In this document: in pieces, positions 1 through 64,000 of the stretch
Layout: each line of letters opens with the position of its first letter
Position numbering within the stretch: position 1 is the first letter of the stretch
Origin: Rubripirellula lacrimiformis
GTDB taxonomy: Bacteria; Planctomycetota; Planctomycetia; Pirellulales; Pirellulaceae
Length of the DNA stretch: 64,000 nucleotides
Direction: 5' to 3'
Assembly (NCBI RefSeq): GCF_007741535.1
Contig: NZ_CP036525.1
Coordinates: 6,820,001-6,884,000 of the forward strand
Made by a program: the position numbers and the translations under genes
The notes under the pieces: model-generated
What the model was told of the DNA's origin: nothing
Seen by the model: only the letters and a program-made list of their open reading frames with translations
Database searches by the model: none

Positions 1-1250
1 GCAAGACAACAGCGCACCACCCAAGACCCAATCGTTTCACCGCGTGGGCAACGCCCCGCGCGTCCCCGCAGCAAAACGCGCGGGCCGATGGCCACGCGGT
101 TAAACGACAGCGCACACCCCGAGACCCAATCGTTTAACCGCGTGGGCAACGCCCCGCGCGTCCCCGCAACCAAACGCGCGGCCCGATGGCCACGCGGTTA
201 AACGACAGCGCACACCCCGAGCCCCAATCGTTTAACCGCGTGGGCAACGCCCCGCGCGTCCCCGCAGCCAAACGCGCGGGCCGATGGCCACGCGGTTAAA
301 CGACAGCGCACACCCCAAGACCAATCGTTTCACCGCGTGGGCAACGCCCCGTGCGTCCCCGCAAACAAACGCGCGGGCCGATGGCCACGCGGTTAAACGA
401 CAGCGCACACCCCAAGCCCCAATCGTTTAACCGCGTGGGCAACGCCCCGCGCGTACCCGCAGCCAAACGCGCGGGCCGATGGCCACGCGGTTAAACGACA
501 GCGCACACCCCGAGCCCCAATCGTTTAACCGCGTGGGCAACGCCCCGCGCGTCCCCGCAACCAAACTCGAGGCCCGATGGCCACGCGGTTAAACACCAAC
601 GCACCACCCAAGACCCGATCGTTTAACCGCGTGGGCAACGCCCCGCGCGTCCCCGCAGCAAAACGCGCGGGCCGATGGCCACGCGGTTAAACGACATCGC
701 ACACCCCAAGCCCCAATCGTTTAACCGCGTGGGCAACGCCCCGTGCGCCCCCGCAGCAAAACGCGTGGGCGATGGCCACGCGGCAAAACACCAACGCACT
801 ACCCAAGCCCCAATCGTTTAACCGCGTGGGCAACGCCCCGCGCGTCCCCGCAACCAAACGCGCGGGCCGATGGCCACACGGTTAAACGACAGCGCACCAC
901 CCAAGACCCAATCGTTTAACCGCGTGGGCAACGCCCCGCGCGTACCCGCAGCCAAACGCGCGGGCCGATGGCCACGCGGTTAAACGACAGCGCACACCCC
1001 GAGCCCAATCGTTTCACCGCGCGGGCAACGCCCCGCGCGCCCCCGCAGCCAAACGCGCGGGCCGATGGCCACGCGGTTAAACGACAGCGCACACCCCAAG
1101 CCCAATCGTTTCACCGCGTGGGCAACGCCCCGCGCGTACCCGCAGCAAAACGCGCGGGCCGATGGCCACGCGGTTAAACGACAGCAGACCGCCCAAGCCG
1201 ACTCGTTTCAGCGCGTGGGCAACGCCCCGCGTATCCCCCTGGGCGAACGA
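1..1250. repeat. Tandem array of ~97-bp hairpin repeats (array 1, truncated at window start)
   Basis: About thirteen head-to-tail units start roughly every 97-98 bp (for example at 31, 129, 227, 324, 422, 520, 618, 716, 813, 911, 1008, 1105). Each unit holds a ~76-bp core with perfect 16-bp outer arms (TCGTTTAACCGCGTGG and its reverse complement). Inside is a second 9-bp inverted repeat (CCCGCGCGT/ACGCGCGGG) around a ~12-nt loop. Units are joined by a ~21-bp spacer of the type CAGCGCACACCCCGAGCCCA. Open frames through the array are repeat translations with no protein character, so I call no gene here. Homologous arrays lie at 11637, 33310 and 35613; arrays 2 and 4 are in the opposite orientation. 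Confidence 0.95.
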
Positions 1251-1267
1251 TAGCGGTACCGAACAAA

Positions 1268-1304
1268 CAAAAAATAAGCCGGCGGTGAATGATCACCGCC
1301 GGCT
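1268..1304 (-). terminator. Rho-independent terminator of rpoBC
   Basis: A perfect 12-bp stem (AGCCGGCGGTGA/TCACCGCCGGCT) with a 4-nt loop is followed, read on the minus strand, by TATTTTTTG. It lies 31 bp past the rpoC stop codon and separates the rpoBC transcript from hairpin array 1. Confidence 0.9.
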
Positions 1305-1334
1305 TTGGATGTTTATCGATACTGAATGACGCCT

Positions 1335-4300
1335 TTAGGCAGGATCCTGTCCGCCACCCAACAACTGGTCCAGCGTTTGATCGCTAGGCATATCGGCGGG
1401 TGCTTCGGCAGCTGGCATCTCTGCGGCTGGCGATGGTGATGCAGGCGATGGAGCCGCACCTTCATCAGCATTCAACAGCGGGAAGCTTTCTTCCAGGCTC
1501 TGGACAGGTGCACTGGCCAGTTCCTCGAGTGCTTCGCGGCGGTAGTTGACTTCCGATTCTTGGAAGATTCGGAAACCGGTACCGGCCGGGATCAAGTGCC
1601 CCAGGATGACGTTTTCCTTCAAACCAACCAACTTGTCGACCTTGCCGGCCAATGCCGCTTCGGTCAACACCTTGGTGGTTTCTTGGAACGACGCTGCCGA
1701 GATGAAACTGTTCGACTGAACGGCAGCCTTGGTGATCCCTAGCAACTGAGTACTAGCGGTCGCACTCTTGGGCCGTTTGCCCTTGGCAGGGTCTCCGCCC
1801 ATCGCTTCGATTTCAGCGTTGGTTTGCTCGAACACTTCCTTGGGAATGATCTGACCTTCGTGGAAATCACTTGCCCCAGGCTTCACGACTCGCAAGCACT
1901 TGGCGAGTTCGTCGTTGGCTTGGCGGAAGTGGAACCGGTCCATCACGCTGCCGGGCAACAGGTTGGTGTCACCGGCCGATTCGATCTTCACCTTACGAAG
2001 CATCCGGGCGATGATGATTTCGCAGTGCTTGTCGTTAATTTCGACCTTCTGCGATTGGTAAACCTGTTGAATTTCGTGCAGCAAGTACTGCTGAACGGCT
2101 TCTTCGCCCGAAACACGCAGGATGTCGTGCGGGACCAATGGGCCTTCGACCAAAGCTTGACCAGCCTTCACGAAGTCACCACTGTGCACTTGGAAGTGCT
2201 TCCCGTGCGGCACCAAGTGTTCGCGTTCGATCCCCGATTCGCTGCGGACGATAATCGTTCGCTTGCCACGTTTGCGTTCGGCCAAGATTTCGACTTCACC
2301 GTCGACTTCGGCGATAACGGCTGGATCCTTGGGCTTCCGAGCTTCGAAAATCTCGGTCACACGAGGCAGACCACCGGTGATGTCCGACACACCACCACCT
2401 TCACGAGGCATTTCAGCCAACACCGTACCGGCGACGATCATGTCGCCACCCTTGGCGATGATCATGGCACGTTCCGGCAGGTATTCGACGTGCAAAGCCT
2501 TGCCGTCGGCGTCTTCGACCACCATTTGTGGGTGCAGGTCACCCTTGTGATCCATGATCAGCATGCGAACGTTGCCGCTGGCTTCACGTTCGACACGCAT
2601 CGTTTCGCCTTCGACGATGTCTTCGAAACGCAGCTTCCCGTTGACTTCCGACAGAATCGGAATCGAATACGGGTTCCATTCGCAAAGCACGGTGCCTTCG
2701 TTGACTTTTTCGCCTTCTTTGACACGAATCGCAGCACCGGTCGGCACTGGGTAGGATTCGATTTCGCGACCACGGTCGTCGACCAACGCGATTTCACCGT
2801 TGCGGTTCAGCACGATTGGCACACCCTCGGTGTTTTCAACCGCACGCATCCGGGTCAGACGAACTTCGCCGGAACGCTTGCTCTTGATGTCCGATTCAAC
2901 CGACTGCTTATTCACCGATCCACCAATGTGGAACGTACGCATGGTCAACTGAGTTCCGGGTTCACCAATCGATTGGGCAGCGATGATTCCGACGGCCATG
3001 CCCTCTTCGACCAACGTACCGGTCGACATGTCCATCCCGTAACAGCAACGGCAAACCCCTAGCGGAGCGTCGCAGGTCATCGGAGTCCGAACCTGGATCT
3101 TTTCCAGCCCCATGCTTTCGATGTTACGAGCGATGTCCGGAGTGATCATTTCGTTCTCGCGAACGATCACTTCGTCGGTCACTGGGTTCACGATCGATTG
3201 GCGACTGACCCGACCATTGATCGAATCAACCAAACTGACTTCGACCTTTTCGCCGCGGTAGACAACACCCTTGGTGATCCCTTGGGTGGTGCCACAGTCG
3301 TTCATCGTGATGACCACGTTCTGTGCCACGTCGGCCAGTTTCCGAGTCAGGTACCCCGAGTCGGCTGTCTTCAGTGCCGTATCGGCCAGACCCTTTCGAG
3401 CACCGTGCGTCGACGAGAAGTATTCCAACACCGACAGGCCTTCGCGGAAGTTAGCCTTAATAGGTGTTTCGATGATTTCGCCGGTTGGCTTCGCCATCAA
3501 ACCACGCATACCGGCCAATTGACGGATCTGTTCGATACCGCCCCGAGCACCCGAGTGCGACATCAAGTACACCGGGTTGATGTACCAGCCGCCTTCGCGG
3601 ATGTCGTTCTTCATCGCCTGCATCATGTCCGTGGTGATCAACTCGCGAGCCGACGTCCATTCGTCCAGCACGTGGTTGTATCGTTCGGCCCCGGTCATCA
3701 GCCCGCGTTCGTACGACTTCTTCAGCTTCATGACTTCTTTTTCGGCCTTCTTGATGAAGTCCGTCTTGGTGTCCGGCGTCACCAAGTCATCCGTCGCGAA
3801 CGACAAACCACTTCGCGTCGATTCGCGGAAACCCGTTTGCATCATGTCGTCCAACAAGTGGATCGTCGCACGACGGCCCAAGCGTTGGTAGCAATCGCTA
3901 ATGGCAAGTGCCAAGTCACCGCTCTTCATCGGCTGGTTGTAATAGTCCATGCCGTCGGGAAGCATTTCGTTGAAACGAACACGGCCCGGAGTGGTGTCGA
4001 TGATGTCGCCATACTTGCCGTCACCGTTTTCGGTTTTCAAGCGTTGGAACTTGGGCAGACGCATCTTGATCTTCGCATGCACGGCGATGGCGCCTTGGGC
4101 GAATGCCAAGTCGACTTCGTCGTACCCCGAGAAGATCATGCCTTCGCCACGCTGGTCGGGCATTTCGGCGGTCATGTAGTAGCAACCCATGACGATGTCC
4201 TGCGACGGCGACATGATCGGCTTGCCATTACTTGGCGCGAACACGTTGTTGGTCGACATCATCAAAGTGTGGGCTTCGACTTGCGCTTCGATCGAAAGCG

Positions 4301-5708
4301 GCAAGTGAACGGCCATCTGGTCACCGTCAAAGTCGGCGTTGAAACCCTTGCAAACCAATGGGTGCAAGTGAATCGCGTTGCCTTCGACCAATACCGGTTC
4401 AAACGCTTGGATGCCCATCCGGTGCAACGTCGGTGCCCGGTTCAGCAAGACGGGGTGATTGGTGATGACCTGTTCCAGGATATCCCAAACCTCTTCGTCT
4501 TTGCGTTCCAGCATCTTCTTGGCCGACTTGATCGTGTCGGCGTGGCCGAGCTCTTTCAGGCGACGGATGATGAAGGGCTGGTACAGTTCCAACGCGATCT
4601 TCTTGGGCAATCCGCACTGGTGCAGCTTCAAGCGTGGACCGACCACGATCACGCTACGTGCCGAGTAATCGACTCGCTTGCCGAGCAGGTTTTCGCGGAA
4701 ACGACCTTGTTTCCCCTTGATCATGTCGGTCAAGGATTTCAGCGGTCGGTTCGACGAACCCAACACGGGACGCTTGCAACGGTTGTTGTCGAACAACGCA
4801 TCGACGGACTGCTGCAGCATTCGCTTTTCGTTGCGAATGATGACTTCCGGCGCGTTCAAATCGACAAGCTTACGCAGTCGGTTGTTACGGTTGATGATCC
4901 GGCGATACAGATCGTTCAAGTCGGACGTTGCGAAGTTACCGCTGTCCAGCAACACCAACGGACGCAAATCCGGAGGAATCACGGGCACGACGTCCAACAC
5001 CATCCACTCGGGACGGTTGTCGCTGTCACGGATCGATTCCACGATCTTCAGGCGGTTGATCAGGTCTTTCTTTTTCTGTTTCGATCCGGTTTCCACCAGG
5101 TCGATCCGAAGCTGTTCGGACAGCGTGACCAGGTCCAACAGGTTCAACAGTTTGCGTACCGCTTCGGCACCCATGTCGGCTTCGAACGAACCGTCACCGT
5201 ACTGTTGGCGAGCGGCGCGGTACTCTTCTTCGGTCAACAGTTGACGCGGTTCCAAGTCGGTCGTGCCGGGATCGATGACCACGTAGTCTTGGAAATAGAT
5301 GACCTTTTCAAGCGAACTGGTCTTCATGTCCAACAGGTTGCCCAAGCGCGACGGCATCGCCTTGAAGAACCAAATGTGAACAACGGGAGCGGCCAATTCG
5401 ATGTGGCCCATCCGTTTACGACGGACACGACTGTGAGTGACTTTCACACCACAGCGGTCGCAGATCATGCCCTTGTACTTCATGCCGCGGTACTTGCCGC
5501 AGGCACATTCCCAGTCCTTTTCAGGGCCGAAAATCCGTTCACAGAACAGCCCGTCTTTTTCGGGACGGTAGGTACGGTAGTTGATCGTTTCGGGCTTCTT
5601 TACTTCGCCGAACGACCACCCTTTGATGTCTTGCGGGCGGGCAAGCGAGATGCGTACCGAAGCGTAGTCGTTGATGCGATCGTAGTTGCTGGTTTCGCCA
5701 TTTGACAT
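1335..5708 (-). CDS. rpoC: DNA-directed RNA polymerase subunit beta'
   Basis: This is the catalytic beta' subunit of RNA polymerase, 1,457 residues, close to the usual length. The N-terminal zinc ribbon is visible (C-x-C-x6-C region around [20 protein letters not shown]). The catalytic aspartate loop [16 protein letters not shown] binds the active-site magnesium. The second zinc site ([13 protein letters not shown]) and trigger-loop/bridge-helix sequences are present, and the canonical C-terminal [17 protein letters not shown] segment is intact. The last ~50 residues form a Pro/Ala/Asp-rich tail beyond the conserved core. It lies 184 bp downstream of rpoB on the same strand and ends just before a strong terminator. 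No good Shine-Dalgarno precedes the ATG at 5708, but the N-terminus aligns with the family. Confidence 0.98.
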
Positions 5709-5892
5709 GGGGAACTAAGCCTTAGGTTTTAGGTGTTGGTTGTTAGGATTTAACCGCCGGGCCAGGCCCGCGTTACCACCGGCAAACGCGCGAGGGGCGA
5801 TTGCCGGTTAATCAATTCCTGTCGAGAGAGGGCAAGGTCCTAGGCGTGCTGGATTTCTCCGCACCCCCAAAACCGAATACCTAATCCCTCTC

Positions 5893-9618
<3,726 letters not shown>

Positions 9619-10232
9619 CGTTTAGAAAAGCTCCTTTAAGGGCCAGGCCATGGAAAGCCGGGGATGTGTGCGGGCGTGTGAAGGACGCGGGCCAGAATGC
9701 GCGGTGACGTTCGAAAACGAACCACAAGCTGCAGAGAACGAAAAGACGCCGATCGCCCGAGGCGAGGGCGAGAATGCGCTCAGTGCACGAGCAAGCCGAC
9801 GAACCGCAGCCGTTTCGAAAAACGTCTGGGTCGCTGGAGGATGGGGAAACGGGCGAGAACGCAACATTGGGCCGATGATCACTCCCGAAAACTATCACAC
9901 TGACTAAGTGTCGAAAAGGCCAAACCCGACTTTTTGGCCCGAATTGTGCTATGCGGCGTTTTCCACGCAAAAAGCAGCCATACACGCCCAAAACTTTTTC
10001 TCGATTTTTCCTCAAGCCGTTTCAGAAGAAACAAAACTCGAGGAAGTTTTTTCTTTTCTTGCGGTCCGGTTGCCGCCAGTAGCAGCGATGTGCGGCGGCC
10101 TGCCGACCGCTAGGAAATTAACTTTTGGGATTTTGGGGAGATGTGTAGGTTTTGTTTTTTTCGGTTTTTTTGTTTGTTGTTGGCGTTGGGGTGGGGGCCT
10201 GGAGCGGAGACGGACGGCCCCCCTCACCCCAG

Positions 10233-10291
10233 CCCTCTCCCCCCCGGACTGGATTCGAGTTCCACTCGAATCCAGTCCGGGGGGGAGAGGG
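10233..10291. repeat. 28-bp perfect inverted repeat with 3-nt loop
   Basis: The left arm (10233-10260) begins CCCTCTCCCCCCCGG and ends GGATTCGAGT. The right arm (10264-10291) is its exact reverse complement, and only TCC separates them. The element sits next to CCCCCCTCACCCCAG on the left. The CCCTCACCCC-type flank and G-run hairpin resemble REP/BIME-like extragenic palindromes found dispersed in many genomes. There is no U-tract, so a terminator role is less likely. Confidence 0.9.
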
Positions 10292-10335
10292 GGCAAGAAG
10301 ACGGCTGCCCGCCGCCGAATCCGGGGGAGGTGCAT

Positions 10336-10420
10336 CCCACTCTCCCACTCTCCCACTCTCCCACTCTCCCACTCTCCCACTCTCCCACTCTCCCACTCTC
10401 CCACTCTCCCACTCTCCCAC
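10336..10420. repeat. 8-bp microsatellite (CCCACTCT)n
   Basis: The unit CCCACTCT is repeated about 10.6 times without interruption. The unit length is not a multiple of three, so every frame reads as low-complexity peptide. It lies 44 bp from the long inverted repeat and about 175 bp upstream of the DHS-like start codon. All pyrimidines except one A per unit fall on the plus strand. Confidence 0.95.
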
Positions 10421-10595
10421 CTCCCAAATTTGCATTTTGAAATGTTCATTTTGCAATTTGCAATCTCCTCCCCCCCGCCTCCTCTTTTCCTGACGGGTTG
10501 CCGACCGGACCATCCGATCGGAAGCTATAGCCGCGACTCCTCCGTCTCACTCCAACCCCTTTTTCATTCACACCGACACTTTGGCGGCACGACGC

Positions 10596-11564
10596 ATGAA
10601 CGTTACCGAACTTCTTGAAAATCACTTTCGCCATTTCAACGCCCGCGAACTGGTCGCCGCTGCCAAAGCCTATGGCGAGTTTGTTTCGGCCGAAAACAAT
10701 GGGCGGATGATGGTGACGCTGGCCGGTGCGATGAGCACGGGCGAACTGGGGCTGTCGCTTGCCCCCATGATTCGGGCTGGCAAGATCCACGCGATCACGT
10801 GCACCGCGGCCAACCTCGAAGAAGACATGTTCAACTTGGTCGCGCACGACGAGTACCAGATCGTCGAAAACTGGCGTGCTCTATCGACCGAGGACGAAGT
10901 CGCCCTGCGTGACAAAGGATTCAATCGCGTCACCGACACCTGCATCCCTGAAACCGTGATGCGGCATATCGAAGGACGATTGACACCGATGTGGCAAGAA
11001 GCGGCCAAGTCGAACAAAGGCCGGATGCCGGTCGATTTCATGTTCGACCTATTGGACGACAAGGACCTGGTCCAGCACTACCAAGTCCCCCGCGAACACA
11101 GCTGGTTGGCCGCCGCCAAGGACATGGACATCCCTGTCTTCACACCCGGGTTCGAAGACTCCACCCTGGGCAACATCTACGCCGCCCGCGTGATTGATGG
11201 CACAGTGCCCAATCACACTGCGATCGCGACAGGCACCTATCAGATGCAGCGACTGGCACAGTGGTACGAAGAGGAATCGAAGGAATCGCCGATCGGTTTC
11301 TTCCAAATCGGTGGTGGCATCGCCGGTGACTTCCCGATCTGTGTCGTACCGATGCTGATTCAGGACCTGAAAAAAGACATTCCGCTGTGGAGCTATTTCT
11401 GCCAGATCAGTGACGCCGTCACTAGCTTTGGTGGATACAGCGGCGCGGTGCCCAACGAAAAGATCACCTGGTGCAAACTGGAAGCCGAAGGCCCCAAGTT
11501 CATGATCCAATCGGACGCATCGATCTGCGCCCCGCTGATCTTCGCTCACGTCCTGGGCTGGTAG
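10596..11564 (+). CDS. Deoxyhypusine synthase family protein
   Basis: A 322-residue protein of the deoxyhypusine synthase/homospermidine synthase family (NAD-dependent transfer of an aminobutyl group from spermidine). Visible hallmarks are the NAD-binding Rossmann-like regions (TLAGAMSTGELG near residue 45; FQIGGGIAGDFP) and the C-terminal block PNEKITWCKLEAEG. Lys294 in that block matches the position of the imine-forming lysine of eukaryotic enzymes (SWGK). Bacteria lack eIF5A, so bacterial members are thought to act in polyamine synthesis or on unknown substrates; the actual reaction here is open. The ATG at 10596 is preferred, although an in-frame TTG at 10581 is possible; neither has a clear Shine-Dalgarno. 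The 3' end faces hairpin array 2. Confidence 0.88.
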   Translation: MNVTELLENHFRHFNARELVAAAKAYGEFVSAENNGRMMVTLAGAMSTGELGLSLAPMIRAGKIHAITCTAANLEEDMFNLVAHDEYQIVENWRALSTEDEVALRDKGFNRVTDTCIPETVMRHIEGRLTPMWQEAAKSNKGRMPVDFMFDLLDDKDLVQHYQVPREHSWLAAAKDMDIPVFTPGFEDSTLGNIYAARVIDGTVPNHTAIATGTYQMQRLAQWYEEESKESPIGFFQIGGGIAGDFPICVVPMLIQDLKKDIPLWSYFCQISDAVTSFGGYSGAVPNEKITWCKLEAEGPKFMIQSDASICAPLIFAHVLGW

Positions 11565-11636
11565 TCCACAACCACCAGCAGACCGCCGATATCGCGAGAC
11601 GCTCAGCCACGCGCGACAGGCTCCCGTGCACGCGCA

Positions 11637-12345
11637 TCGTTTCACAACGCGTGCTCAGCAGGGCTGCGCGCTTGGTGGGTGGACGCACGGGGCGTTGCCC
11701 ACGCGGTGAAACGATCGGGGTGCGGGCGAGTGGGGATGGGGTGCGGGATGGGTGCGGGATCGCATCGTTTAACCGCGTGCCCAGCGGGCCGCGCGTTTGG
11801 TGGGTGGACGCACGGGGCGTTGCCCACGCGGTTAAACGATCGGGGTGCGGGCGAGTGGGGATGGGCACGGGTTCCCTCGTTTAACCGCGTGCCCAGCGGG
11901 CCGCGCGTTTGGTGGGTGGACGCACGGGGCGTTGCCCACGCGGTTAAACGACGGGGTGCGGGCGAGTGCGGATAGGGTGCGGGTTCGCATCGTTTAACCG
12001 CGTGCCCAGCGGGCCGCGCGTTTGGTGGGGTGGACGCACGGCGCGTTGCCCACGCGGTGAAACGATAGGGGTGCGGGCGAGTGGGGATAGGGTGCGGGTT
12101 CACATCGTTTAACCGCGTGCCCAGCGGGCCGCGCGTTTGGTGGGTGGACGCACGGGGCGTTGCCCACGCGGTTAAACGACGGGGTGCGGGTGCGTGGGGG
12201 TGCGGGTTCGCATCGTTTAACCGCGTGCCCAGCGGGCCGCGCGTTTGGTGGGGTGGACGCACGGGGCGTTGCCCACGCGGTTAAACGATCGGGTGCGGGT
12301 GCGTGGGGGTGCGGGCGAGTGGGGTGCGGGTGCGTACGAGTGGGG
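11637..12345. repeat. Tandem array of ~112-bp hairpin repeats (array 2)
   Basis: Six units start near 11637, 11765, 11877, 11990, 12105 and 12213. The ~75-bp core is homologous to array 1 but in the opposite orientation, with 15-bp arms (TCGTTTAACCGCGTG/CACGCGGTTAAACGA). The first unit is the most diverged. Spacers are G-rich (GGGGTGCGGGCGAGTGGGGAT type), ~22-37 bp and variable. The array fills the space between the convergent 3' ends of the DHS-like gene and the GH5-like gene. Confidence 0.95.
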
Positions 12346-12369
12346 CCGAGCGACGGCCCACGCTTGCGA

Positions 12370-13470
12370 CTATGGCTGCGGGGCTAACTGCTTGAATCGG
12401 TCCAACCAGGATGCGGTGATGGCGCTGGCAATCGACGCCGGTTCGTCCGATCGCAATTGGTCCGCGGTTTTCCCCCAATAGAAACTGATCCAGCCGTCCG
12501 CGAAGTCCGACGATTGGTCGACGAACTGCGCCAACTCGTCGACGCTGCACTTCATCGGAAACATCTCCTCGATGATCAACGGCTTGCCGACATCGTAGGC
12601 CTTCAGCGCCTCGATCGCCTTGTCCACTTCGCCGGCCTTGGGATAGAAGTGAACGGCGACAAAGTCCAGTGGTTCGGCGACCGCGGCGGAATGGAACAAC
12701 GGTTCGCCCGCACCGAAGACATGCACCCACGGGATCACGCCGACCGTCAACAAGTGTTCCTTGTCGTGTTTGCGAATCGCATCGGTCATCTGCTTGATCC
12801 AAGCCCCAGCGATCTGTTGACGCGTGCGGCCATGGAGGTGCGTCGCGATCCGCTGGACAAAGAACTTGCCGCCAAGTTCCCCCAACAACCAATCATCCGT
12901 CGGCACCTTGCCGGGCAGCACCGGTTCGTTCATCAGGTCATAGCAGAATACCGCAGGGCTTCCCTGGCATCGCTGGGCTACCGCTTCCCAGAACACCGCC
13001 TGTGCATCCCATCGGCGCTGTTCGTCCAGCTTGTCGTACCAGGCTGGGACGTGCTGTTTGTGATAGCAGGCTAGCCCAGTGATATCGAGATACAGCCCGG
13101 CCTGCTCGGCCAATCGAACCAGCCTTTCCAACCGGTCCAGCGACCGGACGTTGGGCAGGTCCGGTTGATCCATGAACAGTCCGAATTGAAGATGGACTCG
13201 CACACAGTTGGCTCCCAGCGATCGGATCTCTGCAAAATCGTCGACCACCGTCTGCCAATCATCCGTCCAGTATTCGTCCAACAACCTGCCGTCGGAATCA
13301 TGGTCGTAGTTCACACCCCAGATGACGATCGGCTGATCATTGTCACCGCGCACGAACCCCGAACCATCCGGGCTGACACGGATACGCTGCAGCGGCTCGG
13401 CCGCCGTCGCGCTGGACTGAACCAGCAACCACGACAGGATCAACAAACTGACACGCGGATAATGGATCAT
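12370..13470 (-). CDS. Secreted GH5-like glycoside hydrolase (cellulase family)
   Basis: A 366-residue protein with a signal peptide at residues 1-24 (LLILSWLLVQSSATAA). The mature part looks like a (beta/alpha)8 glycoside hydrolase of clan A. It begins with a substrate-side segment (VIWGVNYDHDSDG), continues with LGANCVRVHLQFG, and carries the acid/base motif YDLMNEP near residue 177. It ends with a nucleophile strand IIEEMFP near residue 306 and the ISFYWG strand. This pattern is typical of GH5 and related endoglucanase/mannanase families; the substrate cannot be read from sequence. The gene is monocistronic, convergent with the DHS-like gene across array 2 and divergent from the pseudopilin operon. 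Confidence 0.8.
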   Translation of the reverse strand: MIHYPRVSLLILSWLLVQSSATAAEPLQRIRVSPDGSGFVRGDNDQPIVIWGVNYDHDSDGRLLDEYWTDDWQTVVDDFAEIRSLGANCVRVHLQFGLFMDQPDLPNVRSLDRLERLVRLAEQAGLYLDITGLACYHKQHVPAWYDKLDEQRRWDAQAVFWEAVAQRCQGSPAVFCYDLMNEPVLPGKVPTDDWLLGELGGKFFVQRIATHLHGRTRQQIAGAWIKQMTDAIRKHDKEHLLTVGVIPWVHVFGAGEPLFHSAAVAEPLDFVAVHFYPKAGEVDKAIEALKAYDVGKPLIIEEMFPMKCSVDELAQFVDQSSDFADGWISFYWGKTADQLRSDEPASIASAITASWLDRFKQLAPQP

Positions 13471-13794
13471 GATTCGCTGCTGCCAATGGGGTTGGAGAGG
13501 ATGCGGCCAAAGGCCAGCGATTCTACCACCCGGCCAGTACCGAATCTCGGTTTGAGGATACGTCTGAGTTCTGGTTTTAAAAAATGGGCGGGAGGTCGGG
13601 TGGATTCGGCGATGGAGGGTGGGTTATGCGGGGTGTGCGGGTGATCCGGCGATGATTGGCGGAAAGATCGGCTCCCCGGTGCTCGGATGTGACCTAAGTT
13701 TCAGCAGCAAACGGCCGTAGGGATATTCGGCCGTTGGTCCTTGCCGAAGTTCGGCGGGTACTGATTGTTGTTTGGCCACGATAGGGGTTCACTC
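13471..13794. other. Divergent intergenic region (GH5-like / pseudopilin operon)
   Basis: A 324-bp spacer between divergently oriented genes, presumably containing both promoters. The right half, which would be the pseudopilin leader, has consecutive small hairpins described separately. The left half shows nothing recognisable beyond GC-rich sequence. Confidence 0.6.
13710..13755 (+). promoter_or_regulatory. Candidate structured leader of the pseudopilin operon
   Basis: Two stacked hairpins lie 40-85 nt upstream of the first start codon. The first has an 8-bp perfect stem (AACGGCCG at 13710-13717, CGGCCGTT at 13728-13735) with a 10-nt AU-rich loop. The second is a GCCGA/TCGGC stem at 13743-13755 with a 3-nt loop. 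It does not match any riboswitch consensus I know, and there is no U-tract. Confidence 0.35.
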
Positions 13795-14292
13795 GTGCAA
13801 ACTCGCCGCAGCGGCATCACGATGATCGAATTGACGATTACGGTTTTGATCGTTGGACTGATCGCAGCCGTAGCAACTCCTCAATTTGCAGCCTCCACAT
13901 GCGTGGCGAACCTGCAGTCGGCGGCGTACCACGTGGCTGCCGATGTGGAGCATATTCGCCGCTCTGCGATCGTTACCGGGCGTCCAACGTCGATCGACTT
14001 CGACAATTCGACAGCCCAGTACGAGAGCGTCACCGTATTTTCCACCCAGCGCAAGGGAACCCTGGTCGACGTCGAACTTCGCCAACTGTCTGACTCGTCC
14101 ACTCAGATGATCGCGGACTTTGATGGCGAATCTTCGCTGAGCTTTGACACCGAAGGGGTGCCTCGAGCCGGATCGGCGGCGATGACCAGCGGATCGATCG
14201 ACCTTCGATGCGGCGGCTTTCGTTACGTCGTCACGATCGCCAAGGGAACCGGCGCCGTGTCAGTGGCCAGTGCTGCGATGCCTTTGGAATGA
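13795..14292 (+). CDS. Prepilin-type protein, GspH/FimT-like pseudopilin
   Basis: A 165-residue type IV prepilin-like protein with a class III signal. The short basic leader MQTRRSG is cleaved before ITMIELTITVLIVGLIAAVATPQF, with Glu at +5, and is followed by the hydrophobic assembly helix. The rest is a small beta-rich pilin head (VADVEHIRRSAIVTGRPTSIDF) typical of GspH/FimT minor pseudopilins. The GTG at 13795 is chosen because it gives a normal leader length and AGGGG lies about 8 nt upstream. The stop codon overlaps the next start (ATGA), the first link in a tightly coupled four-gene operon. Confidence 0.85.
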   Translation: MQTRRSGITMIELTITVLIVGLIAAVATPQFAASTCVANLQSAAYHVAADVEHIRRSAIVTGRPTSIDFDNSTAQYESVTVFSTQRKGTLVDVELRQLSDSSTQMIADFDGESSLSFDTEGVPRAGSAAMTSGSIDLRCGGFRYVVTIAKGTGAVSVASAAMPLE

Positions 14293-15353
14293 GAAGACGG
14301 AACATGAAACGAAACGCATTCACATTGATCGAATTGATCCTTGCGGTCGCAGCGTCCGCCATGGTGATGGTGTCGCTGACCGGATCGGTCATGGTGGTAT
14401 CGGGTCTGCTGCAGCCGGATGAACAGGCGGCACAATTTGCGATCGATCGCCAAATCTCTGACCGCGTGTCCGAAGACCTTCGCTACAGCACTGCGATTGG
14501 ACCGCTGCCGTCGGGCAGCGGATTCCGCCTGACGCGAACCGAACCAGCCGGCGCAACCGCCACACTAGACTACAAGGCCGACTGGACAGGACTGACCCGG
14601 ACGGTCGGATCGGCCCCGGAGATTACACTAGACACGGTAGGTGTTAGCCACCAGTTTCAGATCGATGGCGTTTCGGGCGCAAGCTGGACTCCGCCACCTG
14701 TGGTGTATCCCCAATTCCGATCTGGCAGCGCAGGCGCAACCTCTGGCAGCACGGACAAACTTTCGGTCCCCACGCCGGCCGGGGTGATCGACGGCGACCT
14801 AATCTTGCTGTGCTTCTCGGGCCGTTCGCCTTACACAGTCGAACTATCGAAGAAAAATGAGTGGAGCACACTAGTCCACACTGACAACAACGGGCTGCTA
14901 CTGTTCGTTGCCTACCGATGGGCCAGCAGTAATTTCAAGGACGAGATTGATGTTAAGGTGACCCCCAATTCCAGGTTCGCTGTCTCTATGGCAGCCTTTT
15001 CCAATGTCCGAGCCAACAGCCCGATTGGATCGATCAGCATATACAAAAACACCAGCAAGTCTTCGGGCCTGAACCCGCTAGCGCTAGAGCCGGCGTCGAT
15101 GAACGCCAACGATTTGAACATCCAAATCATTGCGGGGGAAGGATCGCCATGGGTCAACGGAACAATTGGCATGTCATCCTTCGTCGACATTGAACAGATC
15201 AGCGCGCCCGGCACACTATTCCCATCCAATTCGATAGGCATCACCCTGCGACGCGGAAGTTCAGCCTCGCTAACGCCGCCGCAGATGCATCACTCCATTT
15301 TCTTCTCGGGCTATCTGGTCCAGGCCGGCATCGTGTTGCAGGGGCCGCTGTGA
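14289..15353 (+). CDS. Prepilin-type protein with extra C-terminal beta-domain (GspJ-like)
   Basis: A 354-residue prepilin-like protein. The leader MRRRNMKRNA precedes FTLIELILAVAASAMVMVSL, with Glu at +5; the residue before the cleavage site is Ala instead of the usual Gly. Residues ~35-150 look like a GspJ/PulJ-type minor pseudopilin head (DRQISDRVSEDLRYSTAIG). Residues ~155-350 form an added segment with a GDLILLCFSGRSP pattern (VPTPAGVIDGDLILL... NEWSTL... LLFVAYRWAS), resembling beta-sandwich domains of secreted proteins. The start ATG overlaps the previous stop, and an ATG at 14304 is an alternative. It overlaps the next gene by 3-4 nt. Confidence 0.8.
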   Translation: MRRRNMKRNAFTLIELILAVAASAMVMVSLTGSVMVVSGLLQPDEQAAQFAIDRQISDRVSEDLRYSTAIGPLPSGSGFRLTRTEPAGATATLDYKADWTGLTRTVGSAPEITLDTVGVSHQFQIDGVSGASWTPPPVVYPQFRSGSAGATSGSTDKLSVPTPAGVIDGDLILLCFSGRSPYTVELSKKNEWSTLVHTDNNGLLLFVAYRWASSNFKDEIDVKVTPNSRFAVSMAAFSNVRANSPIGSISIYKNTSKSSGLNPLALEPASMNANDLNIQIIAGEGSPWVNGTIGMSSFVDIEQISAPGTLFPSNSIGITLRRGSSASLTPPQMHHSIFFSGYLVQAGIVLQGPL

Positions 15354-16027
15354 TGAACCACCAATGCAACGGCACCGCGAATCAATCATGGCGTAGCTCT
15401 CCCGCAGCCAACCGCGTTGGGATCACTCTGATCGAGGTCCTGATCTCGCTCGTTCTGGTTTCCATGGTGATCTTGGTATCGCTGGTGTCATCCGCGAACC
15501 TGTATCGCCATCGGTCATTGTCAAAGTCGGCTGTGATGGCATCGCATCTAGCGAGCCAGATGCTGGACGAAGCAACCGCCATGGCGTTTCGCGATTCGGA
15601 CGCCCCACTGTTTGGCATCGAGGTCGACGAAGCCGCTGCCAACGCAGGCCAATCGGATCGACTGGCATTTGACGACGTTGATGACTATCACGCCTACACC
15701 TCTTCACCGCCCGTCCATCGCGGTGGGGAATTGATTGACGGGTACAGCGGTTGGCAGGTTGCGTTCACAGTGCAACCGGCCCAGACAACGACCGCAGGCG
15801 TCGAAGCGATCGTCGATCCAGACAGCCGACTGCGGCTAATCACGGTGACATGCACGGCCCCATCAGGCGACACATCGATCGAAACCGCCGTCGTTTCGGA
15901 TTCGCCGACATCCGTCGACGCCGCCGATTCGTACGAACAATTCCGAAGAATCACTCTTTACTTATCTGACGGCCGAACGCTACGCACCGCTGCACCGCTA
16001 CGCAATCAACCCGATCAGGTGCCATAA
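15353..16027 (+). CDS. Prepilin-type protein, PilV/GspI-like
   Basis: A 224-residue prepilin-like protein. It has an unusually long leader of about 21 residues, then G-ITLIEVLISLVLVSMVILVSLVSSANLY with Glu at +5 and a hydrophobic helix. The following SKSAVMASHLASQMLDEATAMAF is typical of PilV/GspI minor pilins. The head domain is beta-rich with no recognisable motif. The start ATG at 15353 overlaps the upstream TGA; a GTG three bases earlier is equally possible. The stop codon shares one base with the next start (TAATG), so translation of the four cistrons is probably coupled. Confidence 0.82.
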   Translation: MNHQCNGTANQSWRSSPAANRVGITLIEVLISLVLVSMVILVSLVSSANLYRHRSLSKSAVMASHLASQMLDEATAMAFRDSDAPLFGIEVDEAAANAGQSDRLAFDDVDDYHAYTSSPPVHRGGELIDGYSGWQVAFTVQPAQTTTAGVEAIVDPDSRLRLITVTCTAPSGDTSIETAVVSDSPTSVDAADSYEQFRRITLYLSDGRTLRTAAPLRNQPDQVP

Positions 16028-17355
16028 TGCTGGGCTACGCACACTTCACAGCTGGGCCTCGGCCAACAGGGAATCGCAGCCGCCCGCGGCAAGGGTATCT
16101 GTACGTCGCAGTCCTGCTGACATCGTTGGTGGTGTCCAGTCTGCTTGCCGCTGCCTTGACGGTATCCACCGCAACGCTTAGCGGCCAATCCGACATCGAA
16201 GACCGAGGCCGAGCGATCCGTTTGGCGGAAAGCGAAATGCACCGTCTGGCTTCCACGATGCGCGTCAGCACTCTATGGCGAACGGCAAACATCAGTGGCG
16301 ACTTTTCCACTTGGCGAACATGGTCGTCCGGCGCCGTCGTCCTATCAGGACCGCCGGGCCAGGTTCGATACCGATACACCGACCTGGATGGAGACTTGGC
16401 AGACGATCCGCGTGACGATGTCGAACTGACCGTTCACACGAAGGTTGGCCGAGCCGAGTACGCCGTATCGGCGACGCTGCAGTGGGACCGCGTTCCTTAT
16501 CGCTGGCTGAACTACGACGTCACATCGTTCGACAATCTTGGATTCCAGTATTGGTCCACGCTCAGCACCGAAGGACCGACCCAGGTCGCGGGCGACTGCA
16601 CGGCAACACTGGGCGGGTACCTGATGACGCCCCAATTGGAATGCAACGGATCCGTATCATCGACGCTGCAAGGAACACAGGTCGCGGGAAATATCGGTTC
16701 GCCGCCCGCCGACTTGGTCGGACAGTACGAACTGGCTGGAACGGTGGTGCTGCGAGGTTCCATTCCCGTCATCAGTTCGAATCACACCATCCAAAAGTGT
16801 GTCCTGTCGCCGACGTCCAACCCGTTCGGCGCGGCCAACGCCGAAGGCGTCTACAACATCGACATGCAAAACCAAAAACTAGTGATCCAGGACTGCCGGA
16901 TCAGCGGGACATTGGCAATTCGAAATGCAAGCGAGATCGTGATTCGCAACGGGGTTCACTGGTCCTACCCGACCACCGCCGATGCCATCCTAGTGACGGA
17001 CTCGCCCGTCACCATCACGGGCATCGACCGCTCTTTTGGCGAAGCCGACCTGAACGTCAACTTCAACCCAACAAGCACGCCCTTCCGCGGCACGAGTGAC
17101 ATCGAAAAAGATGACCTGTACTCATCGGAATTCCGTGGCGTGATCTACTCGTCATCCACCGCGACATTGGAAGCCACCGACGGCGACTGGAACCTGATCA
17201 TCATCGGAGCAGTCGTCGCCAACGGCATCAGCGTTACCGGGCATGCCAGCATATTCAAACTGCACGAACTATCAGACGACCCAGCGGACCGATTGTGCGA
17301 CCCAAACCCAATGCGGTTTGTACGCGGTTCATGGCGGCGAATCGATTCGCCCTAG
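16027..17355 (+). CDS. Membrane-anchored pilus/secretion protein, GspK/PilX-like, with beta-helix-like C-terminus
   Basis: A 442-residue protein closing the pseudopilin operon. A basic N-terminal segment (~22 residues) leads into a hydrophobic helix, YLYVAVLLTSLVVSSLLAAALTVSTA (residues ~24-48), followed by an amphipathic stretch, as in GspK/PilX-type proteins; there is no clear G/A-FTLIE motif. Residues ~200-420 contain short repeated beta strands (LVIQDCRISGTLAIRNASEIVIRNG... ILVTDSPVTITG), suggesting a right-handed beta-helix like those of polymer-associated extracellular proteins. Inference: a pilus-tip or initiation-complex component exposing a beta-helix. No prepilin peptidase, ATPase or secretin gene is in this window. 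Confidence 0.65.
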   Translation: MLGYAHFTAGPRPTGNRSRPRQGYLYVAVLLTSLVVSSLLAAALTVSTATLSGQSDIEDRGRAIRLAESEMHRLASTMRVSTLWRTANISGDFSTWRTWSSGAVVLSGPPGQVRYRYTDLDGDLADDPRDDVELTVHTKVGRAEYAVSATLQWDRVPYRWLNYDVTSFDNLGFQYWSTLSTEGPTQVAGDCTATLGGYLMTPQLECNGSVSSTLQGTQVAGNIGSPPADLVGQYELAGTVVLRGSIPVISSNHTIQKCVLSPTSNPFGAANAEGVYNIDMQNQKLVIQDCRISGTLAIRNASEIVIRNGVHWSYPTTADAILVTDSPVTITGIDRSFGEADLNVNFNPTSTPFRGTSDIEKDDLYSSEFRGVIYSSSTATLEATDGDWNLIIIGAVVANGISVTGHASIFKLHELSDDPADRLCDPNPMRFVRGSWRRIDSP

Positions 17356-17516
17356 CAGATCCGGCAATCCCACATCCCAACCGCCGCCAAACATGCCGGA
17401 GCGGCGCTTCGGTTGGTCCGGCCTACGTTGCTACGTGGCCAGATTCAGTGAGCCGTGATCGCGTCAGCGGCCGGGCATTCCGCACCGACCGGCGGCACGA
17501 ACTTGCCCCCAGACCC

Positions 17517-17550
17517 AAAGAAAGCCCCGACGTTTTCACATCGAGGCTTC
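17517..17550 (-). terminator. Probable terminator downstream of the PEP-CTERM gene
   Basis: Read on the minus strand, AAGCCTCGA pairs with TCGGGGCTT (9 bp, one G-U) across a 10-nt loop and is followed by TCTTT. It lies 78 bp after the PEP-CTERM stop and also bounds the end of the convergent pseudopilin operon. Confidence 0.6.
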
Positions 17551-17627
17551 CTTGGATCATAGACCATCCGACCGCATCCACGCACCGACCAACATCAGCG
17601 ATGCAGGCGGTCGATTCAAACTGGCGC

Positions 17628-18278
17628 CTAGACAGCGGCCTTGGCAAGCTTGCGGCGGCGAAGTCGATAAGCAGCGACTCCACCGACAGCGGCCAAAGCC
17701 AAAACCGTCGAAGGCTCCGGCACGGCAGCGACACTAAGCGTTAGCGACCGACTAGTAAACAAATCGTCGGAGATGACGCCACCGTTGCTGAGACGGAAGT
17801 TGTTGACGCTCGCCTGCGGGTCGGCGAACGTGAATCGAGAACTGCCGCCCACCGTCGCCGGCGCGACCAAATCAACAGTGCCCAACAGAAACTCGGCAAC
17901 GTTGCCATTGGAAACCGCCGAACGTGCACCGACAAAACTGAGCTCGCTCAGGGTGTTCGGGGAACTCAAAGCCGTTCCAGCGCCGACTTGAGTTGCATTC
18001 GTTGCGCTGCCTTCGCCGTCAGCGAGGACCTGAACCGCAAACGAGAGGACCGGGGCGCTGGCCAGCACGGATGCGTCAACCTCCGCTTTGGTTTCACGCA
18101 GATAGACCTCGGCACCAGCAAAAACCTGGCCAGGTGCCGCCGGAATGATGATGTCGGCAGCTTCGCTACCGGCGATCTTGAAGAACACGTCATAGACCAA
18201 TGCAGCCTGACTGATCGGAGCACTGGCAAAACTAAACAAGACAGCCATCGCGATGGCGCCCAGGAATCGTACACTCAT
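17628..18278 (-). CDS. PEP-CTERM sorting-domain protein
   Basis: A 216-residue exported protein. The signal peptide is residues 1-26 (FLGAIAMAVLFSFASAPISQAA). The mature part is Ala/Ser-rich and beta-predicted (VYDVFFKIAGSEAADIII), with no enzymatic motif. The C-terminus is a textbook PEP-CTERM signal: VPEPSTVLALAAVGGVAAY followed by RLRRRK, the tripartite PEP-helix-basic tag recognised by exosortases. No exosortase gene is in the window. The start ATG at 18278 has GAGGA 8 nt upstream. It lies 120 bp downstream of the giant surface protein on the same strand and could be cotranscribed. Function unknown beyond surface or matrix location. Confidence 0.85.
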   Translation of the reverse strand: MSVRFLGAIAMAVLFSFASAPISQAALVYDVFFKIAGSEAADIIIPAAPGQVFAGAEVYLRETKAEVDASVLASAPVLSFAVQVLADGEGSATNATQVGAGTALSSPNTLSELSFVGARSAVSNGNVAEFLLGTVDLVAPATVGGSSRFTFADPQASVNNFRLSNGGVISDDLFTSRSLTLSVAAVPEPSTVLALAAVGGVAAYRLRRRKLAKAAV

Positions 18279-18397
18279 CAAAGAATCCTCGAAGGGGGGA
18301 AGGTGCCGCCCTGGCTTTGAATCAGAATCAACTGATCCAGCGGTGCCAGAGCGGCAAGGTTTAGGTTAGAAAAATCAGGGATGTCACTCGTGCTGAA

Positions 18398-21300
18398 CTA
18401 GCCGCGCCCCTTAAAGAAGTTCGGCGCGAAGTAGCTGTCTAAGTCGACGAACTCGATGATGCCGTCACCGTTGCCATCCAATCCCGGGTCAAAAGCTGCG
18501 CTTGCAACATCCGAAAAGAAGGACGGTGCGAAGTGTTCGTCCAAGTCGGTAAACTCGACGATGCCATCGCCGTTGGCATCGCCGTAGAGACGGAAGAAGT
18601 CGTCGTTGTCTTCATCCGCAGCGACATGACCACCGAAGCGATAGTCGGCCGATAACGCGGCACCACCATCGACGGCGATGATCTTCGAAGCGGTCACATC
18701 CAGTTGGTAGTTGCCATCGACAAGCGAGTTGCCCAGAGCACCGACACCCACACGGTTTGCCACCGACAAGCCATCGGTTCCGAAGGTCAACGTGACCGTC
18801 GTCTGCGTGGCACTATCAACGGCGGCCACGATCAACGCATCGACCACTTCGCCGGTATCGATGTTGGTGATCGCAAACGCGGTCGCCAATTCGGCATGGT
18901 CGACCAGACTGTCGAACTGAACGGTCACCGACGTCAACTGAGATCGCGAGGCGGCATTGGGCACTCCCTCGTTGATGGTGACGCTGGCCACTTGAGGTGC
19001 AACGCTAGGGTCGTCCACGTCGATCACGTTGATCGTCAAGTCTTGGCTGACCGATTCGCCATCGCCGCCCGTCGAAATGACACGGACCAGATAGCTGGGC
19101 TGGGCCTCGAAGTCGATCGTCGTGCCCTGAGCGATGAACAGTTCGTTGCCGACGATCACGAATCGATCGTTGTCGGTTTCGGTGGCTGCTGGATCCAACG
19201 TGATGGTGAACTCACCGCCGGGGACTGCTGCGACGGTATCCAGTTGCCCCACCAACAGGTCGGCTGCGGACGTGTCGGTATTTTCGACCACTTCGTTGGC
19301 CGACAAGGTGACTTCGGTGGGCACGTTGCTGCCGAACACTTCGACGCTAGAGGTGACCGTTGATGTTCGACCATCGGTATCGGTGATGGTGTAACTGAAC
19401 GTATCCAGCACGGATTGACCGGCGGCCAAGGCAGCGATCGATCCGCCTGCCGATGTCGGATCATAGAGAACCGTTCCATCGACATCGATCGACAAAGCGG
19501 CTCCCAGGGCACTGCTGCCGTCGACCTGCGTGATGGTGAAATCGGCTTTCGAGCTCAACTCCGTCTGCAACGGATTGCTGAACGGGATGAACATGAAGTC
19601 GAACGATGATTCGATCGAACCGAAGTCGCCGCTGGAGCGCGTGTCGACTCGGAACCTGCCGTCGCCGTTGTCGGAAACGAAGGCTGCGTTGCGAACCGGA
19701 ATCTGCTGAGTTTCGCCGCTGGGCAACAGCACCGACTGGCTGCCGGTCGCGATGGCGATCAACGCACCGTCTGCGGGAGTGGCTCCGGCGATGTCCAACA
19801 ACACCGATCCGTAGTCTGGTCCAACGATGCCGGTGACCGCACCGGAGATCAGGTCGGCGTCCAGGCCGGCAGGACGCGAATCGGCTCCTTCTTCTTCACC
19901 TTCTTGAGGGTAGTAGGTTGCATTCCAACGTCCACCGATCAGTGCGGGTGAATTCTTTGGCACGTAGACAAAGCTGAACGGGTCGTCTTCCAACCCATCG
20001 GCGGCGCTATCGTTGTCGACTTGGCGAACCAACCATTGATCGCCACCGAGCGGCAGTGCAGTGACCAGGTTGTCATCATTGGCGCCACCCATGGCGAACA
20101 ACATGCCGTCGGTTTCGGAATTCGTCACACCGGGGATCGAAACGATCCACAGCCCGGCGTAGCCCGGCACCTTGCTGATGTTGGATTGGTTCACGCCGTT
20201 GCCAACCGAAAGCGTGCCATCGGCCAGCACATGCCCGCCAATCCAGTTCTCGGCAAACGGCATCATCGCGGCAGCTAGCGGCGCGTTGCGTTCGCCATTG
20301 CCACCCACGCCCATCTCGGTCGCGAACGTATAGATGCTGTCCTGGCCAGCAAACCATCCACCCTGGTAGGTATCCACGGAACCAAACGGATCGGAATCGT
20401 TGCGAATGGTGCCCAACAGGACTCCGTCGTATCGGTTCACCGGCACTCCCCCCACACCGACCGCAAGATCGCCGGTGTTCTGAGGGGAGTGGAGCGTGAA
20501 CGCGTTATCGCCGGCGGCGGTCTGTTCGACGACCCAACCGCTGGTGGCGTCTTCGGTCGATGCACTGTCGGCGCCGATGTTTGCGGCGGTCGCTTGGAAA
20601 CGGCCAGCGTCTGGATGGCTATCGTTGGCCAACACATCGATGGCGGTGACCTGCCCCTTCAGCACAGGCGTGGTTTCGGTCAGCGCGATTGGCGAATCGC
20701 TGGTGGCAGTGATCAAGATCGGCAGGTCCGTCGAAACGGTCGATCCCAACAAGTCGGTCGCGGTGACGGTAGCACGAACGAACCCGAATCGGTCCGGTTG
20801 TCCCGCGAACGTGACCACGGACCCGTCCACCGATGCGGTGGCGACATCGTCTTGCGAAAAGACGACCGAGTAGGTCAGTAGGTCACCGTTGTCGACATCG
20901 CTAAAGAACGACGACAGATCGATCGCTGCGCTGGTGTCTTCGGCAAACTGCAGTTCGGCGATCGGCGAGATCAATTCGGGTGCGTCGTTTGCCCCAACAT
21001 GATTGACCGTCGCGGTTGCCGTCACCGATTCGCCCAAGTATTGGGCTTGATAGACAAAGGTGTCGACAAAAGTCTGGCCTTCGGACAACGCACGAATCGA
21101 TCCAGCGGCGTCATAGTTGATCGTACCGTCGGCGTTGACCGAAAGTGAAACGCCACCAACGGACAGGTTGTCACCCAGGTTGGCTTCCGAACTGCCGACC
21201 GAACCGACCGTGACCTCGGTACCCGATTGAATCTGGTTTTCGAACGGGATAAAGAAGAAGACGAAGTCACCGTTTTGCGGATTTCCGGTGTTCGGGCTAC

Positions 21301-24160
21301 GCGTGTAATCGAACTGGCGGATCAGGAAATCATCCGGATTGTCGGTGGCCGCTTCGTAGCTGAAGAACGAATTTCGCGGCACGCCGGCGGTCAGGTCCAT
21401 CGTTTCCATGATCAGCACACCGCTGGTCGGACTCTGCCCAGGCACGCTGACTCGCCAAAACCCATCGGATTCACGCGTGACGCTGAAATCGCCAAACGAT
21501 TGCCGCATCGGGTTGGGCACAGCGCTGTTGCCGTTGACCACGCCACCGATCAAGCCCTGCGAACTGCGTGGGACGTACAACAGGTTAAAATTGCTGGCCT
21601 GGGCACCGTCCACCGCCTGGGCATTGTCTCGGTCCTGCACCAACCACCGGTTCCCACCGACGGGCAAAGCACGCGCGTAGTTGTCGCTGTTGCCCGCATC
21701 GATGGCGAACAGGAACCCTTCATTGAGTGAATCGGTGACCCCGGCCACTTCGACTTCGTAATAGCCACCGCTGCCGGTCACGGTCAGTCCCGAACCACCG
21801 GTGATGGCGGTGCCATCGGTACCGCTAAACGATCCGCCAATCCAACCAGCTTCGTAGGGGAAGTACGCCGCGCTGAAATCGGTCGCACGTTCCCCGTCAT
21901 TTTCCGGGCCCGCGTCGGTCGTGATCGAAGCGTTGCCGCTGAAATTGGTGTACTTCACCAACCCAAAGTTCTTCGCGTCCGCATCCAATGGTGAATTGTC
22001 CATCGTGGTCCCCAGCACGACCCCTTGGCTATTGCGAAGCCGAGTCAAGTTCGCCGACACGTTGTCGTTGCTGGGGTCATCGTCACCATCCAGATAGACG
22101 ACGGTGTCACCATGGTTTGTCTGAGCTGGCGAAACCGTCATCGCGCCGGTGAAAACGGTCCGCTGTGGCACGCCGGGCATCCCCGGTTGGTCCGGGATGA
22201 AGGTTTCGGCGAAGTTGCTGGACTTGTCGATCGTGTTGCGGTTGTACAACACGTTCATCGCGGAAACGTTCGGTTGTTCGCTGCCGGTGACATCGTTGTT
22301 CAGCACGCTCAGGACGGTGCTGTCGGACACAAAGAATTCGTCGTTGACCGCTTGCAAGCCAAGCACCGAAAGCTCTAGCGAAACCGTTGCGACACCGCCA
22401 AAGTTATCCGTTGCGACGATCGTTACGATCGTGTTCCCCGTCGCATCGACAACGGGCGTCAATGAAACCTGCCCACCGGTGACACTAGCGGTGGCAACGC
22501 CGGGATCCGAAAACTGAACGGTAAAGGTCAACGAATCGGTTGCATCCACATCATCAAAGAATGGCGACGCATCGATCACGGCGGCGGCATCGTTTCGCCC
22601 CAACACGATGTCGGCAGGTTGCGAAACAACCGTCGGATCATCGTTCACCCCCTGACGGACGATTGTCGCCGTTGCGGTGTACGAAACGAAAGCTTCGTCG
22701 ACCATCTCCTGCACTTCGTACACAAACGTGTCGGTCGACGTTTCGCCTTCGCCAAGTTCTAGGATCGAACGACCGGTGTCGTAGTGGACCGTTCCGTCCG
22801 CGTTCAGACTGATCGCAACGCCCAAGGCCGATACGTTGTCACCTAAGTTGCCGACCGAGCTGCCCATCGAACTGATGGCAAGCGAACTGGATGCGGCCAA
22901 TGCATTGTCGGCAAACGGAACAAAGAAGAACGTAAAGTCTTCGCTGGCCAAGTCTTCCTGGCCGTTGTAATCGAATTGGCGAATCAAGATCGCTTGCGGA
23001 TCGGCGGGATCCACGTCGTAGCTGAAGTAGGTGTTTCGAGGGATACCGTGCGAAGTGTCCGCGGTTTCCATCATCAGCATGCCGGACGTGATGTCTTGTC
23101 CGGGAACCGTCAACTTCCACATCCCTTCGGATTGCCGTTGGATGTTGAAATCACCGAACGATTGCAGCATCGGATTGGCAACCGTTGCGGAACCCTTGAC
23201 GGTTCCGCCAATCAATCCCTGTGCCGACCGTGGCACGTACAGCACGTTGAATCGCTGAACGCTGGTTTGTGTGTCGGTCTGATCCAGACCGTTGGAATTA
23301 TCGCGATGGACGATCGACCATTGATTCCCGCCGATGGGAACCGCACGCGTGTAGTTATCCGAGTTGTCGCCACCGATCGCGAACAGGAATCCTTCGCGAT
23401 ACGAATCCGTCACGCCATCGACGGTGACCACATACTGCCCAGGACTTCCGGTCGCAACGATGCCGGTGTCGCCACTGAGTTGCAAAGCGATATCGCCGGT
23501 GGCAAGGGCAGGATCGCCATTGAAGGTGGCTCCCCGCCAACCGTTTGCGTAAGGAAAGTACGCGGCGCTAAAGTCGGCGTTCTGCTCGCCACCGTTCTCT
23601 GGACCGGCGTTGGTTGCCATCCATCCGTCGCCAGCGGTGTTCGATGCGTACTGGATCACCGCGCCGTTGGATCCCGATGCATCTAGCGGTGTGTTCTCGC
23701 GAAGCGTTCCGAGCACGATGCCCGACGAACGATTCAAACGCGTCAGGGTGCCGTCCACCGCATCGTTGGACGGGTCGGCATCGGTGTCAAGGTAGAAATC
23801 GATGTCGCCACGGTTATTCTGAGTTGGCAACAGAGTCAACGCACCTGGGAACAGCGATCGCTGCGGTGTGCCTGGCGACGCAGGATCGTCGGCGATGGCG
23901 TTGCCGGCAAAGGCACCGTCAACTTCGGAGTAAATGACTTCTTGGTTGAAGCCCGAAACGCTTTGCACTTCTTCGCCGGTGCTGTCGTTGGTCAGCACGT
24001 TCAACGATGCGTCCGATGCCAACGTGAAAAAGTCGTTGGCGATATCGAACGCCATCAACTGACGCGTCTCGAGCGTTTCGAAGCGAGGGGTGGACCGCTT
24101 GCGTGGCGAGAGTTTAGGAGAACGTTGGCTGGTAGCTCGATTGCGTTTGCGACGCCGCAT
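18398..24160 (-). CDS. Giant modular surface protein with three homologous ~450-residue modules and a C-terminal EF-hand/dockerin-like region
   Basis: A 1,920-residue exported protein. A very basic N-terminus leads into RFETLETRQLMAFD, the N-terminal signature widespread in planctomycete surface proteins (LEPR-XLL type). Three related modules follow, roughly residues 39-505, 603-1060 and 1160-1600. Each carries recognisable blocks: EGFLFAI/DGMLFAM-G-NSDNY, a VPIGGNQW-like block and YVPRSAQGLIGG. They are separated by cadherin-like/VCBS-type repeats (SPFFDDVDATDSLTFTV; SSFFSDVDNGDLLTYSV) and followed by another cadherin-like domain (FEAQPSYLVRVIST). The C-terminus has two calcium-loop repeats, GDANGDGIVEFTDLDEHF and DGNGDGIIEFVDLDSYF, spaced like a dockerin or EF-hand pair. 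Probable role: adhesion or matrix scaffold. The modules match no family I know. Confidence 0.8.
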   Translation of the reverse strand: MRRRKRNRATSQRSPKLSPRKRSTPRFETLETRQLMAFDIANDFFTLASDASLNVLTNDSTGEEVQSVSGFNQEVIYSEVDGAFAGNAIADDPASPGTPQRSLFPGALTLLPTQNNRGDIDFYLDTDADPSNDAVDGTLTRLNRSSGIVLGTLRENTPLDASGSNGAVIQYASNTAGDGWMATNAGPENGGEQNADFSAAYFPYANGWRGATFNGDPALATGDIALQLSGDTGIVATGSPGQYVVTVDGVTDSYREGFLFAIGGDNSDNYTRAVPIGGNQWSIVHRDNSNGLDQTDTQTSVQRFNVLYVPRSAQGLIGGTVKGSATVANPMLQSFGDFNIQRQSEGMWKLTVPGQDITSGMLMMETADTSHGIPRNTYFSYDVDPADPQAILIRQFDYNGQEDLASEDFTFFFVPFADNALAASSSLAISSMGSSVGNLGDNVSALGVAISLNADGTVHYDTGRSILELGEGETSTDTFVYEVQEMVDEAFVSYTATATIVRQGVNDDPTVVSQPADIVLGRNDAAAVIDASPFFDDVDATDSLTFTVQFSDPGVATASVTGGQVSLTPVVDATGNTIVTIVATDNFGGVATVSLELSVLGLQAVNDEFFVSDSTVLSVLNNDVTGSEQPNVSAMNVLYNRNTIDKSSNFAETFIPDQPGMPGVPQRTVFTGAMTVSPAQTNHGDTVVYLDGDDDPSNDNVSANLTRLRNSQGVVLGTTMDNSPLDADAKNFGLVKYTNFSGNASITTDAGPENDGERATDFSAAYFPYEAGWIGGSFSGTDGTAITGGSGLTVTGSGGYYEVEVAGVTDSLNEGFLFAIDAGNSDNYARALPVGGNRWLVQDRDNAQAVDGAQASNFNLLYVPRSSQGLIGGVVNGNSAVPNPMRQSFGDFSVTRESDGFWRVSVPGQSPTSGVLIMETMDLTAGVPRNSFFSYEAATDNPDDFLIRQFDYTRSPNTGNPQNGDFVFFFIPFENQIQSGTEVTVGSVGSSEANLGDNLSVGGVSLSVNADGTINYDAAGSIRALSEGQTFVDTFVYQAQYLGESVTATATVNHVGANDAPELISPIAELQFAEDTSAAIDLSSFFSDVDNGDLLTYSVVFSQDDVATASVDGSVVTFAGQPDRFGFVRATVTATDLLGSTVSTDLPILITATSDSPIALTETTPVLKGQVTAIDVLANDSHPDAGRFQATAANIGADSASTEDATSGWVVEQTAAGDNAFTLHSPQNTGDLAVGVGGVPVNRYDGVLLGTIRNDSDPFGSVDTYQGGWFAGQDSIYTFATEMGVGGNGERNAPLAAAMMPFAENWIGGHVLADGTLSVGNGVNQSNISKVPGYAGLWIVSIPGVTNSETDGMLFAMGGANDDNLVTALPLGGDQWLVRQVDNDSAADGLEDDPFSFVYVPKNSPALIGGRWNATYYPQEGEEEGADSRPAGLDADLISGAVTGIVGPDYGSVLLDIAGATPADGALIAIATGSQSVLLPSGETQQIPVRNAAFVSDNGDGRFRVDTRSSGDFGSIESSFDFMFIPFSNPLQTELSSKADFTITQVDGSSALGAALSIDVDGTVLYDPTSAGGSIAALAAGQSVLDTFSYTITDTDGRTSTVTSSVEVFGSNVPTEVTLSANEVVENTDTSAADLLVGQLDTVAAVPGGEFTITLDPAATETDNDRFVIVGNELFIAQGTTIDFEAQPSYLVRVISTGGDGESVSQDLTINVIDVDDPSVAPQVASVTINEGVPNAASRSQLTSVTVQFDSLVDHAELATAFAITNIDTGEVVDALIVAAVDSATQTTVTLTFGTDGLSVANRVGVGALGNSLVDGNYQLDVTASKIIAVDGGAALSADYRFGGHVAADEDNDDFFRLYGDANGDGIVEFTDLDEHFAPSFFSDVASAAFDPGLDGNGDGIIEFVDLDSYFAPNFFKGRG

Positions 24161-24491
24161 GTTTTAAGACCCGTATGAATGTTCAAATCGTGATGTCGGT
24201 GTTTGCGAAACAGGGAACGGATTGACAAAATCCCCCGCCAAGCAACCGGTAAACCTGGAACGTTGGCGAGGAGTCTAGTAGTGAAATGGACCCTCGCAAC
24301 CGACTTCATCGCCTATTCACACAATCACAAAATGGCTTCACGAACGATTCGCACAATGCACTTAACTCGTTGAATACCAGGGGGATCCGGGCCCCTGACA
24401 CAGCGGTCGTTTGGACGTTGGCAAACACCATTTGGCGATGGCGCGCCGGCGCCGAGAAAGAGAAGAACCCAACGATCAGCTGAGACGCGCC
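24161..24491. other. Upstream region of the giant surface protein
   Basis: A 331-bp spacer between the giant protein start and the repeat array. It should contain the leftward promoter of that gene. Nothing else recognisable; short open frames lack coding character. Confidence 0.5.
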
Positions 24492-25112
24492 GTAGCGAAT
24501 GTCGCCAAGACCTTCGGCCATGGGGAACCACCAAATGTCTTGACGACATTCGTCGCGGGATGCGGGGCCGAAACTCTTGGCGAGTTGCGTTACGGGGATG
24601 CAGCGCCGAAACTCTTGGCGAGTTGCGTTACGGGGATGCAGCGCCGAAACTCTTGACGAGTTCCGCTACCGAGATGCAGTAGCGAATGTCGCCAAGACCT
24701 TCGGCCATGGGGAACCACCAAATGTCTTGACAACATTCGTCGCGGGATGCGGGGCCGAAACTCTTGGCGAGTTGCGCTACGGGGATGCAGCGCCGAAACT
24801 CTTGGCGAGTTGCGCTACCGAGATGCAGTAGCGAATGTCGCCAAGACTTTCGGCCATGGGGAACCACCAAATGTCTTGACGACATTCGTTGCGGGATGCA
24901 GCGCCGAAACTCTTGGCGAGTTGCGCTACCGAGATGCAGCGTCGAAACTCTTGGCGAGTTGCGCTACGGGGATGCAGCGAATGTCGCCAAGACCTTCGGC
25001 CATGGGGAACCACCAAATGTCTTGACGACATTCGTTGCGGGATGCGGGGCCGAAACTCTTGACGAGTTCCGCTACGGGGATGCAGCGCCGAAACTCTTGG
25101 CGAGTTGCGTGG
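24492..25112. repeat. Complex tandem repeat array (GCGAATGTCGCCAAGA / CCGAAACTCTTGGCGAGTT family)
   Basis: Four higher-order copies begin near 24492, 24679, 24828 and 24977. Each starts with GCGAATGTCGCCAAGACC and contains a CCATGGGGAACCACCAAATG block, then GACGACATTCG. One to three copies of a ~35-bp unit GCCGAAACTCTTGGCGAGTT plus GCGCTACGGGGATGCA follow. The opening GTCGCCAAGACCTTCGGC is an imperfect inverted copy of the CCGAAACTCTTGGCGA element, so the units can form hairpins. A related single copy is at 53341-53396. Open frames through the array are repeat translations. Confidence 0.9.
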
Positions 25113-25153
25113 CGGGGCGTTTTGTGGACGCGTCTGTTTGGTTGGCTGGCTTG

Positions 25154-25957
25154 TTATTCGAACAGCGATTGCAACGTTTCTTGAAATGGCGTGCCGGCGT
25201 TTCCCCAACCCTCCACACCTTCGTCGCTGGCGGTGCCGCCTAAATGGATCCCGATCACTTCGCCCGCGTCGGTCACCAGGGGTGCCCCTTCGGTCGCACG
25301 CAGCGAAAGATCATCGACGGCAAACCGATAGACCAGCTTGCCATCCTGATCATGGCTGATCACACGTGCCTCGTGGCATTTCTGACTCGGAGACGCGCCG
25401 CCGTAGACCGCTGTGACCATCCAAATCCGTTGGTCCTTGGGCAGCACACTGGAACCCTCGGGCAAATCGGCCAGTTTCAATGCCTTGGGCCCTAGGCGGC
25501 TGCCCTGATGAAACGCGATCAGGTCCTGATCGATCCAACGCTGGGCCTCACTTTCATCGGCGATCTCGAACGCCGATGCAATGTGATAGATACCATCGGT
25601 CGACCCGAATGCATCGGTCAGCGCCACCCGCTCGATCACGTCCCGCCACTGCGTCGGATGAATGTCTGTCTCCAGCCCGGTCGCAGGCCCAAACAGGTGC
25701 AAGGCCGTCACGATGATCGGTTCGTTGGAACCCTGCACATCGACCGCAAAGGCGCTGCCGACGACCTGGCTTTTCGAAGCCGATCCGACGGTCGTGTTGA
25801 ATGACGGACGCCAAACAAATCGCTCGGGAATTTCCGGAGCCCCCTCGGGACGCGGTGGACCAAGCGGCCGGTTCGCAGCAGGCGGTGGGCCCTGGATGTC
25901 GCATCCCAGTGTGACCATGACCAGGCTGATGCAGAAAAGATGACAGATGCGTTGCAT
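25154..25957 (-). CDS. Lipoprotein with trypsin-like fold, catalytic serine replaced
   Basis: A 267-residue exported protein. The N-terminal hydrophobic stretch ends VTLGC, so Cys19 is a probable lipidation site (the lipobox is imperfect). Residues ~60-250 read as a chymotrypsin/trypsin-like domain: VVGSAFAV, the histidine motif TALHLF (His87), DQDLIAF (Asp145) and the C-terminal strand GEVIGIHLGG. The nucleophile segment, normally GxSGGP, reads ATEGAPLV, with Glu223 where Ser is expected. It is therefore probably a non-proteolytic homologue, or a binding or sensor protein. It lies 70 bp downstream of a DUF1559 gene on the same strand and is likely the last gene of that group. Confidence 0.6.
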   Translation of the reverse strand: MQRICHLFCISLVMVTLGCDIQGPPPAANRPLGPPRPEGAPEIPERFVWRPSFNTTVGSASKSQVVGSAFAVDVQGSNEPIIVTALHLFGPATGLETDIHPTQWRDVIERVALTDAFGSTDGIYHIASAFEIADESEAQRWIDQDLIAFHQGSRLGPKALKLADLPEGSSVLPKDQRIWMVTAVYGGASPSQKCHEARVISHDQDGKLVYRFAVDDLSLRATEGAPLVTDAGEVIGIHLGGTASDEGVEGWGNAGTPFQETLQSLFE

Positions 25958-26026
25958 AGTTTTGACCGAAGATGATCGGCTTGTGTTGGTTGGTTGATTT
26001 GGAATCGGTCGAACCCGACCGCAGCC

Positions 26027-27106
26027 CTAAAGAGCTTCGCCGCTGATCACTTGGCCGTCATCAATGACGCACAGATTCTTCCAAAGCGCCGCGTCGACTT
26101 GAAAGTTGAAGAATCGGACGCTGCCGTCGCAGAAACCCACATTCAGCCCACCGGTATGTGGACCGCCAAAGTATCGGTTCCAGTTGGTTCGGTTGCTGGA
26201 CGGATCGGGCGCGTAGGTGTTGAAATCAGACTTGGGTGGGAAGTGCCAACGCACCACACAGGGATCCCAACCGGGATTGTTCCAACGTTCGTTGTCGCCA
26301 CCATCACGACCATGTTGGCTTAGGTTCAATGCCTTTTCGGCGAACAGGATGGAATGCGTTGTGCCATCTTCGATATCGCTGTAGCGGCGGGCATCACCTT
26401 CGCCAGGCCAGACGATCGCTCCCTTGCTTTGATACACCAGACTGCAATTGGATCGCGATCGCGTTCCCTGCGCCGGTGCGCCCAGGGGAGCATCCGGGAT
26501 GAAGTCGACTTCGGTATCGGGTCGTCCGTGAAAGAAGCCTGCACAACCGGCGTAGTCCGTTCGGCCAAACTTCCCGCTGCCATAGCCGGTGGGGCTGCGG
26601 CGAGTCGGGCAATAGAAACCGACGACCAACGACTGCGCGACCTCGTCTTCGTTGCTGGCGTTCGTCACCGCGGGCCACGTCGGCGGGCCGTCATGACCAA
26701 GCTCGTAAACATTGCTGCCTTCCATGAAAGGCAAAATCTTGTACTGCGGACTCCAACCGCGGCGAGTTGCCGCCCGACAGCAGGCATCGGCTGGGAAGCC
26801 GGACGTGTTGGGGGTGCCCGAGGTGGTCACCGCTTCCGGGTCACCATCCATCGGTCCTTCGGGCAGCTTCTTGAACGCACTCTCGAAGTTTGCCGCAGCC
26901 AATACCATCTGCCTCAGCTGATTGCTGCACTGCATTCGCCGAGCCGACTCGCGGGCCGCCTGCACAGCGGGCAGTAGCAGCCCCACCAAGACCCCAATGA
27001 TGGCGATCACGACCAACAGTTCCACTAAGGTAAATCCGCTGCCATGATCTTCGCGGCGGCGATTATTGAAAGAACGCGTATCAGTTGGCACGGATCGAAT
27101 CTGCAT
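26027..27106 (-). CDS. DUF1559 domain prepilin-like protein (copy B)
   Basis: A 359-residue member of the large planctomycete DUF1559 family. The N-terminal leader ends HGSG before [22 protein letters not shown], a prepilin-type signal with Glu at +5. It continues with [20 protein letters not shown], the conserved helix, and the family-specific head with SILFAEKAL and the terminal [10 protein letters not shown] motif. Function is unknown; the N-terminus implies prepilin-peptidase processing and assembly into a pseudopilus or surface structure. The ATG at 27106 is taken as the start (an adjacent TTG is possible). It is closely similar to copy A just upstream, so the pair looks like a tandem duplication. 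Confidence 0.9.
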
Positions 27107-27240
27107 CAAAGGGACGGAACGTTTTTACACGAAGGAAGCGGAGTGGACGGGAAGCCGAATCGGGTCGCGAGGATCCGACCGGCGAATCGCCCCGAATCAG
27201 CCTGTTGGCACGAGGCCAACAAGCCAGGGATTCGAGGAGA

Positions 27241-27420
27241 CTAGAGCGCCGATTCTTCCTGGCTGACCGCCTGGTCTTCGGCTTCGATCTGTTGGCGGAT
27301 ATCAGCGTCCATGGGCGAAGGCGGCGGCGTTTCGCCGCAACCCACCATGGCCGTCACAGTCACCGCAGCGGCAAGCCAAAGGACGCATGCCGTCATCTTC
27401 TTCGATACCATCAAATTCAT
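27241..27420 (-). CDS. Small putative lipoprotein between two DUF1559 genes
   Basis: A 59-codon gene. The protein has a basic start (MNLMVSKK), a hydrophobic segment (ACVLWLAAAVTVTAMV) and GCGE, giving a probable lipidated cysteine near residue 28. A short Pro-rich then acidic tail follows (MDADIRQQIEAEDQAV). Its ATG overlaps the stop codon of the upstream DUF1559 gene (ATGA), a strong sign of translational coupling. Small lipoproteins next to DUF1559 genes appear to recur in planctomycetes. Inference: a partner of the DUF1559 protein, anchored in a membrane. No enzymatic motif. Confidence 0.8.
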   Translation of the reverse strand: MNLMVSKKMTACVLWLAAAVTVTAMVGCGETPPPSPMDADIRQQIEAEDQAVSQEESAL

Positions 27421-28535
27421 AGCGATCCTCCGTCGATAACTTCCATGTCGTCAACCACGCAAAGGTTTTTCCACAGCGTCGCGTCGACACTGAATGCGAA
27501 GAACCGAACGCTGCCGTCACAGAATCCAGCGTTCAAGCCGGCTGCGTGCGAGGCACCGAAATAACGGTTCCAGTTCGTGAAGGCGTCATAGGGCTGCGGT
27601 GCCGCGGGCGCGATCGTTTGATTGTCATGCTTTGGCGGGAAGTGCCAACGCAGGACACATTCGTCCCAACCAGCATTGTTCCAACGTTCGTTGTCGCCAC
27701 CATCACGGCCGTGCTGCGATTGGTGCAACGCCTTCTCGGCGAACAGGATCGAGAACGTGGTTCCGTCACGAATGTCGGCAAAGGTTCGCTTGTCACCTTC
27801 CCCAGGCCAAATGATCGCACCACCGCTCTTGTAGTTCAGACCACCATTGTCGCGAGTCCGTGTGCCCAAGGCCGGCGCACCTAGCGGAGCCTGGGGGATG
27901 AAGTCCACGGTCGAATCGGGACGACCGCTGTAGAAGCCAGCGCAACCGGCGTAGTCCGTTCGACCGAACTTCGAACTGCCATAGCCCTTCGGTGCTCGTC
28001 GGGTGGGGCAATAGAAAGTCGGCACCAGCGATTGGGCAACGACATCTTCGTTGGCATTGTTGGCAACGTTAGGCCAAGTGGGCGGATCATCGGTCGCCAG
28101 ATCGTAAACATTGTTGCCTTCCATGTAAGGCAAAATCTTGTACTGGGCGCTCCAACCATCGCGGTTCGCTGCACGGCAGCAAACATTGTTTTCGGGGTAA
28201 CCCGACGTGTTGGGTGTGCCACCGGAGGTGACGGCTTTTTGGTGTCCGTCGACAGGACCCTCGGGCAACTTTTTCCAACTGCTTTCAAAGTTCGCCGAAG
28301 CCAGACAAATCTGTTTCAGGTTGTTGGAACACTGCATTCGCCGAGCCGATTCGCGAGCCGACTGGACGGCGGGAAGCAACAGTCCAACTAAGACACCGAT
28401 GATCGCGATGACCACCAGCAATTCCACTAGCGTGAACGCCTTGGACGCAGCACGACTTCGCTTGCACAGCGATCCGTCTGCCAGGCCTTCGATCGGGGCG
28501 ATGCTCTGCGGCAGAGACACCTTGCGAATCATCAT
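27417..28535 (-). CDS. DUF1559 domain prepilin-like protein (copy A)
   Basis: A 372-residue DUF1559 protein. The ATG at 28535 (a second ATG follows directly) is chosen because GGAG lies about 8 nt upstream. The leader of ~33 residues ends SKA before [22 protein letters not shown]. The usual [20 protein letters not shown] helix, [26 protein letters not shown] block and terminal [15 protein letters not shown] follow. Its residue before the cleavage site is Ala rather than Gly. It is the first gene of a minus-strand group with the small lipoprotein, DUF1559 copy B and the protease-like lipoprotein. Confidence 0.9.
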   Translation of the reverse strand: MMIRKVSLPQSIAPIEGLADGSLCKRSRAASKAFTLVELLVVIAIIGVLVGLLLPAVQSARESARRMQCSNNLKQICLASANFESSWKKLPEGPVDGHQKAVTSGGTPNTSGYPENNVCCRAANRDGWSAQYKILPYMEGNNVYDLATDDPPTWPNVANNANEDVVAQSLVPTFYCPTRRAPKGYGSSKFGRTDYAGCAGFYSGRPDSTVDFIPQAPLGAPALGTRTRDNGGLNYKSGGAIIWPGEGDKRTFADIRDGTTFSILFAEKALHQSQHGRDGGDNERWNNAGWDECVLRWHFPPKHDNQTIAPAAPQPYDAFTNWNRYFGASHAAGLNAGFCDGSVRFFAFSVDATLWKNLCVVDDMEVIDGGSL

Positions 28536-29107
28536 CAGAATTTCTCCATGCACAACGTTTAGATTGGGATGCTCCGGATGACTTATTTCATCGCTGGAAG
28601 CATGGACCAGAGACCGACAATCGTCTCTGGCTCGTTGGCACGAAGTTGATCGAACAACCCTGTTTTGAAAAAGTGCAACGCGACCTGTTCGGGGCAAACT
28701 TCTTCATTCATTAACACACCGATCGCATGCACTTCGCAGTGTTAGGATTGCGTGAACCGCAGCCACCCCACTGGGGTGCCACGGAATCCCTGATGATCCG
28801 AGATAGGGTTAACGAACGTCTACGCCCGAGTGGGGGAAGCCCGCCACCACAGACGCGAACAGCCATCTGCACCGGAGCCCATGGGGTGGCCCCGACAGAG
28901 GCAATCGCCTTCGTAATCCGCTGGCCGTAAGGGCATGGGGAACAAAGGAATCCCGGCCGCGCACGCGTCGCGGCTCACAGAGATCGACAAACCGCTGGCA
29001 AGTTCCGCATGCGAAGAACGCCAGCGACGCGCAGCGGCGTCAGCAGCGATGGCTTGGTGCCGCGGGCCGCTGGATCAGGCTGACGGCGGACAAAGCACCC
29101 CCGCGGT
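28536..29107. other. Non-coding spacer upstream of the DUF1559 group
   Basis: 572 bp with no convincing gene. It should hold the promoter of the leftward DUF1559 group. The right part (28740-29100) is GC-rich with a small palindrome (CACCCCACTGGGGTG near 28763); open frames there have no codon structure like neighbouring genes. It may be decayed sequence. Confidence 0.5.
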
Positions 29108-30136
29108 TCAGCAGAGGTCGATGCGGCGGCCTTCGGCTTCGCTTTGTTTGGCGGCTTCGAAGATTGCAACAGCCTGGTAGGCATCGTTCAGGTCGCCCAT
29201 GTTCCGCAGCAGACTGGTGACGCTGCGGTGAAACTGAGCCAACAGTTTCTCGCCCACCGGCGACTCGGTATCCAACGTTTCCATGTTGCGGCCGGCATCA
29301 TCGAACCAAACCAGAGTGCTGGGAAGATCCAGGAAGGCGACGCCCCGCTGGCAAGAGATCTGCATCGCTGATGGTGGCCGAAATCCGGCGGCTTCGTGCC
29401 ATGTCGAATGGATGTAACTTCCGCAACTGACCTGGGCGGTGACCGCGGGCGCATCGCCATGAGCGGGAAACGCCAAACTCATGCAGCGATAGTCCGTTTG
29501 CCCACCGCTTTGGTGAGCCACCGAAGACACGGTCGTCGGTTCACACCCGACGACATAGCGGCACCAATCGATCAATTCGACCAGTTCGCGGCGGGATGGA
29601 TCCACGTTCGAATCGGGCTTCCCTGCAACGCCGTTGCCGACACCGTTCGTCATGGCGTTCGCAGGCGTGGCCTGCAACCGACGATGACAGAACATCAATT
29701 TGGGGGCGCCCAACCGGGTGGCGATCAGTTCTTTGAGCCGCAGCGTGGCCGGAGCAAATCGCCGCGGGAACTCGACCATGAAGGCCACTCCCGATTCATC
29801 GACCGCCGAGCGAACCTCGGCGTCTCGCAGTGGGTCAAAATCCAGATCGCCCGCCCAATAGACCGCTTTGCCGGCCTCGCAGGCGGCCAACACTGGCAAC
29901 CATCCCAGCCAATTCTTCTGCAACACGATGACCGCATCGATGTCGCAGCGGTTCACCAGGGCGCGATAACCATCGACGACGTCCGCCTGGAATTCGGCCG
30001 CCGTATTTTCAGCCAACTTGGCGACGGTGCTGAACACAGCCCGAACGTCAAATCGGTCGTGCAGCACGCGAAGGGCAGGCCGATGTCGGGTTTGCCAGGC
30101 ATCGCCTTGGCCGATCAATCCAATCCGCAATTTCAT
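29108..30136 (-). CDS. Gfo/Idh/MocA-family oxidoreductase, atypical
   Basis: A 342-residue protein. The N-terminal Rossmann fold begins MKLRIGLIGQGDAWQTRHRPAL, followed by FDVRAVFSTVAKLAENTAAEF and IDAVIVLQKNWLGWLPVLAACEAGKAVY, the order typical of this NAD(P)-dependent sugar/polyol dehydrogenase family. The EKP motif that supplies the catalytic lysine is absent: residues 94-97 read WAGD. The C-terminal alpha/beta domain is present. The substrate is unknown, and loss of EKP suggests altered or no dehydrogenase activity. The ATG at 30136 is chosen because it starts exactly at the Rossmann strand. Monocistronic. Confidence 0.7.
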   Translation of the reverse strand: MKLRIGLIGQGDAWQTRHRPALRVLHDRFDVRAVFSTVAKLAENTAAEFQADVVDGYRALVNRCDIDAVIVLQKNWLGWLPVLAACEAGKAVYWAGDLDFDPLRDAEVRSAVDESGVAFMVEFPRRFAPATLRLKELIATRLGAPKLMFCHRRLQATPANAMTNGVGNGVAGKPDSNVDPSRRELVELIDWCRYVVGCEPTTVSSVAHQSGGQTDYRCMSLAFPAHGDAPAVTAQVSCGSYIHSTWHEAAGFRPPSAMQISCQRGVAFLDLPSTLVWFDDAGRNMETLDTESPVGEKLLAQFHRSVTSLLRNMGDLNDAYQAVAIFEAAKQSEAEGRRIDLC

Positions 30137-30756
30137 GGCGACAGGGCCGAGGCAACGAATGAAGAACAAGAAGAACGGGGGATCCATCTGATGGACGTTG
30201 GTATTGTGCCCCAAATCGGGCTTTCCCGTGGCCCGCGCAGGAAAAAAATCTCGGATCCACCGCCTGCGTGGCGGGGGGTGACTCAATTTGTCGCACCTGA
30301 ATTGGCACGCCGGAAATCGTTTGAAGCGGTGCATTTAGACGCGCCCACCCAGCGGATCGCCCGGGGGGGAAGCAAAAATGTACCCATTTCGTCAATAGCG
30401 ATTTTTCGAAAACTTGGACGAAGGTCTTGTGACCCCGACCCGGCCCCATATACTCCGCCCAAGTTTGCCGTGCCGGAGAATCAGCAAGGTTTGCACAAAC
30501 CCCCTGATTGGCCGAATCGGTAGAAACTGTGGTTTGCCCAAGCGGTTTCGCACCATCTGTGACGGTGGCAAAAGCGAACCGATGGAGACCGCCACAGCGG
30601 ATATTGACGGGTTTTTGGCAGTTTCTAGTTTGCCGTTGGCACCAGAAACCACGTCAGGAGACTCACGGGGGAAACTACACGCGATGGATGCGGCAGCGAT
30701 TTGCCGATGCATCGGGGTGCGGTCTCCTTCTTATCTATTCACAGAGGGAACTCTCT
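30137..30756. other. Divergent intergenic region (oxidoreductase / thioredoxin)
   Basis: 620 bp between divergent genes. No coding stretch with family character is seen; upstream in-frame extensions of the thioredoxin gene look non-coding. Both promoters are presumably here, but none can be placed with confidence. Confidence 0.5.
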
Positions 30757-31149
30757 ATGGTTTTGTTACTTTTGGCAGTCGCGCTGTCCAGTATTACCAG
30801 TGAACAGCAGATGCATCAGAAGTACGCCGACGCCTACCAGGCATCGGTAGAGCAGCAGAAACCGCTGATGGTCGTGGTCGGTGCACCCTGGTGTCCGGCG
30901 TGTAACGTGTTGAAAGACACGACGATCAAGCAAATGGCCGAAATGGGCGAACTGGATTCCGTTAGCTTGGCGGTCATCAACAAGGACGAAGACCCCGAGC
31001 TGGTCAAACAACTGACCGCAGGCGATCAATTATTGCCTCAGATCATCGTCTTTACCCAAGACAACGGCCGCTGGAAACGACGCAAATTGCTGGGCTACCA
31101 ACCCAAGCAACCCGTCCGATCGCTGATCCGCAAAGCCCTCGGTGGCTAA
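30757..31149 (+). CDS. Exported thioredoxin-like protein
   Basis: A 130-residue protein with a short signal-like N-terminus (MVLLLLAVALSSITSEQQ) and a single thioredoxin domain. VVVGAPWCPAC carries the redox pair Cys46/Cys49 with Pro between them (WCPAC). A central NKDEDPELVKQL segment and the cis-proline region LLPQIIVF follow. The length and absence of other domains suggest a small periplasmic or membrane-attached disulfide reductase or isomerase. The start ATG has AGAGGGAA 7 nt upstream. A clear terminator follows at 31185, so it is probably monocistronic. Confidence 0.82.
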   Translation: MVLLLLAVALSSITSEQQMHQKYADAYQASVEQQKPLMVVVGAPWCPACNVLKDTTIKQMAEMGELDSVSLAVINKDEDPELVKQLTAGDQLLPQIIVFTQDNGRWKRRKLLGYQPKQPVRSLIRKALGG

Positions 31150-31184
31150 CGGATTCATCGCCAGCCGCGATTGAAAAGCTATTC

Positions 31185-31233
31185 GGCCTCCGTTTCCCGG
31201 GACATGCATTCCCCCGAAACGGAGGCCGTTTTG
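31185..31233 (+). terminator. Rho-independent terminator after the thioredoxin gene
   Basis: A perfect 12-bp stem, GGCCTCCGTTTC (31185-31196) with GAAACGGAGGCC (31216-31227), around a 19-nt loop and followed by GTTTT. It lies 36 bp past the stop codon. Confidence 0.85.
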
Positions 31234-31412
31234 CGTTCACAGCCAACCGCGATCCGGCGACACCGCCAAAAGCGATCTGTGCAGATTCACCCGGGTGGTC
31301 TGTTCTTTGACGCCAATTCGCTATCCTATGATCCAGAACTCACTGTTTCGGGACCGGCCGCAGGGCGTCCGATTCCGAATGAACCCCGCATTTGCCGAGA
31401 GACCGCCCGCTG

Positions 31413-32291
31413 ATGACTTTTCCGGACGACTTGAATCATCTGATTCGAAACGATGAACCGCTGGGCCCGTTGGTTTGGCTTGGCATTGGTGGTCCGGCAC
31501 ATTATTTCGCCGAACCGGTGGAAGAAGCCGAGATCGAACGCCTAGTTGCCGCCGCAGCCGCCGCGAACCTGCCGGTACGCATCCTGGGTGACGGCAGCAA
31601 TGTGCTGGTTCGCGAATCCGGCGTCGACGGTCTGGTGATCTCGCTGTCGGCCGCGGCGACCAGCGGGATGTCGATCGACGGCACACGCATGACCGCAGGT
31701 GCCGGCGCCAAGCTTTCTCACGCGGTGATCAAAGCCGTCGGTGCCGGGCTGGGCGGGCTGGAACACCTGGTCGGTATCCCGGGCAGCGTTGGCGGGGCGG
31801 TCGTGGGCAATGCGTCCAGCGACGGTCGCGACATCGGTTCGGTGGTGCACAGCGTCACGGTGCTGGAAAAAGACGGATCGCGGCGCACCCTGTCGCAGGA
31901 CGAGATCGGATTTTCGCACCGCAAGTCGTCGATGAGCGGTCTGATCGTGCTAAGCGTGACTTTCGAACTGGAATCGCGAGATGTCGAATCGCTGACCAAA
32001 CGAATGCAGAAACTTTGGATCGGTCGCAACGCGTCACGACCAAGCGAAGAACGCCGGATCACGATGCCGTTTATCGATCCCGACGGCATGCCGACCAAGG
32101 ATCTGATCCAGTCGGTGGGGTTGGCAGGCCTTCGCGAAGGCGATGTTTCGCTGGATTCCAATCAACCGCACTACATCGTTGCCCATTCGGGGGCCACCAG
32201 CGATCAATGCTTGCGTTTGATTGAACGCGTCCGCGAACAGGTTTTGCTGCAAACCGGGATCGACTTGCAGCTGAACCTGCAAATTTGGTAA
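31413..32291 (+). CDS. murB: MurB-like FAD-binding protein (UDP-N-acetylenolpyruvoylglucosamine reductase family)
   Basis: A 292-residue protein matching MurB over its length. The FAD-binding motifs are present: GDGSNVLV at 60-67 and GIPGSVGGAVVGNAS at 121-135, then the SHRKS arginine (Arg170, usually YR). The C-terminal domain follows the family pattern (KDLIQSVGLAGLREGD... HYIVAHSGATS). Two residues expected to be catalytic are not seen: the serine of GS-x-FKNP aligns with Met218 (TMPFIDP), and the final glutamate of LEPEV aligns with Asn288 (LQLNL). It may be a divergent MurB or a non-catalytic paralogue. The start at 31413 fits the family. It is followed 120 bp later by an FtsQ-like gene, as in division/cell-wall clusters. 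Confidence 0.78.
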   Translation: MTFPDDLNHLIRNDEPLGPLVWLGIGGPAHYFAEPVEEAEIERLVAAAAAANLPVRILGDGSNVLVRESGVDGLVISLSAAATSGMSIDGTRMTAGAGAKLSHAVIKAVGAGLGGLEHLVGIPGSVGGAVVGNASSDGRDIGSVVHSVTVLEKDGSRRTLSQDEIGFSHRKSSMSGLIVLSVTFELESRDVESLTKRMQKLWIGRNASRPSEERRITMPFIDPDGMPTKDLIQSVGLAGLREGDVSLDSNQPHYIVAHSGATSDQCLRLIERVREQVLLQTGIDLQLNLQIW

Positions 32292-32411
32292 CTGAAAGGG
32301 TGTCGGTTCCGAGCGTCGGTCCGGCGGTTTATTTTCAGTTTCCCGTCCCATAGCGCAATCCCCATCACATCGGGGGGGATTGGCAGTGGTTGGATTGATA
32401 AGGGCGTGCCC

Positions 32412-33281
32412 ATGGCGATGCGATCGGCTGAACCCGAAACGAATCGGCCGATCCGTGACACGCTGCGGCGGCTGATCAAGGCACCCGCGGCGCTATCGAT
32501 TCTGTGGCCAGCACTGCTGATTGTCGGTGGCTATGTCACCTGGCACCGCTGGGGATCCGAACACGTCGCCCAGAACTACTACGGCATCGACGTCGCTCAA
32601 ATCCACATCACCCAACCTCCTAGCTACGTCCGCAGCGATATCATCCAGTCCGTTTACCGCGACACGGCGATGGACGGATTGTCGTTGATGGACAAGCAAG
32701 CGACCGCCAAGATCGCGTCCGCATTTTCGATGCACCCCTGGGTGCAAAGCGTGACCAGCGTCCGGAAATTGCCAGGCGGTGTCGTCGACGTCCGCATGGA
32801 TTACCGTCGTCCGGTCGCGATGGTGCAAGTGTTTCGGACCGTCGATGGAATTCGTGATAAGTTTTTTTTCCCGATCGATGGCCACGCCGTGCTGTTGCCG
32901 ACGGGCGAATTCACGAGATCAGAAACCCTAGAGTTCGTGCACATTGACGTCCCCGGGGCCGACTCGACCAATGCCGAAGGGATGCCCTTTGGGGACCCTC
33001 GCGTCGAAGCGGCCGCCCGCTTGGCCGAAGTGCTGTTGCCGGTGTACCGCGAGGTCGGCATCCGCAAGATCACCGTCGTCGGCGACCCGCGACAAATCCA
33101 AGTGCCCCAGCTAGAAGTGACGACCGACAACGACACCCGGCATCACTGGGGCAGCCCACCCGGACTAGAGATCCCCGGGGAAAGAACGGCCGAGATGAAA
33201 CTGCGAGCGTTGATGGCGGTGCGAGGCAACACGCCCATCGATCTACGAGTGGCGACGATGGCCGACCCCGGCCATTCGTGA
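32412..33281 (+). CDS. FtsQ-like protein with N-terminal membrane helix and POTRA-like domain
   Basis: A 289-residue bitopic membrane protein. A basic cytoplasmic tail (residues 1-27) precedes one transmembrane helix (ALSILWPALLIVGGYVTW, ~27-44). A POTRA-like domain follows (VRSDIIQSVYRD... LSLMDKQATAKIASAFSMHPWVQSVTSVRKLPGGVVDVRMDYRRPVAMVQV, ~residues 62-140), the arrangement of FtsQ/DivIB. The remaining ~150 residues resemble the beta domain loosely. The position right after murB matches the classical murB-ftsQ order. Pirellulaceae lack FtsZ, so the role may be in peptidoglycan or division without FtsZ. The ATG at 32412 has AAGGG 7 nt upstream; a GTG at 32406 is less likely. Confidence 0.7.
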   Translation: MAMRSAEPETNRPIRDTLRRLIKAPAALSILWPALLIVGGYVTWHRWGSEHVAQNYYGIDVAQIHITQPPSYVRSDIIQSVYRDTAMDGLSLMDKQATAKIASAFSMHPWVQSVTSVRKLPGGVVDVRMDYRRPVAMVQVFRTVDGIRDKFFFPIDGHAVLLPTGEFTRSETLEFVHIDVPGADSTNAEGMPFGDPRVEAAARLAEVLLPVYREVGIRKITVVGDPRQIQVPQLEVTTDNDTRHHWGSPPGLEIPGERTAEMKLRALMAVRGNTPIDLRVATMADPGHS

Positions 33282-33309
33282 GACAACGCCAATCCAGATC
33301 CCCACACCG

Positions 33310-33627
33310 TGCCGTGCGCCTATCCCAAAAACGCGCGGCCAGATGGGCACGCGGCTAAACGACCAAAACCGGCCCATCGTACGCACCCCCATCGTACGCA
33401 CCCCCATCGTACGCACCCCATCGTACGCACCCCATCGTACGCACCCCCATCGTTTAACCGCGTGGGCATCGCCCCGTGCGTCCACCCACCCCAACGCGCG
33501 GCCCGCCCCGCACGCGGCTAAACGACCAAAACCGGCCCATCCCGCACCCCATCGTTTAACCGCGTGGGCATCGCCCCGTGCGTCCATCCACCCCAACGCG
33601 CGGCCAGATGGGCACGCGGCTAAACGA
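33310..33627. repeat. Hairpin repeat array 3 with embedded 15-bp tandem repeat
   Basis: Two full hairpin units (cores starting near 33450 and 33552) and one partial unit at the left, in the orientation of array 1. The arms are TTTAACCGCGTG and CACGCGGCTAAA, one position differing from perfect pairing. Between the partial and first full unit lie five copies of a 14-16-bp sequence, CATCGTACGCACCCC, at 33374-33449. The array sits between the convergent 3' ends of the FtsQ-like gene and recQ. Confidence 0.93.
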
Positions 33628-33662
33628 GCGACCCCAGCACCATCGTGCCAGATGATCGCACT

Positions 33663-35510
33663 TTACTTCGCGTCGTTGCCGACGTTCAGTTCACGGCAGT
33701 ACTGCTGGATCGCTTCGACAAACGCGTCGCCGAAGTCTTCCAGTTTTCGTGCGCCCACACCCTTGATGCTCGCGAACTGATCCAGCGTTTGTGGTTGGTG
33801 CCTGGCAAATTCTCGCAGCGCGGCGTCGCCAAAAATCACGTAGGCCGGCACGTTCCGCTCGGTCGCGATCTGTCGCCGCAACTCGCGAAGCGAATCGAAC
33901 AGCCCACGCTGGACCCCGTCCCAAGTGTCGCCCGATTTTGCTGATGGAGATCGGGATTTACCGGACCGCCGAGTCGGCGTCGCCACCGACAAACGGGGAT
34001 CCCCATCGCGGCGCAGCAGCCGACGTCCGGCATCGGTCAACGACAGAGTCTGATATTCGCCGCTGCGACACAGGTATTCCTGTTGAACCAGTTGGTCGAT
34101 CCACATCCGCACTGCCGGCAACCCGTCTTTGGTCAGCAAACCGTAGGTGCTGAGCTTGTCATGTCCGAGTTCACGGATTCGCTGCTCCCCCGATCCGCAT
34201 AGAACTTTGGCGGTATGCCCGACCCCAAATCGCTCCCGCAACCGAATCACACAGGACAGGATTTTTTGGCTTAGCGTGATCGGATCGTCCACCAAATCGA
34301 TCTCGTCCAAACACACATCACAGGCGCCACAGTTGTCGGCCGCATGGCTTTGGCCGAAGTACTGGACCAACGATCGGTGGCGACAAACCGTGCCCGCGCA
34401 AACATTGAACATTGCGTCCAACGATGCGACCGCCGCCTGATACGACGACGGCTCGCTCTCCATGATCTTCTTCCAGGTCACCACGTCGCCACCGGAATAG
34501 AACAGCACACATTCCGATTCCAAACCATCGCGCCCCGCTCGACCACTTTCCTGTTGATAGTGTTCAATCGACTTCGGCATGCCGGCGTGCACGACATAGC
34601 GGACATTCGATTTATCGATGCCCATCCCGAAGGCGACCGTTGCAACGATGACGTCGCACTTGTCTTTGATGAACGCGTCTTGGTTGGCCTTGCGAATCGA
34701 GTCGTCCAGGCCCGCGTGATAGGGCAGCGCCGAAGTACCGCCGGCGACCAATGCCGCCGCCGTCTTTTCGACCTCTTTGCGGCTGATGCAATACACGACG
34801 CCCGATTCGCCGCGATGGCGACCGACAACGTCGATGACTTGGCCGAGTCGCCCGTCGGCGCGGATCATCCGGTAGGTCAGATTCGGCCGATCGAAGTCGC
34901 CGACGATGATCTCCGGTTTCCGCAGCCCCAACTGGCTGGCGATATCGTCGCGGACCGACTCGGACGCCGTTGCCGTGTAGGCGTGGACCGATGCCTTGGG
35001 GAACTGATCCTTCAACATCCGCAGCCCACGATACTCGGGCCTAAAATCGTGCCCCCAATTGCTGATGCAGTGAGCTTCGTCGATGGCAAAGAACGAAATG
35101 TTTTGTTGACGCAGGAAATCCAGCGTCCGGGCCGCCAGCAAACGCTCGGGCGCGACGTACAAGAGTTTCAATTCGCCACTGCGAATCCGGTCCGCGACCT
35201 CGCGTTTTTCGTCGTCCGATTGAGTGCTGTTGACGAACGCGGCCGACACGCCGCACGCAAGCAGCGAATCGACTTGGTCCTTCATCAGCGAAATCAATGG
35301 CGAAACGACCACTGCCATCCCATCGTGGCACAGGGCAGGGACTTGGAAGCACAGCGATTTCCCGCCACCGGTCGGCAGCACCGTCAGCGAATCGCGACCG
35401 CCCAGAACACAGTCGATCGATTCCTCCTGCAGCGGCCGAAACGTGTCGTAGCCCCAGACGTCGCGCAGCACGCGGTGCACTTGTTTGGGCTTCTCTGCTT
35501 CCGCTGTCAT
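33663..35510 (-). CDS. recQ: ATP-dependent DNA helicase RecQ
   Basis: A 615-residue 3'-5' SF2 helicase for recombination and fork repair. Domains run in order: motif 0/Q-motif (GYDTFRPLQEESI, residues 20-32), Walker A (LPTGGGKS, 45-52), DEAH box (144-147) followed by CISNWGHDFRPEY. The second RecA domain carries GMGIDKSNVRYVVHAGMPKSIEHYQQESGRAGRDG. A zinc-binding RQC region follows (CRHRSLVQYFG... CGACDVC), then winged helix, and a C-terminal HRDC domain (PAYVIFGDAALREFARHQPQTLDQFASIKGVGARKLEDFG). The ATG at 35510 gives the standard N-terminus; upstream in-frame sequence is hairpin-repeat DNA and is excluded. Both sides are flanked by hairpin arrays. Confidence 0.95.
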   Translation of the reverse strand: MTAEAEKPKQVHRVLRDVWGYDTFRPLQEESIDCVLGGRDSLTVLPTGGGKSLCFQVPALCHDGMAVVVSPLISLMKDQVDSLLACGVSAAFVNSTQSDDEKREVADRIRSGELKLLYVAPERLLAARTLDFLRQQNISFFAIDEAHCISNWGHDFRPEYRGLRMLKDQFPKASVHAYTATASESVRDDIASQLGLRKPEIIVGDFDRPNLTYRMIRADGRLGQVIDVVGRHRGESGVVYCISRKEVEKTAAALVAGGTSALPYHAGLDDSIRKANQDAFIKDKCDVIVATVAFGMGIDKSNVRYVVHAGMPKSIEHYQQESGRAGRDGLESECVLFYSGGDVVTWKKIMESEPSSYQAAVASLDAMFNVCAGTVCRHRSLVQYFGQSHAADNCGACDVCLDEIDLVDDPITLSQKILSCVIRLRERFGVGHTAKVLCGSGEQRIRELGHDKLSTYGLLTKDGLPAVRMWIDQLVQQEYLCRSGEYQTLSLTDAGRRLLRRDGDPRLSVATPTRRSGKSRSPSAKSGDTWDGVQRGLFDSLRELRRQIATERNVPAYVIFGDAALREFARHQPQTLDQFASIKGVGARKLEDFGDAFVEAIQQYCRELNVGNDAK

Positions 35511-35612
35511 CCGTTTCGCTCCTGGGCGTCTGATTTCTGCACTATGACGGCGAGCGAAGGGATCGGCAAGAAGCCCGCCCGAATCGCGTCGACGGGGACG
35601 GGCCGGTGCAGG

Positions 35613-36128
35613 TCGTTTAGCTGTGTGCCCGGCGGGCCGCGCGTGGGGGTGGGTGGACGCGCGGGGCGATGCCCACGCGGTTAAACGATGGGGTGCGGGC
35701 GGGTGGGGGATGGGTCGGTTTTGGTCGTTTAGCCGCGTGCCCAGCGGGCCGCGCGTTGGCGGTGGATGGACGCGCGGGGCGATGCCCACGCGGTTAAACG
35801 ATGGGGTGCGGGGGGGTGGGGGATGGGTCGGTTTTGGTCGTTTAGCCGCGTGCCCAGCGGGCCGCGCGTTGGCGGTGGATGGACGCACGGGGCGATGCCC
35901 ACGCGGTTAAACGATCGGGTGGGGGTGGGTCGGTTTTGGTCGTTTAGCCGCGTGCGGGGTGGGCCGCGCGTTGGCGGCGGATGGACGCACGGGGCGATGC
36001 CCCCGCGGTTAAACGATCGGGTGCGGGCGGGTGGGGGATGGGTCGGTTTTGGTCGTTTAGCCGCGTGCGGGGCGGGCCGCGCGTGGGGGTGGATGGACGC
36101 GTGGGGCGATGCCCACGCGGTTAAACGA
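35613..36128. repeat. Tandem array of ~102-113-bp hairpin repeats (array 4)
   Basis: Five units start near 35613, 35725, 35838, 35940 and 36053, in the orientation of array 2. Cores begin TCGTTTAGCCGCGTG and end CACGCGGTTAAACGA; one arm carries a G that would be G-U in RNA. Spacers are GATGGGGTGCGGGCGGGTGG-like and end GGTCGGTTTTGG. The array lies between the 3' end of the kinase gene and the 5' end of recQ, so the recQ promoter probably lies in the ~100 bp between the array and 35510. Confidence 0.95.
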
Positions 36129-36179
36129 TGGGCGTGCGGGCGGGTGGGGTTAACGTACGGGTGGGCCCGGTGCCGGGCG

Positions 36180-37634
36180 TTACAGTCGGCCGTGCAGGAC
36201 GAACCCGATGATTGCTCCGACCAGCAGACTGATCGGGACCGCGATCGCCAGCGCGATGGCGATCGGCAGCGCGTGACTGCGGCGGCGGACGGGGACGGCA
36301 TCCAATTCGAACCCGACCGGGATCGACCCCAGCGATGCATCACTGTGCTGCGAACCTTCCAGTTCTAGCGTCGCCGCTCCACTGCCGGACAGTTGCGGAT
36401 GGTCGGGCAGTTCGCGAATCTGGGACGGTTCGTGTGGCGGTGGCGGCGGAGTCCATTGTCGATGATCGGCACCTGAATCCGCCTGCTCGGGCGTCAACGC
36501 CGATGCCGCACTGGCCCAGGGCTCCAGACGCTCGGCCACTTCGGCGGCCGATTGGATTCGGCGAGCCGGATCCTTCTCCATCATGTCCGCGATCACGTCG
36601 ACAAAGTCCTCGGACAAGTCGGGCGTCAGATTTCGCGGGTGCCAGGGAGTTTCTTCGCAGTGGCGGCGACACTTGCTGCGCGAGTCCCCGCCGGGAAACG
36701 GCACCTTGCCGGTGACCGTGTAATACAGAGTGCAACCGAGTGCGTAGATATCCGATAGCGGGCCGACGGTCAGCGGTTCGCGAATCTGTTCGGGCGATAG
36801 GTAGTCGGCGGTCCCCACGATCTTGCCCGCCCGCGGATCATCTTCTAGCCCCATGCTCCAGGCCGCCAAACCGATATCCGAAAGCTTGGCGTGACCATCG
36901 GGCGTGACCAAGATATTGCCCGGCTTGATGTCACGGTGAATCAGCCCCAAGTCGTGAGCGTACTGGAGGCCCATGGCGACTTGCGAAATGATCAGCGCTG
37001 CTTCGCCCATCGTTAGCGGCCCATTGGTCCGCACCAACCGGCGCAGATCGGTCCCCGGCACGTATTCGGTCACCAGGTAATGCACTTTGCCATCTTGGCC
37101 AGCATCGAAGGCGCGGACCACATAGGGGCTGTCCAGACCAGCCTGCAACCGAACCTCGCGTCGAAAACTATCGCGTGATTCGTGAGTCGACTTTTCCCGC
37201 GGCAAGACCTTGACCGCGCACTCGCGGCCCATCACTTGGTGCACGGCTTTGAAGACGCGCCCCATGCCGCCCTGGCCGATGAAGTCGGTGATCAGGTACG
37301 GCCCCAGGGTCAGCTTCGTGCGACCTTCCCGCAACTGGTTGGCTTGATAACGAGTGATCACGCCACTGTTGACCAGGGCTTCGGCCACCGCCTCGGGCGC
37401 TCGCGTCCCAGCGATATCGACAGCCTTGGCAAACCGCGATGCACTGACCAACCCGCTTCGGATGGCAGCCTCTTCGAAGGTCGGCGGAGTGGGCGAAGCG
37501 TTGATGTCGGCCTCTTTTGAAAACAACAGGGAAAGATACGGGCCAGCCCCGGACTGGGCGGAATGCAAGTGTCCGACACTTTTCTTCTCGCACGATCCCC
37601 CCCGCGACGAATCGCACCCGCAGGCGGGATCCAC
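36180..37634 (-). CDS. Membrane-anchored serine/threonine protein kinase
   Basis: Up to 484 residues. A planctomycete-type pre-kinase segment (FEEAAIRSGLVSASRFAKAV... ALVNSGVITRYQANQLREGR, ~53-105) precedes a Hanks-type kinase domain. That domain shows the glycine loop GQGGMG (120-125), Lys142 in AVKVL, the catalytic loop HRDIKPGN (Asp235) and DIG in place of DFG at 253-255. It also has the activation-end GTADYLSPEQ and the late-domain YALGCTLYYTVTG. A Pro-rich linker leads to a C-terminal transmembrane helix (LPIAIALAIAVPISLLVGAIIGFVL), so the kinase faces the cytoplasm. The start is uncertain: the GTG at 37634 lacks a Shine-Dalgarno and a TTG at 37526 is an alternative. It lies 40 bp downstream of the GH38-like gene, probably cotranscribed. 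Confidence 0.9.
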   Translation of the reverse strand: MDPACGCDSSRGGSCEKKSVGHLHSAQSGAGPYLSLLFSKEADINASPTPPTFEEAAIRSGLVSASRFAKAVDIAGTRAPEAVAEALVNSGVITRYQANQLREGRTKLTLGPYLITDFIGQGGMGRVFKAVHQVMGRECAVKVLPREKSTHESRDSFRREVRLQAGLDSPYVVRAFDAGQDGKVHYLVTEYVPGTDLRRLVRTNGPLTMGEAALIISQVAMGLQYAHDLGLIHRDIKPGNILVTPDGHAKLSDIGLAAWSMGLEDDPRAGKIVGTADYLSPEQIREPLTVGPLSDIYALGCTLYYTVTGKVPFPGGDSRSKCRRHCEETPWHPRNLTPDLSEDFVDVIADMMEKDPARRIQSAAEVAERLEPWASAASALTPEQADSGADHRQWTPPPPPHEPSQIRELPDHPQLSGSGAATLELEGSQHSDASLGSIPVGFELDAVPVRRRSHALPIAIALAIAVPISLLVGAIIGFVLHGRL

Positions 37635-37674
37635 AGGGCTGGACCACCCGGTGGTCAGCGGTCGTCAGCGGTCG

Positions 37675-40600
37675 TCAATCCTGAAACACCACCAACACGT
37701 CCGCCACGCCATGACTTGCCATCGGCAATGTCACTTGGTCCCCATTTGTTTTTAGCGAATCGGCGTCGCCGTCACCATCGCTAGGCGACGAAACGACACG
37801 CGCAGATTCAACATCCCGAAAGAACCGCAGCTTTGCCTTGCACGACTTGGGACGCGTCTGGATCACGCGCACCATCGCCGCCAACTTGCCGTCGGATTGG
37901 CGGAACACATCCAACGATCCAAGCAGCAAGTCTTTGGGGGACACGTGAACAATCCAGCCGATGTCAGCCACCTTATCGCCGGCGTCCACCCCCACCTCGA
38001 CCGGCGGTGCGATCATCGACTTTGAAACGGCAACCGGATTGGTGACGTCAAACCCGTAGTCCAGTGCGAACGAATGGTTCGATTCGCCCGACACCGAGAT
38101 CAACGTGTCAAAGAATCGCTCGTCCACGCGGCGGTGAAACGCGTGTCCACGAGCCCCGATCATCGTTTGCCGATCCGCCTCGTCGATCAACAACCCCAAC
38201 GGCGACACCAATCGCCGGCCGCTGGCACGGTGCACTTTATCACGCAACATCACACGACAGATCGATGCGTCGGAGGAAACCGCGACGCGCACGGCGACGT
38301 AGCTGCGCCACGGATCGTCCGACCATGTGACCTTGGGATCCACTTCACCGCGGACCTGGATCACTCGGCTGCCACGCAGCAATGTGTATTCAAGCCGGAA
38401 CGTCGACACCGTTTGGCCCGCTGCGTCGACGATCGAACCGGACGCTTCGATCACGCCCTTGGCCATATCGGAATCGACCACGCGCAGCCGATCGCATCGC
38501 ATCGTCGGCTGGACATCGGCGGCCGACTGTTCGCCTTGGGCCACCTCTGCTTGATCCGACGTCACTCCTACTGCGGCCAAACGCAGCGAGAATCGGTTGC
38601 CGCGAGCGGCGCCGCTGTAGACGCCTGAAATCCCACCGGAATCGGGATGGATGGTGGCTTCCAGGAATTCGTTTTGCAGTCGCCCACCGTCTGCAATCGA
38701 GGTGGGGTTACCCAGCCATTTGTTGCGCAGCCAGGAACGAGCCGTCGCCTTGCCGGAAAAGTTCCCCGGTCGCAGCAGCGCAAATCCGCAGGCCGGAACG
38801 TCAGCGGTCACCGCGGTACCACCGGAAACGGTGGATGCAGCAAAGACGTGGGGCGCCGACCTGATGGGCGTCTTCATCAAAACCTGACCACGCAGCCCAA
38901 TCGAATGAGCGTTGATCAGCAAACGAGCCGGCCCCGCATCGGCGGGCACCGCACCGACGGCCCCTGCAAACGCCGTGGAGGCATCGTCGCCGGATGAATC
39001 TTTCCCTGCGGCAACCGCGTCCCGGGTGATGGGGTCCCGGGCGATGGGGTCCCGGGTGATGGGGTCCCGGGCGATGGGGTCCTGGGCGATGGGTTTGCCC
39101 GTCACCAAGGTCGTCATCGCTGCGATCGTCGCGTCACGTTCGGACGTGATCCCGCCACAGAACGTCGCCGAAATCCCCGAAATCGGATCGGGCAATTTCG
39201 CATCCACTCGATTGTCCAACAGGTTTGCCGAGTCGGCGGACGTGGCCGTGACACTGCCGTGATGATAGGGATGTTCGCCATCGATAAAGTATCGATCCAG
39301 TCGCCAGAACCGGCCCAACGAAACACTCCACGAACCGATCCGTCGCAGGTCATGAAAACTATCGCACCCCTGACCGGGCCAGTGCACCAGCAGGGCAGTC
39401 GCGATTTCGCCGCTGTCGATGGCTTCGCCCATCCTGGCCCCCAGCCCCAAGAACGATGCGTCGCTGGCCGCGTCGATGGGCTTGGCCGTCAAGGCTTCGA
39501 TTTCAACGCCGCCGGTTTGCAAGATCACCTTGGCTTCCTCGCCATGCCCCGTACCGCCGGCAAAGTCGATGGGGATGATTCCGCGGTAGCCGAGACCGGC
39601 GATGGTGGCGGTCATGTCGGATGGGGTCGCACCGGCCAACCGACCATAGACAGGCGGCGCCGCACCGACCGCCTCGGTCGCTTGGGCAAACGCGGACTTC
39701 ACCGCGTCCTGGGCTTGGACCAAGGTCATCGTATCCAGATGCAAATCCGATGGCGGGCCACCCGCGGCCCAACCGATCTGGCCAGCGGCCAATTGGCGTC
39801 GAAATTCGGATGCCGATTCCGCCAAGCTCGGATCGGTCCCGGCATCCCGCGCACGCCGGGCCAGCGCATCGAGGGCTTCGGCATCGGCCAACAGGTTCGA
39901 TGGCGTGGACAGAACCCGACCTTCGTCCGACCCGGTATCGCCAGGCTTCGCAGCAGCATACTGGTCGCCGTGCTGGGACCAATGATCCAGGAACGTGGTC
40001 AGCGTCGATTCGGTGACCAGCGTCAGATCGACCAGGTGCGGATCCGAGGTGAAATAGTGGTCGCGTTCTTCGGCCAACAGGTCGAACACTTCGTGCATCG
40101 CCTCGATCGCCGCTTCTGCCCGTCCGTCGACGAACGCTTTGGCCGCGTTGATCAAACAGGTCTGCAGGTGAATTTCGTCCAGGTTGCTGGTGTAGCGAAG
40201 CCGCCGCGTCATGACCTGGATCTGCAGCGACGCATAGCCCGCTGCGTAGAAATCCTGGACACCGATCTGGCGGATCTGGGCGGGCTGGTTCTGGGTGGGC
40301 TGGCTACTGGCCGTCGAGATGGCGGGGGCCGGATTGTCGGCCTCGCCCGCGGCGGCCGAGGCTGAATCCGATGGCGAATCGTTCGATTGGCCCGCATCGC
40401 CGCCGCTCAGGCCGCTGGAGATCGGCGTTGGCTGAGCGTCGTCGAACAGATCGGGGCAGGGCTGCAGCCCCATCGCCGCGACCATCTCGGTTCGATCACG
40501 CCCGGTGATCCACTGGCAATCCGGATCAGCGATCGCCCGCTGGCGGTATTCGTCCGGGACTTTCGGCCCACTGGGTTCTGGCACCACGATCATTCGGCGT

Positions 40601-40806
40601 CCGATCGGGTCGGGCGGCGAATCGGCTCGGTACCATGCCGGCGTCTGCTCGGTTTGGGCCAACAAGCGGGGGTGCCAGAGCACCGTCCAAGCGGCCAGCA
40701 GGCTGCGAGCGTCATCGTCAGAGAGTTTGACCGGAAAGTCCTCCAGCGTCGAAGCCGGAATCAGCAGGCAGCACTCATCGAAGGATGGATCGTCAACAAC
40801 AGGCAT
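37675..40806 (-). CDS. Large GH38-like (alpha-mannosidase-related) protein
   Basis: A 1,043-residue protein with no clear signal peptide. Residues ~175-560 have features of a GH38/GH57-type barrel (INAAKAFVDGRAEAAIEAMHEVFDLL; IGWAAGGPPSDLHLDTMTL; GYRGIIPIDFAGG). The C-terminal part resembles the GH38 beta-sandwich (LQNEFLEATIHPDSGGISGVYSGAARGNRFSLRLA; STFRLEYTLLRGSRVIQVRGEV). The catalytic aspartates cannot be assigned with confidence. A spacer at residues ~110-170 is Ser/Ala/Asp-rich. A second low-complexity stretch near residue 575 is made of repeated (A/T)RDPI units, encoded by a 15-bp DNA repeat. The gene precedes the kinase gene by 40 bp. It could instead be an inactive, structural relative. 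Confidence 0.45.
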   Translation of the reverse strand: MPVVDDPSFDECCLLIPASTLEDFPVKLSDDDARSLLAAWTVLWHPRLLAQTEQTPAWYRADSPPDPIGRRMIVVPEPSGPKVPDEYRQRAIADPDCQWITGRDRTEMVAAMGLQPCPDLFDDAQPTPISSGLSGGDAGQSNDSPSDSASAAAGEADNPAPAISTASSQPTQNQPAQIRQIGVQDFYAAGYASLQIQVMTRRLRYTSNLDEIHLQTCLINAAKAFVDGRAEAAIEAMHEVFDLLAEERDHYFTSDPHLVDLTLVTESTLTTFLDHWSQHGDQYAAAKPGDTGSDEGRVLSTPSNLLADAEALDALARRARDAGTDPSLAESASEFRRQLAAGQIGWAAGGPPSDLHLDTMTLVQAQDAVKSAFAQATEAVGAAPPVYGRLAGATPSDMTATIAGLGYRGIIPIDFAGGTGHGEEAKVILQTGGVEIEALTAKPIDAASDASFLGLGARMGEAIDSGEIATALLVHWPGQGCDSFHDLRRIGSWSVSLGRFWRLDRYFIDGEHPYHHGSVTATSADSANLLDNRVDAKLPDPISGISATFCGGITSERDATIAAMTTLVTGKPIAQDPIARDPITRDPIARDPITRDAVAAGKDSSGDDASTAFAGAVGAVPADAGPARLLINAHSIGLRGQVLMKTPIRSAPHVFAASTVSGGTAVTADVPACGFALLRPGNFSGKATARSWLRNKWLGNPTSIADGGRLQNEFLEATIHPDSGGISGVYSGAARGNRFSLRLAAVGVTSDQAEVAQGEQSAADVQPTMRCDRLRVVDSDMAKGVIEASGSIVDAAGQTVSTFRLEYTLLRGSRVIQVRGEVDPKVTWSDDPWRSYVAVRVAVSSDASICRVMLRDKVHRASGRRLVSPLGLLIDEADRQTMIGARGHAFHRRVDERFFDTLISVSGESNHSFALDYGFDVTNPVAVSKSMIAPPVEVGVDAGDKVADIGWIVHVSPKDLLLGSLDVFRQSDGKLAAMVRVIQTRPKSCKAKLRFFRDVESARVVSSPSDGDGDADSLKTNGDQVTLPMASHGVADVLVVFQD
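39019..39093. repeat. 15-bp in-frame tandem repeat within the GH38-like gene
   Basis: Five near-identical 15-bp units (GGGTCCCGGGYGATG on the plus strand) encode a repeated Arg/Gln-Asp-Pro-Ile-Ala/Thr pentapeptide in a linker. The unit is a multiple of three, so copy-number change would keep the frame. Confidence 0.9.
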
Positions 40807-41328
40807 GGCAAAGGAAATGTTTGACTTAGGGATGCGGAGATCAGTAAACTAGATTGTGACTAGTAAATGACGTCATCGTGCTGAAAATCGTGAACTTCGC
40901 GAGCGTTGGCACGCCGCCCCACCCGGGCTACTTTTCAGACTTATCCAATCGCCCTTCGGGGTCTTTCGCCAGCCGATCGAAATACTCGTTTTCGCTTTGT
41001 CCGGCATAGTCGGTCAGCCGATCGTCAAGAATCTGTCACGAAATCGATCAGAAAGCACTTTCGCCACCAATTCGCTGTAAACTGAACGTTGCGGAAAATT
41101 CCGATTTTCGCCGTCTCAGCGACGTTTGCAGCCATTTGGTCGACGCAAACGCTAGCGGATTGTAACGGCACCCGCTGACTTGGTCCCCCGGTACGGGCCG
41201 GGGATCGGGGAATTTTCGCAACCACATTCACGCACAACATTGATCCTACTTCCGCCGGCATCCGAGTCGATGACCATTCGATTCGGGGCTCCGGCGACCG
41301 CGGCTACGACGCAAGGCAAACAGCACCA
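40807..41328. other. Divergent intergenic region (GH38-like / pilM)
   Basis: 522 bp between divergent genes. It contains a short coding-like remnant on the minus strand (see 40928-41035); otherwise nothing is recognised. The pilM promoter is presumably within the last ~250 bp. Confidence 0.5.
40928..41035 (-). pseudogene. Possible remnant of a small gene
   Basis: An open stretch of 35 codons ends in TAG. Its translation is highly coding-like and hydrophilic (DDRLTDYAGQSENEYFDRL, then AKDPEGRLDKSEK). It has no normal start: a TGA lies directly upstream in frame, and a GTG five codons before (GTG ACA GAT) is in another frame. It may be a frameshifted or decayed small gene, or start at a rare codon (ATT at 41032). 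Function unknown. Confidence 0.3.
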
Positions 41329-43590
41329 ATGGCAAAAAAAAGTTCCAGCGTTTGGGGAATCGAGATCGGACAAACGGCGCTCAAAGCGCTTCGTTGTTCG
41401 TTGGTCGATGGCGAACCGGTTGCCGATGCGTTTGATTTTATCGAATACCCAAAGATTCTTAGCCAGCCCGAAGCGGTCGCTGAGGAACTGATTGCCGATG
41501 CGCTGGCGCAGTTGCTCGAACGCAACGACGCGATCAACGAAAAGGTTTGCATCAGCGTGCCCGGCCAAAGCGGTCTGGCCAAATTCTTCAAGCCGCCGCC
41601 GGTCGAAGTCAAAAAGATCGCCGACATCGTCCGCTACGAGGCTCGTCAACAGATCCCGTTCGATCTGGCGGACGTCGTCTGGGATTTCCAGATGATGCCC
41701 GGCAGCATGGTCGAAGAAGGCTATGCGCTCGAAAGCGAAGTCGGTTTGTTCGCGATGAAGCGGGAACAGGCGTATCGTCAGATGGCGCCGTTCGAAGCCG
41801 TCAACATCGAAGTCGACCATGTCCAACTGGCACCGCTGGCGCTCTACAACATGCTGGCCTTTGACCGCATGCACGAACGCGTCGATTCGGGAATGTTCGA
41901 TGCGGACGATCCACCGCCGTCCACCGTTCTGCTGTCGATCGGGACAGATTCCAGCGATTTGATCGTCACCAACGGGTTCCGAATTTGGCAGCGCAGCATG
42001 CCGATCGGCGGGAACCACTTTACCCGCCAATTGACCAAAGACCTGAAGATGACTTTCGCCAAGGCGGAACATCTGAAGCGGAACGCTCGCGAGGCCGTGG
42101 ACCCCAAACTGGTGTTCCAAACCATGCGGCCGGTCTTCAATGACTTGGTCACCGAGGTGCAGCGATCGATCGGTTTCTTCCGCAGCATCGACAAGAAGGC
42201 GGAAATCGCCGAGCTGATCATCACGGGCAACACGGTCAAAATGCCAGGTTTGGCGGCCTATTTGGGCAAAAACCTAGGCTTCGACGTGCACGTGCTGGAT
42301 CGTTTCAATCGCCTGGCCGGTGAAGACGTTCTGTCGATCCCGACGTTCCGCGACAACATTCCAACGTTTGCGGTCTGTTACGGCCTTTGCCTGCAGGGGC
42401 TGGGCGTATCGCAGGTCCACGCATCGCTGGTCCCTCGCGAAATCCTGACCCAGCGGATGATCCGGGCCAAGAAGCCTTGGACGGTTGCTGGATTGGCCGC
42501 GTTGATGGTGGGGATGTCGGCTCACTACGCGCTGACCGAACGGTCTTGGGCGACAACTCACGAAGATCTGTGGAAGGCCCCTCAGGCCGAAGTCACGCGG
42601 ATGAAACAGTATTCCGATACCCACGTCGGCACCGACGGCGACTTGAACGGCAAACTGACCTATCTGAACGAACTGGGGAAAGAGGTTTCCGGGAACAGCG
42701 AAGGCCGTGTGAAGTGGCTGGAAATCCTGAAGGTCATCAACGACGCGATCCCGCGAGTCGATTTTCCCGATGGCAAGGTGCTGGGGCCCAAAGAACTGCC
42801 GTACCTGGACCGAAAAGACATCCACGTCAAACAGTTCGAAACCAAGTATTACGAAGACCTTTCCGACTGGTACACGGAAAAACTGGCGCGTCGCTATCGT
42901 GACGAAATTCGCAGTTGGGCTCGGATCACCGGCAACCCGGTTCCGGGTTCCGTCAGCGAAGGCGATGACACGGGATCAGGCGGCGCTCCGGCAGCCGTGG
43001 CTTCGGCTAGTCCATTGGCCGCGGGCGATACCGGCGAAGGCCCCACCGGCCCGGGCTGGGTGATCCAATTGAATTGCTACCACTATTACAACAGCCCCGA
43101 CCGGATCGGTTTCGAAGGCAGTAACCACGTCCGCAACCTGATGACCACGGCGTTCCTGAAGAACACGGTCAAGCTGCCGATCGGCTTGGATGCCCAGGGC
43201 GAACAGCAATACATGGAGTTCACGCTGCCCGAAATGGGCATCACCTATCCGCTGCTGTTGGACGACAACAAAGACCAACCGATTACGATCAACAATCCAG
43301 ACTTTGATCCCGAAGCGATCATGGCGGCCAACATGGCGGCTCGCAACGGGACCGGCCCGGCGATCGATCCCAAGGCCCCGATGGAACCGCCAACCTTGAC
43401 GGTCCGCCGATTGGATTTCATCTACCAACTGTGCTGGCAAGAAAACGTTCTATCGGAACGGGTCGAAGCACGGCGTTTGAAAGAAGCAGAAGAAGCGGCG
43501 GCTGCCGAAGCAGCCGGCGAAAACATCGAAGGTGAGAACGGATCTGGCGAAGATCCCGCCGCCGGAGACTCGGTCGCTGCCCTGCCGTAA
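41329..43590 (+). CDS. pilM: PilM-type pilus assembly ATPase-like protein fused to a membrane-anchored PilN-like region
   Basis: A 753-residue protein. Residues 1-370 are PilM, an actin-fold protein of type IV pilus platforms: SVWGIEIGQTALKALR at the phosphate-1 site, VCISVPGQSGLAKFFKPPPVE, KKIADIVRYEARQQIPF, VLLSIGTDSSDLIV, and ELIITGNTVKMPGLAAYLG. A membrane helix follows (WTVAGLAALMVGMSAHYAL, ~383-402), which normal PilM (about 350 residues) lacks. An extracytoplasmic region of ~350 residues follows and ends in a Glu/Ala-rich tail. This arrangement resembles a natural PilM-PilN fusion. It is the first gene of a three-gene operon with two further bitopic proteins. Confidence 0.85.
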   Translation: MAKKSSSVWGIEIGQTALKALRCSLVDGEPVADAFDFIEYPKILSQPEAVAEELIADALAQLLERNDAINEKVCISVPGQSGLAKFFKPPPVEVKKIADIVRYEARQQIPFDLADVVWDFQMMPGSMVEEGYALESEVGLFAMKREQAYRQMAPFEAVNIEVDHVQLAPLALYNMLAFDRMHERVDSGMFDADDPPPSTVLLSIGTDSSDLIVTNGFRIWQRSMPIGGNHFTRQLTKDLKMTFAKAEHLKRNAREAVDPKLVFQTMRPVFNDLVTEVQRSIGFFRSIDKKAEIAELIITGNTVKMPGLAAYLGKNLGFDVHVLDRFNRLAGEDVLSIPTFRDNIPTFAVCYGLCLQGLGVSQVHASLVPREILTQRMIRAKKPWTVAGLAALMVGMSAHYALTERSWATTHEDLWKAPQAEVTRMKQYSDTHVGTDGDLNGKLTYLNELGKEVSGNSEGRVKWLEILKVINDAIPRVDFPDGKVLGPKELPYLDRKDIHVKQFETKYYEDLSDWYTEKLARRYRDEIRSWARITGNPVPGSVSEGDDTGSGGAPAAVASASPLAAGDTGEGPTGPGWVIQLNCYHYYNSPDRIGFEGSNHVRNLMTTAFLKNTVKLPIGLDAQGEQQYMEFTLPEMGITYPLLLDDNKDQPITINNPDFDPEAIMAANMAARNGTGPAIDPKAPMEPPTLTVRRLDFIYQLCWQENVLSERVEARRLKEAEEAAAAEAAGENIEGENGSGEDPAAGDSVAALP

Positions 43591-43698
43591 CCGCAGCAGT
43601 GAAAATTTCACCGGCCAAGCAATCGCCGGTGGATCCACAACCTCGACTCATTGTGTTCCCGTCGCTCGCCCCTCCACTTATCTCAGCTGTTTCCAGTC

Positions 43699-45492
43699 AT
43701 GGACCAAATCAAAGAAAAACTAGCCGTCGCACTGAAGTACGGCTTCTGGATCGGTTCGGCCGTCGTGTTCGTCGGTTCGCTGGGCGTCTGGTTCTGGTCG
43801 ACGACCAAATTGGCGGATGAATCAGCCAGCCAGACGCAAAAGATCAAGTCCGCGATTCAGACCGTCAGCGGCGTCGAAATGGAGTTGCCCGAGCACCCCA
43901 ACGATCTGTCGCACGAGAAGATGAACGAACTGATCGCGATTCGACAGGATGAAGTGCTGAAGTCATGGAAAACACTGTTCGACCGGCAACGGAACATCCT
44001 GACCTGGCCAGTCGACAAACTAAAGGAAGACTTCGTCAAGGAATATCGCGACAAGCTGCCGATCGAAGTCTTTGTCGAGTCGCCGACCCCGGAAGAAGAC
44101 GAACTGGAAACGACCCTGTTGGTTCGCTACCAGCGTTACATCAAGAACGCTTTGCCCGACATCGCCAAGATGGCCAAAACCGAATGGGAGGCCGAGTTTG
44201 AATCGGTCGGCTCGGAGATGGGAATGAGCGGCATGGGTGGTGGTATGGGCGGCATGGACATGGGGATGGGCATGGGCGGCTATGGCCAGGCCGGCCCCCG
44301 CGTCAGTATCACCGGTGCGACCGAGGGGCCGCTGGTGAAATGGTCCTCGTCCAGCCAGTCCGCTTTGCTTTCGGACCTGTTCCCTTGGCGTGGTTCGGTG
44401 CCGTCGACGCTAGAGGTCTACTATTCGCAAGAAAACCTGTGGGTTTTGACCCAGTTGATGCAGATCATTGCCGAAGTCAACGGCGATGCTCGCCAACCCT
44501 ATCAAGCCAAAATTCACGAGATCAATACGATCGCGATCGGCAGCTCGGTCAAGAACGGATCCGGCACGATCTCACTTCCCGGTGCGAACGCCACCGGTGG
44601 AATGGGCGGCATGGGAGGCATGGATGGCATGGACATGATGGGAATGGACATGGGAATGGATTCCGGCATGGACATGGGGATGGACTCCGGCATGGACATG
44701 GGAATGGGCGGCGGTGGCTTGGGCTTTGAAGCCCCCGACCCAGCAGAAAATCGCTACGTCAACGAAGCGATGGAACCGATCGCTGCGGCCGATCTACGAG
44801 CCGCACTCAATAGCAATCTGCCCAGCGATGTGTCGCTTGCCGTTGCCAAACGAGTCCCTGTGATGATGTCGGTCAAAATGGACCAACGATTCGTCCCCGA
44901 ATTGCTGGCTGCCTGCGGCAGTGCACCACTGATGGTCCAAGTCACCCAGGTTCGCGTGCTGCCCCCCGGCACCAGCGCCTCGGCCGGGATGGACATGGGG
45001 ATGGGAATGGGTGACGAGATGAGCGGAGGAATGGGCGGCGGAATGGACATGGGAATGGGTGGCGGTATGTCACAACCCAACGTGACCAAAGAACCCGTCA
45101 AGGAGTTCCCCCTGGACATGGCCGTCGAGATTTATGGTGTGATCAATATCTACAATCCACCGGACCCCGACAAATTGGCGTTGGACCAAGTCACCAAGGA
45201 AAACGTGGACGAGTTGATCGAAGATCCGAAACCGTCGGCGTCCACCAACGATGAACTGCCGGTTCCACAAGCGAACCCAGCTGGCGAACCACCAGCCGCA
45301 ACCGACCCGAATGCGGATCCAGCAGCGACGCCACCGGCGGCAACAGACCCGGCTACCCCACCGGCTACCACACCGGCTACCACACCGGCCCCAACAGACC
45401 CGGCTACCACACCGGCGCCCTCAGACCCGGCCGCGGCCGACCCGGCGGCAGCCCCCGCCACACCAGACCCCGCGGCAGCGCCGGCTCCGTAA
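43699..45492 (+). CDS. Bitopic membrane protein with Met-Gly-Asp repeats and Pro/Ala/Thr tail (second gene of pilM operon)
   Basis: A 597-residue protein. One N-terminal transmembrane helix (FWIGSAVVFVGSLGVWFW, ~residues 16-33) is followed by an alpha/beta region with no known motif. Three low-complexity tracts rich in Met, Gly and Asp lie at about residues 174-197, 300-345 and 430-457 (repeats of MGM, MDMGM, SGMDMGM). The last ~80 residues are a Pro/Ala/Thr/Asp tail, probably disordered. The position after PilM and single-helix topology suggest a PilO- or PilP-like platform role (inference). The ATG at 43699 gives the helix close to the N-terminus. Gap to pilM is 108 bp. Confidence 0.75.
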   Translation: MDQIKEKLAVALKYGFWIGSAVVFVGSLGVWFWSTTKLADESASQTQKIKSAIQTVSGVEMELPEHPNDLSHEKMNELIAIRQDEVLKSWKTLFDRQRNILTWPVDKLKEDFVKEYRDKLPIEVFVESPTPEEDELETTLLVRYQRYIKNALPDIAKMAKTEWEAEFESVGSEMGMSGMGGGMGGMDMGMGMGGYGQAGPRVSITGATEGPLVKWSSSSQSALLSDLFPWRGSVPSTLEVYYSQENLWVLTQLMQIIAEVNGDARQPYQAKIHEINTIAIGSSVKNGSGTISLPGANATGGMGGMGGMDGMDMMGMDMGMDSGMDMGMDSGMDMGMGGGGLGFEAPDPAENRYVNEAMEPIAAADLRAALNSNLPSDVSLAVAKRVPVMMSVKMDQRFVPELLAACGSAPLMVQVTQVRVLPPGTSASAGMDMGMGMGDEMSGGMGGGMDMGMGGGMSQPNVTKEPVKEFPLDMAVEIYGVINIYNPPDPDKLALDQVTKENVDELIEDPKPSASTNDELPVPQANPAGEPPAATDPNADPAATPPAATDPATPPATTPATTPAPTDPATTPAPSDPAAADPAAAPATPDPAAAPAP

Positions 45493-45662
45493 CCTGATCG
45501 GCCTCGTCGACGAGACGGGCCAAGACACCGACGACCTGCCGCCATCACCGCGGCAGGTCCCTGGCAAATCGTTTCGCATCGGCGAAAGAATCGCCACGCA
45601 AAGCTACCAATTCCAACACGCCCCACATCGTCACCGCTTTTCCCAACCAGAGGCTGTCAGTC

Positions 45663-47684
45663 ATGGACACCGACAAAATCAAACAGTTCTTTTTGTTGCA
45701 CTTCGAGAAGATGCTTCTGGGTGTGCTGATTCTGGGATCGGGATTCTTGATCTACACCGGGATGCAGCTGCCGGATTTTTTGAAGGAGCATCAACCCGAC
45801 AAACTGACGACCCAGGCATCGCGGGTGAAGCTTGCGATCGATGACGATCACACCGAAGCGATCATCGATGGGCAAGAGCGAAAGCCAACCTTCGACATCC
45901 TGGCGGAAACCGAAAAGCTATACACCCCCGTCAATGCCAAGCCCTACAAACTTGGACATACCTGGGAAGCCATCAACGAACAATCGATCGTTCGACGCCA
46001 AGACCCTGCGTTGCTGCCACCGTTGGAATTGATGACTCAGGGCGTGCTGACAACCATCGCCATCAAAGGCTCCAAATTGTCCGCCGATGACTACCCCATC
46101 GCTTCGCTGGAACCAGCCGACGAACTGGAGAAAGTCGAAAAGCCCAAACCTCGTGCCCGTCGCAGCCGCAACCGTGGCATGGACATGGGGATGGATATGG
46201 GAATGGACATGGGCATGGAAGAGATGTACGGCGGCATGGACATGGGGATGGATATGGGCATGGACATGGGGATGTCAGGATCCACCGGACCGGTTCGCAA
46301 ACTCAGCAACGATTTTGACTTCGGCGTACGCCCGGTCGCCGACTCGGACAAACGCAATCCCAAGCCAGCAGTCGGCTGGTTCATTGCCGGCGTGGCTCTG
46401 CTGCCACACCGCGAAATCTACGAAGCCTATGAACTGGCTTTGAAGGACGCCGACGCCTATGACCCTCGCCGCGACACGCCGCTGTACTTCAATTTCGAAG
46501 TCGAACGCGCCGATGTGACGAACAAGCCGGTCGACACCTTGGTCGAAGCCGATTGGACCAAAGTATGGCACCTGAAAAAATACGCTCAGTTGGCCGATGG
46601 CTACTGGGCCGGATTCGCACCTGAAATCGTGCACCAAGATTATCGCGAAGACCAACTGACCGTCTGGATCCCGCCCGTCTTGGTCGATGACTACCGCCCC
46701 TTTTCGCTGCACCCCAAGATTCCAGTGCTATCGCAAGTGGAATTGGACAAACTGAAAGCCGAGCAACGTCAGATCGAAGCGGACGCCGAACAAAAGATAT
46801 TCGATTTCCAAGACAACGATGATGTCGAACTCGCGGTCCCGGGTGCCGGGCGTGGCGCCGGCGGCATGGACATGGGAATGAGCGGCATGGATAGCGGCAT
46901 GGACATGATGGACATGATGGCTGGCGGCGGCATGATGATGATGGGCCGCGGCAAGGTCGAAGCCAATCCGGTCGAGTACAAGTTGATGCGGTTCTATGAC
47001 TTTGCTGGTGATCGTCTATTCCGAAACGCGCCCGTCTTCGGACGCACCTATGTCTATCGGTTGCGATATGCGGTGATCGATCCGAACTTCCCCGCTAGCC
47101 AGATCATGCAGCCGAAGACCAGTTCCCTTGGCCCCGATGTGGCTAAGCGAGTGCTGGACAAGATGAGCGATGCGTTGGCCAACAACAAACGCGACTTCCA
47201 ACGTTGGAGCGAGTGGAGTGCGCCTTCGCCGCCCGCCACGCTGCCAACCATGGAACAGTACTACGTCGGCCCCGTTCAGCCCGGTTCGGTTTCTAAATGG
47301 ACCGTCAACGGTCGACCAGTCGACTACCAACGCGATACTCCGACCGCCAAGATGGTCGTTTCGCAAATGGTTCCCGAATACGGCGTCAAAGTGCCGATGC
47401 AAGTCGAGATCACCGAAGGCAGCGTGCTGAGCCGTAAAGCGGAATCCGCCGATGTCGTGGATCCGATCACGTTAGAGGTCAAAAAGTTGCCCGAGCCGGA
47501 ATTCAACAGCTCGACCACCGTTGTCGATCTGGACGGTGGCCGCGAATTGACCATCACCGATGATCTAACCGAACCGGGATTGTTCTTGCTGTTTGATCAG
47601 TCAGGCCGATTGACACTTAGCGATGACATCGATGACCAAGAGTTCTATCGGATTCAAACCTACGCCGAAGAACGCGGGGAGTAA
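45663..47684 (+). CDS. Bitopic membrane protein with Met-Gly-Asp repeats (third gene of pilM operon)
   Basis: A 673-residue protein. An N-terminal transmembrane helix (MLLGVLILGSGFLIYTGMQL, ~17-36) precedes a long extracytoplasmic region. Met-rich tracts occur at ~171-205 (MDMGM repeated many times on both sides of EEMYGG) and ~400-428 (GGMDMGMSGMDSGMD, then MMDMMAGGGMMMMG). Outside these tracts the sequence is ordinary and soluble-looking, with repeated-domain character (VGWFIAGVALLPHREIYEAY; FVYRLRYAVIDPNF-like strands). It has the same topology and tract type as the preceding gene but no overall similarity by eye. Likely a partner in the same envelope complex; function unknown. Confidence 0.75.
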   Translation: MDTDKIKQFFLLHFEKMLLGVLILGSGFLIYTGMQLPDFLKEHQPDKLTTQASRVKLAIDDDHTEAIIDGQERKPTFDILAETEKLYTPVNAKPYKLGHTWEAINEQSIVRRQDPALLPPLELMTQGVLTTIAIKGSKLSADDYPIASLEPADELEKVEKPKPRARRSRNRGMDMGMDMGMDMGMEEMYGGMDMGMDMGMDMGMSGSTGPVRKLSNDFDFGVRPVADSDKRNPKPAVGWFIAGVALLPHREIYEAYELALKDADAYDPRRDTPLYFNFEVERADVTNKPVDTLVEADWTKVWHLKKYAQLADGYWAGFAPEIVHQDYREDQLTVWIPPVLVDDYRPFSLHPKIPVLSQVELDKLKAEQRQIEADAEQKIFDFQDNDDVELAVPGAGRGAGGMDMGMSGMDSGMDMMDMMAGGGMMMMGRGKVEANPVEYKLMRFYDFAGDRLFRNAPVFGRTYVYRLRYAVIDPNFPASQIMQPKTSSLGPDVAKRVLDKMSDALANNKRDFQRWSEWSAPSPPATLPTMEQYYVGPVQPGSVSKWTVNGRPVDYQRDTPTAKMVVSQMVPEYGVKVPMQVEITEGSVLSRKAESADVVDPITLEVKKLPEPEFNSSTTVVDLDGGRELTITDDLTEPGLFLLFDQSGRLTLSDDIDDQEFYRIQTYAEERGE

Positions 47685-47751
47685 CACGCGTCTGAATTGA
47701 ATTCGTAGGTGACCACGGGACCGTGCCCCATCGAGATTCGATACGGTCCTG

Positions 47752-49113
47752 TTAGGCAGGGGTTGGCTTGCAATCGCTGCCCGTGGATCTTCGCACGGCG
47801 GCGAAGGTCCGGTCGAATGTCCGGCACGGTTCCTCGCCCACTGTTGGGCGGACCGCCATGTCACTGCTGCCATGGCGAAACCCGCCATGCCAAATCAACG
47901 TGCACACCGGCATTCCTTTGGCGATGACCGATCCGTCCGGTGGGACGTCCGCGATCCGTGTGTGAGGATCCAGCAACCGATGGACCCGATCGCGGCGAAA
48001 GCGAAAGGTTGCCCTGGCGAACACGACTCGCTTGATACCGAAGCCATGCCCTGGCAATTCGGTCGACGATGGCCAGTCATCCCCCGACAGGCTGGCGATC
48101 AGCAATGACGGGCAACGCGTCGGGGATGCTTGATTGGCCAGGCTTCCACCAACCGATCGCAGATTGCCGAATCCAGAATCAGCTTCGTCCTGGCTGTGAT
48201 TTCCCTGGCTGCGATCGACATGCTGGATCGACGGATGTTCAATCAGTTCACTGGAACCACTCCATCGCGGATTCGCTTCCAACAACCAAGTTCTGCCCTG
48301 GCGGTCGAGGACAAAATCCAGATTGCAAAGCCCCACCAATCCGGTCGCGTCCGCAATCCGGTTCCCCATCTGGACCAAGCGATCAGCGATCCAGCTGGGG
48401 CAGGGAAACGGCCCCGCAGACCCGGCGTAGACGAAGGGATACCGAAGCCCGCCGATGACCATGCTTTGGTGGAAAGAACGGCAAACGCCCAACAGTTTCG
48501 CTCCGCGGCTGCCTAGCATGAAGGTCGCGCCCATCGACCGGCCCGGAATCCATCGTTGGACGCTCGGCGATTGCAAAAGCCCAGGTGCGGTGGCATCCGG
48601 ATCCGTTGGTCCGAACCAACGAACACCTAGCCCACCGGAACTATCCTGCGACTTCGTCAGCCATCGTCCACCGGCATCCGCAACCCGCGGATCGCCCACA
48701 TCGACGGTTTCCGGGTAGTGCAGACCGGCCGATTCCGCCCACCGCTTCAGATTCGCCGGGGCTGCCACCATCGCCTGGCGGGTCAACGATGGTCGCAGCC
48801 GATCCGCAGCCCCCCCCAGTCGCTCGGCAATCCGGCTGACGCCTCCGACTTGGACGATCGGCTGGTTCGAATCCTGTTCCGACATCCAGGCCTGGATCGC
48901 ATCCCGGTCATTCAGATCGGTGAAATGGCTGCAGGCTTGGCGGGTATCCTGGTCGCCAAAAAGGTCCATTCCGTGGACCAGATACCCGGCTCGCTGAGCC
49001 GACTGGGCGGCTGCCCGAATCGACGCCCCGACCATCACAATCGTCTGTTTGCGGGGTTTAACGGCCTGATTGGGCTGTGGATCTGGACGTTTCGAGGGCT
49101 CGGGTGGTTGCAT
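47752..49113 (-). CDS. ATP-grasp protein associated with H4MPT C1 genes
   Basis: A 453-residue protein. A basic Pro-rich N-terminus precedes a Rossmann-like pre-ATP-grasp fold (IVMVGASIRAAAQSAQRAGY). The ATP-grasp core follows: WLTKSQDSSGGLGVRW (nucleotide-binding lysine loop), VQRWIPGRSMGATFML, and the metal site CNLDFVLD...TWLLEANPRWSGSSELIE. This corresponds to the predicted ATP-dependent ligases (COG2232-like) found in tetrahydromethanopterin gene clusters of methylotrophs and planctomycetes. It probably takes part in cofactor synthesis, such as ligation of an amino acid or glutamate-type group, but the substrate is not certain. It is divergent from fae, sharing a 203-bp promoter region, which supports the C1 assignment. 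Confidence 0.75.
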   Translation of the reverse strand: MQPPEPSKRPDPQPNQAVKPRKQTIVMVGASIRAAAQSAQRAGYLVHGMDLFGDQDTRQACSHFTDLNDRDAIQAWMSEQDSNQPIVQVGGVSRIAERLGGAADRLRPSLTRQAMVAAPANLKRWAESAGLHYPETVDVGDPRVADAGGRWLTKSQDSSGGLGVRWFGPTDPDATAPGLLQSPSVQRWIPGRSMGATFMLGSRGAKLLGVCRSFHQSMVIGGLRYPFVYAGSAGPFPCPSWIADRLVQMGNRIADATGLVGLCNLDFVLDRQGRTWLLEANPRWSGSSELIEHPSIQHVDRSQGNHSQDEADSGFGNLRSVGGSLANQASPTRCPSLLIASLSGDDWPSSTELPGHGFGIKRVVFARATFRFRRDRVHRLLDPHTRIADVPPDGSVIAKGMPVCTLIWHGGFRHGSSDMAVRPTVGEEPCRTFDRTFAAVRRSTGSDCKPTPA

Positions 49114-49316
49114 CGGCAGTGGGGTCTGTTACTTTTTCGTTACGCTCCGCGTGCGGAATTTCCTGCTGTCCAGGCAATCCCGGGCGGACGCATAGTCTAC
49201 TGTCCCCGATTCGAACCCGCCCGGCGGTCTGCGTCGTATCTTCGCCCGCTTTGCCGTGTCGAATCGTGGCCAAACTTTTTGTTGTCCCCCTAGCACTTAA
49301 ATAGGCAGTCTCTGCA

Positions 49317-49814
49317 ATGCAGTTCAATGTTGGTGAAGCACTTGTTGGCGATGGTAATGAAGTCGCCCACATCGACCTGATGATCGGTAGCAAGAACGGA
49401 CCAGTCGGTACCGCGTTCGCAAACGCATTGGCTACGCAAAGCGAAGGCCACACAAACCTGATGGCCGTTTTGGCTCCTAACGTCGCCGTTAAACCTTCGA
49501 CCGTCATGGTGACCAAGGTCACGATGAAGGGCATGAAGCAAGTCGTGCAAATGTTCGGCCCTGCACAAGCAGCGGTTGCCAAGGCGGTTGCCGACTGCGT
49601 CGCCGAAGGAATCATTCCAAAGGATCAAGCCGAAGACTTGGTTTGCGTCTGTGGCGTGTTCATTCACCCAGCCGCCGAAGACGACGAAAAGATCTATCAG
49701 TACAACTACGAAGCCGTCAAGCAATCGCTCGTCAACGCAATGGGCAACAAGCCAAGCGCTGACGAAATGATCGCTCAAAAGGATTCAGCTGCTCACCCAT
49801 TCAAGGGATTCTAA
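49317..49814 (+). CDS. fae: Formaldehyde-activating enzyme
   Basis: A 165-residue protein matching Fae along its whole length: VGEALVGDGNEVAHIDLMIGSKNGPVGTAFANAL with the catalytic histidine in HIDL, then LMAVLAPNVAVKPSTVMV, and GPAQAAVAKAVADCVAEGIIPKDQA. Fae condenses formaldehyde with H4MPT to give methylene-H4MPT, the first step of H4MPT-linked formaldehyde oxidation in the cytoplasm. It is followed by a strong terminator at 49843, then by the methylene-H4MPT dehydrogenase gene. Codon use looks biased toward frequent codons, as expected of a highly expressed protein. The start ATG is at 49317. Confidence 0.96.
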   Translation: MQFNVGEALVGDGNEVAHIDLMIGSKNGPVGTAFANALATQSEGHTNLMAVLAPNVAVKPSTVMVTKVTMKGMKQVVQMFGPAQAAVAKAVADCVAEGIIPKDQAEDLVCVCGVFIHPAAEDDEKIYQYNYEAVKQSLVNAMGNKPSADEMIAQKDSAAHPFKGF

Positions 49815-49842
49815 GCAGCGGCGCAGTCGCCAACGATCCAAC

Positions 49843-49879
49843 GAAAGCTTTTCGGCGATAATGCCGGAAAGCTTTTTTT
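49843..49879 (+). terminator. Rho-independent terminator after fae
   Basis: GAAAGCTTTTCGGC pairs with GCCGGAAAGCTTT around a short loop and ends in TTTTTTT, 28 bp past the fae stop. It may also attenuate transcription into the next gene, letting fae be expressed above it. Confidence 0.88.
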
Positions 49880-49939
49880 ATGCATCCACCTTTCCCGTTC
49901 CAGGCATCCCGCAACGGGTCGCCCTAGTTGACTGGCATC

Positions 49940-50818
49940 ATGACCAAGAAAATCCTGATTCAATTCGACATCGATTCCCAACCCAGTTCGTTTGACTCGG
50001 TCGTGGCGATTGATGCCGGCGTCGATCACTTGTTGCGTTACGAAGGCATCCAGGTAACGAACGTCACACCGCTGGTGCATGGCGCCATGTTCACCCGTGG
50101 TGGCGATGACCTGAAGAACACAGCGATCTTCATTGGTGGCAGCGATGTGGGCCAAGCCGAAAAACTATTGGAAGCCTGCCAGCAAGCGTTCTTTGGCCCG
50201 GTGCGCGTATCGTTGATGTTGGACGCCAATGGCTGCAACACCACCGCGTCGGCAGCAGTCGTCGCCGCAGCCCGCCACGTCAACTTAGACGGCGCCCGTG
50301 CGGTCGTCTTAGGTGGCACCGGTCCGGTGGGACGCCGCGTGGCTCAGCTGTTGGCCAGCGATGGTGCGGATGTCGTGCTGACCAGTCGATCACTGGATCG
50401 CGCACAGCAGGCCGCCGATCAGGCCGCCACCAACGCGTCGACCGATTCCACCTCGGCAGGCTCTGTCAGCGGTGGGCAAGCCGGGTCCCCAGGACAGACC
50501 GCCGAAGTTCTTGACGGCGCAGCGATCGTGATCGCCTGTGGCGCCGCCGGTGTGGAACTGGTCGATGCCGCGACCATCCAATCGCTCGCCACGTTGAAAG
50601 TCGCGATCGACCTGAACGCGGTTCCGCCGGCGGGAATCGAAGGGATCGCGATCACCGACAAAGCCAAAGAATTTGGTCACGGCGTGGGGTACGGCGCGAT
50701 CGGCGTGGGCGGTCTGAAGATGAAGACTCACCGCGCTGCGATCGAGTCGCTGTTTACCAGCAACGACAAAGTGCTGGACGCCGCTGAAATCTACGCGATC
50801 GCAAAGTCGATCGGATGA
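49940..50818 (+). CDS. Methylene-tetrahydromethanopterin dehydrogenase (MtdB/MtdC-type)
   Basis: A 292-residue protein of the NAD(P)-dependent methylene-H4MPT dehydrogenase family (MtdB/MtdC of methylotrophs). The N-terminal substrate domain starts KKILIQFDIDSQPSSFDSVVAIDAGVD and includes GAMFTRGGDDLKNTAIFIGG and LDANGCNTTASAAV. The Rossmann domain carries AVVLGGTGPVGRRVAQLLASDGADVVLTSRSL. An Ala/Ser/Gly/Thr-rich insertion (~residues 160-190) interrupts the Rossmann domain and is absent from typical members. It oxidises methylene-H4MPT, the product of Fae, to methenyl-H4MPT. Whether it uses NAD or NADP is not readable. The ATG at 49940 is preferred over an upstream TTG. It follows fae by 125 bp, across a terminator. 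Confidence 0.9.
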   Translation: MTKKILIQFDIDSQPSSFDSVVAIDAGVDHLLRYEGIQVTNVTPLVHGAMFTRGGDDLKNTAIFIGGSDVGQAEKLLEACQQAFFGPVRVSLMLDANGCNTTASAAVVAAARHVNLDGARAVVLGGTGPVGRRVAQLLASDGADVVLTSRSLDRAQQAADQAATNASTDSTSAGSVSGGQAGSPGQTAEVLDGAAIVIACGAAGVELVDAATIQSLATLKVAIDLNAVPPAGIEGIAITDKAKEFGHGVGYGAIGVGGLKMKTHRAAIESLFTSNDKVLDAAEIYAIAKSIG

Positions 50819-50956
50819 GCCGATAGTGAGTTCCGCGAAGCAAAAATCGCCCCCACGGATAACCTCAGAAGTCGAAACCGGACGGCTTGCGCCATGTGCC
50901 GCTACAAACGAGACGACACTGGGCGCCAGCCGATGGATACCGACGGCCAACCGAAA

Positions 50957-53107
50957 CTAGTTCAGTTGAGCCAGGTTTTGCTTGCGTAGCCCGTCGACAT
51001 AGTCGTGGGTCACGTTCATGACTTCGCGGTTATAGAAGTTGTCCCGGTAGATCTCTTCGGCACTCAACTGGGTTTCCAGAGTCTCTTCCTCTTCTTCCTT
51101 CTGGGAATCCAATTCTTTGCGGCGAGCCATGAACTGTTCTTCGTCCAACGACACCGTGTTCTGTTCCTTCTGAGACACATACAACTCGATGCGACGCAGC
51201 AGATCACCGAATTCCTTGTCGGCTGCAATCCGAGTCATCGATCGTTGGCGGAGCGATCCAATCAGATCGGCTGGCTTCATGTTATAGACACTGTGCCGAG
51301 CCGCTTTGACGCGATCGTGTTCGAGTGCAAACTTCAGATCGCCTTCGCTAACATCCATTTTGGATGTGATGCTGGGCAGGATCACGTCGGCTAGCACGCC
51401 CTTCAATTGGGTGCTTTCGCCATCGGGCAGATAGAACTGTTGCAGCGTAACCTTCAACGCACCGAAATTGGCTCGGTTGTTGCGGAACAATTGTTGTCCC
51501 AAATCCATCAGGGTTTGGACGGTTCCCTTGCCGTGGGTGGCGGGGTCACCGATGACGATTCCGCGGCGATAATCCTGGATGGCACCTGCGAAAATTTCGC
51601 TGGCACTGGCGCTGAACTTGCTAGTCAGAACGACCAACGGCTTGTCCCACGCGGTTCCCGAATCTTCGTCGGCATACTGTTGGACGCTGCCATCGGAATT
51701 TTTGACTTGAACCACGGGGCCGCGATCGATGAACAGTCCGGTCAGATTGATCGCTTCGGTCAAACTGCCGCCACCATTCTTGCTGAGGTCCAACACCACA
51801 CCGTCGACCTGTTTGGCTTGGAAGTCTTGCAGAATGCGACGAACGTCTCGCGTGCTGCTGCGGAAATCTTGCTTGTCTTGCCGAGCCGATTCCATGTCCA
51901 GATAGAAACTGGGCAGATTGATGTAGCCGATTTTCAGCGTTTCGGGGGATCCGTCCATCGTGTGTTCGATGATCTCGCCACGAGCGGCTGATTCTTCGAG
52001 TTCGATACGGGCACGCACGATTTTGTATTCTTCGACGTTCCCAACGCCACCGGCTTTGACGCCCAAGCGGACGGTGGTTCCAGCTCGTCCACGAATCAAG
52101 TTCACGACGTCCGACAACGGCATTTCGACCACATCGACCGATTCACCCGAATCGTCTTGGCCGACCGTCACGATCACGTCATCGGTAGCCAGCTTGCCGT
52201 GTTTGGCAGCGGCACCGCCGGGGATCACGCGAGTCACGGTTGTCTTTCCGTCCTTCTCGCTCAACTGGGCTCCGATTCCGTCCAAGTTCAACCGCATTTG
52301 AATCTGGAAATCTTCCAGCGTTTGCGGCGACATGTAAGTCGAATGCGGGTCGTAACCCATCGTTACCGCGGTCAGGAACATTTCCAACAGGTCGTCGCTG
52401 TCGGTTTGTTTCCAGCGTCGTGCGTAGCGAGTGTAACGCCGTTTCAGCTGATCGACTGCTTCGGCTTGATCTTTGCCGTCGTCCTTCAGATCCAATAGCG
52501 AATACTTGATCTGACGACGCCAGCGATCACGAGCTTCATCTGGATTGCTAGCGTACTTGGCGGACTCGGGATCGATCACGATCGATTCGTCCGCGGTGAA
52601 ATCGAAGTCACCATCTAGCAGTTCTTGAGCCACGGCGACGCGTTCGTCGACGCGTTGAATGAATCGGCCAAAGATGCTGTACGCCAGCGCCAGATCGCCT
52701 TGGCGGACCATGTCGTCGATCGAGGTAGCGTTAAGATCAAATTCACTGATGTCGCTTTGATAGAAATATAGTTTCAGCGGATCCAGCGAATCGGTGAACA
52801 GTTTCAGCGCCCGTTGGCTGATCGTATCGTTCAACACCTGAGCCGAAATGTGGTTTTCAGGCATCAGTTTGGCAATCGTCCGTGCCACCACGCTGTCGCG
52901 AGCCGATGGGACAGCAAGCGGTGCCGCAGCGGCGGGCTGTGCAGCAACGGCGGGCTGTGCAGAAGCGTCTTGCGGGCTCGAGCAGACCATCACCAATGAA
53001 GCGATCAACATCATCGACGACGCCGACCATCGATTGGCCAAAATGCGGCACGGAGACAACGATCGCAATGGATGCAGGAGGGTTTTCGGACGCAGACGAC
53101 TGTCCAT
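50957..53107 (-). CDS. prc: C-terminal processing (tail-specific) protease, S41A, Prc-like
   Basis: A 716-residue periplasmic or membrane-associated protease of the Prc/Tsp type. A signal region ends near VCSSPQDASA (~residue 50). The N-terminal helical domain (TISQRALKLFTDSLDPLKLYFYQSDI) matches Prc. A PDZ domain follows (LDGIGAQLSEKDGKTTVTRVIPGGAAAKHGKL... DDVIVTVGQ). The S41 core carries the nucleophile in FSASASE (Ser501) and the general-base lysine in THGKGTVQ (Lys527). The C-terminal extension ends in charged helices (EEEEETLETQLSAEE). It probably degrades or trims C-terminally tagged or envelope proteins. Monocistronic, convergent with the mtdB/mtdC gene. Confidence 0.92.
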   Translation of the reverse strand: MDSRLRPKTLLHPLRSLSPCRILANRWSASSMMLIASLVMVCSSPQDASAQPAVAAQPAAAAPLAVPSARDSVVARTIAKLMPENHISAQVLNDTISQRALKLFTDSLDPLKLYFYQSDISEFDLNATSIDDMVRQGDLALAYSIFGRFIQRVDERVAVAQELLDGDFDFTADESIVIDPESAKYASNPDEARDRWRRQIKYSLLDLKDDGKDQAEAVDQLKRRYTRYARRWKQTDSDDLLEMFLTAVTMGYDPHSTYMSPQTLEDFQIQMRLNLDGIGAQLSEKDGKTTVTRVIPGGAAAKHGKLATDDVIVTVGQDDSGESVDVVEMPLSDVVNLIRGRAGTTVRLGVKAGGVGNVEEYKIVRARIELEESAARGEIIEHTMDGSPETLKIGYINLPSFYLDMESARQDKQDFRSSTRDVRRILQDFQAKQVDGVVLDLSKNGGGSLTEAINLTGLFIDRGPVVQVKNSDGSVQQYADEDSGTAWDKPLVVLTSKFSASASEIFAGAIQDYRRGIVIGDPATHGKGTVQTLMDLGQQLFRNNRANFGALKVTLQQFYLPDGESTQLKGVLADVILPSITSKMDVSEGDLKFALEHDRVKAARHSVYNMKPADLIGSLRQRSMTRIAADKEFGDLLRRIELYVSQKEQNTVSLDEEQFMARRKELDSQKEEEEETLETQLSAEEIYRDNFYNREVMNVTHDYVDGLRKQNLAQLN

Positions 53108-53429
53108 AGCGGATTCCTAGAAGGGTTTAATGCAAGCGGGAGTGCCAGAAGCAGGGCATGCCGGGTCATGATGGACCGCAATCCCACAGATTGGGGATAG
53201 TAGGAAAGCAGCGAAAAACGAGCAACTCCGTTTCTCAGCCCAGTTTACCACCATGGGGCAAGCGAAAACGACATCAGTCCGGCGCCGACACCCAAAAAAG
53301 CCCGCCCCCAATCACGCCACGCCATTTCCCAAGGCCCGTCGCGAATGCCGCCAAGACTTTCGGCAATTCCCAACCGCCGAAACTCTTGGCGAGTTGGTTG
53401 ATTGAATCAGCCGAATGGGCGATCGGCGA
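53108..53429. other. Spacer upstream of prc with one interspersed repeat copy
   Basis: 322 bp between the 5' end of prc and the 3' end of the OsmC-like gene. It contains a single copy of the repeat family seen at 24492-25112 (annotated separately) and presumably the prc promoter. No gene seen. Confidence 0.55.
53341..53396. repeat. Isolated copy of the CCGAAACTCTTGGCGAGTT repeat
   Basis: GCGAATGCCGCCAAGACTTTCGGC is followed after 11 bp by GCCGAAACTCTTGGCGAGTTGG. The two halves are imperfect inverted copies and reproduce the start and end of the units at 24492-25112, giving a minimal ~56-bp palindromic element. Confidence 0.85.
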
Positions 53430-53846
53430 TTACTGGTAGATGAAGTCGATGGGGGCATCGATTTTGGGATGCAGACTCTGATGCACCGGGCATTTCCGTG
53501 CGGCCGATTCCAAGCGTGTCCTCATAGCATCATCGATCGCCAGACCGGCGGGCACCGTGACGACCGTTCGCAGCGATCCAATCCGGCGGACCGGGTCAGC
53601 GACCATTTCTTTCTCGACATGCACGCTGGTACTGCTTAGATCCAGATCGTGTCGATCGGCCACCAAGCCCAAGATCGTCATCACGCAGGTCCCCAGCGCG
53701 GTGGCCACTAAATCGGTGGGCGAAAACGAAGCACCTTTGCCGCCATTGTCCGTCGGTGCGTCGGTTTCCAGGCTGGTCCCGCTGGGGCCATGGGTGGCTT
53801 CGCAGTGAAGACCGCCACGGTACAAGATGTCGATTTCAACGGCCAT
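53430..53846 (-). CDS. OsmC/Ohr-family protein
   Basis: A 138-residue protein of the OsmC-like peroxiredoxin family. The typical pattern is intact: HGPSGTSLETDAPTDNGGKGASFSPTDLVATALGTCVMTILG with the first redox cysteine (GTC, near residue 54), and the second in ARKCPVHQSL near the C-terminus. Such proteins reduce organic hydroperoxides or act in osmotic and oxidative stress. It lies 42 bp downstream of rlmN on the same strand, so probably cotranscribed. The ATG at 53846 fits the family start. Confidence 0.9.
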   Translation of the reverse strand: MAVEIDILYRGGLHCEATHGPSGTSLETDAPTDNGGKGASFSPTDLVATALGTCVMTILGLVADRHDLDLSSTSVHVEKEMVADPVRRIGSLRTVVTVPAGLAIDDAMRTRLESAARKCPVHQSLHPKIDAPIDFIYQ

Positions 53847-53888
53847 GAAGCTACTTTTATCGGATGGAGGAAATTCAGGACTGACCGA

Positions 53889-55013
53889 TCAGTCGCGTTT
53901 GCCAGACTCGTCACGTTGAATGGAACCACGGTTGCGGCGCAGCTGGCCACAGGCGGCATCGATTTCGCCGCCCTTGCGTTGCCGGAACTGCACGTTGACG
54001 CCGCCGGTTTCCAGAATCTTTCGAAAGTTATCGATCGCTTTCTTGCTGGGTGTTACGTATGGCAACCCTTCGACGGGGTTGTACGGAATCACGTTCAGCA
54101 TGGCGGTGCGTTTGCGGAGCAGCCGAGCCAATTGTTTTGCTTCGTCATCGGAATCGTTCACACCGCCAAGCAGCACGTATTCGAAGGTCAGCCGCCGGCC
54201 GCAGGAATCGAAGTAACGATCCGCCGCCCCCAGCACCGCATCGACACCGATTTTATGGTTCACCGGCACCAACTTGTTTCGCAGTTCGTCATTGGGTGCA
54301 TGCAGACTAACGGCCAGATTGTAGGGCACACCGCTGCGTGCCAACCGATCGATGGCCGGTGGCAGGCCGACCGTGCTGATCGTGATCCGACGTGGACTGA
54401 TCGCCAGCCCGTCGCTGCTGCGAGCAACGTCCAGCGCGCCGAGCACCCGATCCAGGTTCGCAAGCGGTTCGCCCATCCCCATCATCACTATGTGGCTTAG
54501 CCGTTCGCCTTCGTCCAACTTGGATTGCAAACGAAGCATCTGTTCCAGAATCTCGCCCGTGGTCAGATTCCGGTCGACGCCATCCAGGCCGCTGGCACAA
54601 AACACGCATCCCATCGCGCAACCGACCTGGCTGCTGACACAAATGCTGCGCCGGATACCATCGCGAAGCAGCACGCATTCGACTTCGCCACCATCGGGCA
54701 GTCGCACCAACACCTTTTCGGTTCCATCGGATGACGTGACCAGCGTGGCCTCTTCGGTCACCCAGATGCGAAACGATTGTTCCAATTTTTGCCGCAGGGC
54801 TTTGGGCAGATCGCTCATTTCGGCGAACTCTTGCACCCGCCGCTGGAACACCCAATGGACGATTTGCTTGGCCCGAAATCCCGGCTGGCCTTGCTCCTTT
54901 AGCCACTCCTTTAGCTCGTCAACCGAAGTATCCAGCAGGTGCCGACGGGCATCCGCCGGGGGGCGGGCCGTCGCTGGCTGGGCAGCGTTGGGGTCGATGA
55001 CTGGCAAATTCAC
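53889..55013 (-). CDS. rlmN: 23S rRNA (adenine-2503-C2)-methyltransferase RlmN
   Basis: A 374-residue radical SAM methyltransferase acting on A2503 of 23S rRNA and A37 of some tRNAs. The N-terminal RNA-binding part reads LKEWLKEQGQPGFRAKQIVHWVF. The radical SAM cluster motif CAMGCVFCASG (CxxxCxxC) and downstream HIVMMGMGEPLANLD and ISPRRITISTVGL follow. The C-terminal block includes FEYVLLGGVNDSDDEA and the second conserved cysteine region (IDAACGQLR). It starts at a GTG (55013), about 100 bp from the divergent peptidase gene. Length is normal. Confidence 0.95.
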   Translation of the reverse strand: MNLPVIDPNAAQPATARPPADARRHLLDTSVDELKEWLKEQGQPGFRAKQIVHWVFQRRVQEFAEMSDLPKALRQKLEQSFRIWVTEEATLVTSSDGTEKVLVRLPDGGEVECVLLRDGIRRSICVSSQVGCAMGCVFCASGLDGVDRNLTTGEILEQMLRLQSKLDEGERLSHIVMMGMGEPLANLDRVLGALDVARSSDGLAISPRRITISTVGLPPAIDRLARSGVPYNLAVSLHAPNDELRNKLVPVNHKIGVDAVLGAADRYFDSCGRRLTFEYVLLGGVNDSDDEAKQLARLLRKRTAMLNVIPYNPVEGLPYVTPSKKAIDNFRKILETGGVNVQFRQRKGGEIDAACGQLRRNRGSIQRDESGKRD

Positions 55014-55115
55014 GAGAAACGGTGACCGTGTTGAGTAGGTGGCAAGAAAGGAGGATGATAAAGCACGACCATATTCTAATGACCCTGCCCCGATTCTCCT
55101 GTCCCCGAGTGTAAC

Positions 55116-56327
55116 GTGCCAGCGAAAAAGAACGAAGCTGATACTCTGATCGAAGTCGATTCCAAGTCGGCACTGGAGCGATTCATCTCGCTAGCACGGA
55201 TCCCGGGCAAAAGCGGCGAAGAAGCGATGGTGGCGGCGGCGATCATCGAACACTTGAAGGAAGCCGGCGTCGCCGCTTCGCAGATCAAGTTCGACGATGC
55301 CAATACCCGCACCCCCATCGCCGGTGACTGCGGCAACCTATTCGTCTCGCTGCCGGGAAACGGTTCGGGACCACGAACCCTGCTATCGGCCCACATGGAT
55401 ACCGTGCCGATTTGCGTGGGTAGCCAACCGATGATCGATGGGAAAGAGATCCGCAGCAGCGTCGAAACGGGTCTAGGAGCGGACGACCGAGCCGGCTGCG
55501 CAGCGATCTTGACCGCCATCGTGGAACGGCTTGCCAAGGGCGACGAAAACTATCCACCGGCCGTCATCAGCTTTCTGATCCAAGAAGAAGTCGGCCTGCA
55601 GGGTGCCAAGGCCATCGACAAAGACGCGATCGGCCACGTCGACCGAGCGTTCAACTTTGATGGCGGAACCGTCGAAAAACTGACCATCGGTGCAATCGGC
55701 GGCGAGCGGATGTCGATCCAGGTCAACGGGATCCCCGCACACGCCGGCGTCGCCCCCGAAAAGGGTGTCAGCGCCATCGTGATCGCTGCACGCGCGATCG
55801 CCGACCTGGACGCCCGCGGGTGGCTAGGCAAAGTGGTCCAGGATGCTGGGGTCGGCACCGCCAACGTCGGCGTCATCCAAGGCGGCGATGCAACCAACGT
55901 GATCACCCCCCAAGTCAATCTGCGCGCCGAAGCCCGCAGCCATGATGCGGAAATGCGAACTCGAATCGTCCAAGAAATCCGCTCGGCCTTTGAACGTGCG
56001 GCCAGCGAAGTGAAGTCGGACGACGGCCGAACGGGCAGCATCGAATTCGATTCCAACGTCGACTACGAATCCTTCCAATTGGCCGATGACCATCCCTCGA
56101 TCGCGGCTGCTTTCGATGCGATCCGCCGGATTGGCCGCGAACCGTTCGCCGAAGTTTCCAACGGCGGACTGGATGCCAATTGGTTGTTCCTGCATGGCAT
56201 CGAAGCGGTGACGATGGGGTGCGGTCAAAAGAACATCCACACCGCGGACGAACGACTGGTGATGGCCGACTATGACGACGCCTGCCGAATCGCCACTTGG
56301 CTGATCACCGACGGAGCCAGCGGATGA
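55116..56327 (+). CDS. M20-family peptidase, PepT-like
   Basis: A 403-residue cytoplasmic di-zinc aminopeptidase-like protein, related to PepT (tripeptidase T) and PepT-like M20B/M42 enzymes. Motifs visible are the first metal site LLSAHMDTVP, the bridging aspartate in GLGADDRAGCAA, the catalytic glutamate pair in FLIQEEVGLQGAKA, and a metal-binding FNFDGG. A late EVSNGGLDANWL and the terminal IHTADERL follow. The middle lid domain (MSIQVNGIPAHAGVAPEKGVSA) is intact. The start is a GTG at 55116 without a clear Shine-Dalgarno. Its stop overlaps the start of the small ferredoxin-like gene (ATGA). Confidence 0.88.
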   Translation: MPAKKNEADTLIEVDSKSALERFISLARIPGKSGEEAMVAAAIIEHLKEAGVAASQIKFDDANTRTPIAGDCGNLFVSLPGNGSGPRTLLSAHMDTVPICVGSQPMIDGKEIRSSVETGLGADDRAGCAAILTAIVERLAKGDENYPPAVISFLIQEEVGLQGAKAIDKDAIGHVDRAFNFDGGTVEKLTIGAIGGERMSIQVNGIPAHAGVAPEKGVSAIVIAARAIADLDARGWLGKVVQDAGVGTANVGVIQGGDATNVITPQVNLRAEARSHDAEMRTRIVQEIRSAFERAASEVKSDDGRTGSIEFDSNVDYESFQLADDHPSIAAAFDAIRRIGREPFAEVSNGGLDANWLFLHGIEAVTMGCGQKNIHTADERLVMADYDDACRIATWLITDGASG

Positions 56328-56569
56328 TCGACGAAGATCAAGAACTGTGCCTTTGCTTTCACGTCACACGCCGTAAAGTGGTCCAGTACATTCGCGTCCA
56401 TCGACCGAAAGTCGTCAGCCAGTTGTCGCAGTGCTACGGTGCCGGCACCGGATGCGGATGGTGCCGTCCGCTGCTGAAACGTTTGATGGAAGACACCGAC
56501 CCACAATCGGTCGAAGTCCCCGATGCGCAAAGCTACGCTCGCGATCGCGCCCGATACCGCAAGACCTAA
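56324..56569 (+). CDS. BFD-like [2Fe-2S]-binding small protein
   Basis: An 81-residue protein with the cysteine pattern of the bacterioferritin-associated ferredoxin (BFD/Fer2_BFD) family. CLC near the N-terminus (LCLCFHVTRRKVVQYI) and C-GWC about 30 residues later (CYGAGTGCGWCRPLL) would bind one 2Fe-2S cluster. The tail is basic and Tyr/Arg-rich. The start ATG overlaps the peptidase stop codon, so it is translationally coupled. Known members act in iron release from bacterioferritin or as redox domains of larger enzymes; no bacterioferritin is in the window, so its partner is unknown. Confidence 0.85.
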   Translation: MIDEDQELCLCFHVTRRKVVQYIRVHRPKVVSQLSQCYGAGTGCGWCRPLLKRLMEDTDPQSVEVPDAQSYARDRARYRKT

Positions 56570-56570
56570 A

Positions 56571-56603
56571 AAAAGCCTCGACACCCTTGGGCGTCGAAGC
56601 TTT
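56571..56603 (-). terminator. Terminator of the YTV gene (possibly bidirectional)
   Basis: Read on the minus strand, AAAGCTTCGACGCCC pairs with GTGTCGAGGCTTT (one or two wobble or mismatch positions) and is followed by TTTTAGG. It lies 40 bp past the stop codon of the YTV gene, directly after the convergent ferredoxin-like gene. Confidence 0.75.
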
Positions 56604-56642
56604 GAATTGGTTCGCTGAAACTGCCGCTGGCGCGGGAACGCG

Positions 56643-58952
56643 TTAGTTGCAGTTCGTACAACCAGCGCCCGTTTGGACGGGAGCTTCGATGATCGGTCGT
56701 TCCATCGATTGGCCTTCGTACACGCCTTGGCCCGACATGGTTGCGTCGATGATTGGGCCGTCAAAAACGACACCGTCCATCACGGATTCACCAAGTGGTT
56801 GGCCATCGATGATGTGCTCCGGTGGCAGCGACGACGATTGGTAATGCGATTCATCGGTACTGCACACGGGCACCTGGATCGTCGTTGCAACGGGCTTGCA
56901 CACACGCACACGGACCGTTCGACATTTCTGGACCGGCACGCACACACTGTACGTTTCCGGAATTTCCTCGGTCACGCAGTCGTACACCTTCACGTTGTAG
57001 TTGCGGACGCGTTGCTGCGGCACACAGACGGTGAAGTTGACTTGGCGGCTGCGAACCTGAGTTTCCATTCGCGTGCACTGGATGGTCCGGGTCCGGGTTT
57101 CGGTGGTCATCGTGGTTTGCGGAATCAAGCGGGTGCGGGTTTCCAATCGGGTCCGCGTGACAGGTACCATTCGCGACCGCGTTTCGGTCGTCATCCGGGT
57201 CACGGGGACCATCCGAGTACGAGTTTCGGTGCGGCACTTGGTCACTTGATACTGACGCGACCGTTGTTCTTCGCGGTATCGCTGCACGGGAACCATCCGA
57301 GTACGATCCTCGGTCTTGTATTCCGTGTAAGGAACCGTTCGAGTCCGCGTTTCGGTTCGTGATTTCTGAACCGGTACTCTGCGAGTACGAGTTTGCGTGG
57401 TCATCGTTGTGACGGGGATATCGCGGGTACGAGTTTCCATGCGGGTGCGATTGACGGGCACTTCGCGGGTGCGAGTTTCGGTTCGATACTTCGTCACGCT
57501 GTACTGGCGACTGCGTTGTTCGGTTCGTGTACGAGTGACCGGCACCGATCGGCTACGAGTTTCGGTTTTGTACTTGGTCACGTTGACAGTTCGCGAACGT
57601 GTTTCGGTACGGCAACGGGTGACAGGCACCATTCGGGTGCGAGTTTCGCAGGTGTAGCTTGTCGTGGTGTAGCAGTAGGGCACCTGGGTGCATTGGTTTT
57701 GGTAGGTCGTGACAGGAACCTGTTCGCAGACCAAGTTGGGCACGTAAACCTTTCGATAAACAATCGTTGGGCAACAAGCATCGCCCACCACTCCGCTATT
57801 GCAGGGATCGGCATTGCAAGTGCATGCGGAAGCCGACAGACAGCCACCGCGGCAACCGCCGACCAAACCGCCCAATAGACTTCCGATCAACCCTTGCCCG
57901 CCGGTCAGGCAGGACGATGGAGCGACCGACGATTGAACTTCGGTAGGCACGCATTGGTAACTGCCCTGATCACGCGTCACGGTCTTCATCGTCGTCACGG
58001 GAACGCAGCGATTGACGGTGCGATACGCCGTGTGCGTCTGTGTTACCGGAACCTGAACTTGATAGTTCTGGGCCACATGTTCGACGTACGGAATGTTGAC
58101 GGTGTAGTTCTGCTGAACCGCTTCGGTGTACGGAACGGTCACGGTGTAGGGCTGTTCAATGTTCTCGGTATAGGGAACATCTACCTGATAGTTCTGAGTT
58201 GCCATTTCCGTGTAAGGCACCTGAATGGTGTACGACTGAGTCGTCGTTTCGGTGTAGGGCACCGACACCTGATAGGTTTCGGTACGAGTCGATGTGACGG
58301 GAACCTGAACCGTGTAGGTCTGTTCGACTTCGTCGGTGTAGGGGACTTCGACCGTGTAGGTTTCGTCGCGAGTTTGGTGAACGGGAATCTGCACCGTGTA
58401 CCGCTGTTCCACCTGGTCGGTGTAGGGAACGCTAACGGTATAGTTCTGCGTTTGAATTTCGGTGTAGGGAACTTCGACCGTGTAGGTTTGTTCGACTTGG
58501 TCGGTGTGCGGAATCTGAACCGTGTACGCCTGGGCCACCTGTTCGGTGTACGGGATCGACACCTGATAGGTCTGTTCGATCTGCGTGGTCACCGGAATCT
58601 GAACGGTGTACGGCACCTGTTGGGTGTACGGAACGGCAACCTGAACGTTGTAGTTTTCCGTCCGCGTTTGAGTGGTCGGAACCTGGACCGTGTAGGTCTG
58701 TTGGCGCGATTCCACGCGAGCGACGCGGCGAGTGACCGTGCGCATGCGAGTGCGGGTTTCGCGTTGGTACGCGGTGTAGGGAACTTGGCGTGTTTCCGTG
58801 ACGTACTGCGACCGCATCACCGTCCGCGGTTGATACGAGATTTGCGGCCCGCATGCATCGCCCAGGAAACTGGATGTTCCATTGGCCAGTGTGGTTCCGG
58901 CTGTCACCAGCGTTAGAGCCGACACCCAAACAAACTTGACAAACCAGTTCAC
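56643..58952 (-). CDS. YTV-motif surface protein, repetitive
   Basis: A 769-residue exported protein. A signal peptide (FVKFVWVSALTLVTAGTTLANG) precedes two repeat zones. The first has ~16 copies of a ~16-residue repeat with the core YTVQVPYTE/YTVEVPYTD; the second has ~20 copies of an Arg/Thr repeat (ETRTRMVPVTR type, 14-17 residues). A Cys-rich hinge separates them (CRGGCLSASACTCNADPC) and further cysteines follow (CVPVQKCRTVRVRVCKP). This matches the YTV proteins, Cys-rich surface proteins of Rhodopirellula-type planctomycetes. The GTG at 58952 is chosen: it puts the signal peptide at the N-terminus and AAGG lies 8 nt upstream. Probably part of the proteinaceous cell wall. Confidence 0.88.
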   Translation of the reverse strand: MNWFVKFVWVSALTLVTAGTTLANGTSSFLGDACGPQISYQPRTVMRSQYVTETRQVPYTAYQRETRTRMRTVTRRVARVESRQQTYTVQVPTTQTRTENYNVQVAVPYTQQVPYTVQIPVTTQIEQTYQVSIPYTEQVAQAYTVQIPHTDQVEQTYTVEVPYTEIQTQNYTVSVPYTDQVEQRYTVQIPVHQTRDETYTVEVPYTDEVEQTYTVQVPVTSTRTETYQVSVPYTETTTQSYTIQVPYTEMATQNYQVDVPYTENIEQPYTVTVPYTEAVQQNYTVNIPYVEHVAQNYQVQVPVTQTHTAYRTVNRCVPVTTMKTVTRDQGSYQCVPTEVQSSVAPSSCLTGGQGLIGSLLGGLVGGCRGGCLSASACTCNADPCNSGVVGDACCPTIVYRKVYVPNLVCEQVPVTTYQNQCTQVPYCYTTTSYTCETRTRMVPVTRCRTETRSRTVNVTKYKTETRSRSVPVTRTRTEQRSRQYSVTKYRTETRTREVPVNRTRMETRTRDIPVTTMTTQTRTRRVPVQKSRTETRTRTVPYTEYKTEDRTRMVPVQRYREEQRSRQYQVTKCRTETRTRMVPVTRMTTETRSRMVPVTRTRLETRTRLIPQTTMTTETRTRTIQCTRMETQVRSRQVNFTVCVPQQRVRNYNVKVYDCVTEEIPETYSVCVPVQKCRTVRVRVCKPVATTIQVPVCSTDESHYQSSSLPPEHIIDGQPLGESVMDGVVFDGPIIDATMSGQGVYEGQSMERPIIEAPVQTGAGCTNCN

Positions 58953-59199
58953 AATCGATTCCTTAACAGGCGAAGTTCGTCGATCGACGACAAACGATAC
59001 TAGGGGCGATGTCCGGCATGAAGAATTCTGGGACGCCCCGAGAATTCCACCCATGCGTTATCAAGAGCCTAGATTCGCCAATCGGCAAGACAATCAATCA
59101 CTTGTCAGAAAGGACGTTTTTCACGCCCGGTTGTAACGGTTGCGTCCGGCCGATCGGTTGTCCGGATCGCGCGGTTCCCATTGGATGCATCGGAATCCA

Positions 59200-59236
59200 A
59201 AAAACAAACGGCGAATCACCAAGTGATTCGCCGTTG
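59200..59236 (-). terminator. Rho-independent terminator of tex
   Basis: A perfect 12-bp stem, ACGGCGAATCAC with GTGATTCGCCGT, 3-nt loop, followed on the minus strand by TTGTTTTTTGG. It lies about 40 bp past the tex stop. Confidence 0.88.
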
Positions 59237-59275
59237 GGGGAAAGTCAAGTTCGCGTTGTCCGACGCCAGGCGGAT

Positions 59276-61450
59276 TTAGAATTTCCGCGTTACCGAGATT
59301 CGCTTGCGTGTCAGGTCGATCTCCATCACCTTCACTTTCATAACGTCGCCGACGGAAACCACGTCACTGGGATCACTGACGTAGGTATCCGACAACTGCG
59401 AAATATGGATCAGCCCGTCTTGGTGCACGCCCAGATCGATGAAGGCACCAAAGTGGGTCACGTTGGTGATCACGCCTTCCAGCACCATGTCGGGTCGCAG
59501 GTCCTTCATGTCGTTGACCTTGTCATTGAACTGGACTGCCCGAAACTCGCTTCGCGGATCCCGCCCCGGCTTCGCCAATTCCGTAATGATGTCGGTCACG
59601 GTTGGCACGCCATAGCGATCACTTACGAACTGTTCCGGTTGAAGTTTCTGGCTTAGACCTGCATTGCCGACCAACGCCTTGGTGTCGGTGCCAAGTTTTT
59701 TGGCCATCGCTGCGACGACGCCGTAACATTCGGGATGGACCGCCGATTCATCCAGCGGTTGATCGCCACCGCGGATCCGCAAAAAACCAGCCGCTTGTTC
59801 GAAAGCTTTCTTGCCTAGCTTGGCGACCTTGGTCAATTCGCTGCGGTTGCGAAAACGTCCGTTCTGGTCACGGTACTCGACGATGTTCTCGGCCAATTTG
59901 GGGCCGATACCCGCCACGTGGGACAACAGCGGGACGCTGGCCATATTCAGATCCACCCCCACCTGATTGACACAGGACTCGACAATCCGGTCCAAACACT
60001 TTCGCAACTTGGTTTGATTGACATCGTGTTGATACTGACCGACGCCGATCGACTTGGGATCCGATTTGACCAGTTCGGCCAACGGGTCCTGCAGACGTCT
60101 GGCGATGCTGATGGCGCCGCGAACGGTGATGTCCAAGTCCGGAAACTCTTTCCCTGCCAACTCGCTGGCCGAATAGATCGATGCCCCAGCCTCGCTGACC
60201 ATCACCTTGGTGATGTCCAACTTGTGTTGTTTGATCAGGTCGCCAACAAATGCGTCGGTTTCGCGTGATGCAGTCCCGTTGCCGATCGCAACCAATTCGA
60301 CGTTGTACTTTTGGATCAATTCCAACATCGTTTTGGCCGCGCCTGCGGAGTCGGACTTTGGCGGTGTCGGATAGATCGTGCGGTTGGATAGGAATTTTCC
60401 CGTCGCGTCGATCACCGCCACCTTGCAGCCCGTTCGAAATCCAGGATCAATCCCGATCGTGACGCGTGGTCCAGCAGGGGCAGCCATCAACAGTTCGCGA
60501 AGGTTCTTTGCGAACACTTCGATCGCTTCTTCGTCGGCTTGCTCTTTCAACGCTTGCAACATCGACGACTCGGTCGCCGGCATCAGCAAACGGTCATAGC
60601 AATCCTGGGCGGTGCGGACCAACGCATCGTGAAATTCGAAGTCGCGGTTGTGAATCACTTTGGGTTTGAACCGACGCAACATTTCTTCGTCGTCCAACGA
60701 CACGCCAATGCGAAGCAAACCATCGGCTTCCCCACGCAGCATCGCCAACAATCGGTGCGACGGGATCCGAGCGGCTGATTCTTGATGGTCGACGTACAGT
60801 TCGAACTTTTCGGCTGCGGCGTCTTTCTTTCCACGCTTGGCTTGCGACGTGATCCGACCTTGCTTGTTGCCCTGGTCGATCATCCACGACCGAATCTCGG
60901 CGTCTTCGGACCACTGTTCCGCCACGATATCCATCGCTCCCTGCAGCGCAGCATCCGAATCGGGAACGTCTTTGGCGGCGTCGACGAACGCGGCCAGGGT
61001 TTCCGATTGCGAACGGCCCAAGCGTTTCTGGTCCAACAACAAATGGGCCAACGGTTCCAATCCCCGTTCACGGGCGATCGTGGCCCGGGTTCGTCGTTTG
61101 GGTTTGAAGGGCAGATAGATCGCTTCGAGCGCCGCCAATTCGGTACAGGCGTCAATTTTGCGGCGCAGTGCATCCGTCAACAAACCCTGTTGATCGATCG
61201 ACTTGATCACCGTCACTTTTCGCGCCGCCAATGCCGTTGCTCGTTCAAGCGAATCCTCGATCAATCGCAAAGCAACCTCGTCGAGTCCGCCGGTTGCTTC
61301 TTTTCGGTAACGAGCGATGAAGGGAATCGTATTCCCATCCTGCAGCAGTTCGATCGCTGCGGCGACCTGGTGTTCGGTGGCCCCCAAGTCGGTGGCGATT
61401 TGGCGAGCGAGCGCCGACAGGTTGATGGGGGCGGATGACTTCGTTGCCAT
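59276..61450 (-). CDS. tex: Tex-family RNA-binding transcription accessory protein
   Basis: A 724-residue protein of the Tex family, which binds nucleic acids and influences transcription and stress tolerance. Domains run in order: N-terminal helical Tex region (TIPFIARYRKEATGGLDEVALRLIED), a YqgF/RNaseH-like domain (GPRVTIGIDPGFRTGCKVAVID), and a helix-hairpin-helix region (GVDLNMASVPLLSHVAGIGPKLAENIVEYRDQNGRF). A C-terminal S1 domain follows (DMVLEGVITNVTHFGAFIDLGVHQDGLIHISQLSDTYV). Length is normal. It lies 7 bp downstream of the M41-like gene and is the last gene of a three-gene operon. Confidence 0.95.
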   Translation of the reverse strand: MATKSSAPINLSALARQIATDLGATEHQVAAAIELLQDGNTIPFIARYRKEATGGLDEVALRLIEDSLERATALAARKVTVIKSIDQQGLLTDALRRKIDACTELAALEAIYLPFKPKRRTRATIARERGLEPLAHLLLDQKRLGRSQSETLAAFVDAAKDVPDSDAALQGAMDIVAEQWSEDAEIRSWMIDQGNKQGRITSQAKRGKKDAAAEKFELYVDHQESAARIPSHRLLAMLRGEADGLLRIGVSLDDEEMLRRFKPKVIHNRDFEFHDALVRTAQDCYDRLLMPATESSMLQALKEQADEEAIEVFAKNLRELLMAAPAGPRVTIGIDPGFRTGCKVAVIDATGKFLSNRTIYPTPPKSDSAGAAKTMLELIQKYNVELVAIGNGTASRETDAFVGDLIKQHKLDITKVMVSEAGASIYSASELAGKEFPDLDITVRGAISIARRLQDPLAELVKSDPKSIGVGQYQHDVNQTKLRKCLDRIVESCVNQVGVDLNMASVPLLSHVAGIGPKLAENIVEYRDQNGRFRNRSELTKVAKLGKKAFEQAAGFLRIRGGDQPLDESAVHPECYGVVAAMAKKLGTDTKALVGNAGLSQKLQPEQFVSDRYGVPTVTDIITELAKPGRDPRSEFRAVQFNDKVNDMKDLRPDMVLEGVITNVTHFGAFIDLGVHQDGLIHISQLSDTYVSDPSDVVSVGDVMKVKVMEIDLTRKRISVTRKF

Positions 61451-61457
61451 GAATATC

Positions 61458-62039
61458 TCAGTCGGTATGTTTGATCGATTGGTCTAAAAAGTGTCGTACG
61501 GCTCGCCCGCTGATGGTCGTTCGCACGACCAATTCGGTGGCGATCAGCTTGATGGCTTCCGCGTAGGCATCGTCTCGCAAAATATGCTCGGTCTTGTCAA
61601 GGAATCGTCGCTGGTAACGTTCCATCTGACGCACGCTGCCGGGCCGTGACCGCACCAGTCGTTGGATCGCCCGCAAATCTTCGGCCGCACCGGACTGACA
61701 ATAGTTGCCGGTAAAATGCGCCTCGGCAACCATCCCGGCATACAGGATCAACACCTCGTCTTCGAGCCAATCTTTGGACGCCTTGGATCGGCCTTTCTGG
61801 ATCTGGCACAGCCCCAACCGGGTAGCACCGGTCTGAAGTTTACCCGGTTCGATGGTTACCTTTTGGATCGGACGGCCCAACAGCGTTGCCATCACGGCAT
61901 GGCCGGCTTCGTGGTATGCCGTGGCGACTCGGTCGGCCAGTTGTTCAGGATCCCATTGACTTGCATCCCATTTGGCACGCTCAGGCGGTGGCTGACCGGC
62001 GTCGTCTTGCCCACGATGATTCGGGTTCTTTGCACTCAT
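61458..62039 (-). CDS. Stand-alone M41 (FtsH-type) peptidase domain protein
   Basis: A 193-residue protein consisting of little more than an FtsH-like M41 metalloprotease domain. It shows [15 protein letters not shown] (zinc ligands His43 and His47, catalytic Glu44), a [15 protein letters not shown] helix and [10 protein letters not shown] with the third ligand Asp121. There is no AAA ATPase domain and no transmembrane helix, so it cannot be a normal FtsH. It starts with a short charged region ([11 protein letters not shown]). The ATG overlaps the stop of the upstream YaiI/YqxD gene, and it is 7 bp from tex. It may be a soluble protease needing a separate unfoldase, or act on unstructured substrates. 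Confidence 0.82.
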
Positions 62040-62596
62040 TCGGACAGCCTATCCGTATCGGCCGGCGCCGCCGTGTCACCCGTCCCATCCGAATCCGCAG
62101 GTTGCTCGGTCCCGTGGGATTGGGAACGACGCCGTCTTTCGTCGGCGCGAATGGCGCGGGTCAACAGCCGGTCGAAGGTTGCTGCAAAGGCCTTTTTGTC
62201 GGTGGCACTGTAGGGCGACGTCCGGCCCACCACCATGCCTTCACCACGCAGATCATCCATGAAATTTCGCATCGACAATCGGGAAGCGATCGTGTCTTGG
62301 GAGTATTCAACGCCGCGGGGGTCGATGACGTACAACCCGCCGTCCACCAAATCACTGGCCAAGGGCACATCGGCCGTGATCGCCAAATCACCGAAATCGG
62401 CCGTCATGGCGATATAGCGGTCGGCTTGATCGGCGCCTTCGGGCACGGTGACCGATCGCACCTGGGCATAGGCCGGGGGGGCGACGACCGGGCGGTTGGC
62501 GACCAAGATGGTTTCAATTTCCAGCCGCTTGGACGCTTTAAAAACAATCTCTTTGACGTCGGTCGGAGCCGCGTCAGCGTCGATCCAAATCTTCAA
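62036..62596 (-). CDS. YaiI/YqxD family (DUF188, UPF0178) protein
   Basis: A 186-residue protein of the YaiI/YqxD family, PIN-like fold of unknown function. [24 protein letters not shown] opens the domain (the usual DADACP reads DADAAP). [33 protein letters not shown] and [13 protein letters not shown] follow. A Ser/Thr/Asp-rich tail of ~35 residues is extra. The TTG at 62596 is chosen as start: AGGA lies ~8 nt upstream and the conserved N-terminal strand begins exactly there. Its stop overlaps the next start (ATGA). It opens the operon YaiI-like, M41-like, tex. Confidence 0.85.
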
Positions 62597-62758
62597 AGCA
62601 GGTTTTCCTGGAAACAGCGAAATGGCGGATGAATGGCGGTTTGGCGGCGACTGACCAAACGTGTCAATCGTGACCCCGATGATGATTTCTGTCGAGGGCA
62701 AGTCAGTTTCTTGCCGCTCGAAGATTGGTTTTCCACCTGAATCACGGAAGGTTTCACG

Positions 62759-63073
62759 ATGTCCAAATTTTACGCTCAATCCGGCAGCCGCTCGATCGTC
62801 ATCACCGCCGAAAACGCCCGCGAAGCAGCGACACAATTGGTGGATCACGTGCTGGGGGATCATGTCTGGATCTACGGCGACGATTCGCTAAGCCAATCCG
62901 ACCGCCGCGCCCACCTGGCGATGGAAACGCTGCTGACCCTAGACCATCAGGTTTCGGTTAGCCTTCGTGGTGCCGGACGCGACGATGCCGGCAACTTTGA
63001 TATCGCTGAACTGGTCAACGATTGGCACCGGCTGATGACCAGCGTCAGCCGCATGTATGGACAATCGGTGTAG
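62759..63073 (+). CDS. Small hypothetical protein
   Basis: A 104-residue cytoplasmic protein without known motif. It begins [28 protein letters not shown], then [25 protein letters not shown] and [16 protein letters not shown]: mixed alpha/beta with an acidic surface. The coding call is supported by GAAGG 7 nt before the ATG and strong third-position GC bias. It lies alone, divergent from the YaiI/YqxD gene and convergent with the acyltransferase gene. Function unknown. Confidence 0.7.
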
Positions 63074-63195
63074 CGGCTAGTGCGGCCCCGCATACTCGCA
63101 TACTCGCATACTCGCATCCCAGCGGCCCCGGATGTCCAACGGGGGGCAATCGATCACGCCATCCGAAATTCCACGGTGCACGCTTTGACGTTTTT
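63074..63195. other. Convergent spacer with short tandem repeat
   Basis: Contains three to four copies of an 8-bp unit (ACTCGCAT) near 63090-63120, the second 8-bp microsatellite in the window. No terminator hairpin is evident. Confidence 0.7.
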
Positions 63196-63990
63196 TCAAT
63201 CGGCCCAACTGGCCAGCCGCGACTCGATGAACTCGATCACTTGCTGGTGCTGTGCTTCACCGCGGCCCACGACATCGATGGGAGATCCGAATTCGAAATG
63301 CACGGTCTTGCTGGGATCGATCGGGCCCAAGTCTTTGATCCGCTTTCCGTTGCCCCATGCATCGGTCCGCAGCGCGATCGGAATGACAGGCACGCCGCAG
63401 CGCGACGCCAATTTGATGCCGATCGAATTGAACTGTGATGGATCGAACGACGTGCTTCGTGTGGTCTGCGGAAAAACGACGACCGAGATGCCTCGTTGAA
63501 GCCTTTCCGCACCCTGGGTCATCACGACCTTGAAGTCTTCCCGTGCGTTGACTCGCGACACTGCGATCGGATTGCGCGAGCCGAGAATGTGTCGAAACAC
63601 CGGATAGTCCACCAAGCTTTGCTTGACCACAAAGGTCACATCACAAATCGGTTGAACGATCGCTGGCAACACGATCGTTTCCAACATGCTCATGTGGTTG
63701 CCGACAAACACACAAGGCGAGTGCAACGATTGCAAGTTCCCAGTGCCGGCGACTTCGACGGTGATGCCTACTGATTCCAGGGCACGCAGCACTTCAAAAC
63801 TGGTCCGGCTCCACGTTTCGTTGTCGTATCTGCCGCGTTTTGCAACCCGGCTAGAACGCAGAACGTTGCGCACAAACTGCTGATAGAAATGCAGGGTTGG
63901 AAACGTCCGTCCGACCATTGACGGTGGCTGACCTGCCGACCGATAGCCCCCATCGACGTATTGAATCTGGTCGTCACGACGGGGTGGCAC
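63196..63990 (-). CDS. PlsC-type lysophospholipid acyltransferase
   Basis: A 264-residue membrane-associated acyltransferase of the PlsC/LPLAT superfamily, which acylates lysophosphatidic acid or related lipids. Motif I reads NHMSMLE (His99; H-x4-E instead of H-x4-D). Motif II is around SRVNAREDFK. Motif III reads FPQTTRS (173-179) in place of FPEGTRS, and motif IV is VPVIPIAL. This variant set fits a lesser-known LPLAT subfamily, so the exact substrate is uncertain. A GTG at 63990 is a possible start, but the frame stays open to the window end, so the gene may begin further right and be cut at the 5' end. Confidence 0.82.
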   Translation of the reverse strand: MPPRRDDQIQYVDGGYRSAGQPPSMVGRTFPTLHFYQQFVRNVLRSSRVAKRGRYDNETWSRTSFEVLRALESVGITVEVAGTGNLQSLHSPCVFVGNHMSMLETIVLPAIVQPICDVTFVVKQSLVDYPVFRHILGSRNPIAVSRVNAREDFKVVMTQGAERLQRGISVVVFPQTTRSTSFDPSQFNSIGIKLASRCGVPVIPIALRTDAWGNGKRIKDLGPIDPSKTVHFEFGSPIDVVGRGEAQHQQVIEFIESRLASWAD

Positions 63991-64000
63991 AAGGTCGGAC

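Follow-up and report, generated by a model that had tools for sequence, protein, structure and literature searches.

The four hairpin-repeat arrays present in the window, a stretch of 64,000 nucleotides from the chromosome of Rubripirellula lacrimiformis (NZ_CP036525.1, positions 6,820,001 to 6,884,000), are very probably REPINs. On the sequence evidence, these would be ~76-bp non-coding, non-autonomous mobile elements of two inverted REPs, with a cognate RAYT that is present as a single copy. They appear to form a planctomycete branch of the REPINs, arranged in tandem and mostly located in gaps beside gene ends. Established here are the anatomy of the unit, its copy number, its placement in the own genome and its linkage to a RAYT in two genera, as well as the head common to related REP-RAYT pairs and the likeness of spacers inside arrays. 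The REPIN-RAYT class is already known, and both its unlike ends and its tandem clustering have been seen before; the constant GTTTARC head seems to be new.

All four arrays, made of inverted 75–77-bp units, were recovered in the window by repeat detection and a fuzzy search for the arm, and since controls exclude chance, the arrays of the preliminary description are real. Array 1 (positions 1 to 1249, plus strand) contains 12 paired REPIN units with a spacing of 97–98 bp and a partial unit at its right end. It lies in a convergent gap with the minus-strand ORF 1335–5708 as right neighbor, and the left edge of the cluster is found 65 bp outside the window. Array 2 (11637 to 12336, minus strand) consists of five paired units plus a decayed one, also in a convergent gap. 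Array 3 (33330 to 33627, plus strand), with two units, a half unit and a 14–15-bp mini-satellite (CCCCATCGTACGCAC) in between, is placed in the convergent gap of ORF 32406–33281 (plus strand) and a recQ-like ORF (33663–35888, minus strand). Array 4 (35613 to 36128, minus strand) has five units and is situated between the 3′ end of ORF 36180–37634 (minus strand) and the 5′ side of recQ, so that arrays 3 and 4 lie on the two sides of this gene. Arrays 1 and 3 run in one orientation, and 2 and 4 in the opposite one, as described before, whereas, by the gene calls made here, convergent gaps hold three arrays (1, 2, and 3) and not two. No Rfam family reached its gathering score in the window.

The arm forms the outer portion of a ~31-nt REP, in which the head TCGTTTAAC is followed by 6 nt and then by a bulged mini-hairpin whose loop has 3 nt. 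The 76-bp unit is an inverted pair of such REPs, i.e., a REPIN, whose arms pair over 15 bp unbroken. The unit at 228–303 of array 1 (plus strand) can serve as an example. Here, the left head (228–236) precedes a left mini-hairpin GGC-AAC-GCC (243–251), followed by a variable center and the inverted right REP with its head at 295–303. Its DNA fold has an energy of −38.4 kcal/mol and a z of −7.47, with none of 200 shuffles being equally stable; across four window units z ranges from −2.67 to −7.47. By minimum-energy folding of single units, an interrupted long hairpin comes out ahead of the form with mini-hairpins.

A sample of 1.664 Mb of the own genome contains 174 paired units (about four judged by eye to be chance pairs), 165 of them 73–80 bp long. 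The mini-hairpin is complementary at all three pairs in 304 of 348 clustered arms, the types being GGC/GCC (163 arms), CCC/GGG (132), and GCC/GGC (9). Counting distinct arm variants, pairing is kept in 74 of 101, compared to a mean of 34.6 and a maximum of 49 in 2,000 shuffles, which take no account of relatedness. Like-ended units are absent among the 131 fully typed units of the own genome, a count that omits the 43 of 174 with an untyped arm, and among 34 units in a second genus (g7). Since pairing within the arm is kept in 304 of 348 arms and the two arms differ in type, the second inner inverted repeat noticed earlier is more plausibly a mini-hairpin of each arm than a stem joining them, although folding taken by itself points to the long hairpin. 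The foot of the own arms is GTGG in 165 of 348 (the last one or two G's being paired in the stem) and GTGC in 152 of 348.

Within the 8.54-Mb chromosome, the arm TCGTTTAACCGCGTG has 560 + 528 = 1,088 matches at up to two mismatches, and the reversed-pattern control 8 + 8 = 16. A 27-nt pattern at up to three mismatches gave 525 + 500 = 1,025 matches genome-wide vs. 0 + 0 in the control. Both counts are far above the controls, which excludes chance. All 25 multi-arm clusters of the 1.664-Mb sample lie outside genes, as called by a hexamer method; 15 of the 25 are in convergent gaps (p 2e-6 by gap number, 1e-5 by gap length) and none in divergent ones (p 0.004 and 0.001, respectively). Single-arm clusters (32 of 57) were excluded from this count, as 24 of the 32 are inside genes and probably represent chance matches. 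For R. obstinata, 7 of 23 clusters are convergent, which is not significant (p 0.09 by gap number, 0.07 by length), and three are divergent (p 0.24 and 0.07). Thus, a genome-wide check of the core, as proposed with the preliminary description, yields many further copies with non-random placement and kept pairing in the own genome, while the preference for convergent gene ends is significant there and not in R. obstinata. A hand count of unit orientation vs. GC skew gave 15 against 8. The longest array of the sample has 18 paired units. Spacers are similar inside arrays (median identity 0.86) and dissimilar across arrays (0.45), which suggests that the arrays probably grew in place.

The RAYT (REP-associated tyrosine transposase) of 204 aa, encoded at 5.22 Mb (G000:C1:5222195–5222806), is the sole member of its subfamily matched in the own genome; its 1.5-kb flanks contain 5 arm matches upstream and 13 downstream (up to three mismatches). 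It is matched by NCBIfam REP_Tyr_transpos (E 4e-12, 46 bits, under the 80-bit cut-off) and by Pfam Y1_Tnp (21.6 bits, cut-off 23). H102, H104, and Y172 are invariant across 57 aligned homologs; in the motif YVxxNP, N176 is present in 57 and P177 in 56 of them. The residue preceding HVH is mostly E or Q, and a W followed by A or T is found in 38 of the 57. The AlphaFold model (pLDDT 82) has seven structural PDB matches at E ≤ 0.001, with a TM by query length of 0.39–0.43: five chains of ISDra2, an IS200 transposase, and the RAYT-REP complex 4er8. A PDB sequence search, among the eight matches listed, yielded as transposase only the weak 2f4f (E 0.75). The relation is visible by predicted fold rather than by PDB sequence search, and alignment and predicted fold together point to an HUH motif and a catalytic tyrosine in a Y1 fold. 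The own genome has 10 Pfam Y1 matches (E ≤ 0.1), one being the RAYT. Seven others were checked, two weak matches at 7.42 and 7.43 Mb being left aside, and none is surrounded by arms except for one doubtful two-mismatch match (L009).

The same linkage is seen in genus g7. Here, the one-contig genome G273 harbors a 72%-identical RAYT within a tandem array of such units. Within 3 kb, its two sides carry 10 and 11 arm matches, respectively, and the whole genome has 171 + 190 vs. 0 + 0 in the control. Since a RAYT lies amid the same repeats in the own and in a second genus, a RAYT-mobilized REP-like element, one of the four options offered earlier, fits. The sequence GTTTARC occurs within 350 bp on both flanks at 11 of 18 loci of the RAYT subfamily vs. 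none of 26 other Y1_Tnp loci (4 of the initial 30 were dropped, being shorter than 3.1 kb), and on at least one flank at 13 of 18 vs. 4 of 26; two of the 18 are single-sided and five have it in neither flank. Its density is 4.37 per kb at the subfamily loci vs. 0.27 at the others and 0.055 in the genome background. The hairpins flanking subfamily RAYTs vary by lineage, with a GTAG or GTGG foot at L073 and L079, other feet at L074, L080, L081, L083, and L087, and CCGA only at L075 (with a GTTTGAC head) and L087. Counting against the REPIN reading, R. obstinata (G031, 310 contigs) and a further g7 genome (G037, one contig) possess 551 and 298 arms, respectively, and no subfamily RAYT at E ≤ 1e-3; among all 16 and all 6 of their Y1 matches, none has arms on both sides. 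As its congener carries the RAYT, this suggests a loss in G037.

It might be argued that the hairpins are kept for a function at gene ends, in RNA or DNA, e.g., as bidirectional terminators, mRNA 3′ stabilizers, or gyrase or nucleoid sites, with the RAYT link being secondary. The placement in the own genome and RNA folds that are stable on either strand (two units tested) would fit to this idea, which is also compatible with REPINs. However, tolerated insertion would also account for the placement, and R. obstinata shows no significant convergent bias. Furthermore, in a congener (G028) the two convergent genes that enclose array 3 here are only 19 bp apart, and the locus contains no arms; this empty gap also speaks for the REPIN reading. 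Among the four congeners with a close recQ match, none has arms at this locus, and the left neighbor is kept within the locus only in G028, which makes one of the four informative. Apart from the own genome and R. obstinata, 20 genomes of the genus have at most two arm matches each, and the longest arrays, with 18 paired units, are larger than a terminator requires. This explanation is therefore rather unlikely.

Integron attC sites have the core boxes R″ (RYYYAAC) and R′ (GTTRRRY), which are fitted by GTTTAAC and GTTAAAC, respectively. The own genome contains two IntI-like matches (TIGR02249) above cut-off, and some R. obstinata units come after single genes in series. Nevertheless, an inverted repeat fitting one box necessarily fits the other, and the own-genome units are separated by short gene-free spacers. 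The arms pair unbroken, in contrast to attC, which has spacers between its box pairs (PMC8352920). The 1.5 kb on either side of the two own-genome IntI genes above cut-off (L014, L015) contain no arm, and three genomes with 53 (G003), 103 (G004), and 60 (G009) arms, all incomplete MAGs, have no above-cut-off IntI match; the repeats flank RAYTs instead. Lacking cassette genes and an IntI link and having unbroken arms, the units were dropped as attC sites, an identity with hardly any probability left. Ordinary DNA-transposon MITEs, beside which the RAYT lies by chance, are, from transposase searches covering Y1 and IntI types, only slightly less improbable. Such an origin would be suggested by R. 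obstinata, where the units lie within a different, larger element that is dispersed and has inverted ends of 15 bp (CCCAACGCCGTGAAG), and where no cognate RAYT was found. Against it, the conserved part stops at the REP heads in the own genome and in g7, with flanks differing among most arrays; two genera have RAYTs amid the repeats, and the ends are related where the RAYTs are.

The REPIN reading can be compared to known systems. For Pseudomonas fluorescens SBW25, an intergenic population of inverted REP doublets forming a hairpin has been described, with a REPIN cluster beside each RAYT and ordered tandem clusters that are near-identical including their flanks; an alternative hairpin or clover fold was proposed, and tandem arrays of 12 REPs are known (Bertels and Rainey, 2011, PMC3116915). 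All these traits, from doublets to fold options, are similar here. Sequence and head differ, and the arrays reach 18 paired units, the largest SBW25 REPIN cluster being four REPINs plus a REP. Since doublets, clusters, and clover fold were published in 2011, the earlier statement that no described class has such a structure does not hold.

The GTAG and CGTC super-families are short tagged palindromes located mainly between co-directional and convergent genes, with dimers of unlike units, often or exclusively so in several families, and REP-flanked RAYT genes; several REP families were reported for R. baltica (Di Nocera et al., 2013, PMC3733652). The form of a short tagged palindrome, placement, unlike dimers, and REP-flanked RAYTs are shared, whereas the constant GTTTARC head 5′ of the foot is a difference; GTTTAA has no match in the text of that paper, its consensus figures lying outside the search. 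The GTAG super-family has an unpaired GTAG or GTGG tetranucleotide 0–2 nt 5′ of the hairpin, and the foot here resembles it in part only (own G-type arms, L073, L079). The CGTC super-family, which has a CGTC tag and no transposase, was rejected, as no CGTC foot exists among the own arms and a transposase is linked. To E. coli TnpAREP with REP/BIME (4er8; PMC8266576), the predicted fold, HUH and Y residues, 5′ tag, and bulged hairpin are alike, whereas identity in the structural alignment is 12% and tag and loop differ; the experiments on REP recognition described there were done with proteobacterial GTAG systems. TnpAY1 class 3 of Planctomycetes and Acidobacteria is flanked by atypical hairpins, is of high copy in some genomes, and has a Y----Q motif, a CnGA foot, and an N before HVH (Quentin et al., 2018, PMC6006769). 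A planctomycete Y1 protein, flanking hairpins, and the W with A or T are in common, and some relatives here have a CCGA foot, with other feet elsewhere. Assignment to this class by Y----Q was rejected, the motif here being YVxxNP (N176 invariant, P177 nearly so), and E or Q mostly replaces N.

Mechanistically, the two unlike REP ends would fold in single-stranded DNA during replication or repair. The RAYT would recognize head and/or foot plus hairpin, its tyrosine would cut nearby, and the element would be joined elsewhere. Founders landing in gaps past genes would survive selection, and a founder with little flanking DNA would be multiplied in place into a tandem array, via slippage, unequal recombination, or RAYT strand transfer. 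IS200/IS605 elements carry two unlike ends. Here, unlike ends may block the closure into one long perfect hairpin, leaving each REP foldable for the transposase, and may give the element a direction. Since the gene lies amid such repeats in both RAYT-bearing genomes examined, the long directional arrays may arise by RAYT strand transfer and not by slippage in the host.

A bolder and less probable reading, to which these roles of unlike ends and of RAYT strand transfer belong, is a further tagged REP super-family, Planctomycetota-wide, with a constant GTTTARC head 5′ of a variable foot and a distinct RAYT subclass, whose key motifs match no published row exactly; a working REPIN would then have unlike ends, one G-type and one C-type hairpin. 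About a dozen RAYT-REP pairs, constant in the head but variable in foot and hairpin, represent natural material on what a RAYT reads. The lack of like-ended units in both sets counted offers a clean case for the published question of why so many REP dimers are heterodimers (PMC3733652).

Arrays of this kind also falsely lengthen ORFs and may fragment draft assemblies of planctomycetes. The first ~100 codons of the recQ-like ORF overlap array 4, and alignments of its four closest same-genus matches begin at query residue 106–134, so its true start probably lies further in.

The repeats of the Rubripirellula lacrimiformis window are composed of short arms arranged in inverted pairs. All four arrays named in the preliminary description were recovered (1..1249, 11637..12336, 33330..33627 and 35613..36128), with units of 75–77 bp bordered by TCGTTTAAC and its complement. 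From outside to inside, each arm reads TCGTTTAAC-CGCGTG-XYZ-ANC-Z'Y'X'-CCGCG. Here, all three bases of XYZ can pair with Z'Y'X' in 304 of the 348 arms that lie in clusters (GGC/GCC in 163, CCC/GGG in 132 and GCC/GGC in 9), and the loop is ATC, AAC, AGC or ACC in 327 of the 348. Among distinct arm variants 74 of 101 are paired, compared to a mean of 34.6 and a maximum of 49 in 2,000 shuffles, which ignore kinship. Including the flanking CGCG/CGCG, a mini-hairpin of about eight pairs with one bulged T can be read off the sequence. The arm is thus a palindrome with a bulge, preceded by a constant head, which by sequence is the layout of a REP, the unit being an inverted REP pair (REPIN).

Further copies were sought in the whole genome and in relatives. 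A 15-bp arm pattern with up to two mismatches revealed 560 + 528 matches in the 8,542,491-bp chromosome, compared to 8 + 8 for the reversed pattern. The exact two-arm pattern occurs among 84,980 genomes in 22 stretches of 10 assemblies. By their labels these are planctomycetes, namely Rubripirellula obstinata, further Planctomycetota, and MAGs assigned to Fuerstiella, Schlesneria and Kuenenia. A 27-nt pattern matches in 22 of 147 relatives, more than 15 times only in R. lacrimiformis (1,025), R. obstinata (551), G037 (298), G068 (37) and G055 (20). G037 and G273 are genomes of another genus, g7; G273 holds 171 + 190 matches (controls 0 + 0).

The preliminary description had listed mobilization by a REP-associated tyrosine transposase (RAYT) as one option, and such a gene indeed lies amid arms in both R. 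lacrimiformis and G273. In R. lacrimiformis, the gene was located through a sub-threshold Pfam Y1_Tnp match at 5.22 Mb, in a locus full of arms: 5 arm matches lie upstream and 13 downstream of the gene (up to three mismatches). The 204-aa product scores 21.6 bits in Pfam (cut-off 23) and 46 bits against NCBIfam REP_Tyr_transpos (cut-off 80; E 4e-12), and is the single match of its subfamily in the genome. A protein search returned 1,529 homologues, and many among the best 120 carry the JGI name 'REP element-mobilizing transposase RayT'; H102, H104, W151, Y172 and N176 are invariant in 57 aligned homologues. The AlphaFold model (pLDDT 82, pTM 0.79, residues 18–46 poor) has seven matches in the PDB at E ≤ 0.001, namely five ISDra2 chains, an IS200 transposase and the RAYT-REP complex 4er8, followed by IS608 (E 1.4e-3); TM scores normalized by query length are moderate (0.39–0.45).

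Within the family, 30 of 241 genomes contain a homologue at E ≤ 1e-30. The closest, 72% identical, is that of G273 (one contig), which sits inside a tandem array of mostly C+G units (C, G and M denote arm hairpin types), with 10 and 11 arm matches on its two sides. Among 18 subfamily loci, defined by matches of about 100 bits or more, the motif GTTTARC is present in both 350-bp flanks of 11 and in at least one flank of 13, compared to 0 and 4 of 26 other Y1_Tnp loci. The flanking hairpin varies by lineage and is frequently GCC-GNA-GGC; the repeat ends at L075 and L076 are GTTTGAC and GGTTAGCGAC, and a GTTTARC-type head is absent from L085, L089 and L091. The foot (GTG plus X, before and into the stem) is GTGG in 165 and GTGC in 152 of the 348 own arms, GTAG or GTGG in L073 and L079, and a different tetranucleotide in most other lineages. 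The published GTAG/GTGG tag is therefore only partly present, and on sequence grounds the constant part across lineages is the head GTTTARC, not the foot.

By analogy with the IS200/IS605 and TnpAREP literature (PMC8266576), the substrate of the RAYT would be REPs in single-stranded form; the enzyme would recognize a 5' tag plus hairpin and cut nearby via its tyrosine. The tag may be the head, the foot or both. All 21 further genomes of the own genus lack a match to the RAYT at E ≤ 1e-3. The one-contig genome G037 (7,250,512 bp) contains REPINs, with 298 arm matches, but no RAYT of the subfamily, whereas its congener G273 has both. The simplest reading is loss of the RAYT in G037, and the two genomes offer a natural test of the fate of REPINs once the RAYT is lost.

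In R. obstinata, a Y1 transposase gene (L140, G031:C35:13000-18500) has inverted repeats nearby with TCGTTTGCTCCGCCGG in one direction, perhaps another TCGTTT-head variant. In R. lacrimiformis, different inverted repeats flank the Y1 transposases L010/L011 at 2.85 Mb and L012 at 7.49 Mb (AAAAGGTGTCAGGACTCTTTT; CATCCCAACCCGAAGCGTGAGCGAGGGA), so several REP-like systems may coexist. This genome also repeats integrase-like gene sets with equal TIGR02249 scores at about 0.17–0.20, 1.92–1.94 and 4.31–4.34 Mb, which may represent a recombinase cluster present three times. Above the TIGR02249 family cut-off are two IntI-like genes, at 0.19 and 2.97 Mb.

The claim that no described repeat class has this structure did not hold, as REP-RAYT systems, REPINs and tandem clusters (PMC3116915) as well as heterodimers and REPs in R. 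baltica (PMC3733652) are already in print. For a GTTTARC-headed REP family, no paper was found in the mostly open-access literature on planctomycete, Pirellulaceae and Rubripirellula repeats and on REPIN-RAYT. An earlier listing is possible, e.g., among the consensus sequences of PMC3733652.

The two ends of a unit are unlike. The own sample comprises 174 paired units, about 4 of them chance pairs by eye; leaving aside 43 with an untyped arm, the 131 fully typed units are G+C (122) or G+M (9) and never like-ended, and of 167 units under looser typing, 119 are unlike-ended and none is like-ended. In genus g7, represented by the G273 RAYT locus and 14 G037 stretches picked from listed arm matches, 34 of 39 units are G+C, 5 are untyped and none is like-ended. 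R. obstinata departs from this, with G+G in 14 of 19 units and no unlike pair among typed units, and the 16 units of the remaining named loci are C+C (3), C+G (5), C+M (1) or have an untyped arm (7). The rule thus applies in two genera but not generally; exclusive heterodimers are on record for some GTAG REP families (PMC3733652).

Due to the unlike ends the long hairpin is imperfect (-23 to -38 kcal/mol in four window units, compared to -51 in one like-ended R. obstinata unit), which is consistent with the proposal of Bertels and Rainey that the RAYT recognizes a less stable clover fold instead of the long hairpin (PMC3116915). Folding itself favors neither form decisively: the minimum-energy fold is an interrupted long hairpin in all four window units, and the centroid fold contains the left mini-hairpin in two.

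Each tandem array looks like the descendants of one founder. Directions are mixed in 0 of 20 arrays with at least two paired units, and start-to-start spacing (96–129 bp, depending on the array) mostly varies by no more than a few bases; the arrays at 276 kb, 1.03 Mb, 5.22 Mb and 6.09 Mb depart from this. Median spacer identity is 0.86 within arrays (596 pairs, 17 arrays, 137 spacers) and 0.45 between them (1,986 pairs, first four spacers per array), suggesting that a founder and some flank multiplied in place. Spacers common to the arrays at 888 kb, 910 kb and 6.09 Mb, and to window arrays 3 and 4, indicate that arrays were occasionally copied. Among the arrays sampled, the largest contains 18 paired units in a cluster of 38 arms. 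Within array 3, a mini-satellite of 14–15 bp (CCCCATCGTACGCAC, 33372-33453) appears to be spacer DNA that was amplified on its own, with no REPIN.

Shared flanks allowed 17 of 19 units of R. obstinata to be oriented. These lie in the middle of a dispersed element of about 145 bp (e.g., at L027, L229-L263) that is bounded by the 15-bp inverted repeats CCCAACGCCGTGAAG...CTTCACGGCGTTGGG; some of them are decayed. Of 38 copies of the element end, 35 are within 150 bp of an arm and 3 are away from any. Probably, the REPIN is a present or former passenger of this element.

The association with gene ends noted in the preliminary description extends beyond the window in this genome. In 1.664 Mb of the own genome (seven blocks, several picked for known arrays), 25 clusters of at least two arms, 348 arms in total, lie in convergent (15) or co-directional (10) gaps, none in divergent gaps or inside genes. 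Convergent gaps account for 17% of the gaps by number and 20% by length (excess, p 2e-6 and 1e-5), divergent gaps 19% and 24% (deficit, p 0.004 and 0.001). The 24 multi-arm sites found in a 0.69-Mb sample of R. obstinata are co-directional (13), convergent (7), divergent (3) or at an edge (1); with p values by gap number and length of 0.09 and 0.07 (convergent) and 0.24 and 0.07 (divergent), the bias is not established there. The best reading of the position after genes is that insertions doing no harm survived there, and a putative role in termination or at mRNA ends is possible. At array 3, 381 bp separate the stop codons, compared to 19 bp in the congener G028. At 35500-35888, the recQ-like ORF between arrays 3 and 4 runs into array 4, and its translated array part matches many arrays in six-frame searches; predicted proteins may thus carry repeat-derived N-termini.
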